A DNA stretch of 64,000 nucleotides, from positions 744,001 to 808,000 of the forward strand of contig JAIXWF010000022.1 of NCBI GenBank assembly GCA_027482185.1, given 5' to 3'. Each line of letters begins with the position of its first letter. Position 1 is the stretch's first letter. A program made the translations under genes and the position numbers. The stretch comes from Opitutaceae bacterium. Lineage in GTDB: Bacteria; Verrucomicrobiota; Verrucomicrobiia; Opitutales; Opitutaceae. Shown in pieces: positions 1 through 64,000 of this stretch. Below the pieces are notes generated by a model, which was given only the letters and a program-made list of their open reading frames with translations, was not told the DNA's origin and did not search any database.

Positions 1-1
1 C

Positions 2-3000
2 GGTACCGACACCCTCGCGACCTACCAGACCGTGCTGCGCACGGTGGGTTACCGTTCCACGGCTGCCGATGCCACGAACGGCGGGGCCAGCACCGCCCGG
101 ACCATCGCGTTCACCGTCTCGAACGGCACTGCGAGCAGTGCCGCTGCCACCCGCTCGATTTCGGTGGCGCCGCCGCCGCCCGCCATCGTTTCGCTGACCC
201 CGGCAACCGGCAGCACGGCCGGCGGGACGACCGTAGTGATCGCCGGCACGCGGTTCACGGGTGCGACGGCCGTCGCCTTCGGCGGCACCGCGGCCGCGAG
301 CTTCACCGTCGACAGCGCGACGGCGATCACCGCCATCACCCCGGCGGGCGCCGCCGGCGCCGTCAATGTCACCGTCACCACCGCCGCCGGCACGGCGACG
401 GCGAACGGCGCCTTCACCTATGCGGCTCCGGTTTCGGTGCCCGGGGCGCCGACGATCGGCATCGCGACAGCCGGCGACGCGCGGGCGACGGTGACCTTTG
501 CGGCGCCCGCAAGCAACGGCGGAGCGGCGATCACGGGCTACACGGTGACGGCGAGCCCCGGCGGTATCACCGGTTCGGGTACGGGGTCGCCGGTTACGGT
601 GACCGGCCTGGCCAACGGCACGAGTTACACGTTCACGGTCACCGCGACCAACTCGGCCGGCACGGGGGCGGCTTCGGGCGCGAGCGCCGCGGCGACGCCG
701 TTGGCGCCGCCGGCCATCACCGCGCACCCGGCGACGCAGACGGTGGCCGGCAAGGGCAGCGCGACGCTCTCGGTGGCGGCGTCCGGTACCGCGCCGTTCA
801 CCTACCAATGGTATTTCGACAACGCTCCGATCGCGGGCGCGGTGTTTCCGACCTACACGTTGCCGTTTGCCCTCGTGCAGCATGCCGGCGCCTACAAGGT
901 AACGGTCACGAATGCCGCCGGCTCCGCCACGAGCAACCCGGCCGCCGTGACCGTCGGGCCCTACGTGGTCAATTCGTCCCCGGACCGCTCCGTCGGCCTC
1001 GGGGGCCGGCACACGTTCTTCGTCGCCGCGGAAGGCAGCGGCACCCTCGCGTATCAGTGGCGCAAGGACGGGACCGCGATTCCGGGCGCGAACAGCGCGA
1101 CCTATCCGGTCGATCCGGTCGCGGTGTCCCATGCCGGCAGCTACGATGTGGTCGTGTCGCACGGCACCTCCGCGGCCACCGCAACCTCGCCGGCCGCCGT
1201 GCTGACGGCGTTGCCCAACGCGTCCGTTTACCTCGGGACGACGGCGCTGGCGACGGCGGACGGCGTTGCCGCCTTCCTGTCGATCGAAGGCAGCGGAACC
1301 AAAAAAATCATTCTGGCGGCCTACGGTCCCGCGCTGGGCGACGCGGCGGCGGTTTCGGATCCCCATCTGATCCTTGAAAGCGCGACGCGGGTTACGGTCG
1401 GGACCAATGACGATTGGGGCTCGATCAGCGACGGCACGTTTGCCGCCGCCTACACCCGGCTCGGGCTCAGGCCGCTGGCGGCCAACAGCAAGGATGCCGT
1501 GATCTATGCCACCCTGCCTGCCGGATCATACCGGATCCGGATTGCCGGGGTCGGCGGCGCGACCGGGAAGGTGGGACTGGCGATCGCCGATGCCGACCTC
1601 AACCCCGCGACCCGCATCGCCTATCTTGGAATCCGCGGGCCGGTCAGCCCGGCGCTGCCGTTCACCGGCGGTTTCACGATGGTCAACTCCGCCGGCAAGA
1701 AACTGCTGTTTCGCGCGGTGGGCCCCGGGCTCGGTTCGTCCGGCTTGGCGGATCCCGTGCTTCGGCTCTACGACAGCAACGGGACAACGGTGGTCGCCCA
1801 GAACGACGATTGGGCCGGCGACGCGACGTTGGCCGCCGCGTTCGCGCAGGCGCGTGCTTTCACTCTGGCCAACACCGGCAAGGACTCCGCCGTGCTCGGC
1901 GAGTTGCGCATCGGCACCGGCAGCTACACGGCCCAGGTCACCTCGGCCGCGGGCAGCGGGGACGTGTTGTTCGAACTCTACGATCTGACCGGGGTCCAGC
2001 CTTTCGACGGGGCCCCGCTGGTGATCGTTCCGCCTGCCAGCCAGACCGTGAGCGGCGGCAGCCTCACGTTGGCGGCGACCGCCATCGGCGGCAGCGGCAC
2101 GCTCGCCTACCAGTGGCGCAAGGGGGGCACGAATGTCTCCGGGGCCACGGGTGCGAGCCTCACGCTGAACTCCGTCTCGCCCGCCGATTCCGGCAACTAC
2201 GATGTCGTCGTGACGCGGACCGCAGGTTCCGGCTCCGCGATCAGCAGCGTGGCGGCCGTCCACGTCGTTCCCTCCGCCAGCAGCGCGAGCGGACCCGCGG
2301 CCGCCCGTTACCGGGCTGCCGATGTCCTCGGTTTTACCGTCTCGTACAACGGCGCGATCACGGTGACCGGTCTGCCGCGCCTCGCGTTGACCATCGGCAG
2401 TGCGGCCGCCTACGCCGTCTATGACCCGGCGGCGAGCACCGCCACCGCGTTGGCCTTCCGTTACACGGTCCAATCCGGCGACACCGATGCCGATGGGATC
2501 GCGGTGGCCGCGAACGTCGATCTGAACGGCGGGACGTTGACCGATACCCAGGGCAACAATGTCGGCCTCGGCTTCACAGCGCCGGCGCTGTCGGCCGTGT
2601 TGGTCGATACGACCGTGCCGACCCTCACCGCGGTGGCGGTCGCGTCCGGCAACGCCGCCCCGGGCCGGGCCAAGGCCGGCGATACGGTCACCGTGACCTT
2701 CACCGCGAGCGAGCCCATCGCCGCGCCTGGCGCGACGATCGCGGGCCGGGCCGCGACCGTCACGGTGCTGGCCGGCAACACCTACTCGGCGGCTCTGGTG
2801 CTCGCGGCGGGCGATGCGGAAGGGACCGTCCCGTTCTCGATTTCGTTCGCGGATCTCGCGGGCAATGCCGGCGTCGCCGTCACCGCCGCGACGAATGCGT
2901 CCGCCGTGGTCTACGACCGGACGGTTCCGACCCTGGCCGCAGTCTCGATCGGTTCGGGCAACGCCAACGCCCAATGGGCCAAGACCGGCGACGCCGTCAC

Positions 3001-5917
3001 CGTGACGTTCACCGCGAACGAGGCGATCGTCGCGCCGGTGGCGACCATCGCGGGCCGGACCGCCGCGGTGACCGCCGTATCCGGCAACACCTATACGGCC
3101 GCGATCACGCTGGCCGCGGGCGATCCGGAAGGCGCCGTGGTCTTCTCGCTGAGCTTCTCCGATCCGGCGGGAAATGTCGGTGCGGCCGTGACCGTCACCA
3201 CGGATGCCTCGGCGGTGACGTATGACCGGACGCCGCCGGTGATCACCGGCTCGCTCACCGCCAATCTTACCTACAAGTCGGCGTATGCGTACACGATCAC
3301 GGCCGGCGGCGCCGCGGTAGCGTACAGCGCGACCGGCTTGCCGGCGGGCCTATCCCTGTCGGCTGCCACGATCTCCGGGGCCCCGGTGACGAGCGGCAGT
3401 TTCACGGTGGCGCTCGCCGCGACCGATGCGGCCGGCAACACCGGCACCGCCAACCTCGCGCTCTCCGTCGGCCGGATCAACCTCACCGTCGCCGGGGCCG
3501 CGGCCCGGGACAAAATCTACGACGGCAATGCCGTGGCCGTGCTCTCGTTGGCCGGCGCGACGCTGGTTGGCGTGGCCGGGGGCGACAACGTGGTCCTCGG
3601 GACCGGTTCGGCCGCCGGTGTTTTTGCCGATGCCAATGTCGGCGGCGGCAAGACCGTCACGATCACCGGCCTCGCTTTGGGCGGCACCGACGCTTCCCAC
3701 TATTCGCTTACCCAGCCGACGGCGACCGCCGCGATCACCCCGGCGGCGGCCGCCATCGCGATCTCGAATCTGAACCAGACCTATGACGGTCGCCCGAAGA
3801 CCGTTGCGATCGCCGTGACTCCGGCCGCGGCGACCACGGTCGTGTACGGCAATGTTCGCGAGGGCGTTTCGCCCACGGCTGCGGGCAGCTATCCGGTTTC
3901 GGTCAATGTCCTTGATCCGAATTACAGCGGCAGCGCCACGGCCACGCTGGTGATCGCGAAGGCGCCGCAGACGATCAGCATTGCGGCACCCGCGACGGCG
4001 ACCTTGGCGGCTCCGATCGCGGTCGGCGCCACCGCGAGCAGCGGCCTGCCCGTTACCCTGGCGGTGGCGGGGCCCGCCGGGCTGGCCGGCGGACAATTGA
4101 CGTTTTCGGCGCCGGGCACCGCGACCCTGACGGCCACGCAGGCCGGCAACGACAATGTCGCCGCCGCGACCGCCACGGCGACTGTCACCGTCGCCGGCAA
4201 ACTCGCGCAGACGATCGCGTTCGGACCGCTTCCCGACCGCTTGAGCAACAGCGGCGGCTTCACGCTCCAGGCGACCGCCAGCAGCGGTTTGCCGGTGAGC
4301 TTTGCGGTGGTGTCGGGCCCGGCGCTCCTGTCCGGCACGCGGATCGATTTGGGCGGGACGGTGGGGCGGGTGCAGGTCCGTGCTTCGCAGGCCGGAAATG
4401 CGATGTACGAAGCCGCGCCGGAAGTGATTTCGGCCTTCGACGTCACCGCCGCCGGCACCAACGTGTACTTCGGGTCGCTCACGGCTCCCGGCGGCACCCC
4501 GGGCTCCGGCGATATCGCGGCGGCGATTCCGCCGAACGCGAACCAGATGGCGTTGCTCGTGGTGGCGCCGACGTTCGGCTTGAGCTCATTCTTCGAATTT
4601 CTGCTCAACCCGGACGGAACGTTCTCGTTTTCGACGGTGGCCGCCGGCGACGCGGGCAATGCGCCGGTACCGAACCGGATTCCGGCCGTCGCGGCGGCAC
4701 CGGTGCCGCTGACCCTGCGGGGCTCCGTGGTGAACGGCGTGCTCCAAGGAGTGATCGAACCCTTGGGCTTGGCCTTCAGGGCCGCGGTGTTGCCGGTGAC
4801 CGGGGCTTCGGCCAATGCCGCCGGTTTCTACCGCTCCAGCAGCCTCGCGACGGCGTCCGGAACGACCTACTCTGTGGTCGGTACGAACAATCAAGTCCTC
4901 GTTTTGGCCTCCACGCCGGAGCTCACCGCGGGCGGTCTCACAACCTTGGGTTCCGACCTGAGCTTCAACCTGCAGGCCTCGACGACCGGCGGGACGGCCA
5001 CGATTCGCGGCAGCGTTGACGAACCCACCACGAGCGTGAATGGATCGATCACCGTGCCCGGTCGGGACGTGATCAACTTCTCGGGCGTCGCCATCACGAC
5101 CGTCCGAACGGACCGGCTGATCAATCTTTCCTCCCGGGTGCGGATCGGCGCCGGCCGCCCGCTCATCACCGGCTTCGTGGTCGGCGGCACGGCGGCCAAG
5201 AGCGTCCTCCTGCGTGCGGTCGGCCCGGCGCTGGCGGGCTTCGGCGTTGCGGGGGTGCTGCCCAACCCGCGGCTGCAGCTCTTCGACGCGGCGGGCAACG
5301 TCGTCGCGGAAAACGACGACTGGAGCGGCGCCGATACCGCGGCAGCCATGGCCCGGGTCGGCGCCTTCGGTTTGGCGAACGGGGTCCGAGATGCCGCGTT
5401 GCTGGCGGACCTCGTGCCCGGAGCCTACACCATGCAGGTGACCGAAACCGGGGGCACCGGTGTGGCGCTCGCCGAAATCTACGATGCGAGCGGCAATCCC
5501 AATGCGGATTACCAACGATTGGTGAACATCTCGACACGCGGCGAGGCCGGCACCGGTGAAAACGTTCTGATCGGCGGATTCATCATCTCCGGCAACGCGC
5601 CGAAGCGGGTGCTAATCCGCGGCATCGGGCCCGGTTTGGCGGCCTTCGGTCTGACCGGGGTTCTGGCCGATCCGCGCCTGCGCATCTACCGCAGCGGTGA
5701 ACTGGTCGGGGAAAACGACAACTGGGGCACCGTCCCGGCCTCGGCCGCGGCCACGGCGCAAGCGGCGCGGGACACGGGGGCATTTGCGCTGGCCGCCGGT
5801 AGCCGCGACGCCGCCGTCATCCTGACGCTTACCCCCGGAGCCTACACCGGTCAGGTCGACTCGGCCGACGGTACCGGAAGCGGCACTGCCCTCGTCGAGA
5901 TCTACGAACTGCCCTGA
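2..5917 (+). CDS. Giant secreted multidomain Ig-like protein, 3' part (5' end outside window)
   Basis: The frame is open from the first complete codon, so the start and any signal peptide lie upstream. Visible domains by nucleotide position: an IPT/TIG domain (about 170-420), fibronectin type III (430-700), Ig-like domains with YQW cores (707-1208 and 2015-2270), two bacterial Ig-like repeats (2610-3235), a putative-Ig domain (3240-3475), YDG and MBG domains (about 3477-3960) and further beta-sandwich repeats up to 4450. Four modules of about 130 residues carry a conserved NDDW and GSY/GAYT-type core, in two tandem pairs (about 1215-1995 and 5117-5914). The protein ends with the last module, with no recognised cell-wall or T9SS tail. 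It is probably an exported surface or adhesin-like protein; the ligand is unknown. No catalytic domain is recognisable. Confidence 0.8.
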   Translation, partial: GTDTLATYQTVLRTVGYRSTAADATNGGASTARTIAFTVSNGTASSAAATRSISVAPPPPAIVSLTPATGSTAGGTTVVIAGTRFTGATAVAFGGTAAASFTVDSATAITAITPAGAAGAVNVTVTTAAGTATANGAFTYAAPVSVPGAPTIGIATAGDARATVTFAAPASNGGAAITGYTVTASPGGITGSGTGSPVTVTGLANGTSYTFTVTATNSAGTGAASGASAAATPLAPPAITAHPATQTVAGKGSATLSVAASGTAPFTYQWYFDNAPIAGAVFPTYTLPFALVQHAGAYKVTVTNAAGSATSNPAAVTVGPYVVNSSPDRSVGLGGRHTFFVAAEGSGTLAYQWRKDGTAIPGANSATYPVDPVAVSHAGSYDVVVSHGTSAATATSPAAVLTALPNASVYLGTTALATADGVAAFLSIEGSGTKKIILAAYGPALGDAAAVSDPHLILESATRVTVGTNDDWGSISDGTFAAAYTRLGLRPLAANSKDAVIYATLPAGSYRIRIAGVGGATGKVGLAIADADLNPATRIAYLGIRGPVSPALPFTGGFTMVNSAGKKLLFRAVGPGLGSSGLADPVLRLYDSNGTTVVAQNDDWAGDATLAAAFAQARAFTLANTGKDSAVLGELRIGTGSYTAQVTSAAGSGDVLFELYDLTGVQPFDGAPLVIVPPASQTVSGGSLTLAATAIGGSGTLAYQWRKGGTNVSGATGASLTLNSVSPADSGNYDVVVTRTAGSGSAISSVAAVHVVPSASSASGPAAARYRAADVLGFTVSYNGAITVTGLPRLALTIGSAAAYAVYDPAASTATALAFRYTVQSGDTDADGIAVAANVDLNGGTLTDTQGNNVGLGFTAPALSAVLVDTTVPTLTAVAVASGNAAPGRAKAGDTVTVTFTASEPIAAPGATIAGRAATVTVLAGNTYSAALVLAAGDAEGTVPFSISFADLAGNAGVAVTAATNASAVVYDRTVPTLAAVSIGSGNANAQWAKTGDAVTVTFTANEAIVAPVATIAGRTAAVTAVSGNTYTAAITLAAGDPEGAVVFSLSFSDPAGNVGAAVTVTTDASAVTYDRTPPVITGSLTANLTYKSAYAYTITAGGAAVAYSATGLPAGLSLSAATISGAPVTSGSFTVALAATDAAGNTGTANLALSVGRINLTVAGAAARDKIYDGNAVAVLSLAGATLVGVAGGDNVVLGTGSAAGVFADANVGGGKTVTITGLALGGTDASHYSLTQPTATAAITPAAAAIAISNLNQTYDGRPKTVAIAVTPAAATTVVYGNVREGVSPTAAGSYPVSVNVLDPNYSGSATATLVIAKAPQTISIAAPATATLAAPIAVGATASSGLPVTLAVAGPAGLAGGQLTFSAPGTATLTATQAGNDNVAAATATATVTVAGKLAQTIAFGPLPDRLSNSGGFTLQATASSGLPVSFAVVSGPALLSGTRIDLGGTVGRVQVRASQAGNAMYEAAPEVISAFDVTAAGTNVYFGSLTAPGGTPGSGDIAAAIPPNANQMALLVVAPTFGLSSFFEFLLNPDGTFSFSTVAAGDAGNAPVPNRIPAVAAAPVPLTLRGSVVNGVLQGVIEPLGLAFRAAVLPVTGASANAAGFYRSSSLATASGTTYSVVGTNNQVLVLASTPELTAGGLTTLGSDLSFNLQASTTGGTATIRGSVDEPTTSVNGSITVPGRDVINFSGVAITTVRTDRLINLSSRVRIGAGRPLITGFVVGGTAAKSVLLRAVGPALAGFGVAGVLPNPRLQLFDAAGNVVAENDDWSGADTAAAMARVGAFGLANGVRDAALLADLVPGAYTMQVTETGGTGVALAEIYDASGNPNADYQRLVNISTRGEAGTGENVLIGGFIISGNAPKRVLIRGIGPGLAAFGLTGVLADPRLRIYRSGELVGENDNWGTVPASAAATAQAARDTGAFALAAGSRDAAVILTLTPGAYTGQVDSADGTGSGTALVEIYELP

Positions 5918-5930
5918 GCGGGATCATGCC

Positions 5931-5951
5931 GTTGAGAGCCGAGAGTTGAGG
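5931..5951 (+). repeat. Degenerate heptamer array (GTTGAGA type), 3 units
   Basis: Units GTTGAGA, GCCGAGA and GTTGAGG lie 14 bp after the stop codon of the surface-protein gene. This is one member of the period-7 repeat family seen at many gene ends in this window. Confidence 0.7.
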
Positions 5952-5987
5952 AAACTCTGAAAAGCGCGGCGCCTGCCGGCGCAATGG

Positions 5988-6062
5988 AGCCGCGAGCGCC
6001 AGCGAGTGGTTCCGGCCCCGCGCGAAAGCCGATTTCCCCTCCACTCGCCGGCGCTCGCGGCT
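5988..6062. terminator. Long hairpin between convergent genes
   Basis: Arms 5988-6009 and 6041-6062 are inverted copies matching at 21 of 22 positions, with a 31-base loop. A run of five T follows at 6075-6079. It could act as a terminator for the upstream + strand gene or be part of a repeat element. The stem is longer than a usual intrinsic terminator. Confidence 0.5.
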
Positions 6063-6088
6063 ACGGTTCGGTCGTTTTTCTGAGCTTC

Positions 6089-6109
6089 CTTGAGAGTTGA
6101 GAGATCGAA
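6089..6109 (+). repeat. Degenerate heptamer array (CTTGAGA/GTTGAGA type)
   Basis: Units CTTGAGA, GTTGAGA and GATCGAA are followed by CCGCCG. Almost the same string recurs at 45115-45135, more than 39 kb away. Confidence 0.65.
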
Positions 6110-6165
6110 CCGCCGCGGATCCGAAAACGGTGCCGCCGCACGCCACCGAGAAACCGACCGGTTTG

Positions 6166-6193
6166 CTCTCAACTCTCAGCCAAGCTCTCTCAC
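6166..6193 (-). repeat. Degenerate heptamer array, inverted orientation
   Basis: CTCTCAA, CTCTCAG, CCAAGCT and CTCTCAC are the reverse complement type of the arrays at 5931 and 6089. Confidence 0.65.
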
Positions 6194-6305
6194 CGGTGTG
6201 AGTTCGGTTGAGGCGAGCGACAGTCCGCGGACGTCCAGCCCGGTGCCGTCGCGGTGACGAACTGGAAAACGCGGCCCGGCTCGGCCGGTCAGTTTCAGGA
6301 TTTTC

Positions 6306-7727
6306 TCACCAGAACGGTTTGGCTTGCTCGGCGCTCCACGTTTCCCAGCGCGCCACGAGGTCCGCGAGACGCGCGGGTTCGCGGGCGGCGAGGTTCGTTT
6401 GTTCCCCGGGATCGGCGGCCAGATTGAAGAGTTCCCAGCCGGCTTCCGCGCCGCGCACGGGTTGCCGCACGATTTTCCAATCTTCGTGCCGCAGGGCGGC
6501 GCGGGCTCCGGCGCGCCAGAAAAACGTGCGCGGCGCGGTGGGCGCGGCCCCCGGCGCGAACAGCGGCACCAGGTCGACGCCGTCGCGGGCTTTCGCGTCG
6601 AGCGTCACGCCGGCCGCGGCCAAGGCTGTGGCCGTCGCGTCCATGGAGATAACCGGCATCTCCGCAGCCACGCCGGCCGGCAGCCGCGCGGGCCAGCGCA
6701 CGATGAACGGCACGCGGATGCCGCCTTCGTACACGGTGCTCTTTTCGCCGCGGAGGGGCGCATTGCTCGACGTCAGTTCGCGGGTCGGGCCGCCGTTGTC
6801 GGAAAGGAACACCACGAGCGTATCGCGCTCGAGCCCGGTTTCCCGAAGCGTCGCGAGCACTTCGCCGACGCCGTCGTCGAGGTGCGCGAGCAAGGCGGCG
6901 AAAATCCGCCGGTGCAGGTCGGGCACGTGGCGGAATTTCTCCAGATAACGGTCCGCGGCCTGCAGCGGGCTGTGCACGGCGTTGTAGGCAAGGTAGAGGA
7001 AGAAAGGCTGCGAGCGATGCCGGAGGATGAAGTCGCAGGCCTCGCGCGTGAACGCATCGGTGAGATTGGCGGTTTCGTTCACCGGCTGGCTGTCGCGCAA
7101 GATCGGGTTGTCGGCGTTGTAGTCCGGTTCCGTGTTGCCCATGTGCGTGGTCCAGACGGTGCGTCCGTCGGGCGAAACCCAGCGACCCTTGCCGCCGTCC
7201 GGCAGGGCCGTGCGCCGCAGCCACGTGGTGACGCCCGTGCCCGGCGCCGGCACGTAGGTGTGGCCCTCGTGCAGGAAGCCGAAGAATTCGTCGAAGCCGC
7301 GGCGCAGCGGATGGAAGGCGGGCGTGCCGCCGAGGTGCCATTTGCCGACGAGACCGGTCGCGTAGCCGACGCCGCGCAGGCGCTCGGCGACGGTGCGCTC
7401 GCCCGCGGGCAGGCCGATGCGCGGGTCGGCGTTCAGCAGGCCGGTCGGGTTGTTCTCGTAGCCGAAGCGCGTCTGGTAGCGGCCCGTGAGCAGCGCGGCG
7501 CGCGACGGCGCGCAGAACGAGGCGGTCACATAGCCCTGCGTGAAACGCACGCCGCCGGCGGCGAGCGCATCGAGATTCGGGGTGGGGATTTCGCGGCCGC
7601 CGTAGCAGCCGGGTTCGCCGTAGCCGAGATCGTCGGCGACGATGAAGAGGACATTGGGCCGCGCCGGCCGGTCGGCCGCCGCGAGCGGCAAGGTCAGGCA
7701 AAGGGAAAGCAGAATCGGGAAACGCAT
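6306..7727 (-). CDS. Secreted family S1 sulfatase
   Basis: The 473-residue product has a signal peptide (about 1-18, ending LAAA) and the features of formylglycine sulfatases: an N-terminal metal-binding DD at 32-33, the C-x-P-S-R signature at 72-76 with Cys72 as the residue expected to be converted to formylglycine, a GKWH motif at 128-131 and SDNGG at 309-313. Length is normal for the family. The protein should hydrolyse sulfate esters, probably of polysaccharides, in the periplasm or outside the cell. Substrate cannot be read from the sequence, and no sulfatase-maturating enzyme or glycosidase is adjacent. It is convergent with the surface-protein gene. Confidence 0.9.
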   Translation of the reverse strand: MRFPILLSLCLTLPLAAADRPARPNVLFIVADDLGYGEPGCYGGREIPTPNLDALAAGGVRFTQGYVTASFCAPSRAALLTGRYQTRFGYENNPTGLLNADPRIGLPAGERTVAERLRGVGYATGLVGKWHLGGTPAFHPLRRGFDEFFGFLHEGHTYVPAPGTGVTTWLRRTALPDGGKGRWVSPDGRTVWTTHMGNTEPDYNADNPILRDSQPVNETANLTDAFTREACDFILRHRSQPFFLYLAYNAVHSPLQAADRYLEKFRHVPDLHRRIFAALLAHLDDGVGEVLATLRETGLERDTLVVFLSDNGGPTRELTSSNAPLRGEKSTVYEGGIRVPFIVRWPARLPAGVAAEMPVISMDATATALAAAGVTLDAKARDGVDLVPLFAPGAAPTAPRTFFWRAGARAALRHEDWKIVRQPVRGAEAGWELFNLAADPGEQTNLAAREPARLADLVARWETWSAEQAKPFW

Positions 7728-7801
7728 GGTCGCCGGGGGTAAGGAGAACGGGGTGCCGTGAACCTCCCGAATCCCGCCGCCGCGTCAACGGCGGTCGGAG
7801 A

Positions 7802-7836
7802 ATTGCGGATCGCGGATTGCGGGTTGCGGATTTCCA
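7802..7836 (+). repeat. Degenerate heptamer array (ATTGCGG type), 5 units
   Basis: Units ATTGCGG, ATCGCGG, ATTGCGG, GTTGCGG and ATTTCCA lie in the gap upstream of the sulfatase start. Same period as the other arrays but a different sequence flavour. Confidence 0.65.
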
Positions 7837-7887
7837 GCCGGCGCCCGGTCCCTTTTCCACCCCCGCGTGAGGCGGCGCCCGCCTGGA

Positions 7888-7964
7888 AACCCAGAACCCA
7901 AAACTCAAAACCCAGAACCAGAGCCCCGAATCTCCGAACTCCAAACCCCGAACTCCGAACCTCT
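7888..7964 (-). repeat. Degenerate heptamer array (AACCCAG/AACTCCG type), about 11 units
   Basis: Units include AACCCAG, AACCCAA, AACTCAA, ATCTCCG, AACCCCG and AACTCCG, with one single-base phase slip near 7929. The array begins directly at the stop codon of ccoI (7963-7965). Very similar arrays occur at 45148 and 57992. Confidence 0.75.
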
Positions 7965-10353
7965 ATTCGCCGCGCGCGCAGCCGCGCATGCCGGTGGTGA
8001 CGATGATCAGCGTGCTCAGCGAATTGATCGGCATCATGATCGCGGCGACGAGCGGGTTCATGTGGCCGGCGACGGCCAGGCCGACGGCGGCGAGGTTGTA
8101 GAGCACCGAGAAGACGAGCACGACGAGGTGCGTGCGGCGGCGGATGGCGTCGACTTCGAACAGCGCGCGCAGGCCGCCGATACCGCGGCCGAGGTAGTAG
8201 AAATCGGCCTTCTGCTCGAGGACGCCGCGGTGGATCACCGGGGTGCCGCGGCAAAGCGCGCGGTCGAAGGCGAGGCTGTCGTTGGCGCCGTCGCCGAGCA
8301 TGAGCGCGTGGTCGGCGCCGTGGGCGTCGAGCCAAGCGGCCTTGCCGGAAGGGGAAAGATCGCCGTGGGCGTGGCCGGCTTGCAGGCCGAGTTCGGAGGC
8401 GAGTTTGCCGACCTTGTCGCTGCGGTCGCCGCTGAGGATGTAGGTGCCGAGACCGCGGCGACCGAGCGCGGCGAGCTCCGCGCGCGCATCGGGCCGGGCG
8501 GAATCCTTGAATTCGAAGCGCGCGACGACCTCGCCGTCGCGGGCGAGAACGGTGCCCGGGGCCGCGGCCGCGGCGTCGCGCCAGCCGGGCCGGCCGAGGG
8601 ACCAGGCGCCGAGTTCGACGCCGTAGCCGGTGGTTTCGACGACGTCGCCGGCGAGGGCGGGCTGCGGCCCGAGGGCGAGCAGGTTCTCGAGCAGGCATTG
8701 GCTGACCGGATGCGGATTGTCGCGCACGAGGGCGTGGAGCGCGGCGCGGGCATCGGCATCGAGCGCGGCGAGGGCCTCGGGATTCTGCAGGACCGGCGTC
8801 TCGAGCGTGAGGGTGCCGGTCTTGTCGAAGACGAGTTTCCGCACGCGGGAGAGTTTCGTCCAGAGGTCGGCCTGGCGGACGAACACGCCGCGGCGGCGGA
8901 GGGCGACGGTGGCGATTTCGTCGGTGAGCGGAAACGCGAGGGCGACGGCGCAGGGGCAGGAGACGACGAGGACGGCGGTGACGACTGACCAGGTGCGGAG
9001 GGCGTCGCCGCTGAAAAACCACCAGCCGAGGCCGGCGCCGGCGGCGACGACGAAGATGCCGATGAGGTAGCCGCGCACGATGCGCTCGAGGAGCACGTGG
9101 CGTTCGGCGGGGCGGTCGCCGGGCTGCAGGAGTTGGGCGAGGAGCGATTCGCGCCAGGGCTGGAGGGCGACGAGGCGGATCCCGTCGCGGCCGACATGGA
9201 GGGCGCCGGAGGGCACGCGCTGCATCGCGCGGAAGACGCGGGGCTCGGGTTCGCCGTTGATCGAGGCGAGCGAGAAGGTGGCGGACTCGCTTTCGAGCCG
9301 CGCCTCGACCGGCAGGGTCTGGCCGGCGGCAAGGAGCAGCGTGTGGCCGGTTTCGATCTTCTCCGGCGGCAGGGCGCGGCCGTCGGCGAGGCGGACGAGC
9401 TTCGGTTTCGGCTGCTGCGCGAGCAGGCGGCGGCGGTTGCGCTCGACGGCGGCGACCTGGGCCCAGCGGCCGACGAGCATCAGCAGAATGAACGTGGAGA
9501 CGAAGTCGAAGTAGACGAAGTGCTCCTCGTTCGCCAGCCAGCCGTACAAGGAACCCAGATACGCGCCGACGATGCCGACGGCGATGGGCAGGTCGATGTG
9601 CAGGGCGCGCTCGCGCAGGGCGCGGACGGCGCGGGTGAGAAAGTAGACGCCGCCGACGAGGAGGCTGAGGGTGCCGAAGACGACGTTGAGCAGACCGAAG
9701 AGCCCGGCCCACTCGAAGGTGCTCTCCATGCCGAAGTAGGTCGGCAGGGAATAGAGCATCACGTTCATCGCGAAGGCGGCGCAGAGACCGATGCGTTTCA
9801 CGAGGCCGCGGCTTTCCGGTTCGCCGGAGGCTTCGCCGGCGGGGCCCGTGAGGTAGCCGAAGGCCTGGAGCTTGCGGGCGAAGTCGGCGGCGGAGAATTC
9901 GCCGCGCGTCCAGCGCAGCTGCATCGAGCCGTACTGCGGGTTGACGACGATGTCGCGGGCGCCCGGCACCTGCTGGAACACGCGTTCGATCAGCCAGACG
10001 CAGCCGGCGCAGGAGATGCCCTGGACGTCGAGCAGGAGCTCGGGAATGCGGGTGGCCGGGGCGGCCTCGGCTTCGCGCTGTGCGACCTCGAGCCACGTGT
10101 AGTCGCGGGGTTGGAAAACGGCGGCGTCGGCGGGCGTCGTGACGTCGTCCTTGATGCGGTAATAGCCGTCGAGGCCGTTTTCGTGCACGAGGCGGTACAC
10201 GTAGCTGCAGCCGGCGCAGCAGAAGCCGGAGGCGCGCATGCGGTCGTCGATCAGGCCGGCGCCGCAGTGACGGCAGACGGGCTGGGCGGTGGCCCGCGGG
10301 GCGGGGCCTGCGGGCGGCGGGACCAAGGACGGGCGGACGGCGGCGACGCTCAT
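7963..10353 (-). CDS. ccoI: Copper-transporting P-type ATPase CcoI/FixI
   Basis: This 796-residue heavy-metal ATPase should export Cu(I) across the inner membrane to supply cbb3 oxidase assembly. Motifs in order: an N-terminal Cys pair region (C27, C30, C45, C46, C49), an HMA domain with CAGC at 115-118, an ING-E-P actuator loop near 366-370, the transmembrane CPC motif at 466-468, the phosphorylation motif DKTGTLT at 510-516 and a GDGAND hinge in the last quarter. It is the last gene of the cco cluster. Its ATG lies one base from the TGA of the TauE-like gene, so translation is likely coupled. The extra N-terminal Cys domain is typical of the CcoI branch rather than CopA. Confidence 0.92.
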   Translation of the reverse strand: MSVAAVRPSLVPPPAGPAPRATAQPVCRHCGAGLIDDRMRASGFCCAGCSYVYRLVHENGLDGYYRIKDDVTTPADAAVFQPRDYTWLEVAQREAEAAPATRIPELLLDVQGISCAGCVWLIERVFQQVPGARDIVVNPQYGSMQLRWTRGEFSAADFARKLQAFGYLTGPAGEASGEPESRGLVKRIGLCAAFAMNVMLYSLPTYFGMESTFEWAGLFGLLNVVFGTLSLLVGGVYFLTRAVRALRERALHIDLPIAVGIVGAYLGSLYGWLANEEHFVYFDFVSTFILLMLVGRWAQVAAVERNRRRLLAQQPKPKLVRLADGRALPPEKIETGHTLLLAAGQTLPVEARLESESATFSLASINGEPEPRVFRAMQRVPSGALHVGRDGIRLVALQPWRESLLAQLLQPGDRPAERHVLLERIVRGYLIGIFVVAAGAGLGWWFFSGDALRTWSVVTAVLVVSCPCAVALAFPLTDEIATVALRRRGVFVRQADLWTKLSRVRKLVFDKTGTLTLETPVLQNPEALAALDADARAALHALVRDNPHPVSQCLLENLLALGPQPALAGDVVETTGYGVELGAWSLGRPGWRDAAAAAPGTVLARDGEVVARFEFKDSARPDARAELAALGRRGLGTYILSGDRSDKVGKLASELGLQAGHAHGDLSPSGKAAWLDAHGADHALMLGDGANDSLAFDRALCRGTPVIHRGVLEQKADFYYLGRGIGGLRALFEVDAIRRRTHLVVLVFSVLYNLAAVGLAVAGHMNPLVAAIMMPINSLSTLIIVTTGMRGCARGE

Positions 10354-10354
10354 T

Positions 10355-11050
10355 TCAGAAGCAGACGAAGTTCAGGGGATCGGGCCCGGGGAACCCAAGG
10401 GTGGCGCGGAGCCGCCAGCCGATGATGCCCGCGGTCATGAGCGCGAGGGTGACGCGCATGCGGCCGAGCCAGAGCGGGGAGAGACGTTGGCGGACCCAGT
10501 GAAACTGCGTCTGCGCGAGCCAGAGGAGCGGCACGGTGCCGAGGCCGAAGGCGAGCATGACCTCGATGCCGCGGAGCCAAGAGCCGGAGAGCAGAGCGAG
10601 GGAAACGATGAAGTAGAGGGGGCCGCAGGGCAGGAGGGGCGTGGCGAAGCCGAGGGCGGCGGCGGCCTCGACACGGGAGCGGCCGCGCATCCAGCCTTGG
10701 ATTTTCCAGGTCAGTTTCCCGAGGGCGGCGATCTTGGGCAGATGGCGATCCCAGCGCAGGGCGAGGCCGACAAAGAAGAGCACGAGGACCCAGGGCAGCC
10801 AACGCAGGGCGGAATCCGAGAGAAACAGCAGCGGGGCGCGGCCGATGCCGCCGGCAAGGGCGCCGAGGGCGGCATAGCCGATCAGCCGCGTGACGTGGTA
10901 GGTGGTGCTGACGAGCTGCGGGTCGGAACGGTCGCCGCGGCCCGGCATGAGCGTGCACGACAACGGCCCGCACATCCCCGCGCAGTGGAGGCTCGTGACG
11001 AGCCCGGCCACGAAGGCGGCGGAGGGGGAGTTGACGGCGGCGAGGTCCAT
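10355..11050 (-). CDS. TauE/SafE-like membrane protein of the cco cluster
   Basis: The 231-residue product has about six hydrophobic segments and an early CAGMCGPL motif (about residues 23-30), as in the TauE/SafE-like proteins (often annotated sulfite exporter or UreH-like) commonly encoded next to ccoG and ccoI. The conserved CxxxC in the first membrane segment suggests a metal or redox role in cbb3 biogenesis, possibly copper handling, but the substrate is not known. It lies between the small gene ending at 11087 and ccoI, one base before the latter. Confidence 0.75.
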   Translation of the reverse strand: MDLAAVNSPSAAFVAGLVTSLHCAGMCGPLSCTLMPGRGDRSDPQLVSTTYHVTRLIGYAALGALAGGIGRAPLLFLSDSALRWLPWVLVLFFVGLALRWDRHLPKIAALGKLTWKIQGWMRGRSRVEAAAALGFATPLLPCGPLYFIVSLALLSGSWLRGIEVMLAFGLGTVPLLWLAQTQFHWVRQRLSPLWLGRMRVTLALMTAGIIGWRLRATLGFPGPDPLNFVCF

Positions 11051-11054
11051 TTGA

Positions 11055-11096
11055 GCGGTCAGCGATCAGCGGTCAGCGATCGGCTTTCAGCGGGCA
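11055..11096 (+). repeat. Degenerate heptamer array (GCGGTCA type), 6 units
   Basis: Units GCGGTCA, GCGATCA, GCGGTCA, GCGATCG, GCTTTCA and GCGGGCA. The fifth unit supplies the TGA stop of the small gene on the minus strand (11087-11089). It is inverted relative to the array at 11119, so the two could fold into an imperfect stem. Confidence 0.75.
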
Positions 11097-11305
11097 GGCG
11101 GCGTTGAGCGGTTGTCAGGCTGACGGCTGACCGCTGACGGCTGAGTGCTGACAGCTGAGCGCTGAGTGCTTCCCGCCAGCGGCACTTCCTGGACTTTGTG
11201 CTGCGAGGCGATGACGAACCACGTGGTCCAGGCGGCAGCCTGGATGGCGAAGGCGGCGACGAACCAGAGCCAGAGGAGGGAGGGTTTGGCGGCGGGCGGG
11301 TTCAT
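11087..11305 (-). CDS. Small membrane protein in FixH position, with repeat-encoded tail
   Basis: This 72-residue frame starts with an ATG that overlaps the ccoG stop (ATGA at 11302-11305). Residues about 8-33 form one strong membrane segment. The first 45 or so residues look like a normal small membrane protein. The last 25-30 residues are rich in S, T, Q and P and are read from a heptamer DNA repeat at 11119-11167, giving a peptide that repeats every seven residues (STQRSAV, STQPSAV). In cco clusters this position often holds FixH/CcoH, but FixH is about twice as long and I see no FixH motif. Function unknown; the coupled start makes expression likely. Confidence 0.6.
   Translation of the reverse strand: MNPPAAKPSLLWLWFVAAFAIQAAAWTTWFVIASQHKVQEVPLAGSTQRSAVSTQPSAVSRQPDNRSTPPAR
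11119..11167 (-). repeat. Degenerate heptamer array (GCTGACN/GCTGAGN), 7 units, inside a CDS
   Basis: Seven consecutive units match GCTGA(C/G)N without interruption. The array lies in the 3' part of the small gene ending at 11087 and is translated on the minus strand. Confidence 0.8.
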
Positions 11306-12729
11306 TTGTTGCCTTTCGGGGCGTTGTCTTCGCGGAGGAGCGAGGCCTCGGGCCCGAGGAATTCCACCGGCTTCACCAGCGTGAACTTGCCGTCGACGTC
11401 CTCGACGTGGACCGCGAAATGGAAGGGCCCCGTGTAGGAGCCGCGCGGTTGCTGGAGAATGAGCGGCTGGACGAGTTCGCCGAGCGGGCCGACTTCGACG
11501 ACCTGCTCGAAGCCGGTCTGGCGGATGCCCTCGGGGACGCGGTCGAGGCACACGTTGAAACGCGCGGGGACGCTGCGCTTGTTCACGATGCGCACGAGGA
11601 ACTGGTTCCGGACATCGGTGGCGTCGACGATGTACGGGGCGCCGGTCATGCGGGTGAGGCCGAAGTTGGCGGGCTTGACGGTGGAGATGGCCCAGGTGGC
11701 GACGGAGGCGCCGGCGAGAAGGAGGACAAAGTAGAGGATCGTGCGGGGCCGGATCCACTTGGTGCGGCTGCCGGTGAACGCCTTCTGCGAATCGTAGCGG
11801 ATGAGGCCGGTCGGCCGTTTGAGACGGGCCATGACGTCGTCGCAGGCGTCGATGCAGGCGGTGCAGCCGATGCACTCCATCTGGAGTCCTTGGCGGATGT
11901 CGATGCCGGTGGGGCAGACCTGGACGCAGCGGTGGCAGTCGACGCAGGCGCCGGCGGCCGGGTCGTTGGCCTTGCCGCGGGGTTCGCCGCGTTTGGCGTC
12001 GTAGCCGATGACCATCGAATGGTCGTCGATCAGGGCGGATTGGATGCGGCCGTAGGGGCAGATGACGATGCAGAGCTGTTCGCGGAACCAGGCGAAATTG
12101 AAATAGAGAATCGCGGTGGCGAAGAAGATGAAGCCGAAGGCGCCCCAGTGTTCCGCGGGCGCATGCGTGACCATGTCCCAGACCTCGGCCAACGAAACAT
12201 AGTAGGCGAGGAAGAGGTGGGTGATGATGGCGGAAACGAGCAGGTAGAGCGCGTGTTTGACGGCGCGTTTCGCAAATTTGCCCGGCGAAGGCGGGGCGGC
12301 GTCGAGGGCGCGGCGTTTGACGGCGTCGCCCTCGATCCAGCGTTCGATCTGCCGGTAAACGTGATCGAGAAAGACGGTCTGCGGGCAGGCCCAGCCGCAC
12401 CAGACGCGGCCGAGGAGGGCCGTGACGAAGAAGAGGGAAAAACCCAGCCCGGTGATGACGAAGAACAGGAGCCACATGTCCTGCGCGGCAAACGTCACGC
12501 CGAACAGGTGGAAACGCCGGTCCGCGATATCGAGGAAGACGGCGGGGAAGCCGCCGATCTTGATCCAGGGCAGCGAGAGGTAGAAGACGATCAGCGCCCA
12601 GGCGGAGACTTTGCGCGCCGTGGTGAAGCGGCCGTGCGTGTCGCTCGGGTGGAGGAAGGGCCGCGAGCCGTCCGACCGGATGGTCGTGACGGAATCGCGG
12701 TTCGGCTGTTCGAGAGTGGGAGCGGGCAT
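11302..12729 (-). CDS. ccoG: Cytochrome oxidase accessory ferredoxin CcoG
   Basis: The 475-residue protein has several N-terminal membrane segments, two closely spaced 4Fe-4S ferredoxin motifs (CVDCHRCVQVCPTG and CIGCTACIDAC, about residues 235-270), another membrane segment and a C-terminal Ig-like domain. This matches CcoG/RdxA/FixG. CcoG is known to reduce Cu(II) for cbb3 oxidase maturation. It follows ccoP after 34 bases that include a strong hairpin and overlaps the next small gene by four bases. Length and domain order are normal. Confidence 0.92.
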   Translation of the reverse strand: MPAPTLEQPNRDSVTTIRSDGSRPFLHPSDTHGRFTTARKVSAWALIVFYLSLPWIKIGGFPAVFLDIADRRFHLFGVTFAAQDMWLLFFVITGLGFSLFFVTALLGRVWCGWACPQTVFLDHVYRQIERWIEGDAVKRRALDAAPPSPGKFAKRAVKHALYLLVSAIITHLFLAYYVSLAEVWDMVTHAPAEHWGAFGFIFFATAILYFNFAWFREQLCIVICPYGRIQSALIDDHSMVIGYDAKRGEPRGKANDPAAGACVDCHRCVQVCPTGIDIRQGLQMECIGCTACIDACDDVMARLKRPTGLIRYDSQKAFTGSRTKWIRPRTILYFVLLLAGASVATWAISTVKPANFGLTRMTGAPYIVDATDVRNQFLVRIVNKRSVPARFNVCLDRVPEGIRQTGFEQVVEVGPLGELVQPLILQQPRGSYTGPFHFAVHVEDVDGKFTLVKPVEFLGPEASLLREDNAPKGNK

Positions 12730-12743
12730 GGGCGTGGGGAGGC

Positions 12744-12764
12744 GCCCGCTTCGGGGAAGCGGGC
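12744..12764 (-). other. Intercistronic hairpin between ccoP and ccoG
   Basis: Nine perfectly paired bases (12744-12752 with 12756-12764) and a three-base loop begin at the ccoP stop codon. No T-run follows on the minus strand, so it looks like an mRNA-stabilising or processing hairpin rather than a terminator. Confidence 0.55.
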
Positions 12765-13339
12765 TACGGGTTCGGGGTGACGACGACGGGTTCGCCTTCC
12801 TTGTGTTTGCTCAGGATGTAGGCGGTGACTTCGCCGACCTTTTTGGCGCCGAGCACGGGGCCCCAGGTGGGCATGCCCTTGGCGAGGACGCCCTTGGTGA
12901 TGAGATCGTGGATCTCGGTGGGTTTGCCGCCGTGGACCCACGCGGTGTCGGTGAGGTCGGGACCGATGGCGGCGGGGTTCTCGCCCTTGCCGCGGAGGGA
13001 GGCGAGGTGGCAGGCGGCGCAGTTGGTGTCGAAGACGGCCTTGCCGGCCGCGACGAAGTTGGCGTTGCGGCTCATCTGCCAGAGGCTGGCGTCGTCGAGT
13101 TTGGCGACGGAGAGACGCTCGGCCTCGATCTTGGCCATGGCGGCGGAGACGGTCTGGGCGCTGCCTTGGCCGACGCGGAACCATTCGTAGTACGACCAAT
13201 AGCCGACCCAGAACACGATCGTGATGTAGAGCGTGTAGAGCCACCAGTTGGGCAGGCGTTTGTCGTATTCCTGGATGCCGTCGTAGACGTGCGGGCGCAC
13301 GGGCTCGGCGGGATTCGCGGAGGTGTCAGGAGACTTCAT
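12764..13339 (-). CDS. ccoP: cbb3 oxidase subunit III CcoP, short mono-haem form
   Basis: The 191-residue product has the CcoP N-terminal region (YDGIQEYDKRLPNWW), one transmembrane segment (about 33-53) and a single cytochrome c domain with CAACH at 107-111 and a Met ligand region GMPTWG near 157. Classical proteobacterial CcoP has two c-haems and is about 300 residues, so this is a shortened form with one haem. It should pass electrons from a periplasmic donor to CcoO/CcoN. Its start overlaps the end of ccoQ by 14 bases. Confidence 0.9.
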   Translation of the reverse strand: MKSPDTSANPAEPVRPHVYDGIQEYDKRLPNWWLYTLYITIVFWVGYWSYYEWFRVGQGSAQTVSAAMAKIEAERLSVAKLDDASLWQMSRNANFVAAGKAVFDTNCAACHLASLRGKGENPAAIGPDLTDTAWVHGGKPTEIHDLITKGVLAKGMPTWGPVLGAKKVGEVTAYILSKHKEGEPVVVTPNP

Positions 13340-13511
13340 GGCGGGCGGAAGGAGTCGCGGTTTCGAAGGGCAGGTTCTCGAAGCGTTCGACCTGCGGGCG
13401 TTTCATCCGCAAGGCGCGCCAGGCGATCATGACGTAGATCGAGAAGGCGGTGATGAAGGCCGCGAAGGTGAACAGCGCGGCGGTGTTTTCGAAGACGAGG
13501 CGGCGGAACAT
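13326..13511 (-). CDS. ccoQ: Small cbb3 oxidase subunit CcoQ
   Basis: This 61-residue frame begins 11 bases after the ccoNO stop and overlaps ccoP by 14 bases. It has one membrane segment (about residues 8-33) followed by a basic stretch and a polar tail, as in CcoQ/FixQ. CcoQ stabilises the interaction of CcoP with the CcoNO core. Assignment rests on size, topology and position; sequence conservation in this family is low. Confidence 0.8.
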   Translation of the reverse strand: MFRRLVFENTAALFTFAAFITAFSIYVMIAWRALRMKRPQVERFENLPFETATPSARHEVS

Positions 13512-13522
13512 GGCGGTGAAGG

Positions 13523-15850
<2,328 letters not shown>

Positions 15851-15871
15851 GTCGGGAGAAAATCGGGGACT

Positions 15872-15897
15872 GCGGAAAAAGGGCCCGGCGGCGGGCC
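15872..15897 (-). terminator. Terminator-like hairpin 25 bases before ccoNO
   Basis: Stem 15882-15887/15892-15897 (GGCCCG/CGGGCC) is followed on the minus strand by CTTTTTCC. It ends only about 20 bases before the ccoNO ATG, so if it terminates it must work as an attenuator or leave ccoNO with a very short leader. Confidence 0.45.
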
Positions 15898-15934
15898 GGA
15901 AAAACGGAACGGGACGCCCGTCAGGGCATCCCGT
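15894..15934 (-). terminator. Intrinsic terminator after ccoS
   Basis: Arms 15909-15919 and 15924-15934 pair with two mismatched positions around a four-base loop. The minus strand continues TCCGTTTTTCC. It lies 34 bases after the ccoS stop. Confidence 0.6.
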
Positions 15935-15967
15935 CGGACCGGCGCGGGCCGGCCCTTGGCCGTCGGC

Positions 15968-16204
15968 TCAGGAGCGGAGGCAGCCGGCGCAGGGCGTGCG
16001 GCTGCCGTCGCGGCAACCGCAGGCGTGGTCGGCGGCGTCCGCCGGCCCGTCGGCCGCGACCCGGACGCCTTCCTCGGCGAGAGGCAGGAGCGAGTCGCGT
16101 TCGGCGCTGCTGAAGCGGCCGCGGGCGTGTTCGCGGAGGAAGAAGACCACGAAGGTGAAAACGAGGCAGAGGCTGATGGACAGGGTGAGCGGGACGACGG
16201 CCAT
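15968..16204 (-). CDS. ccoS: cbb3 oxidase assembly protein CcoS
   Basis: The 78-residue product starts with a membrane segment (about 4-24) followed by a charged stretch resembling the CcoS pattern in which a GxFxxxE/D motif follows the helix (here GRFSSAERD). It ends in a Cys-rich tail (CGCRDGSRTPCAGC) that could bind metal; many CcoS proteins lack such a tail. CcoS is needed for cofactor insertion into cbb3 oxidase. It lies 117 bases upstream of ccoNO, separated by terminator-like hairpins, which is unusual because ccoS normally sits at the ccoI end. Confidence 0.72.
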   Translation of the reverse strand: MAVVPLTLSISLCLVFTFVVFFLREHARGRFSSAERDSLLPLAEEGVRVAADGPADAADHACGCRDGSRTPCAGCLRS

Positions 16205-16214
16205 GGGAAACGAG

Positions 16215-16256
16215 GGGACTTGAGTTCGGAGTTCTGAGTTTTGGGTGCTGAATCCC
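16215..16256 (+). repeat. Degenerate heptamer array (GAGTTCG/GAGTTCT type), 6 units
   Basis: Units GGGACTT, GAGTTCG, GAGTTCT, GAGTTTT, GGGTGCT and GAATCCC fill most of the gap between the DUF2934 gene and ccoS, starting 10 bases before the ccoS ATG. Confidence 0.65.
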
Positions 16257-16271
16257 GGGGGACGGGGCGGG

Positions 16272-16487
16272 TCAGGCGGAAACGGGAACCGCGGGCGGGA
16301 TCTTGCCGGCGCGGGCGCGTTTGCCGCCGCTGCGGGCGTGGTGGTGGCGGAGCAATTCTTTCGCGGCCAACCAGTTCTCGAGATCGCGGCCGGGAATCCG
16401 GCCGCTTTCGTGCCAGAGCAGGTAGGCGGTGTGCTGGATTTCGGCTTCGGTGGGTTCCGGGAGGAGCGTGGGGGTCTTGGTTTTCAT
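16272..16487 (-). CDS. DUF2934 family small protein
   Basis: The 71-residue frame has the DUF2934 pattern: an IxxxAYLLWHESGRIPGRDLENWLAAKELL core (residues about 17-47) and a basic tail rich in K, R and H. A clear Shine-Dalgarno AGGAGG sits six bases before the ATG. Function of the family is unknown; the basic tail suggests nucleic-acid contact, which is only a guess. The gene has its own promoter with the tandem 21-bp boxes (16507-16567), so it belongs to the putative regulon, and it lies directly downstream of a PocR-AraC gene. Confidence 0.75.
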   Translation of the reverse strand: MKTKTPTLLPEPTEAEIQHTAYLLWHESGRIPGRDLENWLAAKELLRHHHARSGGKRARAGKIPPAVPVSA

Positions 16488-16506
16488 AGGGCCTCCTAGT
16501 GGTTTC

Positions 16507-16567
16507 AGATTAGGCGAGACGGGAGGGGTTTGCTCCGCAGGCGTTGGCGCGCGCTGCGCATTTCTTG
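16507..16567 (-). promoter_or_regulatory. Tandem 21-bp box promoter of the DUF2934 gene
   Basis: Boxes CAAGAAATGCGCAG (starting at 16567) and CAACGCCTGCGGAG (starting at 16546) are 21 bp apart. The -10 hexamer TAATCT (16512-16507) starts 34 bases after the second box starts. No -35 is visible. Confidence 0.75.
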
Positions 16568-16576
16568 GGGCGGCGG

Positions 16577-17542
16577 TCAGGCGGCGAAGGCGAGCGTCGG
16601 GCCGGTGCGCTTCGCCTCGGGCTTGCCGTGGAGATGTTCGCGATGGGCGGTCGGCGATTCGCCGGCGACGCGCCGGAACACGCGGTTGAACTGCGACAGC
16701 GACTGGAAACCGGCGGCGAATGCGGCCTCGCTGATCCGCGTGTGCGGGTTCAGGAGCATCTGCTTCGTCTTCTCGATCCGCGCGCGGGCGATGTAGTCGG
16801 TGAGGGTCAGGCCCGTGGCCGACTTGAAGACCTTGCAGAAGTAGAAGGCGCTCATGTTGGCGGCGCGGGCGACCTGGGCGAGGGACAGCGGCTCGGCGAG
16901 GTTCGCGGTGATGAACGCGCGGGCCTTGGCCACGGCCGGCGGCTCGGTGGTCGTCGACTTGATCATGAGCTCGTTGCTCAGCAGGGAGAGGTGCGAGGCG
17001 AAGCTGGCGAGCAGCCGCAGCACGGCGCCGTAGCGGGCCTTGGTAAGAACACGGGTCTCGAAGTAGGCGGTGTGGAGGGTGGCGACGTCGGCGACGTGGC
17101 GCCATTTCTCGAGTTCGCCCATCGCGGCGCGGAAGTTCTTCTCGGTCGGCGGGCGCAGCAGCACCTGACCGGTCTGGAGGTAGCCGATGACGGTGTCGCC
17201 GAGGCGGACCGGGACCATCGACTCGCTGAGGCCGGCGAAGCATTGCACGGTGGTGGTGGCGAAGACGGGTGTCGCTTCCATCTCGCCCTGCAGCTTGAGG
17301 CACGCGGCGCAGGTTTTGTTTTCGCCGCCCATCAGGCCGCAGAACGAAGCGATCTGCTTGGAGCCCGAGAGGGGAGCCTGGAACGAACCGACGGGGCGGA
17401 GCACGAGGGGCAGGCCGGTGGCGGTTTCGAATGCTTCCTGGTAGTCGCGGAAGAGGTCTGAATTCTGCAACCGGGCAACGACCTCGTGGGTGTGGCTGTC
17501 GGGGGTGCCGGTGGGGCCGGCGGGGGAGTGGGACGCATTCAT
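16577..17542 (-). CDS. AraC-family regulator with PocR sensory domain (copy 1)
   Basis: The 321-residue protein has a PocR-type ligand-binding domain (about 20-190) and two AraC-type helix-turn-helix motifs at the C-terminus (about 215-310, with the LSLAQVARAANMSAFYFCKVF and GFQSLSQFNRVFRR regions). The sensory domain carries Cys at 68, 78, 81 and 101, spaced C-x9-C-x2-C-x19-C, which could hold an iron-sulfur cluster or other metal; this is inference. AraC proteins activate from direct repeats about 21 bp apart, which is the geometry of the boxes reported here. A paralogue is encoded at 23334-24308. It is divergent from the phosphorelay operon. Confidence 0.88.
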   Translation of the reverse strand: MNASHSPAGPTGTPDSHTHEVVARLQNSDLFRDYQEAFETATGLPLVLRPVGSFQAPLSGSKQIASFCGLMGGENKTCAACLKLQGEMEATPVFATTTVQCFAGLSESMVPVRLGDTVIGYLQTGQVLLRPPTEKNFRAAMGELEKWRHVADVATLHTAYFETRVLTKARYGAVLRLLASFASHLSLLSNELMIKSTTTEPPAVAKARAFITANLAEPLSLAQVARAANMSAFYFCKVFKSATGLTLTDYIARARIEKTKQMLLNPHTRISEAAFAAGFQSLSQFNRVFRRVAGESPTAHREHLHGKPEAKRTGPTLAFAA

Positions 17543-17679
17543 TGCGCCGCCAGAATAGCGGCTTATGCGGCGCGATGTAATTGGGGCCGGGCCCGCATCT
17601 CGCTAAAGGATTTCCCTAGGGGGTCGATCCGGCGGAGGTTCCGCTCCGCGCTTGCCGGCGCGGGCGCGGCGCCAACGCT

Positions 17680-18909
17680 GTGCGCGTGTCCATCTCCCCC
17701 GATCCCCGTGCCGGCGAACATGTTCAGCTGGAACAGGAGTTTCGCGCCGCGCTGAAGGAACTCCACGACGTGAAGGCGGCGCTCGACGAGCATTCGATCG
17801 TCGCGATCACCGATGCGTCCGGCAAAATCACCTACGTGAACGACAAGTTCTGCGCCATCTCGCGCTATGCGCGCGAGGAGCTGCTCGGGCAGGACCACCG
17901 GATCATCAATTCCGGATTTCACGGCCGCGAATTTTTCCGCGACATCTGGGCGACCATCGGGCGCGGGCGCGTGTGGCGCGGCGAGATCAAGAACCGCGCG
18001 AAGGACGGCACGCTCTACTGGGTGGAGACGACGATTTTCCCGTTTCTCGATGCGGCCGGGAAACCGCGGCAGTATGTGGCGATCCGCACGGACATCACGA
18101 CGCGCAAAGCCAACGAGGAGGAGTTGCAGCGCGTGGCCGGGGAGCTCGCGGAAAAAAACAAGGAGCTCGAGGCGATCGTGTACACGGTGTCGCACGACCT
18201 GCGTTCCCCGCTCGTCAATGTCCAGGGCTTCGGCAAGCAGCTCAACCGCGCCTGCGAGACGATCCGTGCGGCGGCCGCGGCGGCCGGGCCGGGTGGCGCG
18301 GTGCCGACCGCGGTGCTGCGGCAGCCGGTGGAAGTCGCGATCCCGCAGGCGCTGAAGTTCATCAACGCGGGCGTGGCCAAAATGGAAACGCTGCTCGCGG
18401 GCCTGCTGCGCTATTCGCGCTTGGGCCGCGTTGCACTTACCGTCCGGCCGCTGAACATCCAGGGCATGATGGCGGATATCGTCGCCGCGATGAAGTTCCA
18501 GCTCGACGAAGCGCGGGCCGAGGTGGCGGTCGAAGCGTTGCCGACCTGCCTCGGCGACGTGGGCCAGACAAGCCAGGTCTTCGCCAACCTCGTCGACAAC
18601 GCGCTCAAGTACCGCGACCCGGCCCGGCCGTTGCGCGTCCGGGTCACGGGCCGCATCGAGGAGGGACAGGCGATCTATGCGGTCAGCGACAACGGCCTCG
18701 GCATCGCGCCCGAGCACCAGGCCAAGATCTTCGAGATCTTTCACCGGCTGAATCCGGAGGCGAGCCCGGGCGAAGGCCTCGGCCTGACGATCGCGCAGCG
18801 GGTGCTCGAGCGGCAGAAAGGCCGGATTTGGATTGAGAGCCGGCCGGGCGAAGGTTCGACTTTCTTTGTCGCGCTGCCGGCCGTAGAGTCCGTCCCCCAT
18901 TCCGCATGA
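17680..18909 (+). CDS. Cytoplasmic PAS sensor histidine kinase
   Basis: The 409-residue kinase has a coiled N-terminus, one PAS domain (about 35-145), a HisKA helix with the phospho-acceptor H172 in VSHDLRSP, and a HATPase domain with N, G1 and G2 boxes ([21 protein letters not shown]). No membrane segment is visible, so it should sense an internal signal. The start is a GTG; a second GTG two codons later is equally possible, and no strong Shine-Dalgarno helps choose. It is the first gene of a four-gene operon whose other genes follow with 4-base overlaps or 5-base gaps. Confidence 0.88.
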
Positions 18910-19349
18910 ACCAAGCCGCCATCGTTCCCACCATTCTCATCGCCGATGACGACGAGGGCCACGCGATTTTGATCCGCGAGAATCTCGAGGCGGCGGGGTT
19001 GCCCAACCCGATCCTCCATTTCCGCGACGGCCAGGCCATCCTCGATTTTTTCACCCGGCTCCCGAACCCGGCCATGCCCGCGACGTATCTCGTCCTGCTC
19101 GACATCCGCATGCCCAAGGTCGACGGCATCGAGGTGCTGCGCCGGCTCAAAGCCGATCCCGAGCTGTGCAAGCTGCCGGTGATCATGCTCACGACCACGG
19201 ACGACTCGCGCGAGGTCGAGCGGTGCTACGAGCTCGGCTGCAACGTCTACATCCAGAAGCCGGTCGACTACGACCGCTTCGCGGAAGCGATCCGGCGGCT
19301 CGGTCTCTTTGTCTCGCTGTTCGTGCTGCCGCCGGTCTGCGCCCACTGA
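18906..19349 (+). CDS. Single-domain response regulator (CheY/Rcp1-like)
   Basis: The 147-residue protein is a receiver domain alone: acidic pocket DDD near 14-16, phospho-acceptor D66 in LLDIRMP, conserved T near 96 and K118 in QKP. There is no output domain. Its ATG overlaps the stop of the PAS kinase (ATGA), so the kinase is its likely phosphodonor. Rcp1-type receivers commonly pair with PAS or phytochrome kinases of this type. It probably shuttles phosphate or blocks a partner by contact. Confidence 0.88.
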
Positions 19350-19354
19350 GCGCC

Positions 19355-20413
19355 GTGGCTGCCTCCGCGTCCCCGCCGCGCATTCTCGTCGTCGACGACG
19401 ACGAAGGCCTGCTGATTCTCATGGCCGAGACCCTGCGGGCCGAGGAATTCGAGGTGGCGACGGCGGCGTCCGCCAAGGCCGCGCGGGCGGCGCTGACCGC
19501 CGCGCCGCCGGATCTGATGATTTTGGACCTGAAGCTGCCGGACGGCGCCGGTCCCGCGCTGGTCGCCGACCTGCAACTCGACCGCGAGCCCGTGCCTTTC
19601 GTGATCGTGACGGGCCAAGGCGACCAGAAAGTCGCGGTCGAGGTGATGAAGCAGGGGGCGCTCGACTACGTGATGAAGGACACGGCGCTGCTCGACCTGC
19701 TGCCGGCGGTCGTCCGGCGCGCCCTCGCCGGCGTCCAGGCCGAGCGCGCCCTCGCCGCCGCCCAGGCGGAGCAGAAACGGCTCGAACGCGAAATCATCGC
19801 CGTGAGCGAACGCGAGCGCCACTCCATCGGGGCCGATCTCCACGACAACCTCGGCCAGCAGCTCACGGCGCTCGAGCTGATGTGCACCATGCTGAAGGAG
19901 GACGCCGCGGACAATCCGCCGCTCGCGGCCGGCCTCGAGCGCATGTGCCGCATGCTGCGCGAGGCGATCACGCAGACGCGTTTTCTGGCCCGCGGCCTCG
20001 TGCCCGTTGGCGAGGACCCCGACGCCCTGCACATCGGCCTGGCGGCGTTGGCGGACCGCACGAACAGCCTGCGCGGCATCAAGTGCCGCTTCGAGACCCG
20101 CGGGGCCGTCACGTTTCCGGATCCCTTCCGCGCCGGGCAGCTCTATCGCATCGCCCAGGAGGCGGTGAACAACGCGCTCAAGCACGCCCAGGCGAGCGAA
20201 GTCGTGATTTCCCTCGTGCAAACGGCGCAGGAACTCCGGCTCGAGATCGCCGACGACGGCGTCGGCCTGCCGAAAGCGAAGTCCGCCGTCCCCGCCGGCA
20301 TCGGCCTCGGGGTGATGCGCCACCGGGCCAACGTGATCGGCGCCGAGCTCACGCTGTCGGCCCCCCGCGGCGGCGGAGTCGCCGTCCGTTGCCGGCTGCC
20401 CCTGTCCCCATGA
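19355..20413 (+). CDS. Receiver-histidine kinase hybrid (REC-HisKA_3)
   Basis: The 352-residue product starts at a GTG five bases after the previous stop; translation upstream of it would run through the preceding gene. It has a receiver domain (D58 and K108), a coiled linker (about 120-150), a HisKA_3 dimerisation motif with DLHDNLGQQL (His163) and a C-terminal HATPase domain (VGLPKAK and GIGLGVM regions). HisKA_3 kinases normally phosphorylate NarL/LuxR-type regulators, and one is encoded next with an ATGA overlap. The N-terminal receiver makes the kinase itself a target of an upstream kinase, so the operon can form a relay. Confidence 0.85.
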   Translation: MAASASPPRILVVDDDEGLLILMAETLRAEEFEVATAASAKAARAALTAAPPDLMILDLKLPDGAGPALVADLQLDREPVPFVIVTGQGDQKVAVEVMKQGALDYVMKDTALLDLLPAVVRRALAGVQAERALAAAQAEQKRLEREIIAVSERERHSIGADLHDNLGQQLTALELMCTMLKEDAADNPPLAAGLERMCRMLREAITQTRFLARGLVPVGEDPDALHIGLAALADRTNSLRGIKCRFETRGAVTFPDPFRAGQLYRIAQEAVNNALKHAQASEVVISLVQTAQELRLEIADDGVGLPKAKSAVPAGIGLGVMRHRANVIGAELTLSAPRGGGVAVRCRLPLSP

Positions 20414-21114
20414 AGAAACGCCTGCCTGCGTCCGATGAGAAAGCGACTCCCGTCCCCGCCAAGAAAAGGGTGCTGCTCGTCGACGACCATCCATTCATGC
20501 GCGTGGGGCTGGCGGCGCTGATCGAGCGGCAGCCGGATCTGATCGTTTGCGGCGAAGCCGGCAACCCGACCGAGGCTTTCCAGCAGGTCGCGGCGACGAA
20601 ACCGGATCTGGTCCTGACGGATCTCACGATGCCGGGCCGCAGCGGGCTCGAGTTCATCAAGGACCTGCTCGCGGCGGCGCCGGGCCTTTCCGTGCTGGTG
20701 ATCTCGATGCATGACGAATCCGTCTACGCGGAACGGGCGCTGCGGGCCGGCGCGCGGGGCTACATCATGAAGGAGGCCGGCGGCGAACGGCTCATGACCG
20801 CGATCCGCCGGGTGCTCGGCGGCGAGGTGTACGTCAGTCCCGGCATGTCGGCGCGGTTGCTCGAAAGCCTGTCCGGCGTGCGGCCGCGGGGCTCGAGTTC
20901 GCCGATCAAGAAACTGTCCGACCGCGAATTCGAAGTCTTCCAGCTAATCGGCCAGGGCAAAAGCACCCGCGACATCGCGGCGCAGCTGCACCTCAGTCCC
21001 AAGACCGTCGATGTGCACCGCGCAAACATCAAAGAAAAGCTCGAGCTGCGCGATGCGACCGCGCTGATCCGCCACGCCGTGCGCTGGGTGGAAACGCAGC
21101 AGCTCGGTCCGTAA
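20410..21114 (+). CDS. NarL/LuxR-family response regulator
   Basis: The 234-residue protein has a receiver domain (DD pocket near 22-23, phospho-acceptor in LTDLTMPG, K in the GYIMKEAGG loop) and a GerE/LuxR helix-turn-helix at about 165-225 (LSDREFEVFQLIGQGKSTRD). The ATG overlaps the stop of the REC-HisKA_3 kinase, which is its likely phosphodonor. It is a close paralogue of the regulator at 58128-58898. Target promoters cannot be read from the window. Confidence 0.9.
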   Translation: MKKRLPASDEKATPVPAKKRVLLVDDHPFMRVGLAALIERQPDLIVCGEAGNPTEAFQQVAATKPDLVLTDLTMPGRSGLEFIKDLLAAAPGLSVLVISMHDESVYAERALRAGARGYIMKEAGGERLMTAIRRVLGGEVYVSPGMSARLLESLSGVRPRGSSSPIKKLSDREFEVFQLIGQGKSTRDIAAQLHLSPKTVDVHRANIKEKLELRDATALIRHAVRWVETQQLGP

Positions 21115-21138
21115 ACGGAGCGCATGCCGGGCGCATGC

Positions 21139-21199
21139 CAACGCATGCGCAAACCCAGCCAACGGGCGCGGAGCGGGCGAAAGGCGTTTGTCCTAGGCT
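21139..21199 (+). promoter_or_regulatory. Tandem 21-bp box promoter, leaderless, of the 21206 gene
   Basis: Boxes CAACGCATGCGCAA (21139) and CAACGGGCGCGGAG (21160) are 21 bp apart. The -10 TAGGCT (21194-21199) starts 34 bases after the second box starts. Six bases separate it from the ATG at 21206. Confidence 0.72.
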
Positions 21200-21205
21200 G
21201 GGGCC

Positions 21206-21697
21206 ATGCAAGAGGAGCTCCTGAACGCCCTGCGTTCTCGCCGCCCGAAAATCCGGGAACGGTGGGCCGATCTGCTGCACGCGGAACGCGCGGTCACGCC
21301 CCTCGGCAATCCCGATGCGCTTGTGCACCTGATCGACTGGACGCTCGACGAAATCGAACGGGCCCTCGTGCAGCCGTCCGCCCGCAAACGCGTCGGCCGC
21401 CGGCCAGTCGCCGTCGACTACCGCCACGAATGTCCCTGCGGCCGCAACCCGCTGCTCGGCTACTTCGCGGCCGCGGAACAGGCCTTGCAGGAGGCGATGA
21501 TTCTGGTGCAGGCGGCGCAGCCCGGCCTCGATGCGATCGGCCGCGATGCCTCGTTCGAGGAGCTGCGGCTCGTGCTGAACACGATCGCGCGCCGCGAGAT
21601 CGAGGCTTTCTGCGGCGTCTGCCAGTTCCGCACGCGCGAACCGGGCCGCAGCGAATGTGCCGTCGGGGGCCCGTTGCCGGCGTTCGCGGTCTCCTGA
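21206..21697 (+). CDS. Cys-rich cytoplasmic protein, function unknown
   Basis: I do not recognise this 163-residue protein with certainty. The first 55 residues (RRPKIRERWADLL ... LVHLIDWTLDEIERAL) form amphipathic helices reminiscent of RsbR/RsbRD N-terminal sensory domains. The rest carries C76-x-C78, C136-x2-C139 and C151, with H74 next to the first pair, which could form a metal or redox site. No signal peptide or membrane segment is seen. It has a leaderless promoter with the 21-bp boxes, so it may be a redox-linked member of the putative regulon. Confidence 0.65.
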   Translation: MQEELLNALRSRRPKIRERWADLLHAERAVTPLGNPDALVHLIDWTLDEIERALVQPSARKRVGRRPVAVDYRHECPCGRNPLLGYFAAAEQALQEAMILVQAAQPGLDAIGRDASFEELRLVLNTIARREIEAFCGVCQFRTREPGRSECAVGGPLPAFAVS

Positions 21698-21951
21698 GCG
21701 GGCACGCCCGCAGGTCCGTTGGCCGCGCCGCGGCGGCAGGCTAAATCCGGCGGAGTATCCCGCGACGTATGTGCCGGACGTCCGTGCCTTGCAATCGGTG
21801 ATCGATTGCGGCGTGCCCGGGGGTAACGACATTGCCGCCGCGTCGCCGGGCTTCGTGGACGAATCGGCCGTCGCCACCGGGAGTCCGATCGTCAACCCGC
21901 GCCGTGCCGAGAATCGGGTGGAGGACGCGGTCATCGCTGTGCCTAGGGTGG

Positions 21952-23271
21952 TCAGGGCGCGGCGGGACTTTGCCAGCGTGCGCGAATGTCGGGATGCGTC
22001 GCCAGCAGCAGCGCGCGGATGGCATTGCGTTCCGCGGTGCCGAGGTACGCGTAGCGGTCCGCGGCTTCGCGGCCGGCGAGCACGGCGTCGAGCCGGTCGA
22101 GAATCCGCGCCAGCAGCGGCGGCGGCAGCGCCCGGAACATCGGCGAATAGATCAGGTAGCTGCAGCGCAGTGCGAAGAGGCGGTCCTTGAGGTCGAGATC
22201 CTTCAGCGACCGCCCATCCGGCCCGCGCGGAACGCCGGCGACAAACGCGGCGCGGAACGCGGGATGGCCATCCAGGCCCGCGGGCAGCGCGGCTTCGCCG
22301 CGGAAGAGGAGGCGGTCGACGACGTTTTCCACCGCGCCGGCGAAAACGCTGCGGACGCTGTCGTACGCGGGTTCGTCGGTCGTCGGTTCCTTGAATGTCT
22401 GCTGCAGGGAATGCTGGTAGTGCAGCATGCGGCGGCAGGCGAAGGCGGCGCGGGTCAGCGCGTTTTGCATCGCGGTCTGGTGTTCGTAGACGGCGAGGGC
22501 GACGACGTCGCTGGTCGGCGCAAGATAGGCGGAGGTGTCGAAGAACTCCGAGAGTTCGTCGGGCCGGCCGGCGTGCGGGCGGAAGACGAGTTCGTCGCCC
22601 TGCTCGCGGGCCAAGGCGTTGCCGCGGTGGTCGAGCGGGCCGTGGTAACCGGTGACGTACCAGCCACCCCAGCGCTGTTCGTAGGGCGTCTGGTCGTCGA
22701 CGACGAGGCTGCCGTGGCGCAGGAGCGGTTCGCCGTTTTCCGCGGGAAAGACCGAGCGGATGAAGAGGCCCGGCACGTCGCGGACGAACGTGCCGCCGTG
22801 GCAACGGAGGCAGTCGGCGTCGCGCTCGATCCGCGCCGGCTGCGCCGGGAGGCCGGTGGCGTCGACGGCGTAGAACACCGGCCCGAGCCGAGGATCGACG
22901 GTCGCGACCTCGATCAGGCCGCCCGGCACCCACCCGACCGTCGTCGTATCCGAAAAGTACAACGCGCGCGGCCGGCTCGGCCGGATGCGGCCGCGCTGGA
23001 GGCTGGTTTTCGAGAAGACCAAGATCTGGCTCGCGACCGGGACCTCGAACGCCTGCAGCACGGCGCGGAGCACGTCGCGGCCCTCGCCGCCGAGGACGAT
23101 TTCGCCGGCGGCGAGGCGGCGTTGGAAACGCGTCATCGCATCGTCCGGCGCCGTGGCGGAGTAGCTGACCGGCGGCTGCTCGTAGTCGGGGAGCGACTGC
23201 GCGGAAACGGCGCCGGCGGCGCAGGCGGCCAGCAGCAGACCGAGGAAGGGACGCGGGGACGGGCGGGGCAT
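21952..23271 (-). CDS. Secreted monohaem cytochrome-domain protein, function unknown
   Basis: The 439-residue product has a signal peptide (about 1-24) and one CLRCHGG haem-binding motif at 154-158 inside an otherwise unfamiliar domain. Sequence around it (YFSDTTTVGWVPGG, PVFYAVDATG) resembles uncharacterised cytochrome-c-containing proteins I have seen annotated in Planctomycetes and Verrucomicrobia. The rest is helical and has no recognised catalytic motif. The frame is open far upstream, but the start is placed at the ATG that precedes the signal peptide, five bases after a TAGCAT -10. An FNR-like palindrome sits about 41 bases before that ATG. Confidence 0.7.
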   Translation of the reverse strand: MPRPSPRPFLGLLLAACAAGAVSAQSLPDYEQPPVSYSATAPDDAMTRFQRRLAAGEIVLGGEGRDVLRAVLQAFEVPVASQILVFSKTSLQRGRIRPSRPRALYFSDTTTVGWVPGGLIEVATVDPRLGPVFYAVDATGLPAQPARIERDADCLRCHGGTFVRDVPGLFIRSVFPAENGEPLLRHGSLVVDDQTPYEQRWGGWYVTGYHGPLDHRGNALAREQGDELVFRPHAGRPDELSEFFDTSAYLAPTSDVVALAVYEHQTAMQNALTRAAFACRRMLHYQHSLQQTFKEPTTDEPAYDSVRSVFAGAVENVVDRLLFRGEAALPAGLDGHPAFRAAFVAGVPRGPDGRSLKDLDLKDRLFALRCSYLIYSPMFRALPPPLLARILDRLDAVLAGREAADRYAYLGTAERNAIRALLLATHPDIRARWQSPAAP

Positions 23272-23276
23272 GGACA

Positions 23277-23318
23277 ATGCTAGCGGCCGATGCCGGGGCC
23301 CGCCTTGATCCGGGTCAA
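23277..23318 (-). promoter_or_regulatory. FNR/CRP-like palindrome and -10 of the monohaem protein gene
   Basis: TTGATCCGGGTCAA at 23305-23318 matches the FNR consensus TTGAT-N4-ATCAA at nine of ten positions. A -10 TAGCAT lies at 23282-23277 on the minus strand. The ATG at 23271 is five bases further, so the transcript is probably leaderless and the palindrome is centred near -41, as in class II FNR activation. Confidence 0.6.
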
Positions 23319-23333
23319 GTCCCGGCGCCGTTT

Positions 23334-24308
23334 TCAACGCGCGGCCGGGGTGTGGAGCCGGTCGCGGAAGGTCGTGGGCGATTCCCCGGCGATGCGGCGG
23401 AAGACGCGGTTGAACTGGGAGAGCGATTGGAACCCGGCCTCGTACGCGGCCTCGCTGACGCGTTTGTGCGGGTTGAGCAGCAGGTTTTTCACCTTCTCGA
23501 TCCGCACGCGGGCGAGGTAGTCGGTGAAGGTCATGCCGGTCGCCTTCTTGAAGGACTTGCAGAAGTAGAACGCGCTCATGTTCACCGAGCGCGCGACCTC
23601 GGTGAGCGAGAGTTCGTCGGCGTGGTGCTCGGCGATGAAGGCGCGGGCGCGGGAAATCGCGGGCGATTCCGCGGCGGCGCCCTGCACCATGAGCTGGTTG
23701 CTCAGGGCGGAGAGGTGCTGCGCAAAGATCGTGAGCAGGCGCACGATCGACTCGTACTGTTTCTTCGTGATGACGCGCGACTGGAAGTACGCCTCCTCGA
23801 GCCGTTTCAGGTCGATCTGCGTGCCGAGCTTGATCAGTTCGCGGGTGGCTTTGGAGAAATCCGTCTGCTTCGGCGCGTGGAGCAGAATCTGGCCCGTCTG
23901 CAGGAAGGCGATGAGGTTTTCGCCGACGCGGACCGGCACGGCGGAGTCGCACATGCCGGCGAAACACTTGAGCGTTTTCGGCTCGAGCTGCGCTTCCTCC
24001 TCGACGCGCTTCTGCAGCTGCAGGCAGGCGGCGCAGGAGTGGTTGAACGTGGACATGAGCGCGCAGAACGGGCTCTCCTTCGGATCGCCGTGATGCGGGA
24101 GATCGAAGGCCTCGATCGGCCGGAGGGCGATCGGCATGCCGGTCGTCTCGCGGAAGGCCTGTTCGTAGTCGCGGTACACTTGGGACCGCCGCAGTTGGCC
24201 GACGAGCGTGCGGCTTTGCTGCGGGGACAGCCGGCTGGGCGCCGGCGCCGGGGCGGCGGCCGCGGGCAGCGGCTGCGAAGGGGCGGACGGGAGCACGGAG
24301 GAGGACAT
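23334..24308 (-). CDS. AraC-family regulator with PocR sensory domain (copy 2)
   Basis: This 324-residue protein is a paralogue of the regulator at 16577-17542. It has an Ala/Pro-rich leader (1-30), a PocR domain with Cys at 82, 92, 95, 115 and 120, and paired AraC helix-turn-helix motifs (LSLTEVARSVNMSAFYFCKSF and GFQSLSQFNRVFRR). The two HTH regions are nearly identical between the copies, so both may bind the same DNA boxes while the sensory domains differ. The gene follows the CoA-transferase gene by 18 bases and shares its promoter, which carries the 21-bp boxes; this would allow autoregulation. Confidence 0.88.
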   Translation of the reverse strand: MSSSVLPSAPSQPLPAAAAPAPAPSRLSPQQSRTLVGQLRRSQVYRDYEQAFRETTGMPIALRPIEAFDLPHHGDPKESPFCALMSTFNHSCAACLQLQKRVEEEAQLEPKTLKCFAGMCDSAVPVRVGENLIAFLQTGQILLHAPKQTDFSKATRELIKLGTQIDLKRLEEAYFQSRVITKKQYESIVRLLTIFAQHLSALSNQLMVQGAAAESPAISRARAFIAEHHADELSLTEVARSVNMSAFYFCKSFKKATGMTFTDYLARVRIEKVKNLLLNPHKRVSEAAYEAGFQSLSQFNRVFRRIAGESPTTFRDRLHTPAAR

Positions 24309-24326
24309 GGGAAAAGGCGGGACGGG

Positions 24327-25628
24327 TCAGGGGGCCGGCGGCGGCTGCGGACGCAGGCGGGCGACGTCGCGCCGCAACTCGGCGCGGAAGTCCGGGTGCG
24401 CGATCGAGATCAGGGCCTCGGCGCGCTCGCGCAGCGTCTTGCCGTGGAGGTTGACGGCGCCGTACTCGGTGACGACCCAGTGCACGTGGCCGCGCGTGGT
24501 GACGACGCCGGCGCCGGGATTCAGCTGCACGACGAGGCGGGAAACTTTGCCGCCGGCGGCGGTCGAGGGCAGGGCGATGATCGGCTTGCCGCCGCGGGAG
24601 AGGGCCGCGCCGCGGATGAAATCCATCTGGCCGCCGATGCCGGAGAAAATGCGGTGGCCGATCGAGTCCGCGCACACCTGGCCCGTGAGATCGATCTGGA
24701 TCGCGGAATTGATCGCGACGACTTTCGGATTTTTCCGGATCACGGACGTGTCGTTGGTCCAATCGCAGGGATAGAAAGCGACGAGCGGGTTGTCGTGGAT
24801 GAATTCGAACAGCCGGCGCGTGCCGTTGGTGAAACTGGTGACGATGCGGCCGACGCCGACGGCCTTCAGGCGGTTGGTGACGGCGCCGGATTCGACGAGA
24901 TCGACGACGCGGTCGGAGAACATCTCGGTGTGGATCCCGAGGTCGCGTTTGCCGTGGAGCCGGCTGAGCACGGCGTCGGGAATGCCGCCGATGCCCATCT
25001 GCAGCGTGGAGCCGTCCTCGACGAGGTCGGCGACGAGTTCGCCGATGCGCGCCTCGATGGCGGTCTCGGGCTCGGGGTGGTGCTCGAAGAGCGGGCGGTC
25101 GGTGGCGACGAAGGCGTGGATCCGGTCGAAAGGGAGGACGTTGTTGCCGTGCGTGCGCGGCATCTGCTCGTTGATCTCGGCGACGACGACTCGGGCGGTA
25201 TCGGCGGCGGCCTTGGCGGCGTCGCAGGACGTGCCGAGCGAGCACATGCCGTGGCGATCGGGCGGCGAGACCTGCAGGACGGCGACGTCGAGGGGCACCG
25301 AGCCGGAAAGGAAGAGGCCGGGGATGTCGGACAGGAAAATGGGGACAAAATCCGCGCGGTTCTCCTGGATCGCGGGCCGCAGCGGGGCGCCCGTGAACAG
25401 CGAGACCGAGCGAAATTCCTGCTCGCGGCCGGGAGCGGCGAACGGCGCGGGGCCGGCGGTATGCAGATGGTAGAGCCGCACCGCCGCGAGGTCCCGCCGG
25501 GCGCAGAGGGCCTCGATGAGCGGCGTGGGCGTGGCGCACGCGCCGTGGATGAAGACGTTGGTATCGCTGCGGACCGCCGACATCACGTCGGCGGCCGAGA
25601 CGGCCCGGGATTTCCAATCGGAAGTCAT
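24327..25628 (-). CDS. Acetyl-CoA hydrolase/CoA-transferase family protein
   Basis: The 433-residue enzyme belongs to the class I CoA-transferase group that includes 4-hydroxybutyrate CoA-transferase and acetyl-CoA hydrolase. The catalytic Glu is expected in the HTEMFSD motif at E235, and the GIGGQMDF signature lies near 327. It should move CoA between acetyl-CoA and short carboxylic acids, as used in fermentation. The exact acyl substrate cannot be fixed from sequence. It forms an operon with the downstream PocR-AraC gene and is divergent from tonB. Confidence 0.85.
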   Translation of the reverse strand: MTSDWKSRAVSAADVMSAVRSDTNVFIHGACATPTPLIEALCARRDLAAVRLYHLHTAGPAPFAAPGREQEFRSVSLFTGAPLRPAIQENRADFVPIFLSDIPGLFLSGSVPLDVAVLQVSPPDRHGMCSLGTSCDAAKAAADTARVVVAEINEQMPRTHGNNVLPFDRIHAFVATDRPLFEHHPEPETAIEARIGELVADLVEDGSTLQMGIGGIPDAVLSRLHGKRDLGIHTEMFSDRVVDLVESGAVTNRLKAVGVGRIVTSFTNGTRRLFEFIHDNPLVAFYPCDWTNDTSVIRKNPKVVAINSAIQIDLTGQVCADSIGHRIFSGIGGQMDFIRGAALSRGGKPIIALPSTAAGGKVSRLVVQLNPGAGVVTTRGHVHWVVTEYGAVNLHGKTLRERAEALISIAHPDFRAELRRDVARLRPQPPPAP

Positions 25629-25657
25629 GGCGAGAAGGTGTTTTCACCGTGGGACAA

Positions 25658-25718
25658 CACCCGCCGGGAGCAAAGTGCGGATGCTGCGCAGGCCGTGCGA
25701 AGTGATGTGCATTTCTTG
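25658..25718 (-). promoter_or_regulatory. Tandem 21-bp boxes before the CoA-transferase/AraC operon
   Basis: Boxes CAAGAAATGCACAT (starting at 25718) and CACGGCCTGCGCAG (starting at 25697) are 21 bp apart on the minus strand. The hexamer at the expected place (25663-25658) is CGGGTG, a poor -10, so the start site may be elsewhere in the next 30 bases. Confidence 0.55.
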
Positions 25719-25749
25719 TCCGGCGCCGGGCCCGGGGCCTGCGCCCGGG

Positions 25750-25810
25750 CAACGCATGCACAGGTCTCGGCAAGGCGTGCGAAGCGGGTGCGGTCCGACA
25801 GGCGTACACT
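25750..25810 (+). promoter_or_regulatory. Tandem 21-bp box promoter, leaderless, of tonB
   Basis: Boxes CAACGCATGCACAG (25750) and CAAGGCGTGCGAAG (25771) are 21 bp apart. The -10 TACACT (25805-25810) starts 34 bases after the second box starts and lies six bases before the ATG at 25817. Confidence 0.75.
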
Positions 25811-25816
25811 CCGCCC

Positions 25817-26608
25817 ATGATCACTCACTACCCCATCTCCCTCGGCACCGCGGCCGCGAAGGAGACGAGCCCGAAGGCGGCCGCCGTGGTCAAGCCCGGT
25901 TCATGGCGCTATCCGACCGAGAAGAGATCGCGCGTGCTCGTCGGAATATCGGTCGGCCTCTCCGTCGGCCTCCACCTCGCGTTGCTGTTCGGCTTCGGCC
26001 CGCCGCCGAAAAAAGCCGCCCCGAAGGCCTCGGATCAACGGGTGCTGCTGCTGACGATGAAGATGCCCGACATCAAGGATCTCGAGGAGCCGGAGCCCGT
26101 GGCGACCGACGACAACGCCCCCGCGCCGGACCTGGCCACGCTGGTGCCGATGCAGGCCGACCTGCCGCAACTGCCGCGGCCGACGGATTTCGTCCAGCAG
26201 GTCAACTTCACCTCGCTCATCGAGAAACCCGATTTCAGCAACGCCAACATCAACGTCATCCCGGAGAACTTCCGCGGCGGCCGCAAACTGGCCGAAAGCA
26301 TCGGCAAGGTCTTCAATATCGACGACCTCGACCGCATCCCCGAACCCGTGCTGCAACCAGCGCCGATTTTCCCGCACCAGCTGCGGCGCGAGGCGAACAC
26401 GGCGAACGTGGTCGTGGAATTCATCGTCGACACGCAGGGGGTGGTTCTCGACCCGTTCGTGATCAACAGCACGCACACCGGCTTCAACGACGCCGCGGTC
26501 GCGGGCGTGTCACGCTGGAAGTTCAAACCCGGCATGCGCGCCGGCCGCAAGGTCGCGACCCGCATGCGCGTCCCGATCCAATTCCGGCTCCTCGATCCGG
26601 TCGACTGA
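25817..26608 (+). CDS. tonB: TonB-family energy transducer
   Basis: The 263-residue protein has a cytoplasmic N-terminus, one membrane anchor (about 41-60), a Pro/acidic periplasmic linker and a C-terminal TonB domain (about 175-258: VEFIVDTQGVVLDPFV, AAVAGVSRWKFKPG). It should couple inner-membrane energy to TonB-dependent receptors such as the two encoded at 48.7-55.4 kb. No ExbB or ExbD gene is nearby. It starts a two-gene operon with the protoporphyrinogen oxidase gene (27-base gap) and has a leaderless promoter with tandem boxes, which links it to haem and cytochrome genes. Confidence 0.88.
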   Translation: MITHYPISLGTAAAKETSPKAAAVVKPGSWRYPTEKRSRVLVGISVGLSVGLHLALLFGFGPPPKKAAPKASDQRVLLLTMKMPDIKDLEEPEPVATDDNAPAPDLATLVPMQADLPQLPRPTDFVQQVNFTSLIEKPDFSNANINVIPENFRGGRKLAESIGKVFNIDDLDRIPEPVLQPAPIFPHQLRREANTANVVVEFIVDTQGVVLDPFVINSTHTGFNDAAVAGVSRWKFKPGMRAGRKVATRMRVPIQFRLLDPVD

Positions 26609-26635
26609 TCCCGCCCCCACGTTCCCGTTCCCGCC

Positions 26636-28060
26636 ATGATCCCGCTTCCCCCCACTCCCGCCGTCGCCGTCATCGGCGCCGGCATCACCGGCCTGACCGC
26701 GGCGTGGCACCTCCGCGCCGCGGGTTTCAGTCCGACCGTTTTCGAACGCAGCGGCCGCGTCGGCGGCGCGATCGGCGCCCACCGCGAAGGCGGCTGGCTG
26801 CACGAGCTCGGGCCGAATTCCCTGCTCGAAACTTCGCCCGACGTCGCGGCCTTCGTCGACGAAATCGGCCTCGGTGCGCGCCGGCTCTACGGCGCCCCCG
26901 AGGCGAACAACCGCTACATCGTGCGCGGCGGCCGGCCCGTGCGCATGCCCGCCTCGCCGCTGGCGTTCGCGGCGACGGACCTGTTTTCCTGGCGGGCGAA
27001 GCTGAACCTGCTGGGCGAGCCCTTCCGGCCCAAGGCGCCGGCCGACGTCGAGGAAAGCGTCGCCGATTTCGTCGTCCGGCGGCTCGGGCGCGAGTTCCTC
27101 GACTACGCGGTCAACCCCTTCGTCGGCGGCGTCTACGCCGGCGACCCGGCCCGGCTCTCGGTCCGCTCCGGCTTCCCGAAGCTGCACGCCCTGGAACAGG
27201 AGCACGGCTCGCTGCTGCGCGGCGCGTTCGCGCGGCGGAACGCCAGCGGCGGCCCCAAGGGCCGCATGTTCTCCTTTCCCGAAGGCCTCGACGAGTTGCC
27301 GCGGGCCCTCGCCGCGTCGCTCGGCGCGGCGGTGCGGCTTCGCACCGCGATCCGCCGGATCGCGCCGCACGGCGACCGCTGGGAAATCGCCGCGGAGCAG
27401 GACGGCGCGACGGAGACGCGGATCTTCGACGCCGTGGTCTGCGCCCTGCCGGCCGACGCGCTCGCCGGGCTCCCGCTGGCCGGGTTCGCCGCCGCGGAGC
27501 GGCTCGGTTCGCTGCGCACGATCGAGCACCCGCCGGTGGTGTCCGTCTTTACCGGATACCGCCGCGAGGCGGTGGCCCACCCGCTGGACGGTTTCGGCGT
27601 GCTGATGCCGCAGGTCGAGGAAGGCCGCATCCTCGGGACGCTGTTCTCGAGTTCGCTTTTTCCGGGGCGCGCCCCCGCGGGGCATGTCGCGCTGACCAGC
27701 TTTGTCGGCGGGACCCGCCAGCCCGATCTGGCGGCGCTGCCCGACCGCGAGCTGCTGGCGGTCGTCGAGGGGGAACTCGGGCGTTTGCTCGGGGCCAAAG
27801 GCGCGCCGGCCTACGTGCACCTGCAACGCTGGCCGCGGGCGATCCCGCAGTACACGCTCGGCTACGCCGCGCGACTCGACACGATGGCGGCGGTGGAACG
27901 CGCCGCCCCGGGCCTTTTCCTCGGCGGCAACAGCCGGGACGGCATCTCGCTTTCCAACTGCCTCGCTTCCGGCCGCCGCCTGGCGGCGGCGGTGCGCGAC
28001 CACGCCGCCCGCGGCGCGGCGCCGATCCCGCTGGCGGAGCGCGAACTGGCCGAGGCGTAG
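26636..28060 (+). CDS. hemY: Protoporphyrinogen oxidase, HemY type
   Basis: The 474-residue flavoprotein has the N-terminal FAD-binding GAGITGLTAAWHL motif (about 14-26), a conserved RVGGAI and the NPFVGGVYAGDP region of HemY-type protoporphyrinogen oxidases, and a C-terminal FAD-contact segment (FLGGNSRDGISLSNC). It oxidises protoporphyrinogen IX to protoporphyrin IX in haem synthesis, normally with O2 as acceptor. Cotranscription with tonB is likely. The enzyme serves the same pathway as HemN at 33-34 kb and would feed the large haem demand of the cytochromes in this window. Confidence 0.88.
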   Translation: MIPLPPTPAVAVIGAGITGLTAAWHLRAAGFSPTVFERSGRVGGAIGAHREGGWLHELGPNSLLETSPDVAAFVDEIGLGARRLYGAPEANNRYIVRGGRPVRMPASPLAFAATDLFSWRAKLNLLGEPFRPKAPADVEESVADFVVRRLGREFLDYAVNPFVGGVYAGDPARLSVRSGFPKLHALEQEHGSLLRGAFARRNASGGPKGRMFSFPEGLDELPRALAASLGAAVRLRTAIRRIAPHGDRWEIAAEQDGATETRIFDAVVCALPADALAGLPLAGFAAAERLGSLRTIEHPPVVSVFTGYRREAVAHPLDGFGVLMPQVEEGRILGTLFSSSLFPGRAPAGHVALTSFVGGTRQPDLAALPDRELLAVVEGELGRLLGAKGAPAYVHLQRWPRAIPQYTLGYAARLDTMAAVERAAPGLFLGGNSRDGISLSNCLASGRRLAAAVRDHAARGAAPIPLAERELAEA

Positions 28061-28117
28061 GACGGGCGGGTCCGGGATCGCGGGCTCGTTCGACCGGGCC
28101 GGTCGGCGCGGCGCCGT

Positions 28118-29776
28118 TCAGCGCGCGGCCGCCAGCAGCTCGCGCGCGCGGGCCACGGCGGACTCGAGATCGCCCGTGACGTTGGCGGCGCCGACGCGAT
28201 CGAGGAACCCCGCCTTTTCCATCAGGAAGTACGGCTGCGTGTGGGGGCCGCTGAGGACGAGATGCCGGCCGTGCCGGCGGAGTTTCTCGTGCAGGGAATC
28301 GAGCGCGGCGAGGGCGGTGGCGTCGAGGGCCGCGACCGACGCGAGGTGGAGCACCACGACGCGCGTATCCGTTCCGGCCCGACGCAGCACGCTGTCCAGT
28401 TTGTCCGCGGCGCCGAACAGCAGCGCCCCGAAGACGCGGTAGACGAGCACGCCGGGCGGCACGTCCGCGATGCGCTCGTGGCCCTGGCCCGGCGCGCCCG
28501 CCTCGTCGAGGGCGGTGACCTGCGTCGTGTCGGTCACGCGTTTGATGAAGAGCCCGGCGGCGAGGATCATGCCGATCTCGACCGCGACGGTGAGGTCGAA
28601 GACGACGGTGAGCCCGAAGGTCACGAGAAACACCGCGGCGTCGCTCGGGCCGTGGCGCGAGAGCACGCGGAATTCGCCCCAATCGCCCATCTTCAGCGCG
28701 ACGACGACGAGGACGGCGGCGAGCACGGCGAGCGGGATGTGCTGCGCGAGCGGGGCGGCGACGAGGACGATGAGGAGCAGGACCAGCGCGTGGACGATCC
28801 CCGCGACGGGGGAGGCGGCGCCGTTGCGGACATTGGTCGCGGTGCGCGCGAGCACGCCGGTGACGGGAATGCCGCCGAAGAAAGGGACGGCGAAATTCGC
28901 GACGCCCTGCGCCATCAGCTCCTGGTTGGAATCGTGGCGGTCGTCGATCATGCCGTCGGCGACGACGGCCGAGAGCAGCGACTCGATCGCGGCAAGCAGG
29001 GTGATCGCGAGGGCGGGGCGGATCAGTTCGTCGAGATGAGCCCAATCGAGGGCCGGAACGCGGAACGCCGGGAGGCCGGCGGGAAACGCGTCGGCGCCGA
29101 AGTGGCTGGCGATCGTGGCGACCGGAAGTCCGAGCGCGGCGACGACCGCGGTGCCGGCGGCCACCGCGACCACGGAGCCGGGCACGAAACGCGACCAGCG
29201 CGCGGGCCAGAACAGGACGAGGCCGAGCGCTCCGGTGCCGACGGCCGCCGTGGCCGGATCGAAGCCCGGGAGCGCGCCGGCGAGGGCGGCGAGCTTGGGC
29301 CCGAATTCGGCGGGAACGGTGTCGAGCCGCAGGCCGAGGAAATCGCGCACCTGTGTGAGCACGATCGTGACCGCGATCCCGCAGGTGAATCCGGTGGTGA
29401 CGGGGTGGGGGATGTACTTGATCAGCGTGCCGAGGCGCGCGGCGCCCAGCGCGAAGAGCATGAGGCCCGCGAGGGCGGTGCAGGCCAGCAGGTGCGGCAG
29501 GCCGTGCTGCACGACGAGCGCGTAGACGAGGCCGACGAAGGCGCCGGCAGGACCGCCGATCTGCACGCGGGAGCCGCCAAGCGCGGAGACCAAAAAACCG
29601 CCGATGATGGCCGTGAAGAGGCCGGTGCCCGGCGAGACACCCGACGCGATGCCGAGCCCGATGGCGAGGGGCAGCGCGACAATGCCCACCGTGGTGCCCG
29701 CAAGCAGGTCGGCCGCGAGCTTGGCCCGCGAGTAATCCCGCAGGCACTCGACCAGCCGAGGGCGGAACGTGAACAC
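28118..29776 (-). CDS. SulP-family anion transporter with STAS domain
   Basis: The 552-residue protein has ten or more membrane segments of the SulP fold (GIVALPLAIGLGIASGVSP at the start of the core) and a C-terminal STAS domain (about 435-550). SulP proteins move sulfate, bicarbonate or other anions, often with Na+ or H+. The substrate is not determinable here. It follows the two cheW genes by about 80 bases on the same strand but has no obvious link to chemotaxis. Confidence 0.88.
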   Translation of the reverse strand: MFTFRPRLVECLRDYSRAKLAADLLAGTTVGIVALPLAIGLGIASGVSPGTGLFTAIIGGFLVSALGGSRVQIGGPAGAFVGLVYALVVQHGLPHLLACTALAGLMLFALGAARLGTLIKYIPHPVTTGFTCGIAVTIVLTQVRDFLGLRLDTVPAEFGPKLAALAGALPGFDPATAAVGTGALGLVLFWPARWSRFVPGSVVAVAAGTAVVAALGLPVATIASHFGADAFPAGLPAFRVPALDWAHLDELIRPALAITLLAAIESLLSAVVADGMIDDRHDSNQELMAQGVANFAVPFFGGIPVTGVLARTATNVRNGAASPVAGIVHALVLLLIVLVAAPLAQHIPLAVLAAVLVVVALKMGDWGEFRVLSRHGPSDAAVFLVTFGLTVVFDLTVAVEIGMILAAGLFIKRVTDTTQVTALDEAGAPGQGHERIADVPPGVLVYRVFGALLFGAADKLDSVLRRAGTDTRVVVLHLASVAALDATALAALDSLHEKLRRHGRHLVLSGPHTQPYFLMEKAGFLDRVGAANVTGDLESAVARARELLAAAR

Positions 29777-29855
29777 GCCGGCAGCTTGGTCCCGACCGTC
29801 GGGCGGGGCAAGCGTGCGGCGCCGGCCGCGGCGGAAAAGCGCCGCGCGGCGCGGC

Positions 29856-30410
29856 TCAGCTCGCCGGGCCGCGATGCCGGCCCTCGGGCGGATGGGCGCG
29901 GGCCGGGCCGAGGCGGTCGACGTTGATCAGGAAACGGCGCTCGTTGCGGATGCGCCCGATGCCGAGCGGATAGGCGAAGCTGATCGGACCGAACGCGGCC
30001 GTGGTTTCCAGGTCGCCGGCTTCGAGGTTGATGACGGGCCCGACGCGGTCGACGAGGATGGCGATCGAGGCGTGCTGCCATTCGGCGAGCCCGGGCGAGA
30101 TGATGACGAAACGGGAATCCGCCGCGAGCGGCGTGGCGGTGCCGAGGAACGAACGCAGGTTCAGAAGCGGCAGCGTCTGGCCGTGGAGAATCACGGCCTC
30201 GTCGCTGATTTCCGGCAGCCGGCCGTCCACCTCGAGGTCCTTGGCGGCCCGGACCTCGCGCACCTGCAGGAATGGCACGCCGTAGGTGGTCTCCGCGGCG
30301 GACACCAGCAGGTACGGCAAACCGGGCGGCGGCGGCGCGGCCGCGGGGCGGCTGGCCAGATCGATGAAGAGCGAACGCAGGCTGGCGGGGAGCGCGGGTG
30401 ACGAGGTCAT
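29856..30410 (-). CDS. cheW: CheW-like chemotaxis coupling protein (second copy)
   Basis: The 184-residue product is a CheW-domain protein (about 30-170, with the VREVRAAKDLEVDGRLPEI and GQTLPLLNLRSFLG regions). The start is the ATG overlapping the stop of the other cheW gene (ATGA); the longer open frame upstream lies in a different gene. It probably couples a methyl-accepting protein to CheA. Two consecutive cheW genes suggest either a heteromeric coupling layer or one copy with a receptor-specific role. No CheA or CheY of the chemotaxis type is in the window. Confidence 0.85.
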   Translation of the reverse strand: MTSSPALPASLRSLFIDLASRPAAAPPPPGLPYLLVSAAETTYGVPFLQVREVRAAKDLEVDGRLPEISDEAVILHGQTLPLLNLRSFLGTATPLAADSRFVIISPGLAEWQHASIAILVDRVGPVINLEAGDLETTAAFGPISFAYPLGIGRIRNERRFLINVDRLGPARAHPPEGRHRGPAS

Positions 30411-30904
30411 GCGGAGGTCAGGCGGCCGACGGCGGCCGGTTCGATGATGCGGTCGAGGTTGAGCAGCAGGCGGACCTGGCCCTTGTTCTTGGCGAGACCG
30501 AGCAGGTAGTCGGCTTGGATGGCGGCGCCGAATTCCGGCGCGGGTTCGATGTCCGCGGCGGCGATGAGGGCGACGTCGTGCACGGCGTCGACGATCACTC
30601 CCATCGGGAGCGGTTTGCCGTCCGGGCCCGCCAGTTGGACGACGACGATGCACGTCTGCGCGGTGGTGGCGGCGGAGAGCCCGAAGTGGATGCGGAGATC
30701 GAGGATTGGGATGACCCGGCCGCGCAGGTTGATGACGCCCTTGATGCTCGGGGGCATCTGCGGCACGGGAATGATTTTCTGGATCTGGATGATCTCGCGC
30801 ACCTTGAGCACGGAGAGGGCGTAGGACTCGTCGCCGAGGCCGACGGTGAGGTATTTGCCGGCGAGGGCGGGCGGGGCGAGGGCGGAGGGCGCGGAGGAGC
30901 TCAT
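30407..30904 (-). CDS. cheW: CheW chemotaxis coupling protein
   Basis: The 165-residue protein is a canonical CheW (VGLGDESYALSVLKVREI near 21-38, and GVINLRGRVIPILDLR near 60-75). It links chemoreceptors to the CheA kinase in polar arrays. The gene lies 28 bases downstream of the MCP gene and overlaps the next cheW by four bases, so all three are likely one transcript. Confidence 0.92.
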   Translation of the reverse strand: MSSSAPSALAPPALAGKYLTVGLGDESYALSVLKVREIIQIQKIIPVPQMPPSIKGVINLRGRVIPILDLRIHFGLSAATTAQTCIVVVQLAGPDGKPLPMGVIVDAVHDVALIAAADIEPAPEFGAAIQADYLLGLAKNKGQVRLLLNLDRIIEPAAVGRLTSA

Positions 30905-30932
30905 GGCGATTTGCAGGAAGGTCGCGGGGCGA

Positions 30933-32576
30933 TCAACGGCGGCCGAGGGAGGCGATTTCCGATTCCGAGGACGCGAAATCGCCGAAGTGTTCGTCCTGAT
31001 CGGCCGCGGGCCGGGCGGCGGTCCGGCGGCCGGGCGAGACGGGATGGTGGTGACGGATGCCGGAGCCGGCAGCGGCGGGGCGGACGGGCGCGGCGGCGGG
31101 GACGGCGCGGGTCGTCGCCGCGGACTGCTGGGAATGGCCGGTGAGGACGCGCAGGGAGGCGACGGCGGCGTTCAGGGAGCCGGCCTGCTGGTTGAGTTCC
31201 TCGGCGGCGGCGGCGCTTTCCTCGGCGGAGGCGGCGTTGCTTTGGACGACCTTGTCCATGTCGGCGACGGCGAGATTGATCTGCTGGACGCCCTCGGTCT
31301 GCTCGCGGCTGGCATTGGCGACTTCGGCGATGAGCTCGTCGACCTCGCGGACCTTGGCGACGATGGTGGTGAGGTTGGTCGTGACTTTGGCGGACAGGTT
31401 CACGCCCTGGGCGGTCTTGGCGATGGCGCTCTCGATTTTGGCGGCGGTTTCCTTGGACGCCACGGCGCTGCGCTGGGCGAGGCTGCGGACTTCGTCGGCG
31501 ACGACCGCGAAACCGAGGCCCGCTTCGCCGGCGCGGGCGGCTTCGACGGCGGCGTTGAGCGCGAGGATGTTCGTCTGGAACGCGATCTCGTCGATCGTCT
31601 TCACGATCTTGGCGATTTCGTCGCTCGAGGACTTGATTTCGCCCATCGCGACGGACATGGCCTGCATGTCGGCCGAACCGGCATCGGCGGCGATGCGGGC
31701 TTCACCGGCGAGGGACTTGGCGCGGGTGGCGCCTTCGGAGTTACGTTTCGCCATCGAGGACATTTCCTCGAGGGAGGAGCTGGTTTCCTCGAGACTGGCG
31801 GCCTGCTGGCTGGCGCCGGAGGCGAGGGACTGGCTGCCCGACGACACTTGGCCGGAGGCACTGGCCACCTGTTCGGAGCCCGAGGAGATGGCACCGGCGA
31901 CTTCGTCGAGGGCGCGGCGGATGCTGCGGATGATAAGGCCGGCGAGGGTGGCGGCGACAAGGACGGAGGCGATCAGGCCGCCGATGATCCAGCGTTGGCC
32001 GGAGTGCACGGTGGCGTCGATTTCGGCGAGGGCCTTTTCGGCCATCTTGCGATTCCACGCTTCCATGGTCGCGACCTGATCGTTGGCGCGGGCGAAGGCG
32101 GGGGCGAGCTCGCCGTTGATCTTGGCGGCGGCGGCGTCCTTTTGGCCGGCGTCGATCAGCTTGACGACTTCGTCGGCCGCCGCGTCGAAGGCCTGCCGGT
32201 ACTCGGTGAGCTTGGCGAACATCGCGCGGTCCTCGTCGAGCGTCATCGTCGCCGCGTAGGCGTCGGCGCTCTTCGCTTCGTCCTTGATCGCGTCGGCGAG
32301 TTCTTTGGCGACCGCGGGGCGGGAGGATTCGTCGGCGATCTGGTAGCGGAGGACATCGCCGAAGCGGTGCTGGATCATCGTCTCCAGTTCGTAGATCGCG
32401 ACGGTCCCCGGATAGGGATCGTTCGCCATGAACGTCGTGGTCTTGTCGACGCGGGAAAACTCGAAAAGGGCGACGGCGCCAAGCGCGAGTGTGAGCGTGA
32501 TCACGCCGGCGAAGCCGAAAACGATGCGGGCCTTGATGGTCCAGGTACGGGAGGAGGAGGTTTGACGAAGCGTCAT
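30933..32576 (-). CDS. Methyl-accepting chemotaxis protein
   Basis: The 547-residue receptor has a first membrane segment (about 15-38), a periplasmic four-helix-bundle-like sensor (about 40-195), a second membrane segment (about 197-217), and a cytoplasmic signalling domain with the highly conserved hairpin ([20 protein letters not shown]). It ends in a Pro/Ala-rich tail without a clear CheR pentapeptide. It should sense a periplasmic ligand and signal to CheA through the adjacent CheW proteins. The ligand is unknown. Confidence 0.92.
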
Positions 32577-32704
32577 GCCGCCACTCTATCGCGTACCCGT
32601 TGTTCTGGCACGGGAGCGGATCTACTCAGGCCGGCCGCGGGGAATTATCTCCGGCTTTGGCCGGCAGGGGTTTGGAAAAGTGCGGCGGCGCGCAGATTCT
32701 CCGT

Positions 32705-32727
32705 CCGGCCGGTGAGATTCCGGCCGG
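32705..32727. other. Strong hairpin downstream of the small membrane protein gene
   Basis: CCGGCCGG at 32705-32712 and again at 32720-32727 are self-complementary arms around a seven-base loop. There is no T-run on either side, so termination is uncertain. Confidence 0.4.
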
Positions 32728-32754
32728 CGGCGGTTTGTCGGGCCGTGCGGCCGC

Positions 32755-32946
32755 CTAGTCGTTGCCGTCGTAAATCAGCGAAACCACGAGCGCGACGGCC
32801 CCGATGCAGAGCGCCGCGAGCGGCACCATCGGCACGTGGAGCCCGAAGGATTTCTCGACGGCGTTGCCGATCATCAGCCCGACGACGACGGCCGCGGCCA
32901 TCGACGAAAAGTACCACGAAGCGCGGAGGTGCTTGATTTTTTTCAT
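32755..32946 (-). CDS. Small two-span membrane protein, unknown
   Basis: This 63-residue frame lies 85 bases after hemN on the same strand. It has a basic N-terminus (MKKIKHLR) and two hydrophobic segments (about 12-29 and 38-58) joined by a short polar loop. I do not recognise a family. Position suggests co-expression with hemN. The reading frame is open further upstream, but this ATG gives the only sensible membrane-protein start. Confidence 0.6.
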   Translation of the reverse strand: MKKIKHLRASWYFSSMAAAVVVGLMIGNAVEKSFGLHVPMVPLAALCIGAVALVVSLIYDGND

Positions 32947-33031
32947 GGCGGGTAACGGGTGGATCGGGTGCCGGCCGATCCGGAGGCGGGAACGCTGGCG
33001 GGCCCGGCACGCCCGCCGCTGGGCAATGAAG

Positions 33032-34435
33032 TCAGATGGTGCGCGAGTGTTCGGTTTTCCCGGGCACGAAGGTGGCGTCGAATCGCATCGCGATGACGCG
33101 GAGCAGCGGCACGCCGACCGGCGTGACGACGACGCCGTCGTCATCGACCGTCACGAGTCCGTCGGCCGCAAGGTCGGCGAGGCCGGCGAGCTCGGCGGCG
33201 TACTCGTGCCGCACGTCGAGGCCGAGCTCGGCGGAGAGCCGCGCGAAATCGAGGCGACGGTCGCACATCAGCCGCATGATGAGCGTGCGGCGGCGCCGGT
33301 CGTCGGCCGTGAGGCGCAGCCCGCGCTCGACGGGGAGTTCGCCGCGGTCGAGCGCGGCGCGCCATTCCTCGAGCGTCTTGAAGCTCTGGCGGTAGCTGTC
33401 GGGCGTGGACGAGATCGACGAGATGCCGAAGCCGTAGAGCGAGGCGTCGGCCTGCGTGCTGTAGCCCTGGAAGTTGCGGTGCAGGGTGCCGGCGCGCTGC
33501 GCGAGGGCGAGGGAGTCGGTGGGCCGCGCGAAATGGTCGAGGCCGATGTCGACGTAGCCGGCGGCGGTGAGGCGCTCGTGGGCGAGGGCGGACATTTCCA
33601 GTTTCGCCTCCGGGCCGGGCAGCTGCGCGCGGTCGTCGAAGATGCGTTGCGCGGGCTTGATCCAGGGCACGTGCGCGTAGCTGAAGACCGACAGGCGGTC
33701 GGGCCCGAGCTCGAGCACGTCCGCGATCGTCTTGGCAAACGTCGCCGCGGTCTGCATCGGCAGGCCGTAGATCAGGTCGACGTTGATGGAATCGAATCCG
33801 GCTTCGCGCAGCCAGGCGAAGGCCTGGCGGTTGGCCGCCATCGGCTGCACGCGGTGGATCGCGAGCTGCACCCGCGGATCCGTATCCTGGATACCGAGCG
33901 AAGCGCGGTTGGCGCCGATCTCGCGCAGGGCCTCGACGTGGTCGCGGGTCAGGCGGCGGGGGTCGATCTCGACGCCGAATTCGTAGTCGGGCGCGAGGTT
34001 CGGGAACGACTCGCGGATCAGGGCGCCGAGCCGGCGCAATTCGGCCGGCGGGAAAAAGGTCGGCGTGCCGCCACCGAAGTGGATCTGGGAAACGGGGCGG
34101 GTGCGGTCCACGCGCGCCGCCGTGAGCCGGATCTCGCGGGCGAGATCGTCGAGGTACTCCCCGGCCGAGGCGCGGCGGCGGGTGATGACGGTGTTGCAGC
34201 CGCAGTACCAGCAGAGCGTCTCGCAGAACGGGAGGTGGAAATAGAGCGAGATGGGACCGGCGCCCGGGGCGTTGTCGGCGGCGATCGCTTCGTCGAGCCG
34301 GAGGGCGGGCAGGTCGGCGGTGAATTTGGTCGCGGGCGGGTAGGAGGTGTAGCGGGGGCCGGGGACCGAGTACTTGCGGATCAGGTCGAGATCGAGGATC
34401 TCGGCGGCGGTGGGGAGATCGGCGGTGGTGGGCAT
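33032..34435 (-). CDS. hemN: Oxygen-independent coproporphyrinogen III oxidase
   Basis: The 467-residue radical SAM enzyme carries the cluster motif C71-x3-C75-x2-C78 followed by C80, GGGTP in the SAM-binding loop (about 116-120) and the C-terminal HemN domain. It converts coproporphyrinogen III to protoporphyrinogen IX without oxygen, which makes it the anaerobic haem enzyme. The frame stays open across the whole antisense of the malic enzyme gene, but the signal of a real start (ATG at 34435, 15 bases after a -10) is clear. The promoter carries the tandem 21-bp boxes and is divergent from that of the malic enzyme. Confidence 0.93.
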   Translation of the reverse strand: MPTTADLPTAAEILDLDLIRKYSVPGPRYTSYPPATKFTADLPALRLDEAIAADNAPGAGPISLYFHLPFCETLCWYCGCNTVITRRRASAGEYLDDLAREIRLTAARVDRTRPVSQIHFGGGTPTFFPPAELRRLGALIRESFPNLAPDYEFGVEIDPRRLTRDHVEALREIGANRASLGIQDTDPRVQLAIHRVQPMAANRQAFAWLREAGFDSINVDLIYGLPMQTAATFAKTIADVLELGPDRLSVFSYAHVPWIKPAQRIFDDRAQLPGPEAKLEMSALAHERLTAAGYVDIGLDHFARPTDSLALAQRAGTLHRNFQGYSTQADASLYGFGISSISSTPDSYRQSFKTLEEWRAALDRGELPVERGLRLTADDRRRRTLIMRLMCDRRLDFARLSAELGLDVRHEYAAELAGLADLAADGLVTVDDDGVVVTPVGVPLLRVIAMRFDATFVPGKTEHSRTI

Positions 34436-34450
34436 GGGTGTGGGTAAGAA

Positions 34451-34511
34451 ACTATCGCAGATGGCCGCCCGGGCGGCTGCGCCTGCGTTGCGCGAGAGCG
34501 CGCGGATTTTG
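34451..34511 (-). promoter_or_regulatory. Tandem 21-bp box promoter of hemN
   Basis: Boxes CAAAATCCGCGCGC (starting at 34511) and CAACGCAGGCGCAG (starting at 34490) are 21 bp apart. GATAGT (34456-34451) lies at the standard 34-base distance. A 15-base leader without a clear Shine-Dalgarno follows. Confidence 0.7.
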
Positions 34512-34533
34512 CGGGGTCGCCGGGCGGGTCCGC

Positions 34534-34594
34534 CAAGGACGGCGCAGGGATCGGCAAGAAGCGCGGAGGCGACGTGCGCCGGTTCGGCTAGACT
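34534..34594 (+). promoter_or_regulatory. Tandem 21-bp box promoter of the malic enzyme gene
   Basis: Boxes CAAGGACGGCGCAG (34534) and CAAGAAGCGCGGAG (34555) are 21 bp apart. The -10 TAGACT (34589-34594) starts 34 bases after the second box starts. The second of two ATGs (34601) lies six bases after it, matching the other leaderless promoters. Confidence 0.72.
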
Positions 34595-34597
34595 CCG

Positions 34598-36274
34598 ATG
34601 ATGAAAGATTCCCGTCCGGTTTCCGGGTTGTCCGCTTGGGGCGGAGTTTCGATGCCGCGCGGCGCGGCGTTGCTGGCCGATCCGCTGCTCAACAAGGGCA
34701 CGGCGTTCACCGAGCGCGAGCGCGACGCCCTCGGTCTGCGCGGCCTCCTGCCGCCGCGCGTCTTCACGCTCGAGGAACAGCTGCAACGCAGCCTCGCCGC
34801 GGTGCGCCGCAAGTCCGACGCGCTCGAAAAATACATTTACCTGACGAACCTCCAGAACCGGAACGAGGTGCTCTTCTACCGCCTCGTCGTCGACCACGTG
34901 GAGGAAATGGTGCCGCTGATCTACACGCCGACCGTCGGCCAGGCCTGCCTCGAGTACGGCGCCATTTACCGCCGCTCCCGCGGTCTCTTCATCACGCTGC
35001 GCGAACGCGGCCGCATCGCCGAGATCCTGCGCGAATGGCCGCACGAGGGCGTGCGCCTGATCGTCGTCACCGACGGCGAACGCATTCTCGGCCTCGGCGA
35101 CCTCGGCGCTTTGGGCATGGGCATCCCGATCGGCAAGCTCGCGCTCTACACGGCCTGCTCCGGCGTGCATCCGTACTACACGCTGCCGATCACCCTCGAC
35201 GTCGGCACCGACAGCAAGCCGCTCCTCGACGGCCAATTCTACATCGGCATCAAGCAGCAGCGCGCCCGCGGCGCGGCCTACGACGAATTCATCGAGGAAT
35301 TCGTCACCGCCGTCGGCACCGTTTTCCCGCAGGCGCTCCTGCAATGGGAGGATTTCGGCAACACCAACGCGTTCCGTCTGCTCAACAAGTACCGGACGCG
35401 CCTGCCCAGTTTCAACGACGACATCCAAGGCACCGCCGCGGTCGCGCTCGCGGGCCTGATGGCCGCGCTGCCGCTGCTCGGCGGGCCGCTCGCGCAGCAA
35501 CGCCTGCTCTTTCTCGGCGCCGGCGAAGCCGGCACCGGCATCGCCGATCTCTTCGTCGCGGCGCTGCGCGCCGAAGGCATGAGCGAGGCCGACGCCCGCG
35601 CCCGGTGCTGGTTCGTCGACTCGAAGGGCCTCGTGGTGCAGTCCCGGCTCGGCGAACTTGCCGAACACAAGGTGCCCTACGCGCACGCGCATCCGTTCGT
35701 GCCGACGCTGGCCGAGGCGGTCGAGGTCATCAAACCGACGGCGCTGATCGGCGTCTCCGGCATGCCGCAGACCTTCACGAAGGACATCGTCGCCGCGATG
35801 GCGCGGCTCAATCGCCGGCCGGCGATCTTCGCCCTGTCGAATCCGACTTCGAAGGCGGAATGCACCGCGGAGCAGGCCTACACGTGGTCCGACGGCCGCG
35901 CCGTTTTCGCGAGCGGCAGTCCCTTCGCGCCGGTCGAGTACGGCGGGCAACGTTTCCTGCCGGGCCAGGGTAACAACATCTACATCTTCCCCGGCGTCGG
36001 CATGGGCGCGCTCACCTGCGGCTCCCGCGAGGTCAGCGATGCGATGTTCCTCGCCGCGGCCCGCACGCTCGCCGGTTTGGCTTCGGAGGCCGACCTCGCC
36101 GTCGGCCGCGTCTACCCGTCGCTCACGCGCATCCGGGAGGTTTCCCTCGCGATCGCGACGGCGGTGGCGGAGGAGGCGTACGCCTCGGGTTTGGCCACGG
36201 TGCCGCGGCCCGACGACCTCAAGGCCGACATCCGCAGCCGGATGTTCGAGCCGGTCTACCGCGATTACGTCTGA
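34598..36274 (+). CDS. maeA: NAD-dependent malic enzyme
   Basis: The 558-residue protein is a full-length large-type malic enzyme: the Tyr-containing malate region (IYTPTVGQACLEYG), the DDIQGTAAV metal/substrate motif, an NAD-binding GAGEAGTGIADL loop and the SNPTSKAE segment. It decarboxylates malate to pyruvate with NAD. Two adjacent ATGs (34598 and 34601) are possible; promoter spacing favours the second. It has the tandem boxes and is divergent from hemN. In a fermentative or anaerobically respiring cell it would balance C4 acids and redox. Confidence 0.93.
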   Translation: MMKDSRPVSGLSAWGGVSMPRGAALLADPLLNKGTAFTERERDALGLRGLLPPRVFTLEEQLQRSLAAVRRKSDALEKYIYLTNLQNRNEVLFYRLVVDHVEEMVPLIYTPTVGQACLEYGAIYRRSRGLFITLRERGRIAEILREWPHEGVRLIVVTDGERILGLGDLGALGMGIPIGKLALYTACSGVHPYYTLPITLDVGTDSKPLLDGQFYIGIKQQRARGAAYDEFIEEFVTAVGTVFPQALLQWEDFGNTNAFRLLNKYRTRLPSFNDDIQGTAAVALAGLMAALPLLGGPLAQQRLLFLGAGEAGTGIADLFVAALRAEGMSEADARARCWFVDSKGLVVQSRLGELAEHKVPYAHAHPFVPTLAEAVEVIKPTALIGVSGMPQTFTKDIVAAMARLNRRPAIFALSNPTSKAECTAEQAYTWSDGRAVFASGSPFAPVEYGGQRFLPGQGNNIYIFPGVGMGALTCGSREVSDAMFLAAARTLAGLASEADLAVGRVYPSLTRIREVSLAIATAVAEEAYASGLATVPRPDDLKADIRSRMFEPVYRDYV

Positions 36275-36276
36275 GG

Positions 36277-36290
36277 CGGCAGCTGCCGCA
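36277..36290. other. Perfect palindrome just after malic enzyme stop
   Basis: GCGGCAGCTGCCGC is a 14-base palindrome three bases after the TGA. With no T-run it may only support RNA stability. Confidence 0.35.
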
Positions 36291-36291
36291 G

Positions 36292-36326
36292 ATGAAAGTT
36301 GAACGTTGAGGGTTGAGGGATCGATC
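36292..36326 (+). repeat. Degenerate heptamer array (GTTGAGG type), 5 units
   Basis: Units GATGAAA, GTTGAAC, GTTGAGG, GTTGAGG and GATCGAT lie directly downstream of the malic enzyme gene. Confidence 0.7.
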
Positions 36327-36338
36327 CGATCAACGCAG

Positions 36339-36360
36339 CCGCCGCACTTGCGCGGCGGCA
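36339..36360. terminator. Hairpin between convergent malic enzyme and dksA-like genes
   Basis: Arms GCCGCCGC (36339-36346) and GCGGCGGC (36353-36360) pair around a six-base loop; flanking GATCAA and TTGATT can extend the stem. No T-run, so bidirectional termination is only possible, not shown. Confidence 0.4.
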
Positions 36361-36475
36361 TTGATTCGGCCGATTCGAATGCGGCCGCGGAACGGCCGGG
36401 CACGGAGCTTCACGCCGGGCCCGACCCTCGGTGGGTCGGCCGGTGCGAGCCGCGGTTTCCGGCCTCGACCGTCTC

Positions 36476-36886
36476 CTAGCGGCGACCCTTGGCTTCGCGC
36501 GCGGCCGCGGCGTCGCGGCAGTAACGCGTCCACGGGACGGCCCGCAGCCGCGCCGCGGTGATGATGCGGCCGGTGTCCTCGCAGATCCCGTAGGTGCCTT
36601 CGTGGATGCGGCGGAGGGCGGCGTTGATCTCGGCCAACGCGGAATCCTCGTGGGCCAACTCGGCGAGCAAGGTGCGGTGGCTGGCCTCGTCCTCGGCGAC
36701 GTCGCTGGCGTCGGCGCCGCCGCGCTCGTGCGGCGTGCAGGCGGCGGCGCTGTGTTCGGCGTGCTCCTGCAGGAGCGATTCGCGGAGGCGGAGCAAAGTG
36801 CGGCGGTGCGCGAGCCAGCGGGCCGGGACCGCAGGCGGCTCGTCGGTGAAAGCGACGAAGTCGTTGGGGAGGGTTTTGGATTTCAT
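36476..36886 (-). CDS. DksA/TraR-type protein with degenerate zinc finger
   Basis: The 136-residue product has the DksA-like coiled-coil region (about 25-95) and a C-terminal finger that keeps only C102 and C123 of the usual four Cys; the other two positions are T105 and A126. DksA proteins act at the RNA polymerase secondary channel, often with ppGpp. Two-Cys variants are known and may be zinc-independent or redox-insensitive. The promoter has the tandem 21-bp boxes. The coiled-coil tip carries several acidic residues (DASDVAEDEA). Confidence 0.78.
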   Translation of the reverse strand: MKSKTLPNDFVAFTDEPPAVPARWLAHRRTLLRLRESLLQEHAEHSAAACTPHERGGADASDVAEDEASHRTLLAELAHEDSALAEINAALRRIHEGTYGICEDTGRIITAARLRAVPWTRYCRDAAAAREAKGRR

Positions 36887-36905
36887 GGCCGGAGGGGTTG
36901 GGCGG

Positions 36906-36966
36906 AACCTACTCCCGTTCCGGCGGCCCGGCTGCGCGCGCGTTGGCGACAGCGGGGCACTTCTTG
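36906..36966 (-). promoter_or_regulatory. Tandem 21-bp box promoter of the dksA-like gene
   Basis: Boxes CAAGAAGTGCCCCG (starting at 36966) and CAACGCGCGCGCAG (starting at 36945) are 21 bp apart. The -10 TAGGTT (36911-36906) is at the 34-base distance. A 19-base leader without a purine-rich Shine-Dalgarno follows. Confidence 0.7.
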
Positions 36967-37001
36967 CCGCGTCGCCGGCTGTTCCTCCGAACGAATCCGG
37001 T

Positions 37002-38870
37002 TCAGCGGGCGGCGGCCGCGAGGGTCCCGCGCTGCCCGCGGCCGGAAACCGGGGCGGCGGTCCGGAAGCTGCGCCAGTTCTCGGTGGGCACGGCGGCGGC
37101 GAGGATGACCAGCAGCTGGCTGGCGACGAAGCCGATCAGCCACCAGAAGGCCGAGTCCATGAAGCCGTAGCTGTGGAGGCCGACGCCGAGCATGTTGACG
37201 CCGAACCAGCTCCACGCGGTCACGACGTTGCCGAAGATGGCGAGCGCCGCGATACCGCGGGCCCGCACGAGGCCGGCCCAGCGCGCGTGGAGAATGATGG
37301 CGTTCCAGATCACGATGATGAGCGCGCCGTTTTCCTTCGGATCCCAGCCCCAGAACCGGCCCCAGGATTGGTCGGCCCAGATGCCGCCGAGCACGGTGCC
37401 GACGAAACTGAAGAGCGTCGCGAAGCAGATCACGCCGTACATCATGCGGTGGATCGATTCCGCGGTGGCCGCATCGAGCGACCGCGTGAACAATCCGCGC
37501 AGCACGTAGACCAGGCCGAGGAAACCGGCGAGGAACGTGGCCGAGTAGCCGACCGCGATCGTGACGACATGCGTCGCCAGCCAGAAGTTGGAATCGAGCA
37601 CCGCGCGCATCATTTCCAAGGTATCGCCGCCGAGGGCGAGGTGGTGCGCGATGAGCAGGGTCGCGAAACCGGTGAGCCCGGCGGTCACGCTGCCGATGGC
37701 GTTGCGGTACACGGCCTCGAGCGCGAGGCAAAGGGCGACGGCGCCCCAGCCGACGAACAGCGCCGAGGAGTAGAGATTGGTGACCGGCGGCCGGGCCTCG
37801 AGCCACATGCGCGTGACGATGCCCGCGGTCGAGAGGGCGAAGGCGATCGCGACCAGGCGGAAGGCAAGCGGCCCGAGCACCGCCGGCCAGCGCAGCCACG
37901 ACACCACCGCGCAGAGAAACGCGATCACGTAGAGCACGGCGCTGGTGTAGAACGGCTCGGCCGAGTTGAAGCGGGTCTCGACCCGGGCCTTCGTCATGAC
38001 GCCGGGGAAATCCGCCTCGAGGCGGGCCCGGTGGCTCGCGACGGCGCGGTTGAACGCGGTCGCATCCTGCGCGACCCAAGCCCGCGCGAGGGCCGCGAAA
38101 TCCGTCGCGGCGGGATCCGGCCGGCGCGATTCCAGCGCACGCGTCCAGGCGGTACCGATGCTGGCCCAGGCGGTGGGCTCGCCGCCCGGCGGGGGCGGAA
38201 TCGGGTGCAGGAAACTGAAGCGCTCCATCGTCGCGAAGGCCGTGCCCAGTTCGCGGACGAGGCCCTGTTGCGCGGGCGACGCGGCCGCCGCCGGCTGCGC
38301 GAGCCCGCCGGCGAGTTGGTCGAGCTGGCCGAGGAAAACGTGCGGGTCGTCCCCGATCAGCGTCAGTTGCAGGTGCTGGTAGAGGACGATCGCGTTGCGC
38401 AGCTGCACGATGCCTTTCTGGAAGGGCGTGCGGACGGCGGACTCGACGTCGTCGGCCAGGCGTGCCTGCCGGTCGACTTCCGCCAGCTTGGGCCGGATCT
38501 GGGCGAGTGAAAACCGTTTCCCGCCGTCGCCCTCCGCGGTCGCGAGGCTGAGCAGCGAAAGCACGTCGGGGTGCACGATCTCGAAGGTGCGGTAGGTGTC
38601 CGCGAGCGCCGGCCGGAGCATGACGTCGAGGAACCATTCGTCCGGCGTCAGCGGGCGGCCGTCCGGCGCCTGCACGCGCTGGCGGCCCTGGAGCGTGAGC
38701 AGCGTGGTGCGGGCGACGGTATCCAGCGGTTTGATGCGGCCGTTGACGAGCGCGGGCGTCTCGCCGAAGCCGGCGAGATCGAAGGCGCCGGCGTTGCGCA
38801 CGGGGCGCAGCGTGTAGCCGACGGCGAGCAGGGCGGCGACGGCCGCCAAAGTGGGGAAGAGCGGTTTCAT
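37002..38870 (-). CDS. ccsA: Cytochrome c biogenesis protein ResC/CcsA
   Basis: The 622-residue protein has one N-terminal anchor, a long periplasmic region (about 30-310) and a C-terminal CcsA/ResC membrane domain with the WGWDPKENGALIIVIW haem-handling motif of system II cytochrome c maturation. With ResB it exports haem and attaches it to CxxCH motifs. The gene overlaps resB by four bases (ATGA at 38867-38870). The N-terminal periplasmic part is longer than in compact CcsA proteins and resembles fused or extended forms in Bacteroidetes and Verrucomicrobia. No CcdA or thioredoxin-like partner is adjacent. Confidence 0.9.
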   Translation of the reverse strand: MKPLFPTLAAVAALLAVGYTLRPVRNAGAFDLAGFGETPALVNGRIKPLDTVARTTLLTLQGRQRVQAPDGRPLTPDEWFLDVMLRPALADTYRTFEIVHPDVLSLLSLATAEGDGGKRFSLAQIRPKLAEVDRQARLADDVESAVRTPFQKGIVQLRNAIVLYQHLQLTLIGDDPHVFLGQLDQLAGGLAQPAAAASPAQQGLVRELGTAFATMERFSFLHPIPPPPGGEPTAWASIGTAWTRALESRRPDPAATDFAALARAWVAQDATAFNRAVASHRARLEADFPGVMTKARVETRFNSAEPFYTSAVLYVIAFLCAVVSWLRWPAVLGPLAFRLVAIAFALSTAGIVTRMWLEARPPVTNLYSSALFVGWGAVALCLALEAVYRNAIGSVTAGLTGFATLLIAHHLALGGDTLEMMRAVLDSNFWLATHVVTIAVGYSATFLAGFLGLVYVLRGLFTRSLDAATAESIHRMMYGVICFATLFSFVGTVLGGIWADQSWGRFWGWDPKENGALIIVIWNAIILHARWAGLVRARGIAALAIFGNVVTAWSWFGVNMLGVGLHSYGFMDSAFWWLIGFVASQLLVILAAAVPTENWRSFRTAAPVSGRGQRGTLAAAAR

Positions 38871-40108
38871 GCGCAGGTGGGGACGGAGGGACGGGGAGCG
38901 GCGGAGCGGGCGGGGACCGGCGCGGGAGCCGGGGCGGCGGGCTTGGCGGCGGCGGCGCGGCGGCCGCCGATGAAGCCGAAGAGGTGGATGCCGAACTGCA
39001 GCGTGAGGCCCAGCGTCATCAGCCCCGACGCGATGTAGGGGAAAAGCCAGGACGGGTTGCTCACCACCTGCAGAATCGTGGTGCGGTCGTTGTTTTCGAA
39101 ACCGGATTGGTAGAACGCGAGACCGTCGTGGCGCAGCGGCTGGTTCATCGCGATGAGCACCTCGCGGTCCTGGTGGCCGTCGTCGCTGCGGAGGCGGACG
39201 CGGCTGGAGAAGTTCTTCGGGATCTGCGTGCCCGGGTAGCGGTCGTGGCTGAATTGCAGCAGCGTCAGGCGGAACGACAGGTAGTGCCGTTCGGGCCGCA
39301 GCGCGACCCGCCACGTGCGGCCGGCGGCGGTGAATTCCTGCGGCGCGGCCAGCTGCGGCGACACCAGCCAGGTGCCGAGGATGCCGTCGGGCCCGACGAG
39401 CTCGACGAAGGCGGCCGGCAGATCGAGTTCGTTGGGATCGGCGACGAGGGGTTGGGGCGCGGCGACGATGTGCTGGCCGATGCCCTGGGTGGCGACGGGA
39501 CCCGGGCCGGAGGGCGCGGGGGCGCCGGCGGGACGCATCTGCAGCAGGGCATTCGGATAGTAGGCGCGGGCCTGGACGCGGAAGGGGAGTTTCGGGTGCT
39601 GGATCTCGCCGCGGCGCGCGAGGCGGGAGGCCGGGACGGCGACGACGTCGTCGAAGGCCGGATCCGTGACATCGGTCAGGGCCAATTCGTAGGAGCGGAA
39701 GCTCTCGGCGTAGTTGCGCGTTTCGCCTTGGTCGAGGCGCAGCCGGTAGTCGCGCTGCCACAGACCGGTGAGCAGTTCGCCGAGCAGCAGCACGATGAGC
39801 CCGAGGTGGGAGAGGGCGATGCCGGTGCGGCGCCACGTGAATTTGAACCGGAAGACAAAGGCGGCGGTCAGGTTGGCCAGGAGCAGGCCGCCGATCGTGT
39901 AGCCGCCGGGAAACACGGGGAGGGCGAGGCCCCCGAAGTCGAGGTACACGACGAACGAGCGGAAGAACTTTGCCTGGACGGCCCAGATGCCGAGGTTCAC
40001 CTGGTCCAGCGTGGCGGCGAAGACGAGCACGAGGCTGAGGGCCAGCAGCACGATCGTAAGGCGGAGCGACACCAGCAAGTCGCGGAGGGTGCGGAGGTGG
40101 GAAGTCAT
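38867..40108 (-). CDS. resB: Cytochrome c biogenesis protein ResB
   Basis: The 413-residue ResB-like protein has membrane segments near 15-32, 60-85 and 92-112, a large periplasmic domain and a last membrane segment near 350-375, followed by an Ala/Pro-rich tail. It partners ResC in system II cytochrome c synthesis. It is the first gene of the resBC operon; the promoter faces the small cytochrome c gene and both carry tandem 21-bp boxes. This ties the maturation machinery to the production of its substrates. Confidence 0.88.
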   Translation of the reverse strand: MTSHLRTLRDLLVSLRLTIVLLALSLVLVFAATLDQVNLGIWAVQAKFFRSFVVYLDFGGLALPVFPGGYTIGGLLLANLTAAFVFRFKFTWRRTGIALSHLGLIVLLLGELLTGLWQRDYRLRLDQGETRNYAESFRSYELALTDVTDPAFDDVVAVPASRLARRGEIQHPKLPFRVQARAYYPNALLQMRPAGAPAPSGPGPVATQGIGQHIVAAPQPLVADPNELDLPAAFVELVGPDGILGTWLVSPQLAAPQEFTAAGRTWRVALRPERHYLSFRLTLLQFSHDRYPGTQIPKNFSSRVRLRSDDGHQDREVLIAMNQPLRHDGLAFYQSGFENNDRTTILQVVSNPSWLFPYIASGLMTLGLTLQFGIHLFGFIGGRRAAAAKPAAPAPAPVPARSAAPRPSVPTCA

Positions 40109-40123
40109 GGCGGGTATCCCTCG

Positions 40124-40185
40124 AGTGTGCCAGAGCGGCCCGCCGCGGCGCTGCGCGGATCTTGCGGAGCGATGCGCAGGGGTTG
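40124..40185 (-). promoter_or_regulatory. Tandem 21-bp box promoter of resB-resC
   Basis: Boxes CAACCCCTGCGCAT (starting at 40185) and CAAGATCCGCGCAG (starting at 40164) are 21 bp apart. CACACT (40129-40124) lies 35 bases after the second box starts, one more than in the other promoters. Confidence 0.65.
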
Positions 40186-40229
40186 GGGAAGACCGGCTGC
40201 GGGGGCCAAAAAACGCGCCGCCGGCTTCG

Positions 40230-40290
40230 CAACCGCTGCGTTTTCCTTCGCAAGCGATGCACAGCCAGCCGGCGCCGGATGGAGCATAGT
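40230..40290 (+). promoter_or_regulatory. Tandem 21-bp box promoter of the small cytochrome c gene
   Basis: Boxes CAACCGCTGCGTTT (40230) and CAAGCGATGCACAG (40251), each preceded by CTTCG, are 21 bp apart. CATAGT (40285-40290) is at the 34-base distance. A leader of about 30 bases precedes the ATG at 40327. Confidence 0.75.
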
Positions 40291-40326
40291 CGGCGCCGTT
40301 CGGAAACCGTCAAATCCACCTCTCCT

Positions 40327-40665
40327 ATGAAACTCGATGTGAAGCTCATCCTCGCCGGTTCCGCCCTCATGGCCGGCGCCGCGCTCGCCTTGGCCGCGCC
40401 GGTCGCGGAAAATTGGGAAAACCACTGCGCCAAGTGCCACGGCGCCGACGGCAAGGGCCAGACCAAGGCCGGCAAGAAACTCAACGTGAAGGACTACACC
40501 GACGCCAAGGTGCAGGCCGAGATGAAGGATGCCGACATGATCAAGGCCACGGCCGAGGGCGTCGTCGACAAGAACGGCAAGGAGCGCATGAAGGCGTACA
40601 AGGACGAGCTCTCCGCCGAGGAAATCAAGGAGCTCACCGCCTACATCCGGAAGTTCAAATCCTGA
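40327..40665 (+). CDS. Small periplasmic class I cytochrome c
   Basis: The 112-residue product has a signal peptide (about 1-22) and a monohaem domain with CAKCHG at about 37-42 and a likely Met ligand in KERMKAY (near 88). It resembles small cytochrome c5/c553-type carriers. It probably moves electrons between membrane complexes, for example from the multiheme proteins encoded next or to the cbb3 oxidase. The 7-haem gene follows 101 bases later on the same strand and may be cotranscribed. Confidence 0.88.
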   Translation: MKLDVKLILAGSALMAGAALALAAPVAENWENHCAKCHGADGKGQTKAGKKLNVKDYTDAKVQAEMKDADMIKATAEGVVDKNGKERMKAYKDELSAEEIKELTAYIRKFKS

Positions 40666-40766
40666 ACCTCCCGTGCCGGCATGGCGGGATCCTTCCCCGG
40701 ATCCCGCCGCCCTTCGCCGCGGGTCGCGCCCGCGGAACCGCCTGAACTTTGCCCCGTGACCGTCCC

Positions 40767-42263
40767 ATGACTACGCCGACTCCGCTCCCGCCCGCGCCGA
40801 ACCGTTCGCATTTCAACAACTGGATCAGCGCCATCGGCGCCGTGGTCGCGGTCGGCGCGATCTTTTCCTTCGGGTTCCTCGCGTGGATGGACTTCACGCA
40901 AGGGGACAAGAATCCCTACCTCGGGATCTTCACCTGGATCGTCGCCCCGGCCTTCCTCCTCGCGGGCCTCGGGCTCGTCGGCTTCGGCTGGTGGGCGCAG
41001 CGCCGCTGGTCGATCGTCCACGCCGAGACCAAGCCCGACAAGTGGCGCCTCAACTTCGCCGATCCGAAACAGCGCGTCCGGCTCGCGCTCTTCGGCTGCT
41101 GCGCCCTCGGCTTCGTCCTGATCAGCGCCTTCGGCAGCTACCAGACCTACCATATCGCCGAGTCGAATTCGTTCTGCGGCGAGGTCTGCCACCAGGCGAT
41201 GAATCCCGAATTCGTCACCTACAAGCGCGGCGCCCATGCCCGCGTCGACTGCGTGCAATGCCACGTCGGCTCCGGCGCCGAGTGGTTCATCAAAGCCAAG
41301 ATCAACGGCACGCACCAGCTGATCGCCTACACCCTCGACAACTACAAGCGCCCCATCGAGACGCCGCTGAAGAACCTCCGCCCCGCCAAGGACACCTGCG
41401 AAAAGTGCCACTGGCCCGAGAAATTCCACGGCAACACCGAGATGGAATTCACGCACTTCCTCTCCGACAAGAAGAACACGCCCTACACGGTCCGCATGCT
41501 CATGCACGTGAACAAGAGCTCCCCGGGCAGCCCGCTCGGCGGCATCCACTGGCACACGAGCGACACCGTGAAGGTCGAGTATTACGCCACCGACCTCAAA
41601 CGCCAGGACATCCCCTGGACCCGCGTCACCAATCTCAAGGACGGCACCTCGCAGGTTTTCCGCACCGCCGCCTTCAAGGGCGAGCCGCCCGCCGACCAGA
41701 TCCGCACCATGGACTGCATGGATTGCCACAACCGGCCCGCGCACAATTTCCCCACCGCCAATGAGGCCGTGGAGCGCGCGATGGCCTCCGGACAGCTCAG
41801 CCTCAAATTGCCCAACATCAAACGCGTCGCCGTCCAGGCGATGACCGAGTCCAAGATCGAGACCACGGCCGAGGCCCCGCAGAAGATCGCCGACTTCATC
41901 CGTTCCAAGTACAAGGATCCCGCGCTCGCCGCGGAGATCCCCGGCGCCATCGCCGCCGTGCAGCAGGTGTTCGCGACGAGCATCTTTCCCGAGCGCAAGG
42001 CCGACTGGCGCGTCTATCCGAACAACATCGGCCACAAGGACTGGGCCGGCTGCTTCCGCTGCCACGACGACAAGCACAAGTCCGCCGCCGGCCAGCCCGT
42101 GCGCTCCAGCGACTGCAATTCCTGCCACACGATTCTCTCGCAGGGCAAGGGCGCCGATCTCGAACTCCTCAGCGCCAAGGGCATGAAGTTCAAACACCCG
42201 GACGGCGAGCCGGACGCGGAGCTCTCCTGCGTCGATTGCCACACCGGCGGCATCCAAAAATAG
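40767..42263 (+). CDS. Membrane-anchored NapC/NirT-like heptaheme cytochrome c
   Basis: The 498-residue protein has three N-terminal membrane segments (about 14-38, 48-70 and 95-117) and seven haem motifs: one CGEVCH with C-x3-CH spacing followed by CVQCH, CEKCH, CMDCH, CFRCH, CNSCH and CVDCH. The first half resembles NapC/NrfH-type quinol dehydrogenases, in which a tethered cytochrome takes electrons from menaquinol. The extra haems extend the wire. A TTG start 18 bases upstream is possible, but the ATG is preferred. It is the best candidate for the quinol-oxidising entry of the electron conduit; a nitrite or nitrate reductase gene is not nearby. Confidence 0.88.
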   Translation: MTTPTPLPPAPNRSHFNNWISAIGAVVAVGAIFSFGFLAWMDFTQGDKNPYLGIFTWIVAPAFLLAGLGLVGFGWWAQRRWSIVHAETKPDKWRLNFADPKQRVRLALFGCCALGFVLISAFGSYQTYHIAESNSFCGEVCHQAMNPEFVTYKRGAHARVDCVQCHVGSGAEWFIKAKINGTHQLIAYTLDNYKRPIETPLKNLRPAKDTCEKCHWPEKFHGNTEMEFTHFLSDKKNTPYTVRMLMHVNKSSPGSPLGGIHWHTSDTVKVEYYATDLKRQDIPWTRVTNLKDGTSQVFRTAAFKGEPPADQIRTMDCMDCHNRPAHNFPTANEAVERAMASGQLSLKLPNIKRVAVQAMTESKIETTAEAPQKIADFIRSKYKDPALAAEIPGAIAAVQQVFATSIFPERKADWRVYPNNIGHKDWAGCFRCHDDKHKSAAGQPVRSSDCNSCHTILSQGKGADLELLSAKGMKFKHPDGEPDAELSCVDCHTGGIQK

Positions 42264-42275
42264 GCTTGGATAGAG

Positions 42276-42441
42276 CAGGAGGTCGCGGAGTCCACGGAGG
42301 CAAACCGGAGGACACCGGGGCTCGGTTGACGGTTCGAAATCGCCCACGTTCATCCATCCGGTGGAGGCCGGAAACCCGACCTCCGATCCGGCGCTGAGTT
42401 CTCCGTGAACTCCGTCCTCCGCTCCGTGACCTCTGTGACCC
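42276..42441. repeat. Degenerate nonamer repeats in inverted orientation
   Basis: A left patch (42276-42298) and a right patch (42399-42441) carry CTCCGTGAN-type nonamers, the left one as reverse complement. They bound about 100 bp without a gene, between the heptaheme gene and the small gene ending at 42498. Confidence 0.5.
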
Positions 42442-42497
42442 GACTGAACTGCGGAAACCGGGAGTGACCGCCCCGCGCGGCCGCCGGGAGCCGCCGA

Positions 42498-42779
42498 TCA
42501 ACCCGGGGTTCCGTGCGTGCGGCTCGGCTCGGGCTCGTCGTCCGCCTTGCCTTCGTACACGTGCGGCCCGCCCGCCGAGTCGCTCCACAGCGGCAGGTTG
42601 TCCCGGCGCCAGGCCGCGGTCTCGACGATGTCGGTGCCGACCTCGGGGCGCCGCGCCTCGAGCATCAGGCGGTTCAAGGCCGCGTAGGCGACGGCCTCCG
42701 GTTTCACGGCCAGCGTTTCGGCGTAGCGGTTGACGGCGTCGAACTCGGCCTGCTCCAGCTGGATTTTGACGGTGGGCAT
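42498..42779 (-). CDS. Small protein with possible ribbon-helix-helix start
   Basis: The 93-residue frame begins MPTVKIQLEQAEFDAVNRYAE, a strand followed by two helices as in CopG-like ribbon-helix-helix proteins, and ends in a Pro/acidic tail. There is a strong AGGAGG five bases before the ATG and a promoter with tandem boxes. No toxin gene is adjacent, so a toxin-antitoxin role has no support. It lies divergently between the two big cytochrome genes and could be a small regulator. Family membership is uncertain. Confidence 0.6.
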   Translation of the reverse strand: MPTVKIQLEQAEFDAVNRYAETLAVKPEAVAYAALNRLMLEARRPEVGTDIVETAAWRRDNLPLWSDSAGGPHVYEGKADDEPEPSRTHGTPG

Positions 42780-42806
42780 AGGTCCTCCTGGTTGGGTTGC
42801 AGGCGG

Positions 42807-42867
42807 AACATACTCCTGCCGCGGCCGCCGCGGTGCGCAGCGTTTGGCCGAAGGGGCGCGGATTTCG
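42807..42867 (-). promoter_or_regulatory. Tandem 21-bp box promoter of the small 42498 gene
   Basis: Boxes CGAAATCCGCGCCC (starting at 42867) and CAAACGCTGCGCAC (starting at 42846) are 21 bp apart. The -10 TATGTT (42812-42807) is at the 34-base distance. Confidence 0.68.
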
Positions 42868-42894
42868 ACCCTTCGCCGTCGCTCCCGGTTCGAT

Positions 42895-42955
42895 CAATAA
42901 CCGCGTACGAAGGGTCAAGGCGTGCGCAGAGTCCCCGTCCGTTCCGGCGTATGCT
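42895..42955 (+). promoter_or_regulatory. Tandem 21-bp box promoter, leaderless, of the 11-haem gene
   Basis: Boxes CAATAACCGCGTAC (42895) and CAAGGCGTGCGCAG (42916) are 21 bp apart. The -10 TATGCT (42950-42955) starts 34 bases after the second box starts and lies six bases before the ATG at 42962. Confidence 0.75.
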
Positions 42956-42961
42956 CCCCGC

Positions 42962-45082
42962 ATGAAAGCGCAGATCCTAGGGCTGCTGCTGACGGCGCTG
43001 GCGGCGGGCGCAGCCGAGATCGCAATTTCGACGCCGCCTGCGGTGCCGAACAAAGACTGCCTCGAGTGCCATGAGGCCGAGTTCAAACCGAAGAAGCGCG
43101 GCCAACCGCCCGAGTGGATCGGCATCCGGCCCGAGCTCTTCGCGAAATCCGTCCACGGGAAGACCAACTGCGTCGACTGCCACCACACGCTCAAGGAGGC
43201 GGAGCACGCCTCGAAATTGCCGCCGGCCCAATGCGCGTCCTGCCACGAGAAGGCCGTCGCGCAGTTCAAGGACAGCATCCACGGCGTCGTGCGGCCGGAC
43301 GGCAAACCCGCCGCCACCTGCGCGACCTGCCACGGCGACGCGCACACGATGGTGCCGGTCAAGCACCTCGATTCGCCCGTCTTCAAGTTCAACCTCCTCC
43401 AGACCTGCGCCAAGTGCCACGAGGACGAGGCCGCCGCGAAGAAACTCGGCCTCAAGCCCACGCAGGCGATCGCGAAATTCCGCGACAGCATCCACGGCCA
43501 GGGCCTTTTCAAGATGGGGCTCACCGTTTCGCCTTCGTGCAACGATTGCCACGGCGTGCACGACATCCGCTCGATCAAGGATGCCGCCGCGCACACGAGC
43601 AAAGCCGCCCTCGCCGGCACCTGCGGCACCTGCCACGTCGGCGTCGAAAAAACGTACCTCGCCAGCGTGCACGGGCAGCTGCTGCTCAAGGGCGACAAGA
43701 AGGGCCCGGTCTGCACCGATTGCCATTCCGCCCACGCCATCGAGCGCCCGAGCAGCGCGCATTTCAAGGCGACCAGCGACCGGAGCTGCGGCAAATGCCA
43801 CGAAGACCGCCTCGCGAACTACCGCGAAACCTACCACGGCAAGGCCATAGCCCTCGGCCGCGCCAACGTCGCGCCCGACGTCGCCGCCTGCTACGACTGC
43901 CACGGACATCACGACGTGCTGCCGCACACGAATCCGAAGTCCCGGCTCGCTCCCGGCAACCTCGTCGCCACCTGCGCGCAGTGCCACGCCGGCGTCAACG
44001 CGTCGTTCACGCAGTACCAGCCGCACGCCGATCCGACCGACGGCAAACACTACCCGGCGCTCCACGGCGTGTATGTGTTCATGACGTCGCTGCTGGTCTC
44101 CGTGTTCGCCTTCTTCGGCGTGCACACGCTCCTGTGGCTCGTGCGCTTCGGGCTCGCCTGGCGCCGCGATCCCGCCGCGTTCATGGCCGCCCGCGCGGCG
44201 GCGCACGCCGACGCCGAGACCTACCGGCGCTTCGATCCCTTCGAGCGCTTCCTCCACATGCTCGTCGTCACGAGCTTCCTCACGCTCGTGATCACGGGCA
44301 TGCCGCTGAAGTTCTACGACACCGCCTGGGCGCGGTTCATGTTCGACGTCATCGGCGGCCCCGAAGCCGCGCGCGTCCTGCACCATCTCGCGGCTCTGGT
44401 CACATTCCTCTACTTCGGCCTCCATGTCTGGAGTCTCGTCACGAAGTGCTGGCGCGAGCGCGCCGCCCTGCGCGATCCCGCGACGGGCCGCTTCGCCCTG
44501 GGCCGCCTCTGGGGCGCGGTCTTCGGCCCCGACTCGATGGTGCCGTCGCTCCAGGACGGCCGCGATTTCGTCGCGCATATGAAGTGGTTCTTCGGGCGCG
44601 GCCCGCGGCCGCAATGGGACCGCTGGACGTACTGGGAGCGCTTCGACTACTTCGCCGTGTTCTGGGGCGTCGCCATCATCGGCCTCTCCGGGCTCGTGCT
44701 CTGGTTCCCGAAGTTCTTCACGCTCTTCCTGCCCGGCTGGCTGATCAACATCGCCGTCGTGGTGCACTCCGACGAGGCCCTGCTCGCCGCGGGCTTCATC
44801 TTCACGTTCCATTTCTTCAACACCCATTTCCGCCTGGATAAGTTCCCGATGGATACGGTCATCTTCTCGGGCCACATCTCGAAAACGGAAATGCTCCACG
44901 AGCGCCGCCGCTGGTACGACCGGCTCGTCGCGAGCGGGAAACTGGAACAGCACCGCGTCCTGCACAGCGACTGGGAGTCCCGGAAGACCCTCTACCGCAC
45001 GATGGGCTTCGTCTTCCTCGGCACCGGCCTCGCGATCCTCGGCCTCATGGTCTACGCGCTGCTGACCCGCGTGCTGCACTGA
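42962..45082 (+). CDS. 11-haem cytochrome c fused to a cytochrome b membrane domain
   Basis: The 706-residue protein has a signal peptide (about 1-18), a periplasmic region with eleven CxxCH motifs (about 30-345: CLECH, CVDCH, CASCH, CATCH, CAKCH, CNDCH, CGTCH, CTDCH, CGKCH, CYDCH, CAQCH) and a C-terminal membrane domain of about six spans with the His pattern of formate dehydrogenase gamma/cytochrome b561-like subunits. This layout is similar to CbcL-type inner-membrane quinol oxidoreductases of metal-reducing Geobacter. It could oxidise menaquinol and pass electrons to periplasmic carriers. The promoter is leaderless and carries tandem boxes. Confidence 0.88.
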   Translation: MKAQILGLLLTALAAGAAEIAISTPPAVPNKDCLECHEAEFKPKKRGQPPEWIGIRPELFAKSVHGKTNCVDCHHTLKEAEHASKLPPAQCASCHEKAVAQFKDSIHGVVRPDGKPAATCATCHGDAHTMVPVKHLDSPVFKFNLLQTCAKCHEDEAAAKKLGLKPTQAIAKFRDSIHGQGLFKMGLTVSPSCNDCHGVHDIRSIKDAAAHTSKAALAGTCGTCHVGVEKTYLASVHGQLLLKGDKKGPVCTDCHSAHAIERPSSAHFKATSDRSCGKCHEDRLANYRETYHGKAIALGRANVAPDVAACYDCHGHHDVLPHTNPKSRLAPGNLVATCAQCHAGVNASFTQYQPHADPTDGKHYPALHGVYVFMTSLLVSVFAFFGVHTLLWLVRFGLAWRRDPAAFMAARAAAHADAETYRRFDPFERFLHMLVVTSFLTLVITGMPLKFYDTAWARFMFDVIGGPEAARVLHHLAALVTFLYFGLHVWSLVTKCWRERAALRDPATGRFALGRLWGAVFGPDSMVPSLQDGRDFVAHMKWFFGRGPRPQWDRWTYWERFDYFAVFWGVAIIGLSGLVLWFPKFFTLFLPGWLINIAVVVHSDEALLAAGFIFTFHFFNTHFRLDKFPMDTVIFSGHISKTEMLHERRRWYDRLVASGKLEQHRVLHSDWESRKTLYRTMGFVFLGTGLAILGLMVYALLTRVLH

Positions 45083-45093
45083 ACCCGGCAATG

Positions 45094-45135
45094 CAGTTGA
45101 GAGTCGAAAGTTGAGAGTTGAGAGATCGAACCGCC
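45094..45135 (+). repeat. Degenerate heptamer array (GAGTTGA type), 6 units
   Basis: Units CAGTTGA, GAGTCGA, AAGTTGA, GAGTTGA, GAGATCG and AACCGCC start 11 bases after the 11-haem gene. The last part repeats the patch at 6096-6115. Confidence 0.75.
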
Positions 45136-45147
45136 GAACTCCTCCCC

Positions 45148-45196
45148 AACTCAAAACTCAGAACCCAAAAATCAAAACCCCAAACCCAGAACCCGG
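45148..45196 (-). repeat. Degenerate heptamer array (AACTCAA/AACCCAG type), 7 units
   Basis: Units AACTCAA, AACTCAG, AACCCAA, AAATCAA, AACCCCA, AACCCAG and AACCCGG are inverted relative to the neighbouring array at 45094. Its end merges into the left arm of the terminator. Confidence 0.75.
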
Positions 45197-45219
45197 CCCG
45201 CCAGGCCGGGTTTTGTTTT
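45191..45219 (+). terminator. Intrinsic terminator after the 11-haem gene
   Basis: Arms ACCCGGCC and GGCCGGGT pair perfectly around a five-base loop and run into TTTTGTTTT. Confidence 0.75.
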
Positions 45220-45357
45220 GCTCGGCGGCGGAGGCCCGCGGAGGCCCGCGGCGGGTGTTTCCCGGGCCGGCGCGGAAAGCTCCGCTGATACTGGTATTTC
45301 CCCCGCGGATCTTGGCCTTCCGGCGCGGTTTGGAAAAGGGCGGGGGACCGCAATCAC

Positions 45358-45418
45358 CAACTCCTGCGCGTTGCTTGGCAAGTGATGCGCAGCCCCGTGG
45401 CCGATGTTGGGGCATAAA
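45358..45418 (+). promoter_or_regulatory. Tandem 21-bp box promoter of the 8-haem/porin pair
   Basis: Boxes CAACTCCTGCGCGT (45358) and CAAGTGATGCGCAG (45379) are 21 bp apart. CATAAA (45413-45418) is at the 34-base distance. A leader of about 55 bases precedes the ATG at 45479. Confidence 0.75.
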
Positions 45419-45478
45419 GGAACGCGTTGGAAAAGTCCGCGTTCCCCATCGCCCAAGCAAACTCAACCCTGACCGAAC

Positions 45479-46258
45479 ATGAAGTTTCGACCACGCCTCA
45501 ATAAAAACGCCCTGCTCTTCGGAGGGGCCGCAGCCTGGGGACTGCTGCTCATCTCCTGCGTCATGGTGAACCGGACGGTGCTCCAGGCACCCCTGATTCC
45601 CGGCGCCACGTTTGTCGGCAACAAAGCCTGCACCGAGTGCCACGCCGAACACGTCGAAGGTTTCGCCGACGCCACGCACGCCAACGTCACCCTCGCCGAC
45701 GCCAAACTCGGCAGCACGGGTTGCGAGGCCTGCCACGGCCCCGGCAGCCTGCACGTGAAATCCGGCGGCACGAAGTCCACCATCATCAACGCCGGCGCGA
45801 AGCCCGAGACCTGCTTCCAGTGCCACTTGGACAAGCGCGGCGAATTCAGCCTGGCCAACAGCCACGCCGTCCTGGCCGGCAAGGTCAGCTGCAACGACTG
45901 CCACGACCCGCACAAGGGCAACGCGATCTCCGGCTCCGGCGCCTCCCTCGAGGCCCAGAACGAGACCTGCACCAAGTGCCACACCGCGCAGAAGGGTCCC
46001 TTCATCTTCGCGCACAACGCGATGAAGGAAGGCTGCGTCGCCTGCCACAGCCCGCACGGCTCGGTGAACCAGAAGATGCTCGTCGCCCGCGACGCGAATC
46101 TCTGCCTCCGCTGCCACCTGCAGACCACCGATCGCAACGGCGTGATCTTTGTCGGCGGCGAGGACCACCGGACCCGCCTCCAGAACGGCACCTGCTGGAT
46201 CGCCGGCTGCCACGAGGCCGTCCACGGCTCCAACTCCAGCAAACCCCTGCGTTACTAA
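45479..46258 (+). CDS. Octaheme MtrA/DmsE-like cytochrome c, possible lipoprotein
   Basis: The 259-residue protein has a hydrophobic N-terminus (about 11-30) containing LISC at 24-27, a plausible lipobox. It carries seven CxxCH motifs (CTECH, CEACH, CFQCH, CNDCH, CTKCH, CVACH, CLRCH) and a last CWIAGCH with C-x4-CH spacing that may be an eighth haem site. Its motif layout and the following outer-membrane barrel gene match the MtrA/DmsE/PioA group, where the cytochrome sits in a porin and carries electrons through the outer membrane. MtrA has ten haems, so this is shorter and closer in number to the octaheme cytochromes of Geobacter porin-cytochrome clusters. Confidence 0.85.
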   Translation: MKFRPRLNKNALLFGGAAAWGLLLISCVMVNRTVLQAPLIPGATFVGNKACTECHAEHVEGFADATHANVTLADAKLGSTGCEACHGPGSLHVKSGGTKSTIINAGAKPETCFQCHLDKRGEFSLANSHAVLAGKVSCNDCHDPHKGNAISGSGASLEAQNETCTKCHTAQKGPFIFAHNAMKEGCVACHSPHGSVNQKMLVARDANLCLRCHLQTTDRNGVIFVGGEDHRTRLQNGTCWIAGCHEAVHGSNSSKPLRY

Positions 46259-46279
46259 CCCCCCGACCACCGCAACGTC

Positions 46280-48463
46280 ATGAACGCAATGTCCATGTTT
46301 CTCCGCCGCTCGGCCCTCGTGCTGACCGGCGCCCTCCTCGGGGCCGGGGCTTACGCCGCTGAAGCCGACGCCTTCCCGACCTTCGACGAAAACTACATTA
46401 AGGTTTCCGGCCAGGTCCCCAACGTCACCGGCAGCAAAGCCGCGTACCAGACCCGCACCCGCAACGCCACGACCGGCTTCGGCGGGATCGAGGCCTTCAA
46501 CTACACCAAGGAAATGTCCAAGACCACGACCGCCACGGTCGACGGCCGCGTGCTGCCCGGCAGCGAGGACTACTGGCTGCAGTTCAAGGTCGTGAAGAAC
46601 GAGGTCGGCGCCGTCGATGTCGGCTACAAGCGCTTCCGCACCTTCTACGACGGTGCCGGCGGCTTCTTCCCGCTGAACAACGCCTGGCTGCCGATCTACA
46701 AACGCGCGCTCCACGTCGACCGCGGCGACTTCTACGTCAACGCCACGATCGCGATGCCCAAGGCCCCGGTCTTCACGTTCAAATACCGGAACCAGACCCG
46801 CACCGGCCGCAAGGACTCGACGATCTGGGGCGACACCGACTTCACCGGCGTGCCCATCAGCTCCCTGAGTTCGCAGAATGTCTTTTCCGCCAACCGGAAA
46901 ATCATTCCCGCCTACATCGACCTCGGCGAACGCCAGGAGCAGATCGAGGCCTCCGTCCGGCACACCGTCGGCAAGACCACCGGCTCGCTCACCCTCGTCA
47001 TCGACCGCATCGATAACCTGAATACGCGCTCCGTCGACCGCTACCCGGGCGAGCTCCGGCCCTTCCCGGCCATCCCGGCCAACCCGCCGACCATCATCCC
47101 GCCCGCCCTGGCCAATAACCAGAACAAGGGCTTCGACCAACAGGGCTTCGAGGAGAGCGGCTACGGCTTCATCGGCAAGGTCGAGACGGCGTTCAGCGAC
47201 AAGCTCACCGGCTTCGTCCACGCCCACCTCAAGCACGCCGCCATCGACACCAGCGCCTCCCGCCTGATCGCCGGCAGCCTCGCCACCTTGGCGGGTACCG
47301 TCTCCCCGGTCGGTGCCTTCACCGCCGGCGGCCGCCCGCCGTACTCGCACAACAGTACGGGCGACCTCGAGATGGATGTCCTCGTCGGCAGCGTCGGCCT
47401 CAACGCCAAGCCGACCAAAGACCTCCGCGTCGACGTCGCGCTCAAGCTCGAGCATCTGAAGTACGACGGCCGCAACAACGCCGTCTACGTCAACAACCTC
47501 GTCAACCAGACCACCGGCTCCGTCACCCAGATCCTCGTGAACGCGCCGAGTTCCTCCTCCGTCGACGAGAAGCCCGTCGTGCCCGAGATCAGCCTGCGCT
47601 ACACCGGCATCAAGAAGGTCAGCCTCTTCGCGACCTGGGACTATCGCCGCGCCCCGGGCGACGAAAAGTTCGCTTACGCGGGCATCAGCCCCTCCGGCGC
47701 CAACATCGTCGGCACCCTGAGCCTCTTCAACAACAAGGTGAAGGAGAGCCACACCAATGTCCGCCTCGGCGGCTCCTGGACGCCCAACTCCTTCTTCAGC
47801 GGCCGCGCCGAGTTCTTCACCAAGAACCACGAGAACCGCTTCAACGCCTACATCACCGGCACCGACTTCTACATCCTCGATTATGACATCTCGGGCGTGA
47901 AGCTCACCGGTTCCTTCCGGCCCAACCCGCAGGTCGGCTTCACGACCCGCTACGTGCAGCAACGCGGCAAGGCCGCCATCGCCAGCACGGGCTACGTCGA
48001 GGGCGACTCCAACGATTCCCGCCGGCACAACATCGCCGCCACGCTCGACCTCAACCCGAGCAAGCTGGTCTACGTGCAGGCCAACGTGAACGTCGTCTTC
48101 GACAAGACCAGCACCGCGTATCCCCGCGCCGGCGGCTCCGCCAACGACGTCCTCCGCAACGCCGACAACAACTACTGGAACGGCAACGTCGTCACCGGCT
48201 ACGTCCTCGACAAGAACACCGACGCTCTCATCGAGGCCACGTATTACAAAGCCGACAACTACAACACGGCCATCGTCGCCAGCGATCCGTACGGCGCCGG
48301 CGGCCGCGACTACACCGTCTCCTTCGGCGTGAAGCACAAGTTCACGCCCAAGCTGCTCGGTTCCGCCAAGGTCGGCTACGTCGACAGCCGCAACCTGACC
48401 GCCGGCGGCAACTCCGACTTCAAGGGACCCCTGTTCTACGCGGCTCTCGAGCACGCGTTCTGA
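46280..48463 (+). CDS. Outer-membrane beta-barrel, MtrB/PioB-like porin candidate
   Basis: The 727-residue protein has a signal peptide (about 1-27, ending AYA) and then long alternating amphipathic strands separated by polar loops, ending in F (ALEHAF), as in large outer-membrane barrels. It starts 21 bases after the 8-haem gene, the arrangement of MtrA-MtrB pairs. I see no cysteine, so the N-terminal CxxC of Shewanella MtrB is absent. No plug domain is present, which argues against a TonB-dependent receptor. Three in-frame ATGs (46280, 46289, 46295) are possible starts. Assignment as the porin sheath is by context and fold pattern. Confidence 0.75.
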   Translation: MNAMSMFLRRSALVLTGALLGAGAYAAEADAFPTFDENYIKVSGQVPNVTGSKAAYQTRTRNATTGFGGIEAFNYTKEMSKTTTATVDGRVLPGSEDYWLQFKVVKNEVGAVDVGYKRFRTFYDGAGGFFPLNNAWLPIYKRALHVDRGDFYVNATIAMPKAPVFTFKYRNQTRTGRKDSTIWGDTDFTGVPISSLSSQNVFSANRKIIPAYIDLGERQEQIEASVRHTVGKTTGSLTLVIDRIDNLNTRSVDRYPGELRPFPAIPANPPTIIPPALANNQNKGFDQQGFEESGYGFIGKVETAFSDKLTGFVHAHLKHAAIDTSASRLIAGSLATLAGTVSPVGAFTAGGRPPYSHNSTGDLEMDVLVGSVGLNAKPTKDLRVDVALKLEHLKYDGRNNAVYVNNLVNQTTGSVTQILVNAPSSSSVDEKPVVPEISLRYTGIKKVSLFATWDYRRAPGDEKFAYAGISPSGANIVGTLSLFNNKVKESHTNVRLGGSWTPNSFFSGRAEFFTKNHENRFNAYITGTDFYILDYDISGVKLTGSFRPNPQVGFTTRYVQQRGKAAIASTGYVEGDSNDSRRHNIAATLDLNPSKLVYVQANVNVVFDKTSTAYPRAGGSANDVLRNADNNYWNGNVVTGYVLDKNTDALIEATYYKADNYNTAIVASDPYGAGGRDYTVSFGVKHKFTPKLLGSAKVGYVDSRNLTAGGNSDFKGPLFYAALEHAF

Positions 48464-48493
48464 TCCGGATACCTTGTGTTACCCCGATAGTGG

Positions 48494-48534
48494 CCGGCCG
48501 CGGTGCATGTGGGTGCATCGCGGCCGGTTTTTTT
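48494..48534 (+). terminator. Intrinsic terminator after the porin-like gene
   Basis: Fourteen-base arms (48494-48507 and 48514-48527) pair with one G-T, around a six-base loop, followed by seven T. Confidence 0.85.
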
Positions 48535-48737
48535 GTGCCCGCAGCCCGGTGCCGCCGACTCCGGGCCCGGCCGGCACAGTATTCTCTTGCGGCGCCTGAG
48601 GAAACTTTCAGGAATTTTGTAAGTCTACCGTTGCCGGGTCGGTCTCGCGCCGACTCTCAAACCCCGTCCGTACCCCTCCGTTGCCCTGCCTTTTCGTGCC
48701 CGCTGCTCTGCCGGCCGGGCCCGAGACACCTAAACCC

Positions 48738-51700
48738 ATGAATACCCTGAAATCCCAGCATTCCCGCGGCTTGCGCCTTCTGGCGTTCGTCTGCGGCTGG
48801 CTCGCGACAGCAATCGCGGCTCTCGCCCAGACTACCGGTTCCATCCAGGGCCGGGTCTTCAATCCCGTTTCCAAGGAGTATATCCGCAACGCCGAGGTCC
48901 GCCTCGACGGCACCGGCCAGACTGCCTACTCCGAAAACGACGGCTCCTTCCAGTTCAACAACGTCCCGGCGGGCGAGGCTTCCGTCACCGTGACCTTTGT
49001 CGGCTACACCACCGTCACGGAAAAGTTCACCGTCGCCGCCGGCCAGACCGCCGTCCGTGAAATCAATCTCACCAGCGCCGCCGCGGCGCCGTCCGTCACC
49101 AAAGACGGCGTCGTCCAGCTCCAAGCCTTCACCGTCGCCTCCGAACGCGAGGGCAACGCCAAGGCCATCCAGGCCCAGCGGCGCGACATGAACATTATCA
49201 ACTCGGTCTCGTCCGACCTCTTCGGCGACGTCGCCGACGGCAACGTCGGCGAATTCCTGAAGTACCTGCCCGGCGTCGACCTCGACTACGTCGAGTCCGA
49301 GCCCCGCGGCCCCCGCCTCGGCGGCATGGACGGCCAATATGTGGGCGTCGCCTTCGACGGCATGCGCACCGCCAACGCCGATGCCAATCGCGGCGGCGGC
49401 GCGGCGTCCCGCGCGACCAGCTTCGAGGGTTTTTCGATCACCAGTATCGAATCCATCGAGGTCAATTGGACCAACAGCCCCGAAAACGACGGCGACACCC
49501 CCGCCGGCAACGTCAACATGCGCACCAAGCGCGCCTTCGACCGCAAGGGCCGCGTCATGACCTACAACGTCAGCGGCAGCCTCAACTCCGAGGAGTTCAC
49601 GCTCGGCCGCACCGACGGCCCCCGCGACAAGCTCTCCCGCAAGTGGCAGCCCAATTACATCCTGAGCTACGCGGAATCCTTCTTTAACCAGAAGTTCGGC
49701 GTGCTGCTCAGCGCCAGCCACTCCTACTCCTACACCGAGCAGATCGTCGCCAACATGGGCTACAATCGCACGCCCACCGCCACCGATGACCGGCCCATGG
49801 TCATCCGCCAGATCGATTTCAAGGACGGCCCGAAGTTCATCGTGAAGGATTCGCTCCTGCTCACCGCCGACTGGAAAGTTACGCCCCGCCTCACGCTCTC
49901 GCTCAACGCGACCTACAGCTACTTCGAGGGCGAATTCTGGAACCGCAACTTCACCTTCGTTGCGGCCAACGACAACACCAACGTCAACAACGGCCGCTCC
50001 ACTGTCGGCGGCGACGGCATCAGCACCGTTGTCGCGACCCGCCTGCCCACCGGCGCCCAGTGGAACGTCGCGCAGCTGAACAACGGCGGCGGCAGTTCGG
50101 CCAAGCTGACCTACAGCCGCCAATACGCCCCCCGCTTCGAGTACCGGAACGGCGGGCTCGTCGTCGACGGCGCCTTCGCGTTTTCCAAGTCGAAGAACAA
50201 CTACGAATCCCTCGAGCGCGGCTTCTCCAACAACGAAGGCGGCAATCTCCCCGCCAGCTGGATCGCCACCCGCTCCGGCCCGCGCGCGTGGGAGTGGACG
50301 ATCCGCCAGACCTCCGGCGCCGACTGGACCCAGCTGGCCAATTGGAACGGCGGCACCCGCGTGACCAACGACGACCGCACCTGGGTCACCGAGAAATGGA
50401 CCGGCACCGCCAACGCCCGCTACGTTCTGCCCTTCTTCCAGAAATTCCCCACCGCGGTCAAATTCGGCGCCAAGTGGGATGAGGAGACACGTAGAAACTA
50501 TGATCGCAATGCGTGGTCTTCCTGGTCCTACATCGGACCCGGCGGCAACACCGTCACCTACAACCCGGCCACGGAAGTCTACACTGCCCAGACGGTCGGC
50601 AACTGGGCCAATCTCGGGCCGCAATTCACGTCCGCCAATCCGTTCGAACTCGGCAAGACGAACGCCTGGAACGGCGGCGGCGTCACCAATATCAACGGCG
50701 TCCTCGGACGCCCCGCCCGCGCCAGCCGCAACGCCATGGCCGAGCTCTTCACCTCGCGCCCGGACTTGTTCGTCAACACGACGTCGGTGGAGAATTACTA
50801 CACCGCCTTCGTCGCCAACAACAAGAACGTCGCCCAGACGATCACGGCCGGCTACGGCCAGGCGGACACGCGCCTCACCCGCAAGCTCCAGATCCGCTAC
50901 GGCCTGCGCTGGGAGGAAACCAAGACCGTTTCCAACGAATACGACCCGCTCTCGGCGAAGCAGATGTACGAGAATTCGCCGTTCTCCAGCCAGTTCACCC
51001 GCAACGTGAACGCGACCACGGGTCTCGTCACCTATACGCCGGCCCGCGCGACTTCGATTTCCGGCATCAACTACCAGTACAAGAGCCAGCCGCGCGTGAA
51101 ACGCACCGGCAAGTACGACGACTTCTTCCCGTCGATCTCCCTCAAGTACAACATCCTCCCCAACCTCGAGTGGCAGTCGGGCTTCAACCGCAGCATCGGC
51201 CGTCCCTCGATCGACTCCGTCTCCGGTCTCTGGGTCGTGGATGAGCAAAACCAGCGCGTCACCGCGCCCAATCCGACGCTCGAGCCCGAACGCCACAAGA
51301 AGTACCTGACGCGCTTCGCGTACTACTTCAGTGGCCGTTCGCCCGGCTCGCTCACCGCGACGTTCAGCAAGACCGAGTTCACGAACACGCTCCAGTCGTA
51401 CACCTATACGTCCGCGGAGTTCGGCAACGAGGATCCCGACTTCGAGAACTATACCTTCACCTCGAACCGCAACATCGCCGACCGCATTACGACGACGAAG
51501 AACATGAGCCTGTCCTACCGGCAGACGCTCGGTTTCCTCCCGAGCGAGTACCTGCGCGGCACCACGTTCTTCATCAACTACGACCGCACCTACGTTACCG
51601 CCAGCGGCGACGGCACCCAGACGGCCATCCGCCGCAGCAACGTCACGCCGCACCGCATTTCCTCGGGCTTGAGCTACCGGTTCCGCAAGTTCTCCAGTTC

Positions 51701-51965
51701 CTTCAACCTGATCTGGGCCGACGACCGTCCGGACGGCGGTACCTGGAACGGCCGCTACTTCAGCGAACTCACGAAGTACGACATGTCGTTGGGCTACGCC
51801 TTCGACCGCCGCATCGAGCTCTTCGTGCAGGGCCGCAACATCACCAACGTGAAGGACCGCTGGATGGAATCGCCCCCCGGCGTGAAGGACGGCGTGTCCG
51901 GCCACCTCCGCCAGATGGAGGAATACGGCGCCAATTGGTCCTTCGGCATCAAGGGCACGTTCTGA
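48738..51965 (+). CDS. TonB-dependent receptor with carboxypeptidase-regulatory-like domain (copy 1)
   Basis: The 1075-residue receptor has a signal peptide (about 1-28, ending ALAQ), a carboxypeptidase D regulatory-like beta-sandwich (about 30-115, starting TTGSIQGRVFNP), a TonB-box-like VVQLQAFTV segment, a plug domain (FLKYLPGVDLDYVE ... RLGGMDGQYVGVAFDG) and a large barrel ending in F. The start is the ATG before the signal peptide; the frame is open 19 codons further. Substrate is unknown; such receptors in this group often import glycans or their breakdown products. A close paralogue follows directly. Confidence 0.9.
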   Translation: MNTLKSQHSRGLRLLAFVCGWLATAIAALAQTTGSIQGRVFNPVSKEYIRNAEVRLDGTGQTAYSENDGSFQFNNVPAGEASVTVTFVGYTTVTEKFTVAAGQTAVREINLTSAAAAPSVTKDGVVQLQAFTVASEREGNAKAIQAQRRDMNIINSVSSDLFGDVADGNVGEFLKYLPGVDLDYVESEPRGPRLGGMDGQYVGVAFDGMRTANADANRGGGAASRATSFEGFSITSIESIEVNWTNSPENDGDTPAGNVNMRTKRAFDRKGRVMTYNVSGSLNSEEFTLGRTDGPRDKLSRKWQPNYILSYAESFFNQKFGVLLSASHSYSYTEQIVANMGYNRTPTATDDRPMVIRQIDFKDGPKFIVKDSLLLTADWKVTPRLTLSLNATYSYFEGEFWNRNFTFVAANDNTNVNNGRSTVGGDGISTVVATRLPTGAQWNVAQLNNGGGSSAKLTYSRQYAPRFEYRNGGLVVDGAFAFSKSKNNYESLERGFSNNEGGNLPASWIATRSGPRAWEWTIRQTSGADWTQLANWNGGTRVTNDDRTWVTEKWTGTANARYVLPFFQKFPTAVKFGAKWDEETRRNYDRNAWSSWSYIGPGGNTVTYNPATEVYTAQTVGNWANLGPQFTSANPFELGKTNAWNGGGVTNINGVLGRPARASRNAMAELFTSRPDLFVNTTSVENYYTAFVANNKNVAQTITAGYGQADTRLTRKLQIRYGLRWEETKTVSNEYDPLSAKQMYENSPFSSQFTRNVNATTGLVTYTPARATSISGINYQYKSQPRVKRTGKYDDFFPSISLKYNILPNLEWQSGFNRSIGRPSIDSVSGLWVVDEQNQRVTAPNPTLEPERHKKYLTRFAYYFSGRSPGSLTATFSKTEFTNTLQSYTYTSAEFGNEDPDFENYTFTSNRNIADRITTTKNMSLSYRQTLGFLPSEYLRGTTFFINYDRTYVTASGDGTQTAIRRSNVTPHRISSGLSYRFRKFSSSFNLIWADDRPDGGTWNGRYFSELTKYDMSLGYAFDRRIELFVQGRNITNVKDRWMESPPGVKDGVSGHLRQMEEYGANWSFGIKGTF

Positions 51966-51991
51966 TCCGCGCCTAGTCCCCTTGCCGCGAC

Positions 51992-52020
51992 GCCGCTCCT
52001 TCCGGAGCGGCGTTTTTTTT
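51992..52020 (+). terminator. Intrinsic terminator after receptor copy 1
   Basis: Perfect nine-base arms CGCCGCTCC and GGAGCGGCG, loop TTCC, then seven T. It separates the two receptor genes into different transcripts. Confidence 0.9.
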
Positions 52021-52182
52021 CACCTGGCCGCCGATCGCGCTTGCGCCGGGCCGAATCCTTTCCACTGGTTTCCGACTAGCGACGGACTGCGACCGTTGCT
52101 TGCCCCGTACATCCCCCTGACTGCCGGTTTCGGTGGCGTTCCTGCGTCGCCGTGTTCCGGCGTCGCCCAACACCGACCCCCC

Positions 52183-55100
52183 ATGACTGCAAACCGATCC
52201 TGCCCGACTGCCTCGCGCCTCCGCGGCCTCGCCCTCGTCTTCGCTTGGTTGGCCGCCGTGCTCACCGCCTTCGCCCAGACCACCGGCACCATTCAGGGCC
52301 GCGTGTTCAATCCCGTCTCCAAGGAGTACGTCCGTGACGCCGAGGTCCGCCTCGATGGCACCAACCTCGTGACGTACACCGAAGGCGACGGCTCCTTCTC
52401 CTTCGCCAACGTCCCGGCGGGCTCCGCCTCCATCACGGTCAACTACACCGGCTACAACGTCGTGAAGGAATCCTTCACCGTCACCGCCGGCCAGGCCGCC
52501 GTCCGCGAAATCAATCTCACCTCCACCGCCGTCGCTCCCGCCGCCCCGGTCGCCGGCAAAGACGGCGTCGTCCAACTCCAGGCCTTCACCGTCGCCACCG
52601 AGCGCGAAGGCAACGCCAAGGCCATCATGTCGCAGCGCCGCTCCATGGCCATCACCACCTCCGTCGCCTCCGACATCTTCGGCGATGTCACCGACGGCAA
52701 CGTCGGCGAGTTCCTGAAGTACCTCCCCGGCGTCGACCTCGACTACGTCGAATCCGAAGCCCGCGGCCCCCGCCTCGGCGGCATGGATTCGCAGTACGTC
52801 GGCGTGTCCTTCGACGGCGTCCGCTCCGCCTCCGCCGACGCCAACCGCGGCGGCGGCGCCGCCTCGCGCGCCACCTCCTTCGAGGGCTTCTCCATCACCG
52901 CCATCGAATCGATCGAGATCAACCGCACCACCACGCCGGACTCCGATGCCGATTCGCCCGCCGGCACGATCAATATGCGCACCCGCCGCGCTTTCGACCG
53001 CAAGGGCCGCGTCCTCGGCTACAACACCTCGCTCAATTTCAACGCCGAGGAATTCACGTGGAAGAAAACCGCCGGCCCGCGCGACGGCGATTCCTACAAG
53101 TGGAAGCCGAACTACTCCTTCGACTACGCCGAATCCTTCTTCAACCAGCGCTTCGGCGTCCTCTTCTCCGCCAGCCACGCGCACTCCTACACCGAGCAGT
53201 ACGTCGTCAACAACGCGTACAACCGCGCGCCCAACGCCACCGACCCGCGCCCGATGGTCATCCGCCAGATCGATTTCAAGGACGGCAACAAGACCATCCT
53301 CAAGGACGCGATGACCGTCACCGCCGACTGGAAAGCCACCCGCAGCCTCGTCCTCTCCCTCACCGGCATCTACACCTACACCGAGGGCGAGTTCTGGAAC
53401 CGCAACTTCACCTTCGTCGCCGCCAACGACAACGCCAACGTCAACAACGGCCGCAATTCCGTCGGCGGCGACGGCCTCACGACGATCATCGCCCGCCGCG
53501 AGGGCACGGCCAACGCCGCCACGCTGAACAACGGCGGCGGCTCTTCCTCCAAGCTCACCTACACCCGCACGTTCTCGCCGAAGTTCGAATTCAAGGAAGG
53601 CGCCTGGGTCATCGACGGCAACATGGGCTACAGCCGCTCGGCCAACAATTACGAGTCGCTCGAGCGCGGCTGGATCAACAGCGAGGGCGGCGGCGTGCCC
53701 TCCGGCTTCATCGCCACCCGCCCGCACCAGGAATCCTGGGAATGGAACATCCGCCAGACCAGCGGCAACGACTGGTTCGACCGGGCCAGCTTCGTCGACA
53801 CCAACAACCGCTCCGGCGGCACGCGCGTCAACACCGACGACCGGACTTGGATCACCACGATCTGGAGCGGCCAGCTCAACGCCCGCTGGGCTGTGCCGTT
53901 CCTCAAACGCTTCCCCACCGCCCTCAAGTTCGGCGGCAAGTGGGCGGAGGAAACCCGCGACAACAACAACCTCACCGATTGGAACATCTGGTCCTACGTC
54001 GGGCCGGGCGGCAACACCGTCACCCAGAATCCCACGACGGGCGCCTGGCAAAATGTGACCTACGGGAACTGGGCCAACCTCGGGCCGCAGTTCATCTCGC
54101 CCCATCCGTTCGACATGGGCACGACGAACGGCCTCACCGTCCAGAACATCAACGGCCAGCCCGGCATGCCGCCCCGCGTCAACCGCGAGGCCGTCCTGAA
54201 GCTCTTCCGCTCCAACCCCGAGCAATTCGTCCACGCCGGCACGCCGGAGAACTACTTCACCTCGTACATCAACAACCGGCGCGACTTCAAACAGATCGTC
54301 ACCGCCGGCTACGGCCAGGCCACGATCCGGATCAACTCCCGGCTCAGCCTCCTCGGCGGCGTGCGCATGGAGGAAACGGAAAACAAGGTGAAGGAGTTCG
54401 ACCCGCTCACGCGCGCCCAGGTCCTCGCCGCCGGCTACCCGGTCAACGCCCCCGGCACCAACGGCGGCCGCGCGCTCACCCTCGAGGGCATGAAGTACCA
54501 GTTCGAGAGCAACCCCCGCATCACGCGCACCTCGAGCTACCGGAACTACTTCCCGTCGATCATGGCGAAGTACTACATCACGCCGGATTTCGAATTCCAG
54601 ATCGGCTACAACAAATCCATCTCGCGCCCGCCGATCGACAACGTCACCGGCCTCTGGGGCATCGACGAGGTCAACTTCCGCGTCTCCGCGCCCAACCCGT
54701 CGCTGCTGCCGGAATACCACAAGAAGATCCAGTCGCGCCTCGCGTACTACTTCCGCGGCCGCTCGCCCGGCCAGCTCACCCTCGACCTCACCCAGGTCAA
54801 GGCCACGAACTTCCGCCAGACCTTCGACTTCACCGCCGAGGAATTCGGCGTCGATGATCCGGACTTCGCGCCGTACACGTTCCGCACCACGGTCAACAGC
54901 GCCGACGAGCAGACCTTCAAGTCGATGGACTTGGCCTACAACCAGACCCTCGGCTTCCTCCCGAGCGAGTACCTCCGCGGCATCAACTTCAACGTCGCCT
55001 TCTCCCGCGCCTACGCCGACCGCCGCCGCGCCGGCCTCGCGCCCCATCGCGTGACCTCCCGCCTCGGCTACGCTTACCGGAAGTTCAACGGCTCCATCGG

Positions 55101-55356
55101 TATGGTCTATCGCCCCGATGCTCCCGACAGCACGACCTACGGCCAATACCAGGGCGCGATCACCCAGTTCGACGTCTCGCTCAACTGGCGCCTCAACCGC
55201 TTCGCCACCCTCTACGCCCAGATCCGCAACATCACCGGCAAGCCCGTCCTCTGGTACCACACCGCCCCCGGCGTCGTCGAAGGCGAGCAGCGCGCCCTCC
55301 GCCAACTCCAGGAATACGGCGCCAACTGGGTCTTCGGCGTCCGCGGCCAATTCTGA
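52183..55356 (+). CDS. TonB-dependent receptor with carboxypeptidase-regulatory-like domain (copy 2)
   Basis: The 1057-residue protein has the same architecture as the upstream receptor: signal peptide (about 1-28, ending AFAQ), regulatory-like domain, VVQLQAFTV segment, plug, and barrel ending in F. The first 300 or so residues are much more similar to copy 1 than the barrels, which suggests a tandem duplication with divergence of the ligand-binding barrel or exchange of the N-terminal part. The chosen ATG at 52183 directly precedes the signal peptide; the frame is open for another 67 codons upstream. Confidence 0.9.
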   Translation: MTANRSCPTASRLRGLALVFAWLAAVLTAFAQTTGTIQGRVFNPVSKEYVRDAEVRLDGTNLVTYTEGDGSFSFANVPAGSASITVNYTGYNVVKESFTVTAGQAAVREINLTSTAVAPAAPVAGKDGVVQLQAFTVATEREGNAKAIMSQRRSMAITTSVASDIFGDVTDGNVGEFLKYLPGVDLDYVESEARGPRLGGMDSQYVGVSFDGVRSASADANRGGGAASRATSFEGFSITAIESIEINRTTTPDSDADSPAGTINMRTRRAFDRKGRVLGYNTSLNFNAEEFTWKKTAGPRDGDSYKWKPNYSFDYAESFFNQRFGVLFSASHAHSYTEQYVVNNAYNRAPNATDPRPMVIRQIDFKDGNKTILKDAMTVTADWKATRSLVLSLTGIYTYTEGEFWNRNFTFVAANDNANVNNGRNSVGGDGLTTIIARREGTANAATLNNGGGSSSKLTYTRTFSPKFEFKEGAWVIDGNMGYSRSANNYESLERGWINSEGGGVPSGFIATRPHQESWEWNIRQTSGNDWFDRASFVDTNNRSGGTRVNTDDRTWITTIWSGQLNARWAVPFLKRFPTALKFGGKWAEETRDNNNLTDWNIWSYVGPGGNTVTQNPTTGAWQNVTYGNWANLGPQFISPHPFDMGTTNGLTVQNINGQPGMPPRVNREAVLKLFRSNPEQFVHAGTPENYFTSYINNRRDFKQIVTAGYGQATIRINSRLSLLGGVRMEETENKVKEFDPLTRAQVLAAGYPVNAPGTNGGRALTLEGMKYQFESNPRITRTSSYRNYFPSIMAKYYITPDFEFQIGYNKSISRPPIDNVTGLWGIDEVNFRVSAPNPSLLPEYHKKIQSRLAYYFRGRSPGQLTLDLTQVKATNFRQTFDFTAEEFGVDDPDFAPYTFRTTVNSADEQTFKSMDLAYNQTLGFLPSEYLRGINFNVAFSRAYADRRRAGLAPHRVTSRLGYAYRKFNGSIGMVYRPDAPDSTTYGQYQGAITQFDVSLNWRLNRFATLYAQIRNITGKPVLWYHTAPGVVEGEQRALRQLQEYGANWVFGVRGQF

Positions 55357-55369
55357 GCCCGGCTGCGCA

Positions 55370-55404
55370 GGTGAAAGTTGAGCGCTGAGAGTTGAGAGTT
55401 CGAT
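55370..55404 (+). repeat. Degenerate heptamer array (GTTGAGA type), 5 units
   Basis: Units GGTGAAA, GTTGAGC, GCTGAGA, GTTGAGA and GTTCGAT lie 13 bases after receptor copy 2 and just before its terminator. Confidence 0.7.
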
Positions 55405-55409
55405 TTGCC

Positions 55410-55441
55410 GCGCCGGCTCCTTCGGGAGCCGGCGCTTTTTT
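55410..55441 (+). terminator. Intrinsic terminator after receptor copy 2
   Basis: Eleven-base perfect arms with a TTCG tetraloop (55421-55424), followed by six T. Confidence 0.9.
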
Positions 55442-55615
55442 GTGCCCCACGCATCTCCGCGCCATTTCCGGCGTAGGGGCGCGCCTCGCGCGCGCCCGCG
55501 ACCGTCCAGGTCACGCGCCCGCGGGCGTCGACAAACCCTGCCCCTGCGCCAAGCGGAATCCGCCGCCGCCGACTCCCCGCTTGAAGTCGATGATCCGACT
55601 CCCGAACGTCGCGCG

Positions 55616-57985
55616 ATGCCGCCCCCCGGGAACTCTTCCCGCCGCTCCCTCGCCCTCGCGCTCCTGCTCGTGGCGGCGATTGTTGCGGCGTATGCGCACA
55701 CCCTGCGCGGCCAATTTCTCTGGGACGACGACCTCCACATCACCGCCAACCCCACGATCATCGGCCCCCTTGGTTTGAAGGAAATCTGGACGTCCGCCCG
55801 CGCGAATTACTTCCCGCTCGTCCTCACCAACTTCAAACTGCAGCACTCGCTCTGGGGCCTCGATCCGTTCGGCTACCGCGTCGTCACCCTCTGTTTCCAT
55901 GTCGGCGCCGCCTTGCTGCTGTGGGCTGTCCTCCGGCAACTGCGCCTCCCCGGCGCCTGGCTCGGCGCCGCGCTCTGGGCCCTGCATCCCGTGCAGGTCG
56001 AATCCGTCGCTTGGATCTGCGAACTGAAGAACACGCAGTCCGCGGTCTTCTTCCTCGCCGCCGCCTGGGCCTATGTGCGTTGGCTCGACGGACCCGCGAC
56101 CGCCTCCGCCGGCCCCGTGGCCGCTTCGGGTCCGTCGGTCCGCTCCCGGTTCTACGCCCTCGCGCTCGCCTTCGCCGTCCTCGCGATTCTGAGCAAGCCG
56201 TCGACCGTCATGCTGCCCGTCGCGCTCGCGCTCTGCGCGTGGTGGCGGCGGGGCCGCGTGCGCGTGGCCGACGTCGTGCCGTTGGTGCCGTTCTTTTTTC
56301 TGTCGGCCGTCGCCGCCGGCTGGACGATCTGGGAGCAGAAGTTCAACTCCGGCGCCATCGGTCCCGAGTGGAACCAGACTTTGCCCGAGCGCTTCGCCAT
56401 CGCCGGCCGCGTGATCTGGTTCTACCTCGGCAAGCTGGTCTGGCCGCAGCCGCTGATCTTCATCTATCCGCGCTGGCAAATTTCCGGCACCGATCCCGCC
56501 GCCTACCTCGGCCTCGCCGGCGTGCTCGTGGCCGCGGGCCTGCTCGTCTGGCGCGGGCGCCGCGGACCGCTCCGCGCCGTGACGTGGGCCGCCGCCTTCT
56601 TCGTCGCGCTGCTCTTTCCCGTGCTCGGGTTCTTCAGCGTCTTCTTCTTCCGGTATTCGTTTGTCGGAGACCATTTCCAATACCTCGCGAGCATGGGCCC
56701 GCTCGCCCTCGCCGGCGCCGCGCTCGCGCAGTTCGCGCCCCGCCTCCTGCCGTGGCTCGGCGGCGCCGTCCTCGCGGCGCTCGCGTTTGCGACCGCCCAG
56801 CACGGCCGCACGTTTCTTTCCAACGAAGTCCTCTGGCGGCACACCGTTGCCCTCAACCCCGGCGCCATCATGGCTTGGCTCAATCTCGGCGACACCCTCG
56901 CCAAAGCCCAACGCCACGACGAGGCGATCGCGACCTTCCGCCATGCGCTCACGCTGCGGCCGACGGATCCCTACGGCTGGAACGATCTCGGCTGCGAACT
57001 CGTCCTCGTCGGCCGGCCCGCCGAGGCGCTGCCGGCGCTCGAGCGCGCCGTCGCGCTCAAGACGCCGTTTCCGGAAGCGCAGAACAATCTCGGCAACGCG
57101 CTCCGCGACCTCGGGCGCACCGCCGAGGCCATCGCGCGTTACCGGGAGGCGATCGCGTTGCAGCCGCGCTACGCCGAGGCGCACGACAACCTCGGGACCT
57201 TGCTCGCGCAATCCGGCCGCGCGGAGGAAGCGTTGCCGCATTTCGAAACCGCGCTTGCGCTGCGGCCCGGCCACGCCGCGACGGAGGACAACTACGGCAG
57301 CACGTTGCGACGTTTGGGCCGCCTCGACGAGGCGATCGCCCGCCACGAGGCGGCGCTGCGCCGCGATCCGCGCCTGGCCTCCGCCCACGCGAACCTGGGC
57401 CTGGCGGAAATGGCCCGGCGGCAACCGGCCGCGGCGGTGCCGCACTTCGAACGCGCGCTCGCGCTGCGCCCCGATCTCGTCGCCGCGCATTCCCAATTGG
57501 CGCTGGCGCTGGCCGCGCTGGGCCGGCCCGCGGACGCGTTGGCGCAGTTGCAAGCGGCGGTGCGGCACGCCCCCGATTCGGCCGAAGCGCACGCCAACCT
57601 CGGCGTCGCCCATGCGCAGGCCGGCCGCCTTGCCGAAGCGGAACCGTTGTTCCGCCGCGCCGTGGAACTCGATCCGGACTTCGCGCTCGCCCGGCTGAAC
57701 TACGGCGCCGTCCTCTGCGCCCGGCAGGATTGGGCCGCGGCGGTGCCGCAGCTCGACGCGGCGGTCCGGCTGCAGCCCGATGCCGTCGCCGCGCGCACCC
57801 AGCTCGCCGTCGCGCTCGTCAACAGCCGGCAGCTCGACGCTGCGGTGCCGCACTTCGAAGCGGCCTTGAAACTTGCGCCCGCGGATGCGGCGCTGCGCGA
57901 AAACTACGCCCAGGTCCTGCGCGCCCTCGGCCGCAACCGCGAAGCCTTCGAGCAACTCGAGGAAGCCGCCCGCCTGCGGCGCTGA
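55616..57985 (+). CDS. TMTC-like membrane protein with C-terminal TPR repeats
   Basis: The 789-residue protein has about ten membrane segments (residues about 10-400) and then ten or so TPR repeats (about 415-780). The early WDDDLHIT and HPVQVESVAWI motifs resemble the acidic loop and conserved segment of the TMTC/GT-C glycosyltransferase group, in which an acidic pair near the first membrane span is catalytic. A role in glycosylating exported proteins or in envelope polymer synthesis is possible. The ATG at 55616 is chosen because the preceding open frame encodes Arg-rich low-complexity sequence. The stop is followed by a long heptamer array. Confidence 0.75.
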   Translation: MPPPGNSSRRSLALALLLVAAIVAAYAHTLRGQFLWDDDLHITANPTIIGPLGLKEIWTSARANYFPLVLTNFKLQHSLWGLDPFGYRVVTLCFHVGAALLLWAVLRQLRLPGAWLGAALWALHPVQVESVAWICELKNTQSAVFFLAAAWAYVRWLDGPATASAGPVAASGPSVRSRFYALALAFAVLAILSKPSTVMLPVALALCAWWRRGRVRVADVVPLVPFFFLSAVAAGWTIWEQKFNSGAIGPEWNQTLPERFAIAGRVIWFYLGKLVWPQPLIFIYPRWQISGTDPAAYLGLAGVLVAAGLLVWRGRRGPLRAVTWAAAFFVALLFPVLGFFSVFFFRYSFVGDHFQYLASMGPLALAGAALAQFAPRLLPWLGGAVLAALAFATAQHGRTFLSNEVLWRHTVALNPGAIMAWLNLGDTLAKAQRHDEAIATFRHALTLRPTDPYGWNDLGCELVLVGRPAEALPALERAVALKTPFPEAQNNLGNALRDLGRTAEAIARYREAIALQPRYAEAHDNLGTLLAQSGRAEEALPHFETALALRPGHAATEDNYGSTLRRLGRLDEAIARHEAALRRDPRLASAHANLGLAEMARRQPAAAVPHFERALALRPDLVAAHSQLALALAALGRPADALAQLQAAVRHAPDSAEAHANLGVAHAQAGRLAEAEPLFRRAVELDPDFALARLNYGAVLCARQDWAAAVPQLDAAVRLQPDAVAARTQLAVALVNSRQLDAAVPHFEAALKLAPADAALRENYAQVLRALGRNREAFEQLEEAARLRR

Positions 57986-57991
57986 TCGATA

Positions 57992-58139
57992 AACCCGGAA
58001 ATCGGAAACCGGAGACCGGAAACCAACCCAAAACCCAAAACTCAAAACTCCTTTCCCCAACTCCGAACTCCGAACCCCAAACTCCGAACTCCGCGTCCCG
58101 CGGATCCGTTCTTTCAACCTTCAACGTTCATCTCTCAAC
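57992..58139 (-). repeat. Longest degenerate heptamer block, about 20 units
   Basis: Two parts: 57992-58096 (AACCCGG, AAATCGG, AAACCGG, then CCCAAAA, CTCAAAA, then TCCGAAC units) and 58112-58139 (TTTCAAC, CTTCAAC, GTTCATC, TCTCAAC). It fills the gap between convergent genes and provides the last codons and stop of the response regulator gene ending at 58128. Confidence 0.8.
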
Positions 58140-58898
58140 CGCGCCGCTCGCGGCGCTTCCGGCGCCGCCGTCCCGGGCCCACTGGATCGCGTACTGCACG
58201 AGCTCGGGGCCCGTCTCGAGATGGAGTTTCTCCTTCAGATGTTCGCGGTAGGAATCGATCGTCTTCGAGCTGAGATTGAGTTTTTTCGCGATCTGCTTCG
58301 TCGAGTAGCCGTTGCCGATGAGCTGGAAAACTTCCATCTCGCGGTCGCTCAGCGAATCGATCGCGAAGGCCGGGCTGTCCGGCTTAGCCTGGGCGGCGCG
58401 GTGCAGCATTTTCTCTTTGATCCGCGCGCTGACGTAGAGCTCCCCCTTCAGCAGGCGCTGGATCGCTTCGACGACTTTTTCGCCGGCCTCCTGTTTCATC
58501 AGGTAACCCATGGCTCCGGCGCGCAACGCCCGCTCGGCGTAGACCCCCTCGTCGTGCATCGAGACGATGAGAATCGGCATCTGGGGCACCTTGGCCTTCA
58601 GCTGCTTCGTCAGGTCGATGCCGTTGCTCGCCTTGAGCGTGATGTCGACGATCGCGAGGTCGGGTTTGTGTTCCTCGATCTGGGCGAGCGCGGCCTCGGC
58701 GCTGTCGGCCTCCGCGCACACGCGCAGGTTGGCCTGCAGGTTGATCAGCACCTTCAGGCCCTGCCGCGTGATCGGATGGTCGTCCACGAGCAGGATCTTC
58801 AGGCGCGCGCCGGACGTTTCCGGCGGCAGCGTGAAATCCGGGCGGATGAAGGCGTGGCCGAACGTGGGGAAAGCGGCGGGATTGAAGGCGGTGCTCAT
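58128..58898 (-). CDS. NarL/LuxR-family response regulator (second copy)
   Basis: The 256-residue regulator has a short N-terminal extension (about 1-32), a receiver domain (acidic DD near 39-40, phospho-acceptor in AIVDITLK, K in YLMKQEAG) and a LuxR helix-turn-helix at about 180-240 (LSDREMEVFQLIGNGYSTKQ). It is most similar to the regulator at 20410-21114 and lies 148 bases downstream of a HisKA_3 kinase, its likely partner. The last four codons and TGA are read from a heptamer repeat, so the natural C-terminus may have been changed by the repeat. Confidence 0.9.
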   Translation of the reverse strand: MSTAFNPAAFPTFGHAFIRPDFTLPPETSGARLKILLVDDHPITRQGLKVLINLQANLRVCAEADSAEAALAQIEEHKPDLAIVDITLKASNGIDLTKQLKAKVPQMPILIVSMHDEGVYAERALRAGAMGYLMKQEAGEKVVEAIQRLLKGELYVSARIKEKMLHRAAQAKPDSPAFAIDSLSDREMEVFQLIGNGYSTKQIAKKLNLSSKTIDSYREHLKEKLHLETGPELVQYAIQWARDGGAGSAASGAVER

Positions 58899-58911
58899 CC
58901 GGACTCGGGCA

Positions 58912-58939
58912 GGTGGAAGGTGGAAAAGGAAATTGGGAA
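58912..58939 (+). repeat. Degenerate heptamer array (GGTGGAA type), 4 units
   Basis: Units GGTGGAA, GGTGGAA, AAGGAAA and TTGGGAA lie 13 bases before the response regulator start, inside its 5' region. Confidence 0.55.
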
Positions 58940-59046
58940 ACCGCGCCGTCGCGCTGGCCCGACCGTGCGGACCGCGCGGCGGGCCAGCAACGGATTGGCC
59001 GGGGCCCCGGGCCGCAACCCGGTTCTTTCGATTTTTCGCGTCTTAC

Positions 59047-61128
59047 TCACGGCTGCGCCGGCGGCGTCACAAAGCGGCAGGCGATCCGTGTGCCGGCGCC
59101 GGGCTGCGAGACGATGGCAAGCGTCCCGCCGACCATCGCGGCGCGGTAGCGCATCAGGCTCAGGCCCGAGCCGCGCCCGTTGTCCGCCGCGGGATCGAAG
59201 CCGCAGCCGTCGTCCTCGATCCGCAGGACCTTGGCCGGCGCGGCGAAATCGGCCGTCACGACAATGCGCCGCGCCCGCGCGTGCTTGAGGGCGTTGTTCA
59301 GCGCCTCCTGCGCGATGCGGTAGAGGTGCAGGCCGACCGGCGGCGGCAGCTCGCAAACGCCGACGCCGACGAAGCGGCACTCGACGTTGTGGAGGCGCTG
59401 CAGATGGAACGTCATGTCCTCGAGCGCCGCCTCGAGGCCGTTGGTCTCGAGCTGCACCGGCGAAAGGCCCCGGGCCAGCGCGCGCGTCTGCACGATGGCT
59501 TCCTGCACGAGGCCGGCGATGGTCGCGGCGTCCTCGGCCTCGGCCCGGTCCTCCTGCCGCAGCCGGTCGCGCAGGGCCGCGCTCAGGCACGAAATGCCGG
59601 TGAGGCACTGGCCGAGGCCGTCGTGCAGGTCGCTGCCGATGCGGTTCTTCTCGGCATCGCCGATGCGCAGCAATTCGCGCTCGATCAGTTTGCGCTGCGT
59701 GATGTCGCAGCCGAAGAACAGCGCCCCGCGGCCGCTCTCGCGGTCGGAGAAGATGAAGAAATCGGCGAACCATTCCGTGCCGTCGAGCTGCGCCGTGAGC
59801 AGCGAGTTCACGGCGCCGCCGCGCAACGCCGCCGCCACCGCCGGCTGCAGCTGCGGGTAAAGCGCCGCGAGCGGATGGCCGACGAGGGCGCTGCGGGTGA
59901 TGCCGTACTTGGCCAGCTGTTCGCCTTCCAGTTCGACGACGTAGCCGTAGGGATCGAGCCGCCCGACGATCATCGGCAGGTTGGCAAGCAGGCCGTTGAG
60001 CAACTGGCTCTGCTGCTTGATCAGGCGCTCGGCCTCGACGCGGGCGGTGACGTCGATCGCGAAGCCCATCGCGCCCGCGCCGCGCGAGCGGTCGAAGCGG
60101 TAGTAGTTTTCCAGGTGCTTGGGCTTGCCGCCGGCCAGCACGGTGACGGGGAAGTTCACCGCGGCGCCGCCGAGGGCTTCGCGGATCGGCGTTTCGGTTC
60201 CCGGCAGCACATCGAACACACTCCGGCCGCCGAGGGCGTCGCCGCCGCCGGCGAAGTCCGCCAGCGCCTGGCCGCGCGCTTCGCGGATCACGGCCCGTTC
60301 GTCGATCCGCGTCACGGCCACGGGCAACGTCGCGAGCACGCCGCTGAGAAACTCCGTCGTGCGGCGCAACTCCGTCTCGGCCTCGACGCGCTGGGTGACG
60401 TCGATCGCGGCGATGCCGCTCAGGTGCCGGCCGGCGCGGTCCACCATCGGGAACCGCGTCGCGAGCCAGTGGCGGGCGCCGAGCTGCAGCGGGACCGCGC
60501 TGGCCGCGGGATGCCGCGCGCTCGCCGCCTGGACGTCGGCGACGGAGAAATCGCGCGCGAAAATCTCGTTTTGGAACAGCACCTCGCCGGCCGCGTCGTG
60601 GATGCACACCGCGCAGGGCACGCTGCGCATGAAAAGCTGCAGCTGCGCCTGGCTGGCCCGCAGCTCGGCCAGCGTACGCGCGTGGTTCACGGCGTAGCGG
60701 ATCGAGCGTTCGAGCCGCGTGGGGTCGAGCTCGAGCTTGGAAAGATAGTCGGATGCCCCCGCCGCCAGCGCGGCCTGGTCGAGTTCGTCGAGGCCGAGGC
60801 CCGTGAAGAGGATCACCGGCAGCTCGATCCCCTCGTGCCGCAGTTGCCGGAGGAGATCGAGGCCGGTTTCGTGGCCGAGGTATTGGTCGAAGAGACCCAC
60901 GTCGTAAGTGCCCGTGCGAGCTTCCGCGAGGGCCTCGGCCGGTGTCGTGCGCCATTCGACGTGGTGGGGCCGGGCCGTGATCCGGCGGAAAAGCACCTTG
61001 GCATGGGCAGCGTCGATCTCGCTGTCTTCCACCAGCAGCACGCGGATCGGGGCGGTGCCGACCGCCGGCCCGGCGGCGGCCGCGCCGGACGCCGGCGCGG
61101 CGGGAGAGGGGACGGGCGGGGGCGTCAT
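59047..61128 (-). CDS. Cytoplasmic receiver-PAS-HisKA_3 hybrid kinase
   Basis: The 693-residue protein has an Ala/Pro-rich leader, a receiver domain (about 28-150; LLVEDSEID, the aspartate in LFDQYLG, K in YLSKLELD), three or so PAS-like domains (about 160-480) and a HisKA_3/HATPase transmitter (SDLHDGLGQCLTGISCL near 495-511, ending with GSGLSLM). No membrane span is seen. It should phosphorylate the NarL-type regulator encoded downstream. The N-terminal receiver suggests input from another kinase. Architecture parallels the 19355 kinase but with added PAS sensors. Confidence 0.88.
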   Translation of the reverse strand: MTPPPVPSPAAPASGAAAAGPAVGTAPIRVLLVEDSEIDAAHAKVLFRRITARPHHVEWRTTPAEALAEARTGTYDVGLFDQYLGHETGLDLLRQLRHEGIELPVILFTGLGLDELDQAALAAGASDYLSKLELDPTRLERSIRYAVNHARTLAELRASQAQLQLFMRSVPCAVCIHDAAGEVLFQNEIFARDFSVADVQAASARHPAASAVPLQLGARHWLATRFPMVDRAGRHLSGIAAIDVTQRVEAETELRRTTEFLSGVLATLPVAVTRIDERAVIREARGQALADFAGGGDALGGRSVFDVLPGTETPIREALGGAAVNFPVTVLAGGKPKHLENYYRFDRSRGAGAMGFAIDVTARVEAERLIKQQSQLLNGLLANLPMIVGRLDPYGYVVELEGEQLAKYGITRSALVGHPLAALYPQLQPAVAAALRGGAVNSLLTAQLDGTEWFADFFIFSDRESGRGALFFGCDITQRKLIERELLRIGDAEKNRIGSDLHDGLGQCLTGISCLSAALRDRLRQEDRAEAEDAATIAGLVQEAIVQTRALARGLSPVQLETNGLEAALEDMTFHLQRLHNVECRFVGVGVCELPPPVGLHLYRIAQEALNNALKHARARRIVVTADFAAPAKVLRIEDDGCGFDPAADNGRGSGLSLMRYRAAMVGGTLAIVSQPGAGTRIACRFVTPPAQP

Positions 61129-61236
61129 GGTTTTTTCGGCGGGGCCGCGGCCATGGTGGGCCCCGCGCCGCGGCGGTCAATGGGCCAGCGTGCCGGCGGG
61201 CTTGCACCCGGACCGTTTCGCGGCCCGGCTGGCGGC

Positions 61237-61491
61237 ATGGACTGCCGCGCCGGCTGCGGGGCCTGCTGTATCGCCCCTTCGATTACGTCGCCGATTCCCG
61301 GCATGCCCCGCGGCAAGCCGGCGGGAGTTCCGTGCGTGCAGCTGCGGCCCGACCTGAGCTGCGCTCTCTTCGGGAAACCGGAACGCCCCGCCGTCTGCGC
61401 CAGCCTGCGGCCGCACGCGGCGATGTGCGGGGCGGATCGCGCGGAGGCGCTGCGGACGCTCGCGGCCTGGGAACGCGCGACCGCGCCCTGA
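61237..61491 (+). CDS. YkgJ-family cysteine cluster protein
   Basis: The 84-residue protein has the YkgJ pattern: C-x3-C-x2-CC at the N-terminus (about 3-11), a conserved PxGKPAGVPC region near 22-30, and later C-x-L-F and RPxVC motifs. The family is thought to bind zinc or an iron-sulfur cluster; function is unresolved. A start 20 codons upstream is possible, but the family begins close to the first Cys. It lies 55 bases before ettA and is divergent from the hybrid kinase. Confidence 0.78.
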   Translation: MDCRAGCGACCIAPSITSPIPGMPRGKPAGVPCVQLRPDLSCALFGKPERPAVCASLRPHAAMCGADRAEALRTLAAWERATAP

Positions 61492-61546
61492 GTCCGCGCC
61501 CGCGCGCGGGCTTGCGGCGGCCGCGGCGCCCGCTTGAGTCGCGCCC

Positions 61547-63235
61547 ATGGCGAAGCCCGACGAAGCCCCCACGGTCATTTTCTCGATGCTCGGCGTCTCG
61601 AAGAAGATCGAGCGCAAGGAAATCCTCCGCGACATCTCCCTGTCGTTCTACTACGGCGCGAAGATCGGCGTCCTCGGTTTCAACGGCTCCGGCAAATCCT
61701 CGCTCCTGCGCATCCTCGCCGGCCGCGACACCGAGATCGACGGCCGCCTCCATTTCGAACCCGGCTACGCCGTCGGCCTCCTCGAGCAGGAACCGCACCT
61801 CACCCCCGGTTCCACCGTGCGCGCCGCCGTCGAGGAGGGCGTGAAGCACCTCACCGACCTCACCGCGGCCTACGACGCGACCTGGGACGAGCTCAACGAG
61901 GCCGCCGACGACGCGGCGAAAGACGCCATCATGGCGAAGCAGGGCGAACTCCAGGAAAAGATCGACGCCCTCGGGGCCTGGGATGTCGCGCCGCAGGTCG
62001 AGATGGCGATGGATGCGCTGCGTTGCCCGCCGGGCGACGCCCTCGTCGACAAACTTTCCGGCGGCGAGCGCCGCCGCGTCGCTCTCGCGCGCCTGCTGTT
62101 GCAGAAGCCCGCGATTCTCCTGCTCGACGAGCCGACCAACCACCTCGACGCCGAGAGCGTGCATTGGCTCGAGCAGCATCTCGCGCGCTACGAGGGCACC
62201 GTCATTGCCGTGACGCACGACCGCTACTTTCTCGACAACGTCGCGCAGTGGATCCTCGAGCTCGACCGCGGCCACGGTATCCCGTGGAAGGGCAACTACT
62301 CCTCGTGGCTCGAGCAGAAACAGGCCCGCGCCGCGGTGCAGCAGCGCACCGAGGACAAACGCGCGAAGGCGATGGCGCGCGAGCTGGAGTGGATCCGCTC
62401 CGGCGCCAAGGCGCGGCAGGCGAAGGGCCAGGCGCGCATCAACGCGTACGAGAAGATGCTCAAGGAAAACGTCACCGAGAAGGAGCGGGAGTTCGAGATT
62501 TTGATCCCGCCGGGTCCGCGGCTCGGCACGCTCGTCGTCGAGGCGCAGAAACTCGCGAAGAGCTACGGCGACCGTGTGCTCTTCGAGAACGTGGATTTCT
62601 CCCTGCCGCCCGGCGGCATTGTCGGCGTCATCGGTCCCAACGGCGCCGGCAAGACGACGCTGTTCCGGCTCATGCTCGGGCTCGAACAGCCCGACAGTGG
62701 GTCGCTGCGCGTCGGCGACACGGTTAAGTTCGCCCACGTCGACCAGTCGCGCGATTCGTTGCCCGACTCGGCGACCATCTGGGAAGCGATCAGCGGCGGC
62801 GAGGAGATCATGCGCCTCCCGGGCCGCGAGGTGAATTCCCGCGCCTACTGCGCGCAGTTCGGTTTCACCGGCGCCGACCAGCAGAAGAAAGTCGGCGTGC
62901 TCTCCGGCGGCGAACGCAACCGCGTCCACCTCGCGCGTCTGCTCAAGAGCGGCGCCAATCTCATCTTGCTCGACGAGCCGACCAACGACCTCGACGTGAA
63001 CTCCATCCGCTCCCTCGAGGAAGCGCTGGAAAATTTCGCGGGCTGCGCCGTCGTCGTCTCGCACGACCGCTGGTTCCTCGACCGCGTCGCCACCCACATC
63101 CTCGCCTTCGAGGGCGACAGCACCGTGCAATGGTTCAACGGCAACTACTCCGCGTACCTCGAGGATTACAAGAAGCGGAAGGGCAAGGAAGCCGACCAGC
63201 CGCACCGCATCAAATACCGGAAGTTGTCGCGGTAA
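61547..63235 (+). CDS. ettA: Energy-dependent translational throttle protein EttA
   Basis: The 562-residue ABC-F protein has two ABC domains, with Walker A (GFNGSGKSS near 44 and GPNGAGKTT near 365), signature LSGGERRR and LSGGERNR, Walker B LLLDEPTN twice, and a linker region rich in charged helices. It carries the EttA-type arm insert in the first domain (about 95-145). EttA binds the ribosomal E site and gates translation according to ATP/ADP ratio. There is no transmembrane region, so it is not a transporter. Length is normal for EttA. Confidence 0.92.
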   Translation: MAKPDEAPTVIFSMLGVSKKIERKEILRDISLSFYYGAKIGVLGFNGSGKSSLLRILAGRDTEIDGRLHFEPGYAVGLLEQEPHLTPGSTVRAAVEEGVKHLTDLTAAYDATWDELNEAADDAAKDAIMAKQGELQEKIDALGAWDVAPQVEMAMDALRCPPGDALVDKLSGGERRRVALARLLLQKPAILLLDEPTNHLDAESVHWLEQHLARYEGTVIAVTHDRYFLDNVAQWILELDRGHGIPWKGNYSSWLEQKQARAAVQQRTEDKRAKAMARELEWIRSGAKARQAKGQARINAYEKMLKENVTEKEREFEILIPPGPRLGTLVVEAQKLAKSYGDRVLFENVDFSLPPGGIVGVIGPNGAGKTTLFRLMLGLEQPDSGSLRVGDTVKFAHVDQSRDSLPDSATIWEAISGGEEIMRLPGREVNSRAYCAQFGFTGADQQKKVGVLSGGERNRVHLARLLKSGANLILLDEPTNDLDVNSIRSLEEALENFAGCAVVVSHDRWFLDRVATHILAFEGDSTVQWFNGNYSAYLEDYKKRKGKEADQPHRIKYRKLSR

Positions 63236-63260
63236 GCAGGGCAGGGTGGAGCGGGTAGCG

Positions 63261-63293
63261 TGCAACGGTCAGCTTTCGAAGCGGGCCGTTGCA
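63261..63293. other. Weak hairpin after ettA
   Basis: TGCAACGG (63261-63268) and CCGTTGCA (63286-63293) are perfect inverted arms with a 17-base loop and no T-run. Function as a terminator is unsure. Confidence 0.35.
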
Positions 63294-63375
63294 GTGCCGG
63301 CAAGCGGGTCGGCCGCCCGGGCCGCGCAGATCGCTTTCGACACGCGGCGGAGTTTTTGCCGGTGTGGCGCACGGT

Positions 63376-64000
63376 ATGTTTTCGGCGACACCACGGCTAC
63401 GTCTGCGCGCTCTTCGCCTTGGCGGCGCCTTTTGTTGCGCGGTCGGAATGCTCGCGGCAGCGGAAGGGCCGCCGAATCCGCGCTACACCGGCAGTCTCTT
63501 CGTGCAGGAGTGGACCCCCGAGGAAACCGGCGGAAAGCCGCAGAGTTTTTCGGTGATCCAGCATCCCGCCACGGGCCTCATCTACGCGGGCAACGAGGCC
63601 GGTGTGCTGGAATACGACGGCGCACGTTGGCGGCGGCTACCTTTGCCGGCCGGAGCGCCGGAGGAGGGCGTTGTGGCGCGCGGAATGGATTTCGACGGGG
63701 AGGGGCGGTTGTGGGCGGCGGCGGACAACGACGTGTTGATCTATGCGCCGGACGCGCGCGGTCGGTGGCAACCCGAGTCCCTGCGATCGCGGCTGCCTGC
63801 CACGGAGCCGGCGCTGGGCGTAGTGTGGCAGGTGCTGCGCAATGGCGGTGCGATGTGCGGTGTGATCACGGACGGCGTCATTTGGGTCGACGTGCGAACG
63901 TGGGCTGTCCGACGTTGGCCGTTGGCGGGTACTTCGGCGATCGTCGGGCCCGTCGATGGAGAGACCTGGATTCATCACCGCGGCAAAGCGCTGCTGCGCG
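63376..64000 (+). CDS. Start of a beta-propeller sensor-type protein (runs off window)
   Basis: The first 208 codons are present. The product begins with a basic leader and a hydrophobic signal segment (about 10-29, ending LAAA), followed by propeller-like repeats with the pattern IYAGNEAGVLEYDGARWRRL and a second LWAAADNDVLIY blade. This is typical of the periplasmic two-component regulator propeller domains that precede a Y_Y_Y domain and a transcription-factor or kinase output. The C-terminal output is outside the window, so the type cannot be named. The start is the first ATG before the signal peptide. Confidence 0.7.
   Translation, partial: MFSATPRLRLRALRLGGAFCCAVGMLAAAEGPPNPRYTGSLFVQEWTPEETGGKPQSFSVIQHPATGLIYAGNEAGVLEYDGARWRRLPLPAGAPEEGVVARGMDFDGEGRLWAAADNDVLIYAPDARGRWQPESLRSRLPATEPALGVVWQVLRNGGAMCGVITDGVIWVDVRTWAVRRWPLAGTSAIVGPVDGETWIHHRGKALLR

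Follow-up and report, generated by a model that had tools for sequence, protein, structure and literature searches.

Class II activation in the AraC/XylS family involves operators with two sites about 21 bp apart, the proximal one overlapping the −35 element. AraC acts in this way on two direct-repeat bipartite half-sites at araI1-I2, the XylS repeats have a two-turn spacing and are placed at −35, and AraC-family proteins usually govern one or a few operons. The regulon of FNR and Anr, in turn, includes cbb3 oxidase, hemN, hydrogenase, PFOR and UspA. The XylS operator is described as two 15-bp direct repeats, each made of a box A and a box B (PMC5481539), and the Pcob operator of Salmonella PocR as boxes of 20 and 48 bp with 52 bp between them (PMC11264322).

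Direct-repeat boxes of 14 letters, paired at exactly 21 bp, are present at 12 promoters in the stretch of 64,000 nt of an Opitutaceae genome analyzed here (the window). The original prediction had listed these 12 pairs, and every one was located at its position, with GC at box positions 9-10 in 24/24 boxes and a CAA start in 22/24, the exceptions being box 1 of the 42498 gene (CGA) and box 2 of the CoA-transferase gene (CAC). On the minus strand, the pair at 16533..16567 (−10 TAATCT from 16512) precedes a DUF2934 gene (16487-16272), which is followed on the same strand by a small gene read as ccoS-like and then by the ccoNO fusion of cbb3 oxidase (13523..15850, minus strand), likely downstream of this site. 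Other minus-strand pairs precede hemN (34435-33032; pair 34477..34511, −10 GATAGT from 34456), a DksA/TraR zinc-finger gene (36886-36476; pair 36932..36966, −10 TAGGTT from 36911), resB (40108; pair 40151..40185, −10 CACACT from 40129) and a 93-aa gene (42779-42498; pair 42833..42867, −10 TATGTT from 42812). On the plus strand, the pair at 21139..21173 (−10 TAGGCT from 21194) precedes a gene for a four-cysteine protein at 21206, the ATG of which coincides with the predicted +1, and that at 25750..25784 (−10 TACACT from 25805) precedes tonB (25817) and a gene read as a putative hemY. The remaining plus-strand pairs precede the malic enzyme gene maeA (34598; pair 34534..34568, −10 TAGACT from 34589), a cytochrome c gene (40327; pair 40230..40264, −10 CATAGT from 40285), a multihaem c/b561 gene (42962; pair 42895..42929, −10 TATGCT from 42950) and a DmsE/MtrA-like multihaem gene (45479; pair 45358..45392, −10 CATAAA from 45413), after which comes a gene at 46280 read as a porin, with no family match.

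With up to three mismatches allowed, the pair pattern has nine matches in the window, all within the 12 sites, while dinucleotide shuffles are expected to give 0.01, so the pairs are not equally frequent in shuffled sequence. When two-box scores over 20 informative positions were compared between offset 21 and 34 other offsets (10 to 44), scores of at least 17 were reached by nine pairs at offset 21 and by none elsewhere, except for two at offset 44. At a score of at least 16 there were 12 pairs at offset 21, namely 11 of the sites above and one antisense overlap at 40259, vs 0-2 at each other offset; the weakest pair, that of the 42498 gene, scored 15. The contrast is weaker at looser scores, with 16 pairs at offset 21 vs 10 at offset 11 for scores of at least 15, and at 14 or above offset 11 (44 pairs) exceeds offset 21 (32 pairs) in the window.

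The −10 spacing of the original prediction stood at 34 bp from the start of box 2 in ten promoters and 35 bp at resB, but the −10 considered unclear at the CoA-transferase gene is not missing. This promoter (pair 25684..25718, minus strand; −35-like CTTTGC 25675-25670; −10 CACGGT 25651-25646) has a second layout in which the pair lies one helical turn further upstream, and it precedes the CoA-transferase gene and likely heads the operon of regulator A, described below. Among the CoA-transferase promoters compared, YANNNT is found 45-46 bp after the start of box 2 in 20/23, with a conserved −35-like CTT ahead of the −10. The predicted absence of a −35 hexamer was borne out across 169 sites of relatives, where no column exceeds 0.15 bits at positions 37-53 from the start of box 1, and box 2 itself occupies the −35 location. 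The sites thus consist of two direct repeats about 21 bp apart with the proximal one over the −35 region, and the CoA-transferase promoters are a variant of this AraC/XylS class II layout.

The same geometry recurs before similar genes in other genomes. A box-only matrix found 169 pairs at 21 bp in 79 related loci vs 0 in reversed sequence; in 121 of them the −10 is exactly 34 bp past the start of box 2, and 137 lie outside or mostly outside a crude ORF mask that covers 70.5% of bases. The regulon extends past the 12 loci of the window, as sites elsewhere in the same genome precede PFOR, [NiFe] hydrogenase, hemerythrin, UspA and EF-G-like genes, and this operator type is estimated to head two dozen operons in one genome. 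In class-level relatives, sites are found about 240-270 bp ahead of the start of ccoNO and about 70 bp upstream of FixG-like genes.

The regulator had been left unnamed, and two genes within the predicted interval are candidates by their sequences: regulator A (23334..24308, minus strand) and its paralogue, regulator B (16577..17542, minus strand), each with a PocR sensor domain and an AraC double helix-turn-helix (HTH). Both score well above the curated cut-off of PF10114, the PocR domain (A 83.9 and B 76.8 bits; cut-off 23.9), and far below that of the PocR equivalog NF047788 (91.3 and 80.7 bits; cut-off 500). HTH_18 and HTH_AraC are above cut-off in both and are matched in 32/32 aligned members, and the double-HTH domain is also supported by a fold match to AraC-family domains. 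The two proteins are 49-51% identical and share the core residues of their two recognition helices (SAFYFCKxFKxATG and FQSLSQFNRVFRR). Orthologues of regulator A are also present in Geminisphaera colitermitum TAV2 and strain IMCC26134, both cultured relatives. They are the only two PF10114 proteins found in the genome, which is 98% complete, and both genes lie among the sites in the window. Cysteines 82, 92, 95 and 115 of regulator A are invariant in 32 aligned proteins; the cysteine geometry of the PocR domain was dropped from consideration as the model is too weak at residues 110-121 (pLDDT <50), where the region of the fourth cysteine is of low confidence. The 21206 protein was rejected as the regulator: it has no recognized DNA-binding domain, its fold search gave no match below E 0.19, it is found in only 18/288 genomes at E ≤ 1e-6, and two genomes (G166 and G255) carry the regulator and one site each without a homologue of it.

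The presence of sites largely tracks the presence of the regulator in the genomes compared. Using a model built from the window only (R1), and with regulator status assigned by reading search results, the median number of sites in the family is 6 in 30 genomes with the regulator vs 0.5 in 6 without (p=0.001). Most training loci of a second model (R2) had been found via regulator A, so its co-occurrence is partly circular while that of R1 is not, and only 17 candidates per genome were scored under strict filters in the phylum scan, so its counts there are lower bounds. In the phylum sample (n=288, own genome included), the regulator is present in 49 genomes, R2 sites in at least 33 and both in at least 30. 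R2 sites were found within the family in 20/21 genomes with the regulator vs 0/4 without, and outside it in 10/28 vs 3/235, a comparison uncontrolled for base composition. There are exceptions in both directions. Without the regulator, R1 matches occur in G009 (2) and G024 (1) and R2 matches in G007 (1), G009 (4) and G024 (2), and G027 has two good divergent sites and no PocR match. With the regulator, G028 has one R1 and no R2 match and G035 no R1 match, although clear sites adjoin the regulator of G035 once its locus is scanned.

The half-sites also differ beside regulators with a different first HTH. Loci whose HTH1 has STRHFCK or SANYFS have TGCGNAG-like pairs at 21 bp without the 5′ CAA; in seven such loci, offset 21 has 12 pairs vs a mean of 1.5 and a maximum of 5 at 50 other offsets, three of the 12 being unlike sites and two of the loci (G093 and G102) near duplicates. 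Class-level regulators with SESHFCR in HTH1 also accompany CAA-type boxes, so HTH1 is not one-to-one with box type.

The proposal of the original prediction that these are activator-dependent promoters of one regulon is supported by the fixed geometry, which recurs before similar genes, is absent from reversed sequence and tends to occur together with a single family of regulators. The best explanation, which we hold with good though not full confidence, is that the pairs are operators of the PocR-AraC activators A and B in a low-oxygen regulon with class II activation. From such sequence comparisons we infer binding, the subunit arrangement, the assignment of HTHs to half-sites and the direction of the effect. 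Two subunits, or one dimer, would bind head to tail on the two 14-bp boxes, the 21-bp offset being two helical turns, with the 5′ CAA of each box read by HTH1 and TGCGNAG by HTH2. With the downstream box standing in for the −35, sigma-70 polymerase would be recruited to the −10 that begins 34 bp after the start of this box. At the CoA-transferase-regulator A promoter, the pair lies one turn further upstream of a −35-like element, and the regulator might in this way be expressed at a basal level. The predicted targets would form a low-oxygen regulon resembling that of FNR/Anr/FixK and including cbb3 oxidase, hemN, cytochrome biogenesis, multihaem cytochromes, PFOR, hydrogenase, hemerythrin, UspA and perhaps a ribosome-hibernation factor. 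It is from these target genes that the signal is proposed to be oxygen or redox, perhaps sensed via the four PocR cysteines.

The same regulators might respond instead to a metabolite, such as a diol or a compound linked to fermentation or CoA, in a catabolic or fermentative switch. This is compatible with the proposed operators but rather unlikely: many targets are respiratory or oxygen-linked (cbb3 oxidase, oxygen-independent hemN, hydrogenase, hemerythrin), and the four cysteines, invariant in the 32 aligned proteins, may also speak against it. In its favor are the CoA-transferase gene preceding regulator A, PFOR and malic enzyme being among the targets, and the sensing of 1,2-propanediol by Salmonella PocR (PMC11264322). 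It is quite improbable that another regulator (an unknown activator, for example, or a response regulator of the OmpR or LuxR type) binds the boxes and that the PocR genes are co-inherited neighbors. A LuxR-type response regulator is encoded at 58128-58898, G027 has clear sites and no PocR match, OmpR-type regulators likewise use tandem direct repeats, and the co-occurrence comparison covered the PocR-AraC regulators alone; yet bipartite direct repeats near −35 suit AraC/XylS operators, the genome search found no PocR proteins other than the two encoded among the sites, and such a regulator would leave unexplained both the fewer or absent sites in genomes of one family without PocR-AraC regulators and the half-site differences beside different HTH1 helices. 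Chance, the G+C-rich composition of the genome and repeat-family membership are ruled out as sources of the pairs by the shuffle expectation, the reversed-sequence zero and the varying spacers and flanks between which boxes and −10 are kept constant, even though the G+C content is 68%, the box itself is G+C-rich and offset 11 is also enriched at loose scores.

Beyond the preferred reading of A and B as activators of a low-oxygen regulon, a more speculative extension, which we regard as somewhat doubtful, would make PocR-AraC proteins one-component sensors of oxygen or redox state, with the four invariant cysteines carrying a metal or Fe-S center. They would be the principal regulators of low-oxygen genes in Opitutaceae and in part of the wider Verrucomicrobiota. 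An AraC scaffold would then do the job that FNR does with a CRP scaffold, with two paralogues reading a single operator and the basal level set by the one-turn displacement of the pair at the promoter of the regulator itself. Among the open-licence PMC matches listed, no described regulon with this box was found, in line with the original prediction, nor any promoter code or regulator of low-oxygen genes for Opitutaceae. The analysis yields a precise operator, a candidate regulator pair, dozens of targets and natural half-site variants, with which it can be tested directly how these soil and freshwater bacteria turn to cbb3, hydrogenase and electron-export metabolism.

Of the known systems, FNR/Anr/FixK share the target set of cbb3 oxidase, hemN, hydrogenase, PFOR and UspA, but the protein family and the box are different. 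A and B are AraC-type, rather than having the CRP-type HTH and [4Fe-4S] cysteine cluster of FNR, and no FNR-type N-terminal cysteine cluster was found in the two HTH_Crp_2 proteins of the genome that are over the cut-off (a third match is sub-threshold). The FNR palindrome TTGATNNNNATCAA occurs four times in the genome and not in the window; FNR boxes outnumber the reversed pattern in 58/61 family genomes, and regulators of the CRP/FNR type may therefore act in some members as well. Salmonella PocR, the pdu/cob activator, shares with A and B the PocR sensor and AraC DNA-binding domain, but operator layout and targets differ, and A and B are far below the equivalog cut-off. In operator design there is a resemblance to XylS at Pm, which also has two direct-repeat bipartite half-sites, and A and B have the double-HTH AraC domain of this family. 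Unlike the AraC/XylS systems, the box sequence here is CAANNNNTGCGNAG, the sensor is PocR, two paralogues have matching recognition-helix cores, and one AraC-type operator is estimated to stand before two dozen operons of a single genome, a departure from the usual one or few.

The original prediction was that twelve genes of the window (G000:C19:744001-808000, in a genome of 6.43 Mb) are each preceded by two direct copies of a 14-bp box whose starts lie 21 bp apart, and all 12 pairs were found in place before the genes named. A pattern for the pair that allowed up to three mismatches matched nine times in the window, always within the 12 sites, where shuffling gives an expectation of 0.01. 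That the 21-bp spacing is special held for boxes scoring at least 16 of 20, with 12 pairs against 0-2 at each of 34 other offsets (these include one antisense overlap and leave out the 42498 site, which scores 15), but not at scores of at least 14, where offset 11 gave 44 pairs and offset 21 gave 32.

The same arrangement recurs around relatives of regulator A, one of two candidate binders of the boxes. From the best 80 of 183 loci encoding such relatives, L163 was removed because its regulator is 95% identical, and the remaining 79 (1.27 Mb) were scanned at a threshold of 20 with a matrix made from the window boxes alone, the -10 excluded. In these loci, chosen around the regulator rather than drawn at random from genomes, there were 169 pairs at 21 bp; other offsets between 15 and 60 gave 0-17 each (peak 41-43), and the reversed sequences gave none at 21 bp. 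The predicted -10 spacing was also borne out, YANNNT standing exactly 34 bp past the start of box 2 in 121 of the 169, while no other distance between 14 and 59 reached more than 12. More than half of the pair lies within ORFs in 32 of the 169, by a crude mask that covers 70.5% of the sequence. There are two smaller excesses. One, at offset 11 in the window at loose scores, may be an echo of half a box; the other, at offsets 41-43 in relatives L164-L242 (8, 12, and 17 pairs at threshold 20), may reflect a third box.

Of 319 sites, 55 have an ATG exactly 67 bp past the start of box 1, at the predicted +1, where other distances average 4.4; the highest count among these (33, at 59) may stem from the letters of the -10. 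Many of the 55 may be orthologues of 21206, which encodes a four-cysteine protein and in whose group 57 of 68 genes start 65-68 bp from box 1. The window genes 21206, 25817, and 42962 have their start codon at the predicted +1, and to judge from the sequence these promoters likely give leaderless messages.

The CoA-transferase promoters have a second layout. The 29 stretches taken upstream of such genes include four repeats, and of the 25 distinct ones 24 hold a box pair and 17 have a regulator gene no more than 2.5 kb downstream in the same orientation. Among 23 promoters compared, YANNNT lies 45 or 46 bp from the start of box 2 in 20, TT lies 23-24 bp from it in all 23 (within CTT in 20), and box 2 retains CAA in only two. 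The CTT is -35-like and falls 17-18 bp ahead of the -10, which indicates that these promoters have a -35 of their own and that the activator pair sits upstream of it, one turn further away than in the first layout; this could plausibly keep the regulator supplied at a basal level.

Regulators A (23334-24308) and B (16577-17542) both match PocR and AraC helix-turn-helix families in Pfam and are the only proteins of their genome that match PF10114. They are 49-51% identical overall, and their recognition-helix cores, SAFYFCKxFKxATG and FQSLSQFNRVFRR, are identical; since FQSLSQFNRVFRR is near the general AraC-family signature, the former is the telling motif. The best named relatives of A, among the best 80 of 183 loci, are Opitutaceae/Opitutia records of the Verrucomicrobiota. 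Sites are present where an A-type regulator alone (G016, G026) or a B-like one alone (G008, G014, G019) was found, all in draft genomes 70-97% complete, which fits one operator common to A and B.

Sites and regulator also tend to occur together. R1, a model of the 12 window sites built from sequence only, found a site at E ≤ 0.01 in 35 of 57 genomes, and with the genome of the window excluded the median was 6 sites with the regulator (n = 31) versus 0 without (n = 25), regulator presence being our own reading of search results. Inside the family the medians were 6 (n = 30) and 0.5 (n = 6; p = 0.001). R2, made from 91 sites (10 of the window, 81 of relatives), was run on 288 genomes of the phylum, where 49 had the regulator (E ≤ 1e-40), 33 had sites (E ≤ 0.001), and 30 had both; R1 is the cleaner test because the genome of the window is in both R2 counts and R2 training loci may come from sampled genomes. 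No R2 site was found in any of 13 order-level genomes, one of which (G038) has the regulator with a variant box, and R2 sites occur despite no regulator in G007 (1), G009 (4), and G024 (2). In G027, where no PocR match was found anywhere in the genome, two good divergent pairs (L071, 1480-1650) precede a reading frame resembling 21206.

The first helix-turn-helix of the AraC domain (HTH1) has the motif STRHFCK in five loci (G038, G093, G102, G179, G220) and SANYFS in two (G214, G305). Near these regulators the 21-bp TGCGNAG-like halves are kept and CAA is lost, as in CAGAATATGCGCAG-7-CGCAATATGCTGAG; four of these pairs precede a protein that we take to be 21206-like. Pairs of TGCRNAG with at most one mismatch number 12 at offset 21 in the seven loci, against a mean of 1.5 and a maximum of 5 at 50 other offsets, and nine of the 12 are judged real. 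CAA would then be read by HTH1, a rule that is not one-to-one, because class-level loci with SESHFCR carry CAA-type pairs, upstream of ccoNO and FixG-like genes.

R1 and R2 were both run on the genome of the window. In addition to those of the window, pairs at the usual position stand before genes for a [NiFe] hydrogenase small subunit, a universal stress protein, an EF-G-like factor, PFOR, a PAS-domain membrane protein, and a hemerythrin (first box poor), and weaker pairs precede those for a ribosome-hibernation factor (where no -10 lies at 34) and a pyridoxamine phosphate oxidase (first box poor). A regulon of two dozen operons is an estimate, since several more matches overlap an ORF, cannot be tied to a clear gene, or are without a good first box. 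In the window, the site at 16533-16567 is followed on one strand (7963-16499) by DUF2934, a small membrane protein, a ccoNO fusion, and more minus-strand genes, which we take to be ccoP, ccoG, and ccoI; together these are likely one cbb3 operon.

Over all loci examined there are 320 sites (full matrix including the -10, score ≥ 24; identical 64-mers taken once, species not de-duplicated), and the proteins downstream, where an ORF follows, form 55 groups, of which 30 are singletons. The groups, in counts biased to genes near regulator A and with names that are our own reading wherever no family assignment covers them, include 21206-like (68), small ccoS-like (27; no match in the family libraries searched), DUF2934 and cytochrome c (18 each), MtrA-like, hemN, and UspA-like (16 each), CoA-transferase (15), tonB (10), and dksA-like (8). 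In other loci sites lie upstream of hypB, hypE, hemH, anaerobic sulfatase maturase, and PPi-phosphofructokinase genes. The frequent target 21206 (21206-21697) encodes a 163-residue member of an all-helical family with four invariant cysteines (C76, C78, C136, and C139; 38 aligned) and with no Pfam family over the cut-off, which adjoins regulator A in many fetched loci and occurs in 18 of the 288 genomes.

Among the matches listed from the open-licence PMC literature, a scope outside which most subscription papers and preprints fall, there was no description of this box or regulon. The relative G143 has 12 listed TTGATNNNNATCAA palindromes, nine of which lie within 30 kb (G143:C1:4490949-4520654), perhaps a CRP/FNR- or DNR-controlled cluster. 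The four cysteines of the PocR-AraC proteins are invariant in 32 aligned sequences; the AlphaFold model, with a mean pLDDT of 74, is poor around the fourth, so that any metal site on them is putative. Two CRP/FNR-family proteins in the genome of the window are without FNR-type cysteines and, from this together with the target set, we infer that oxygen or redox state is the likeliest signal.
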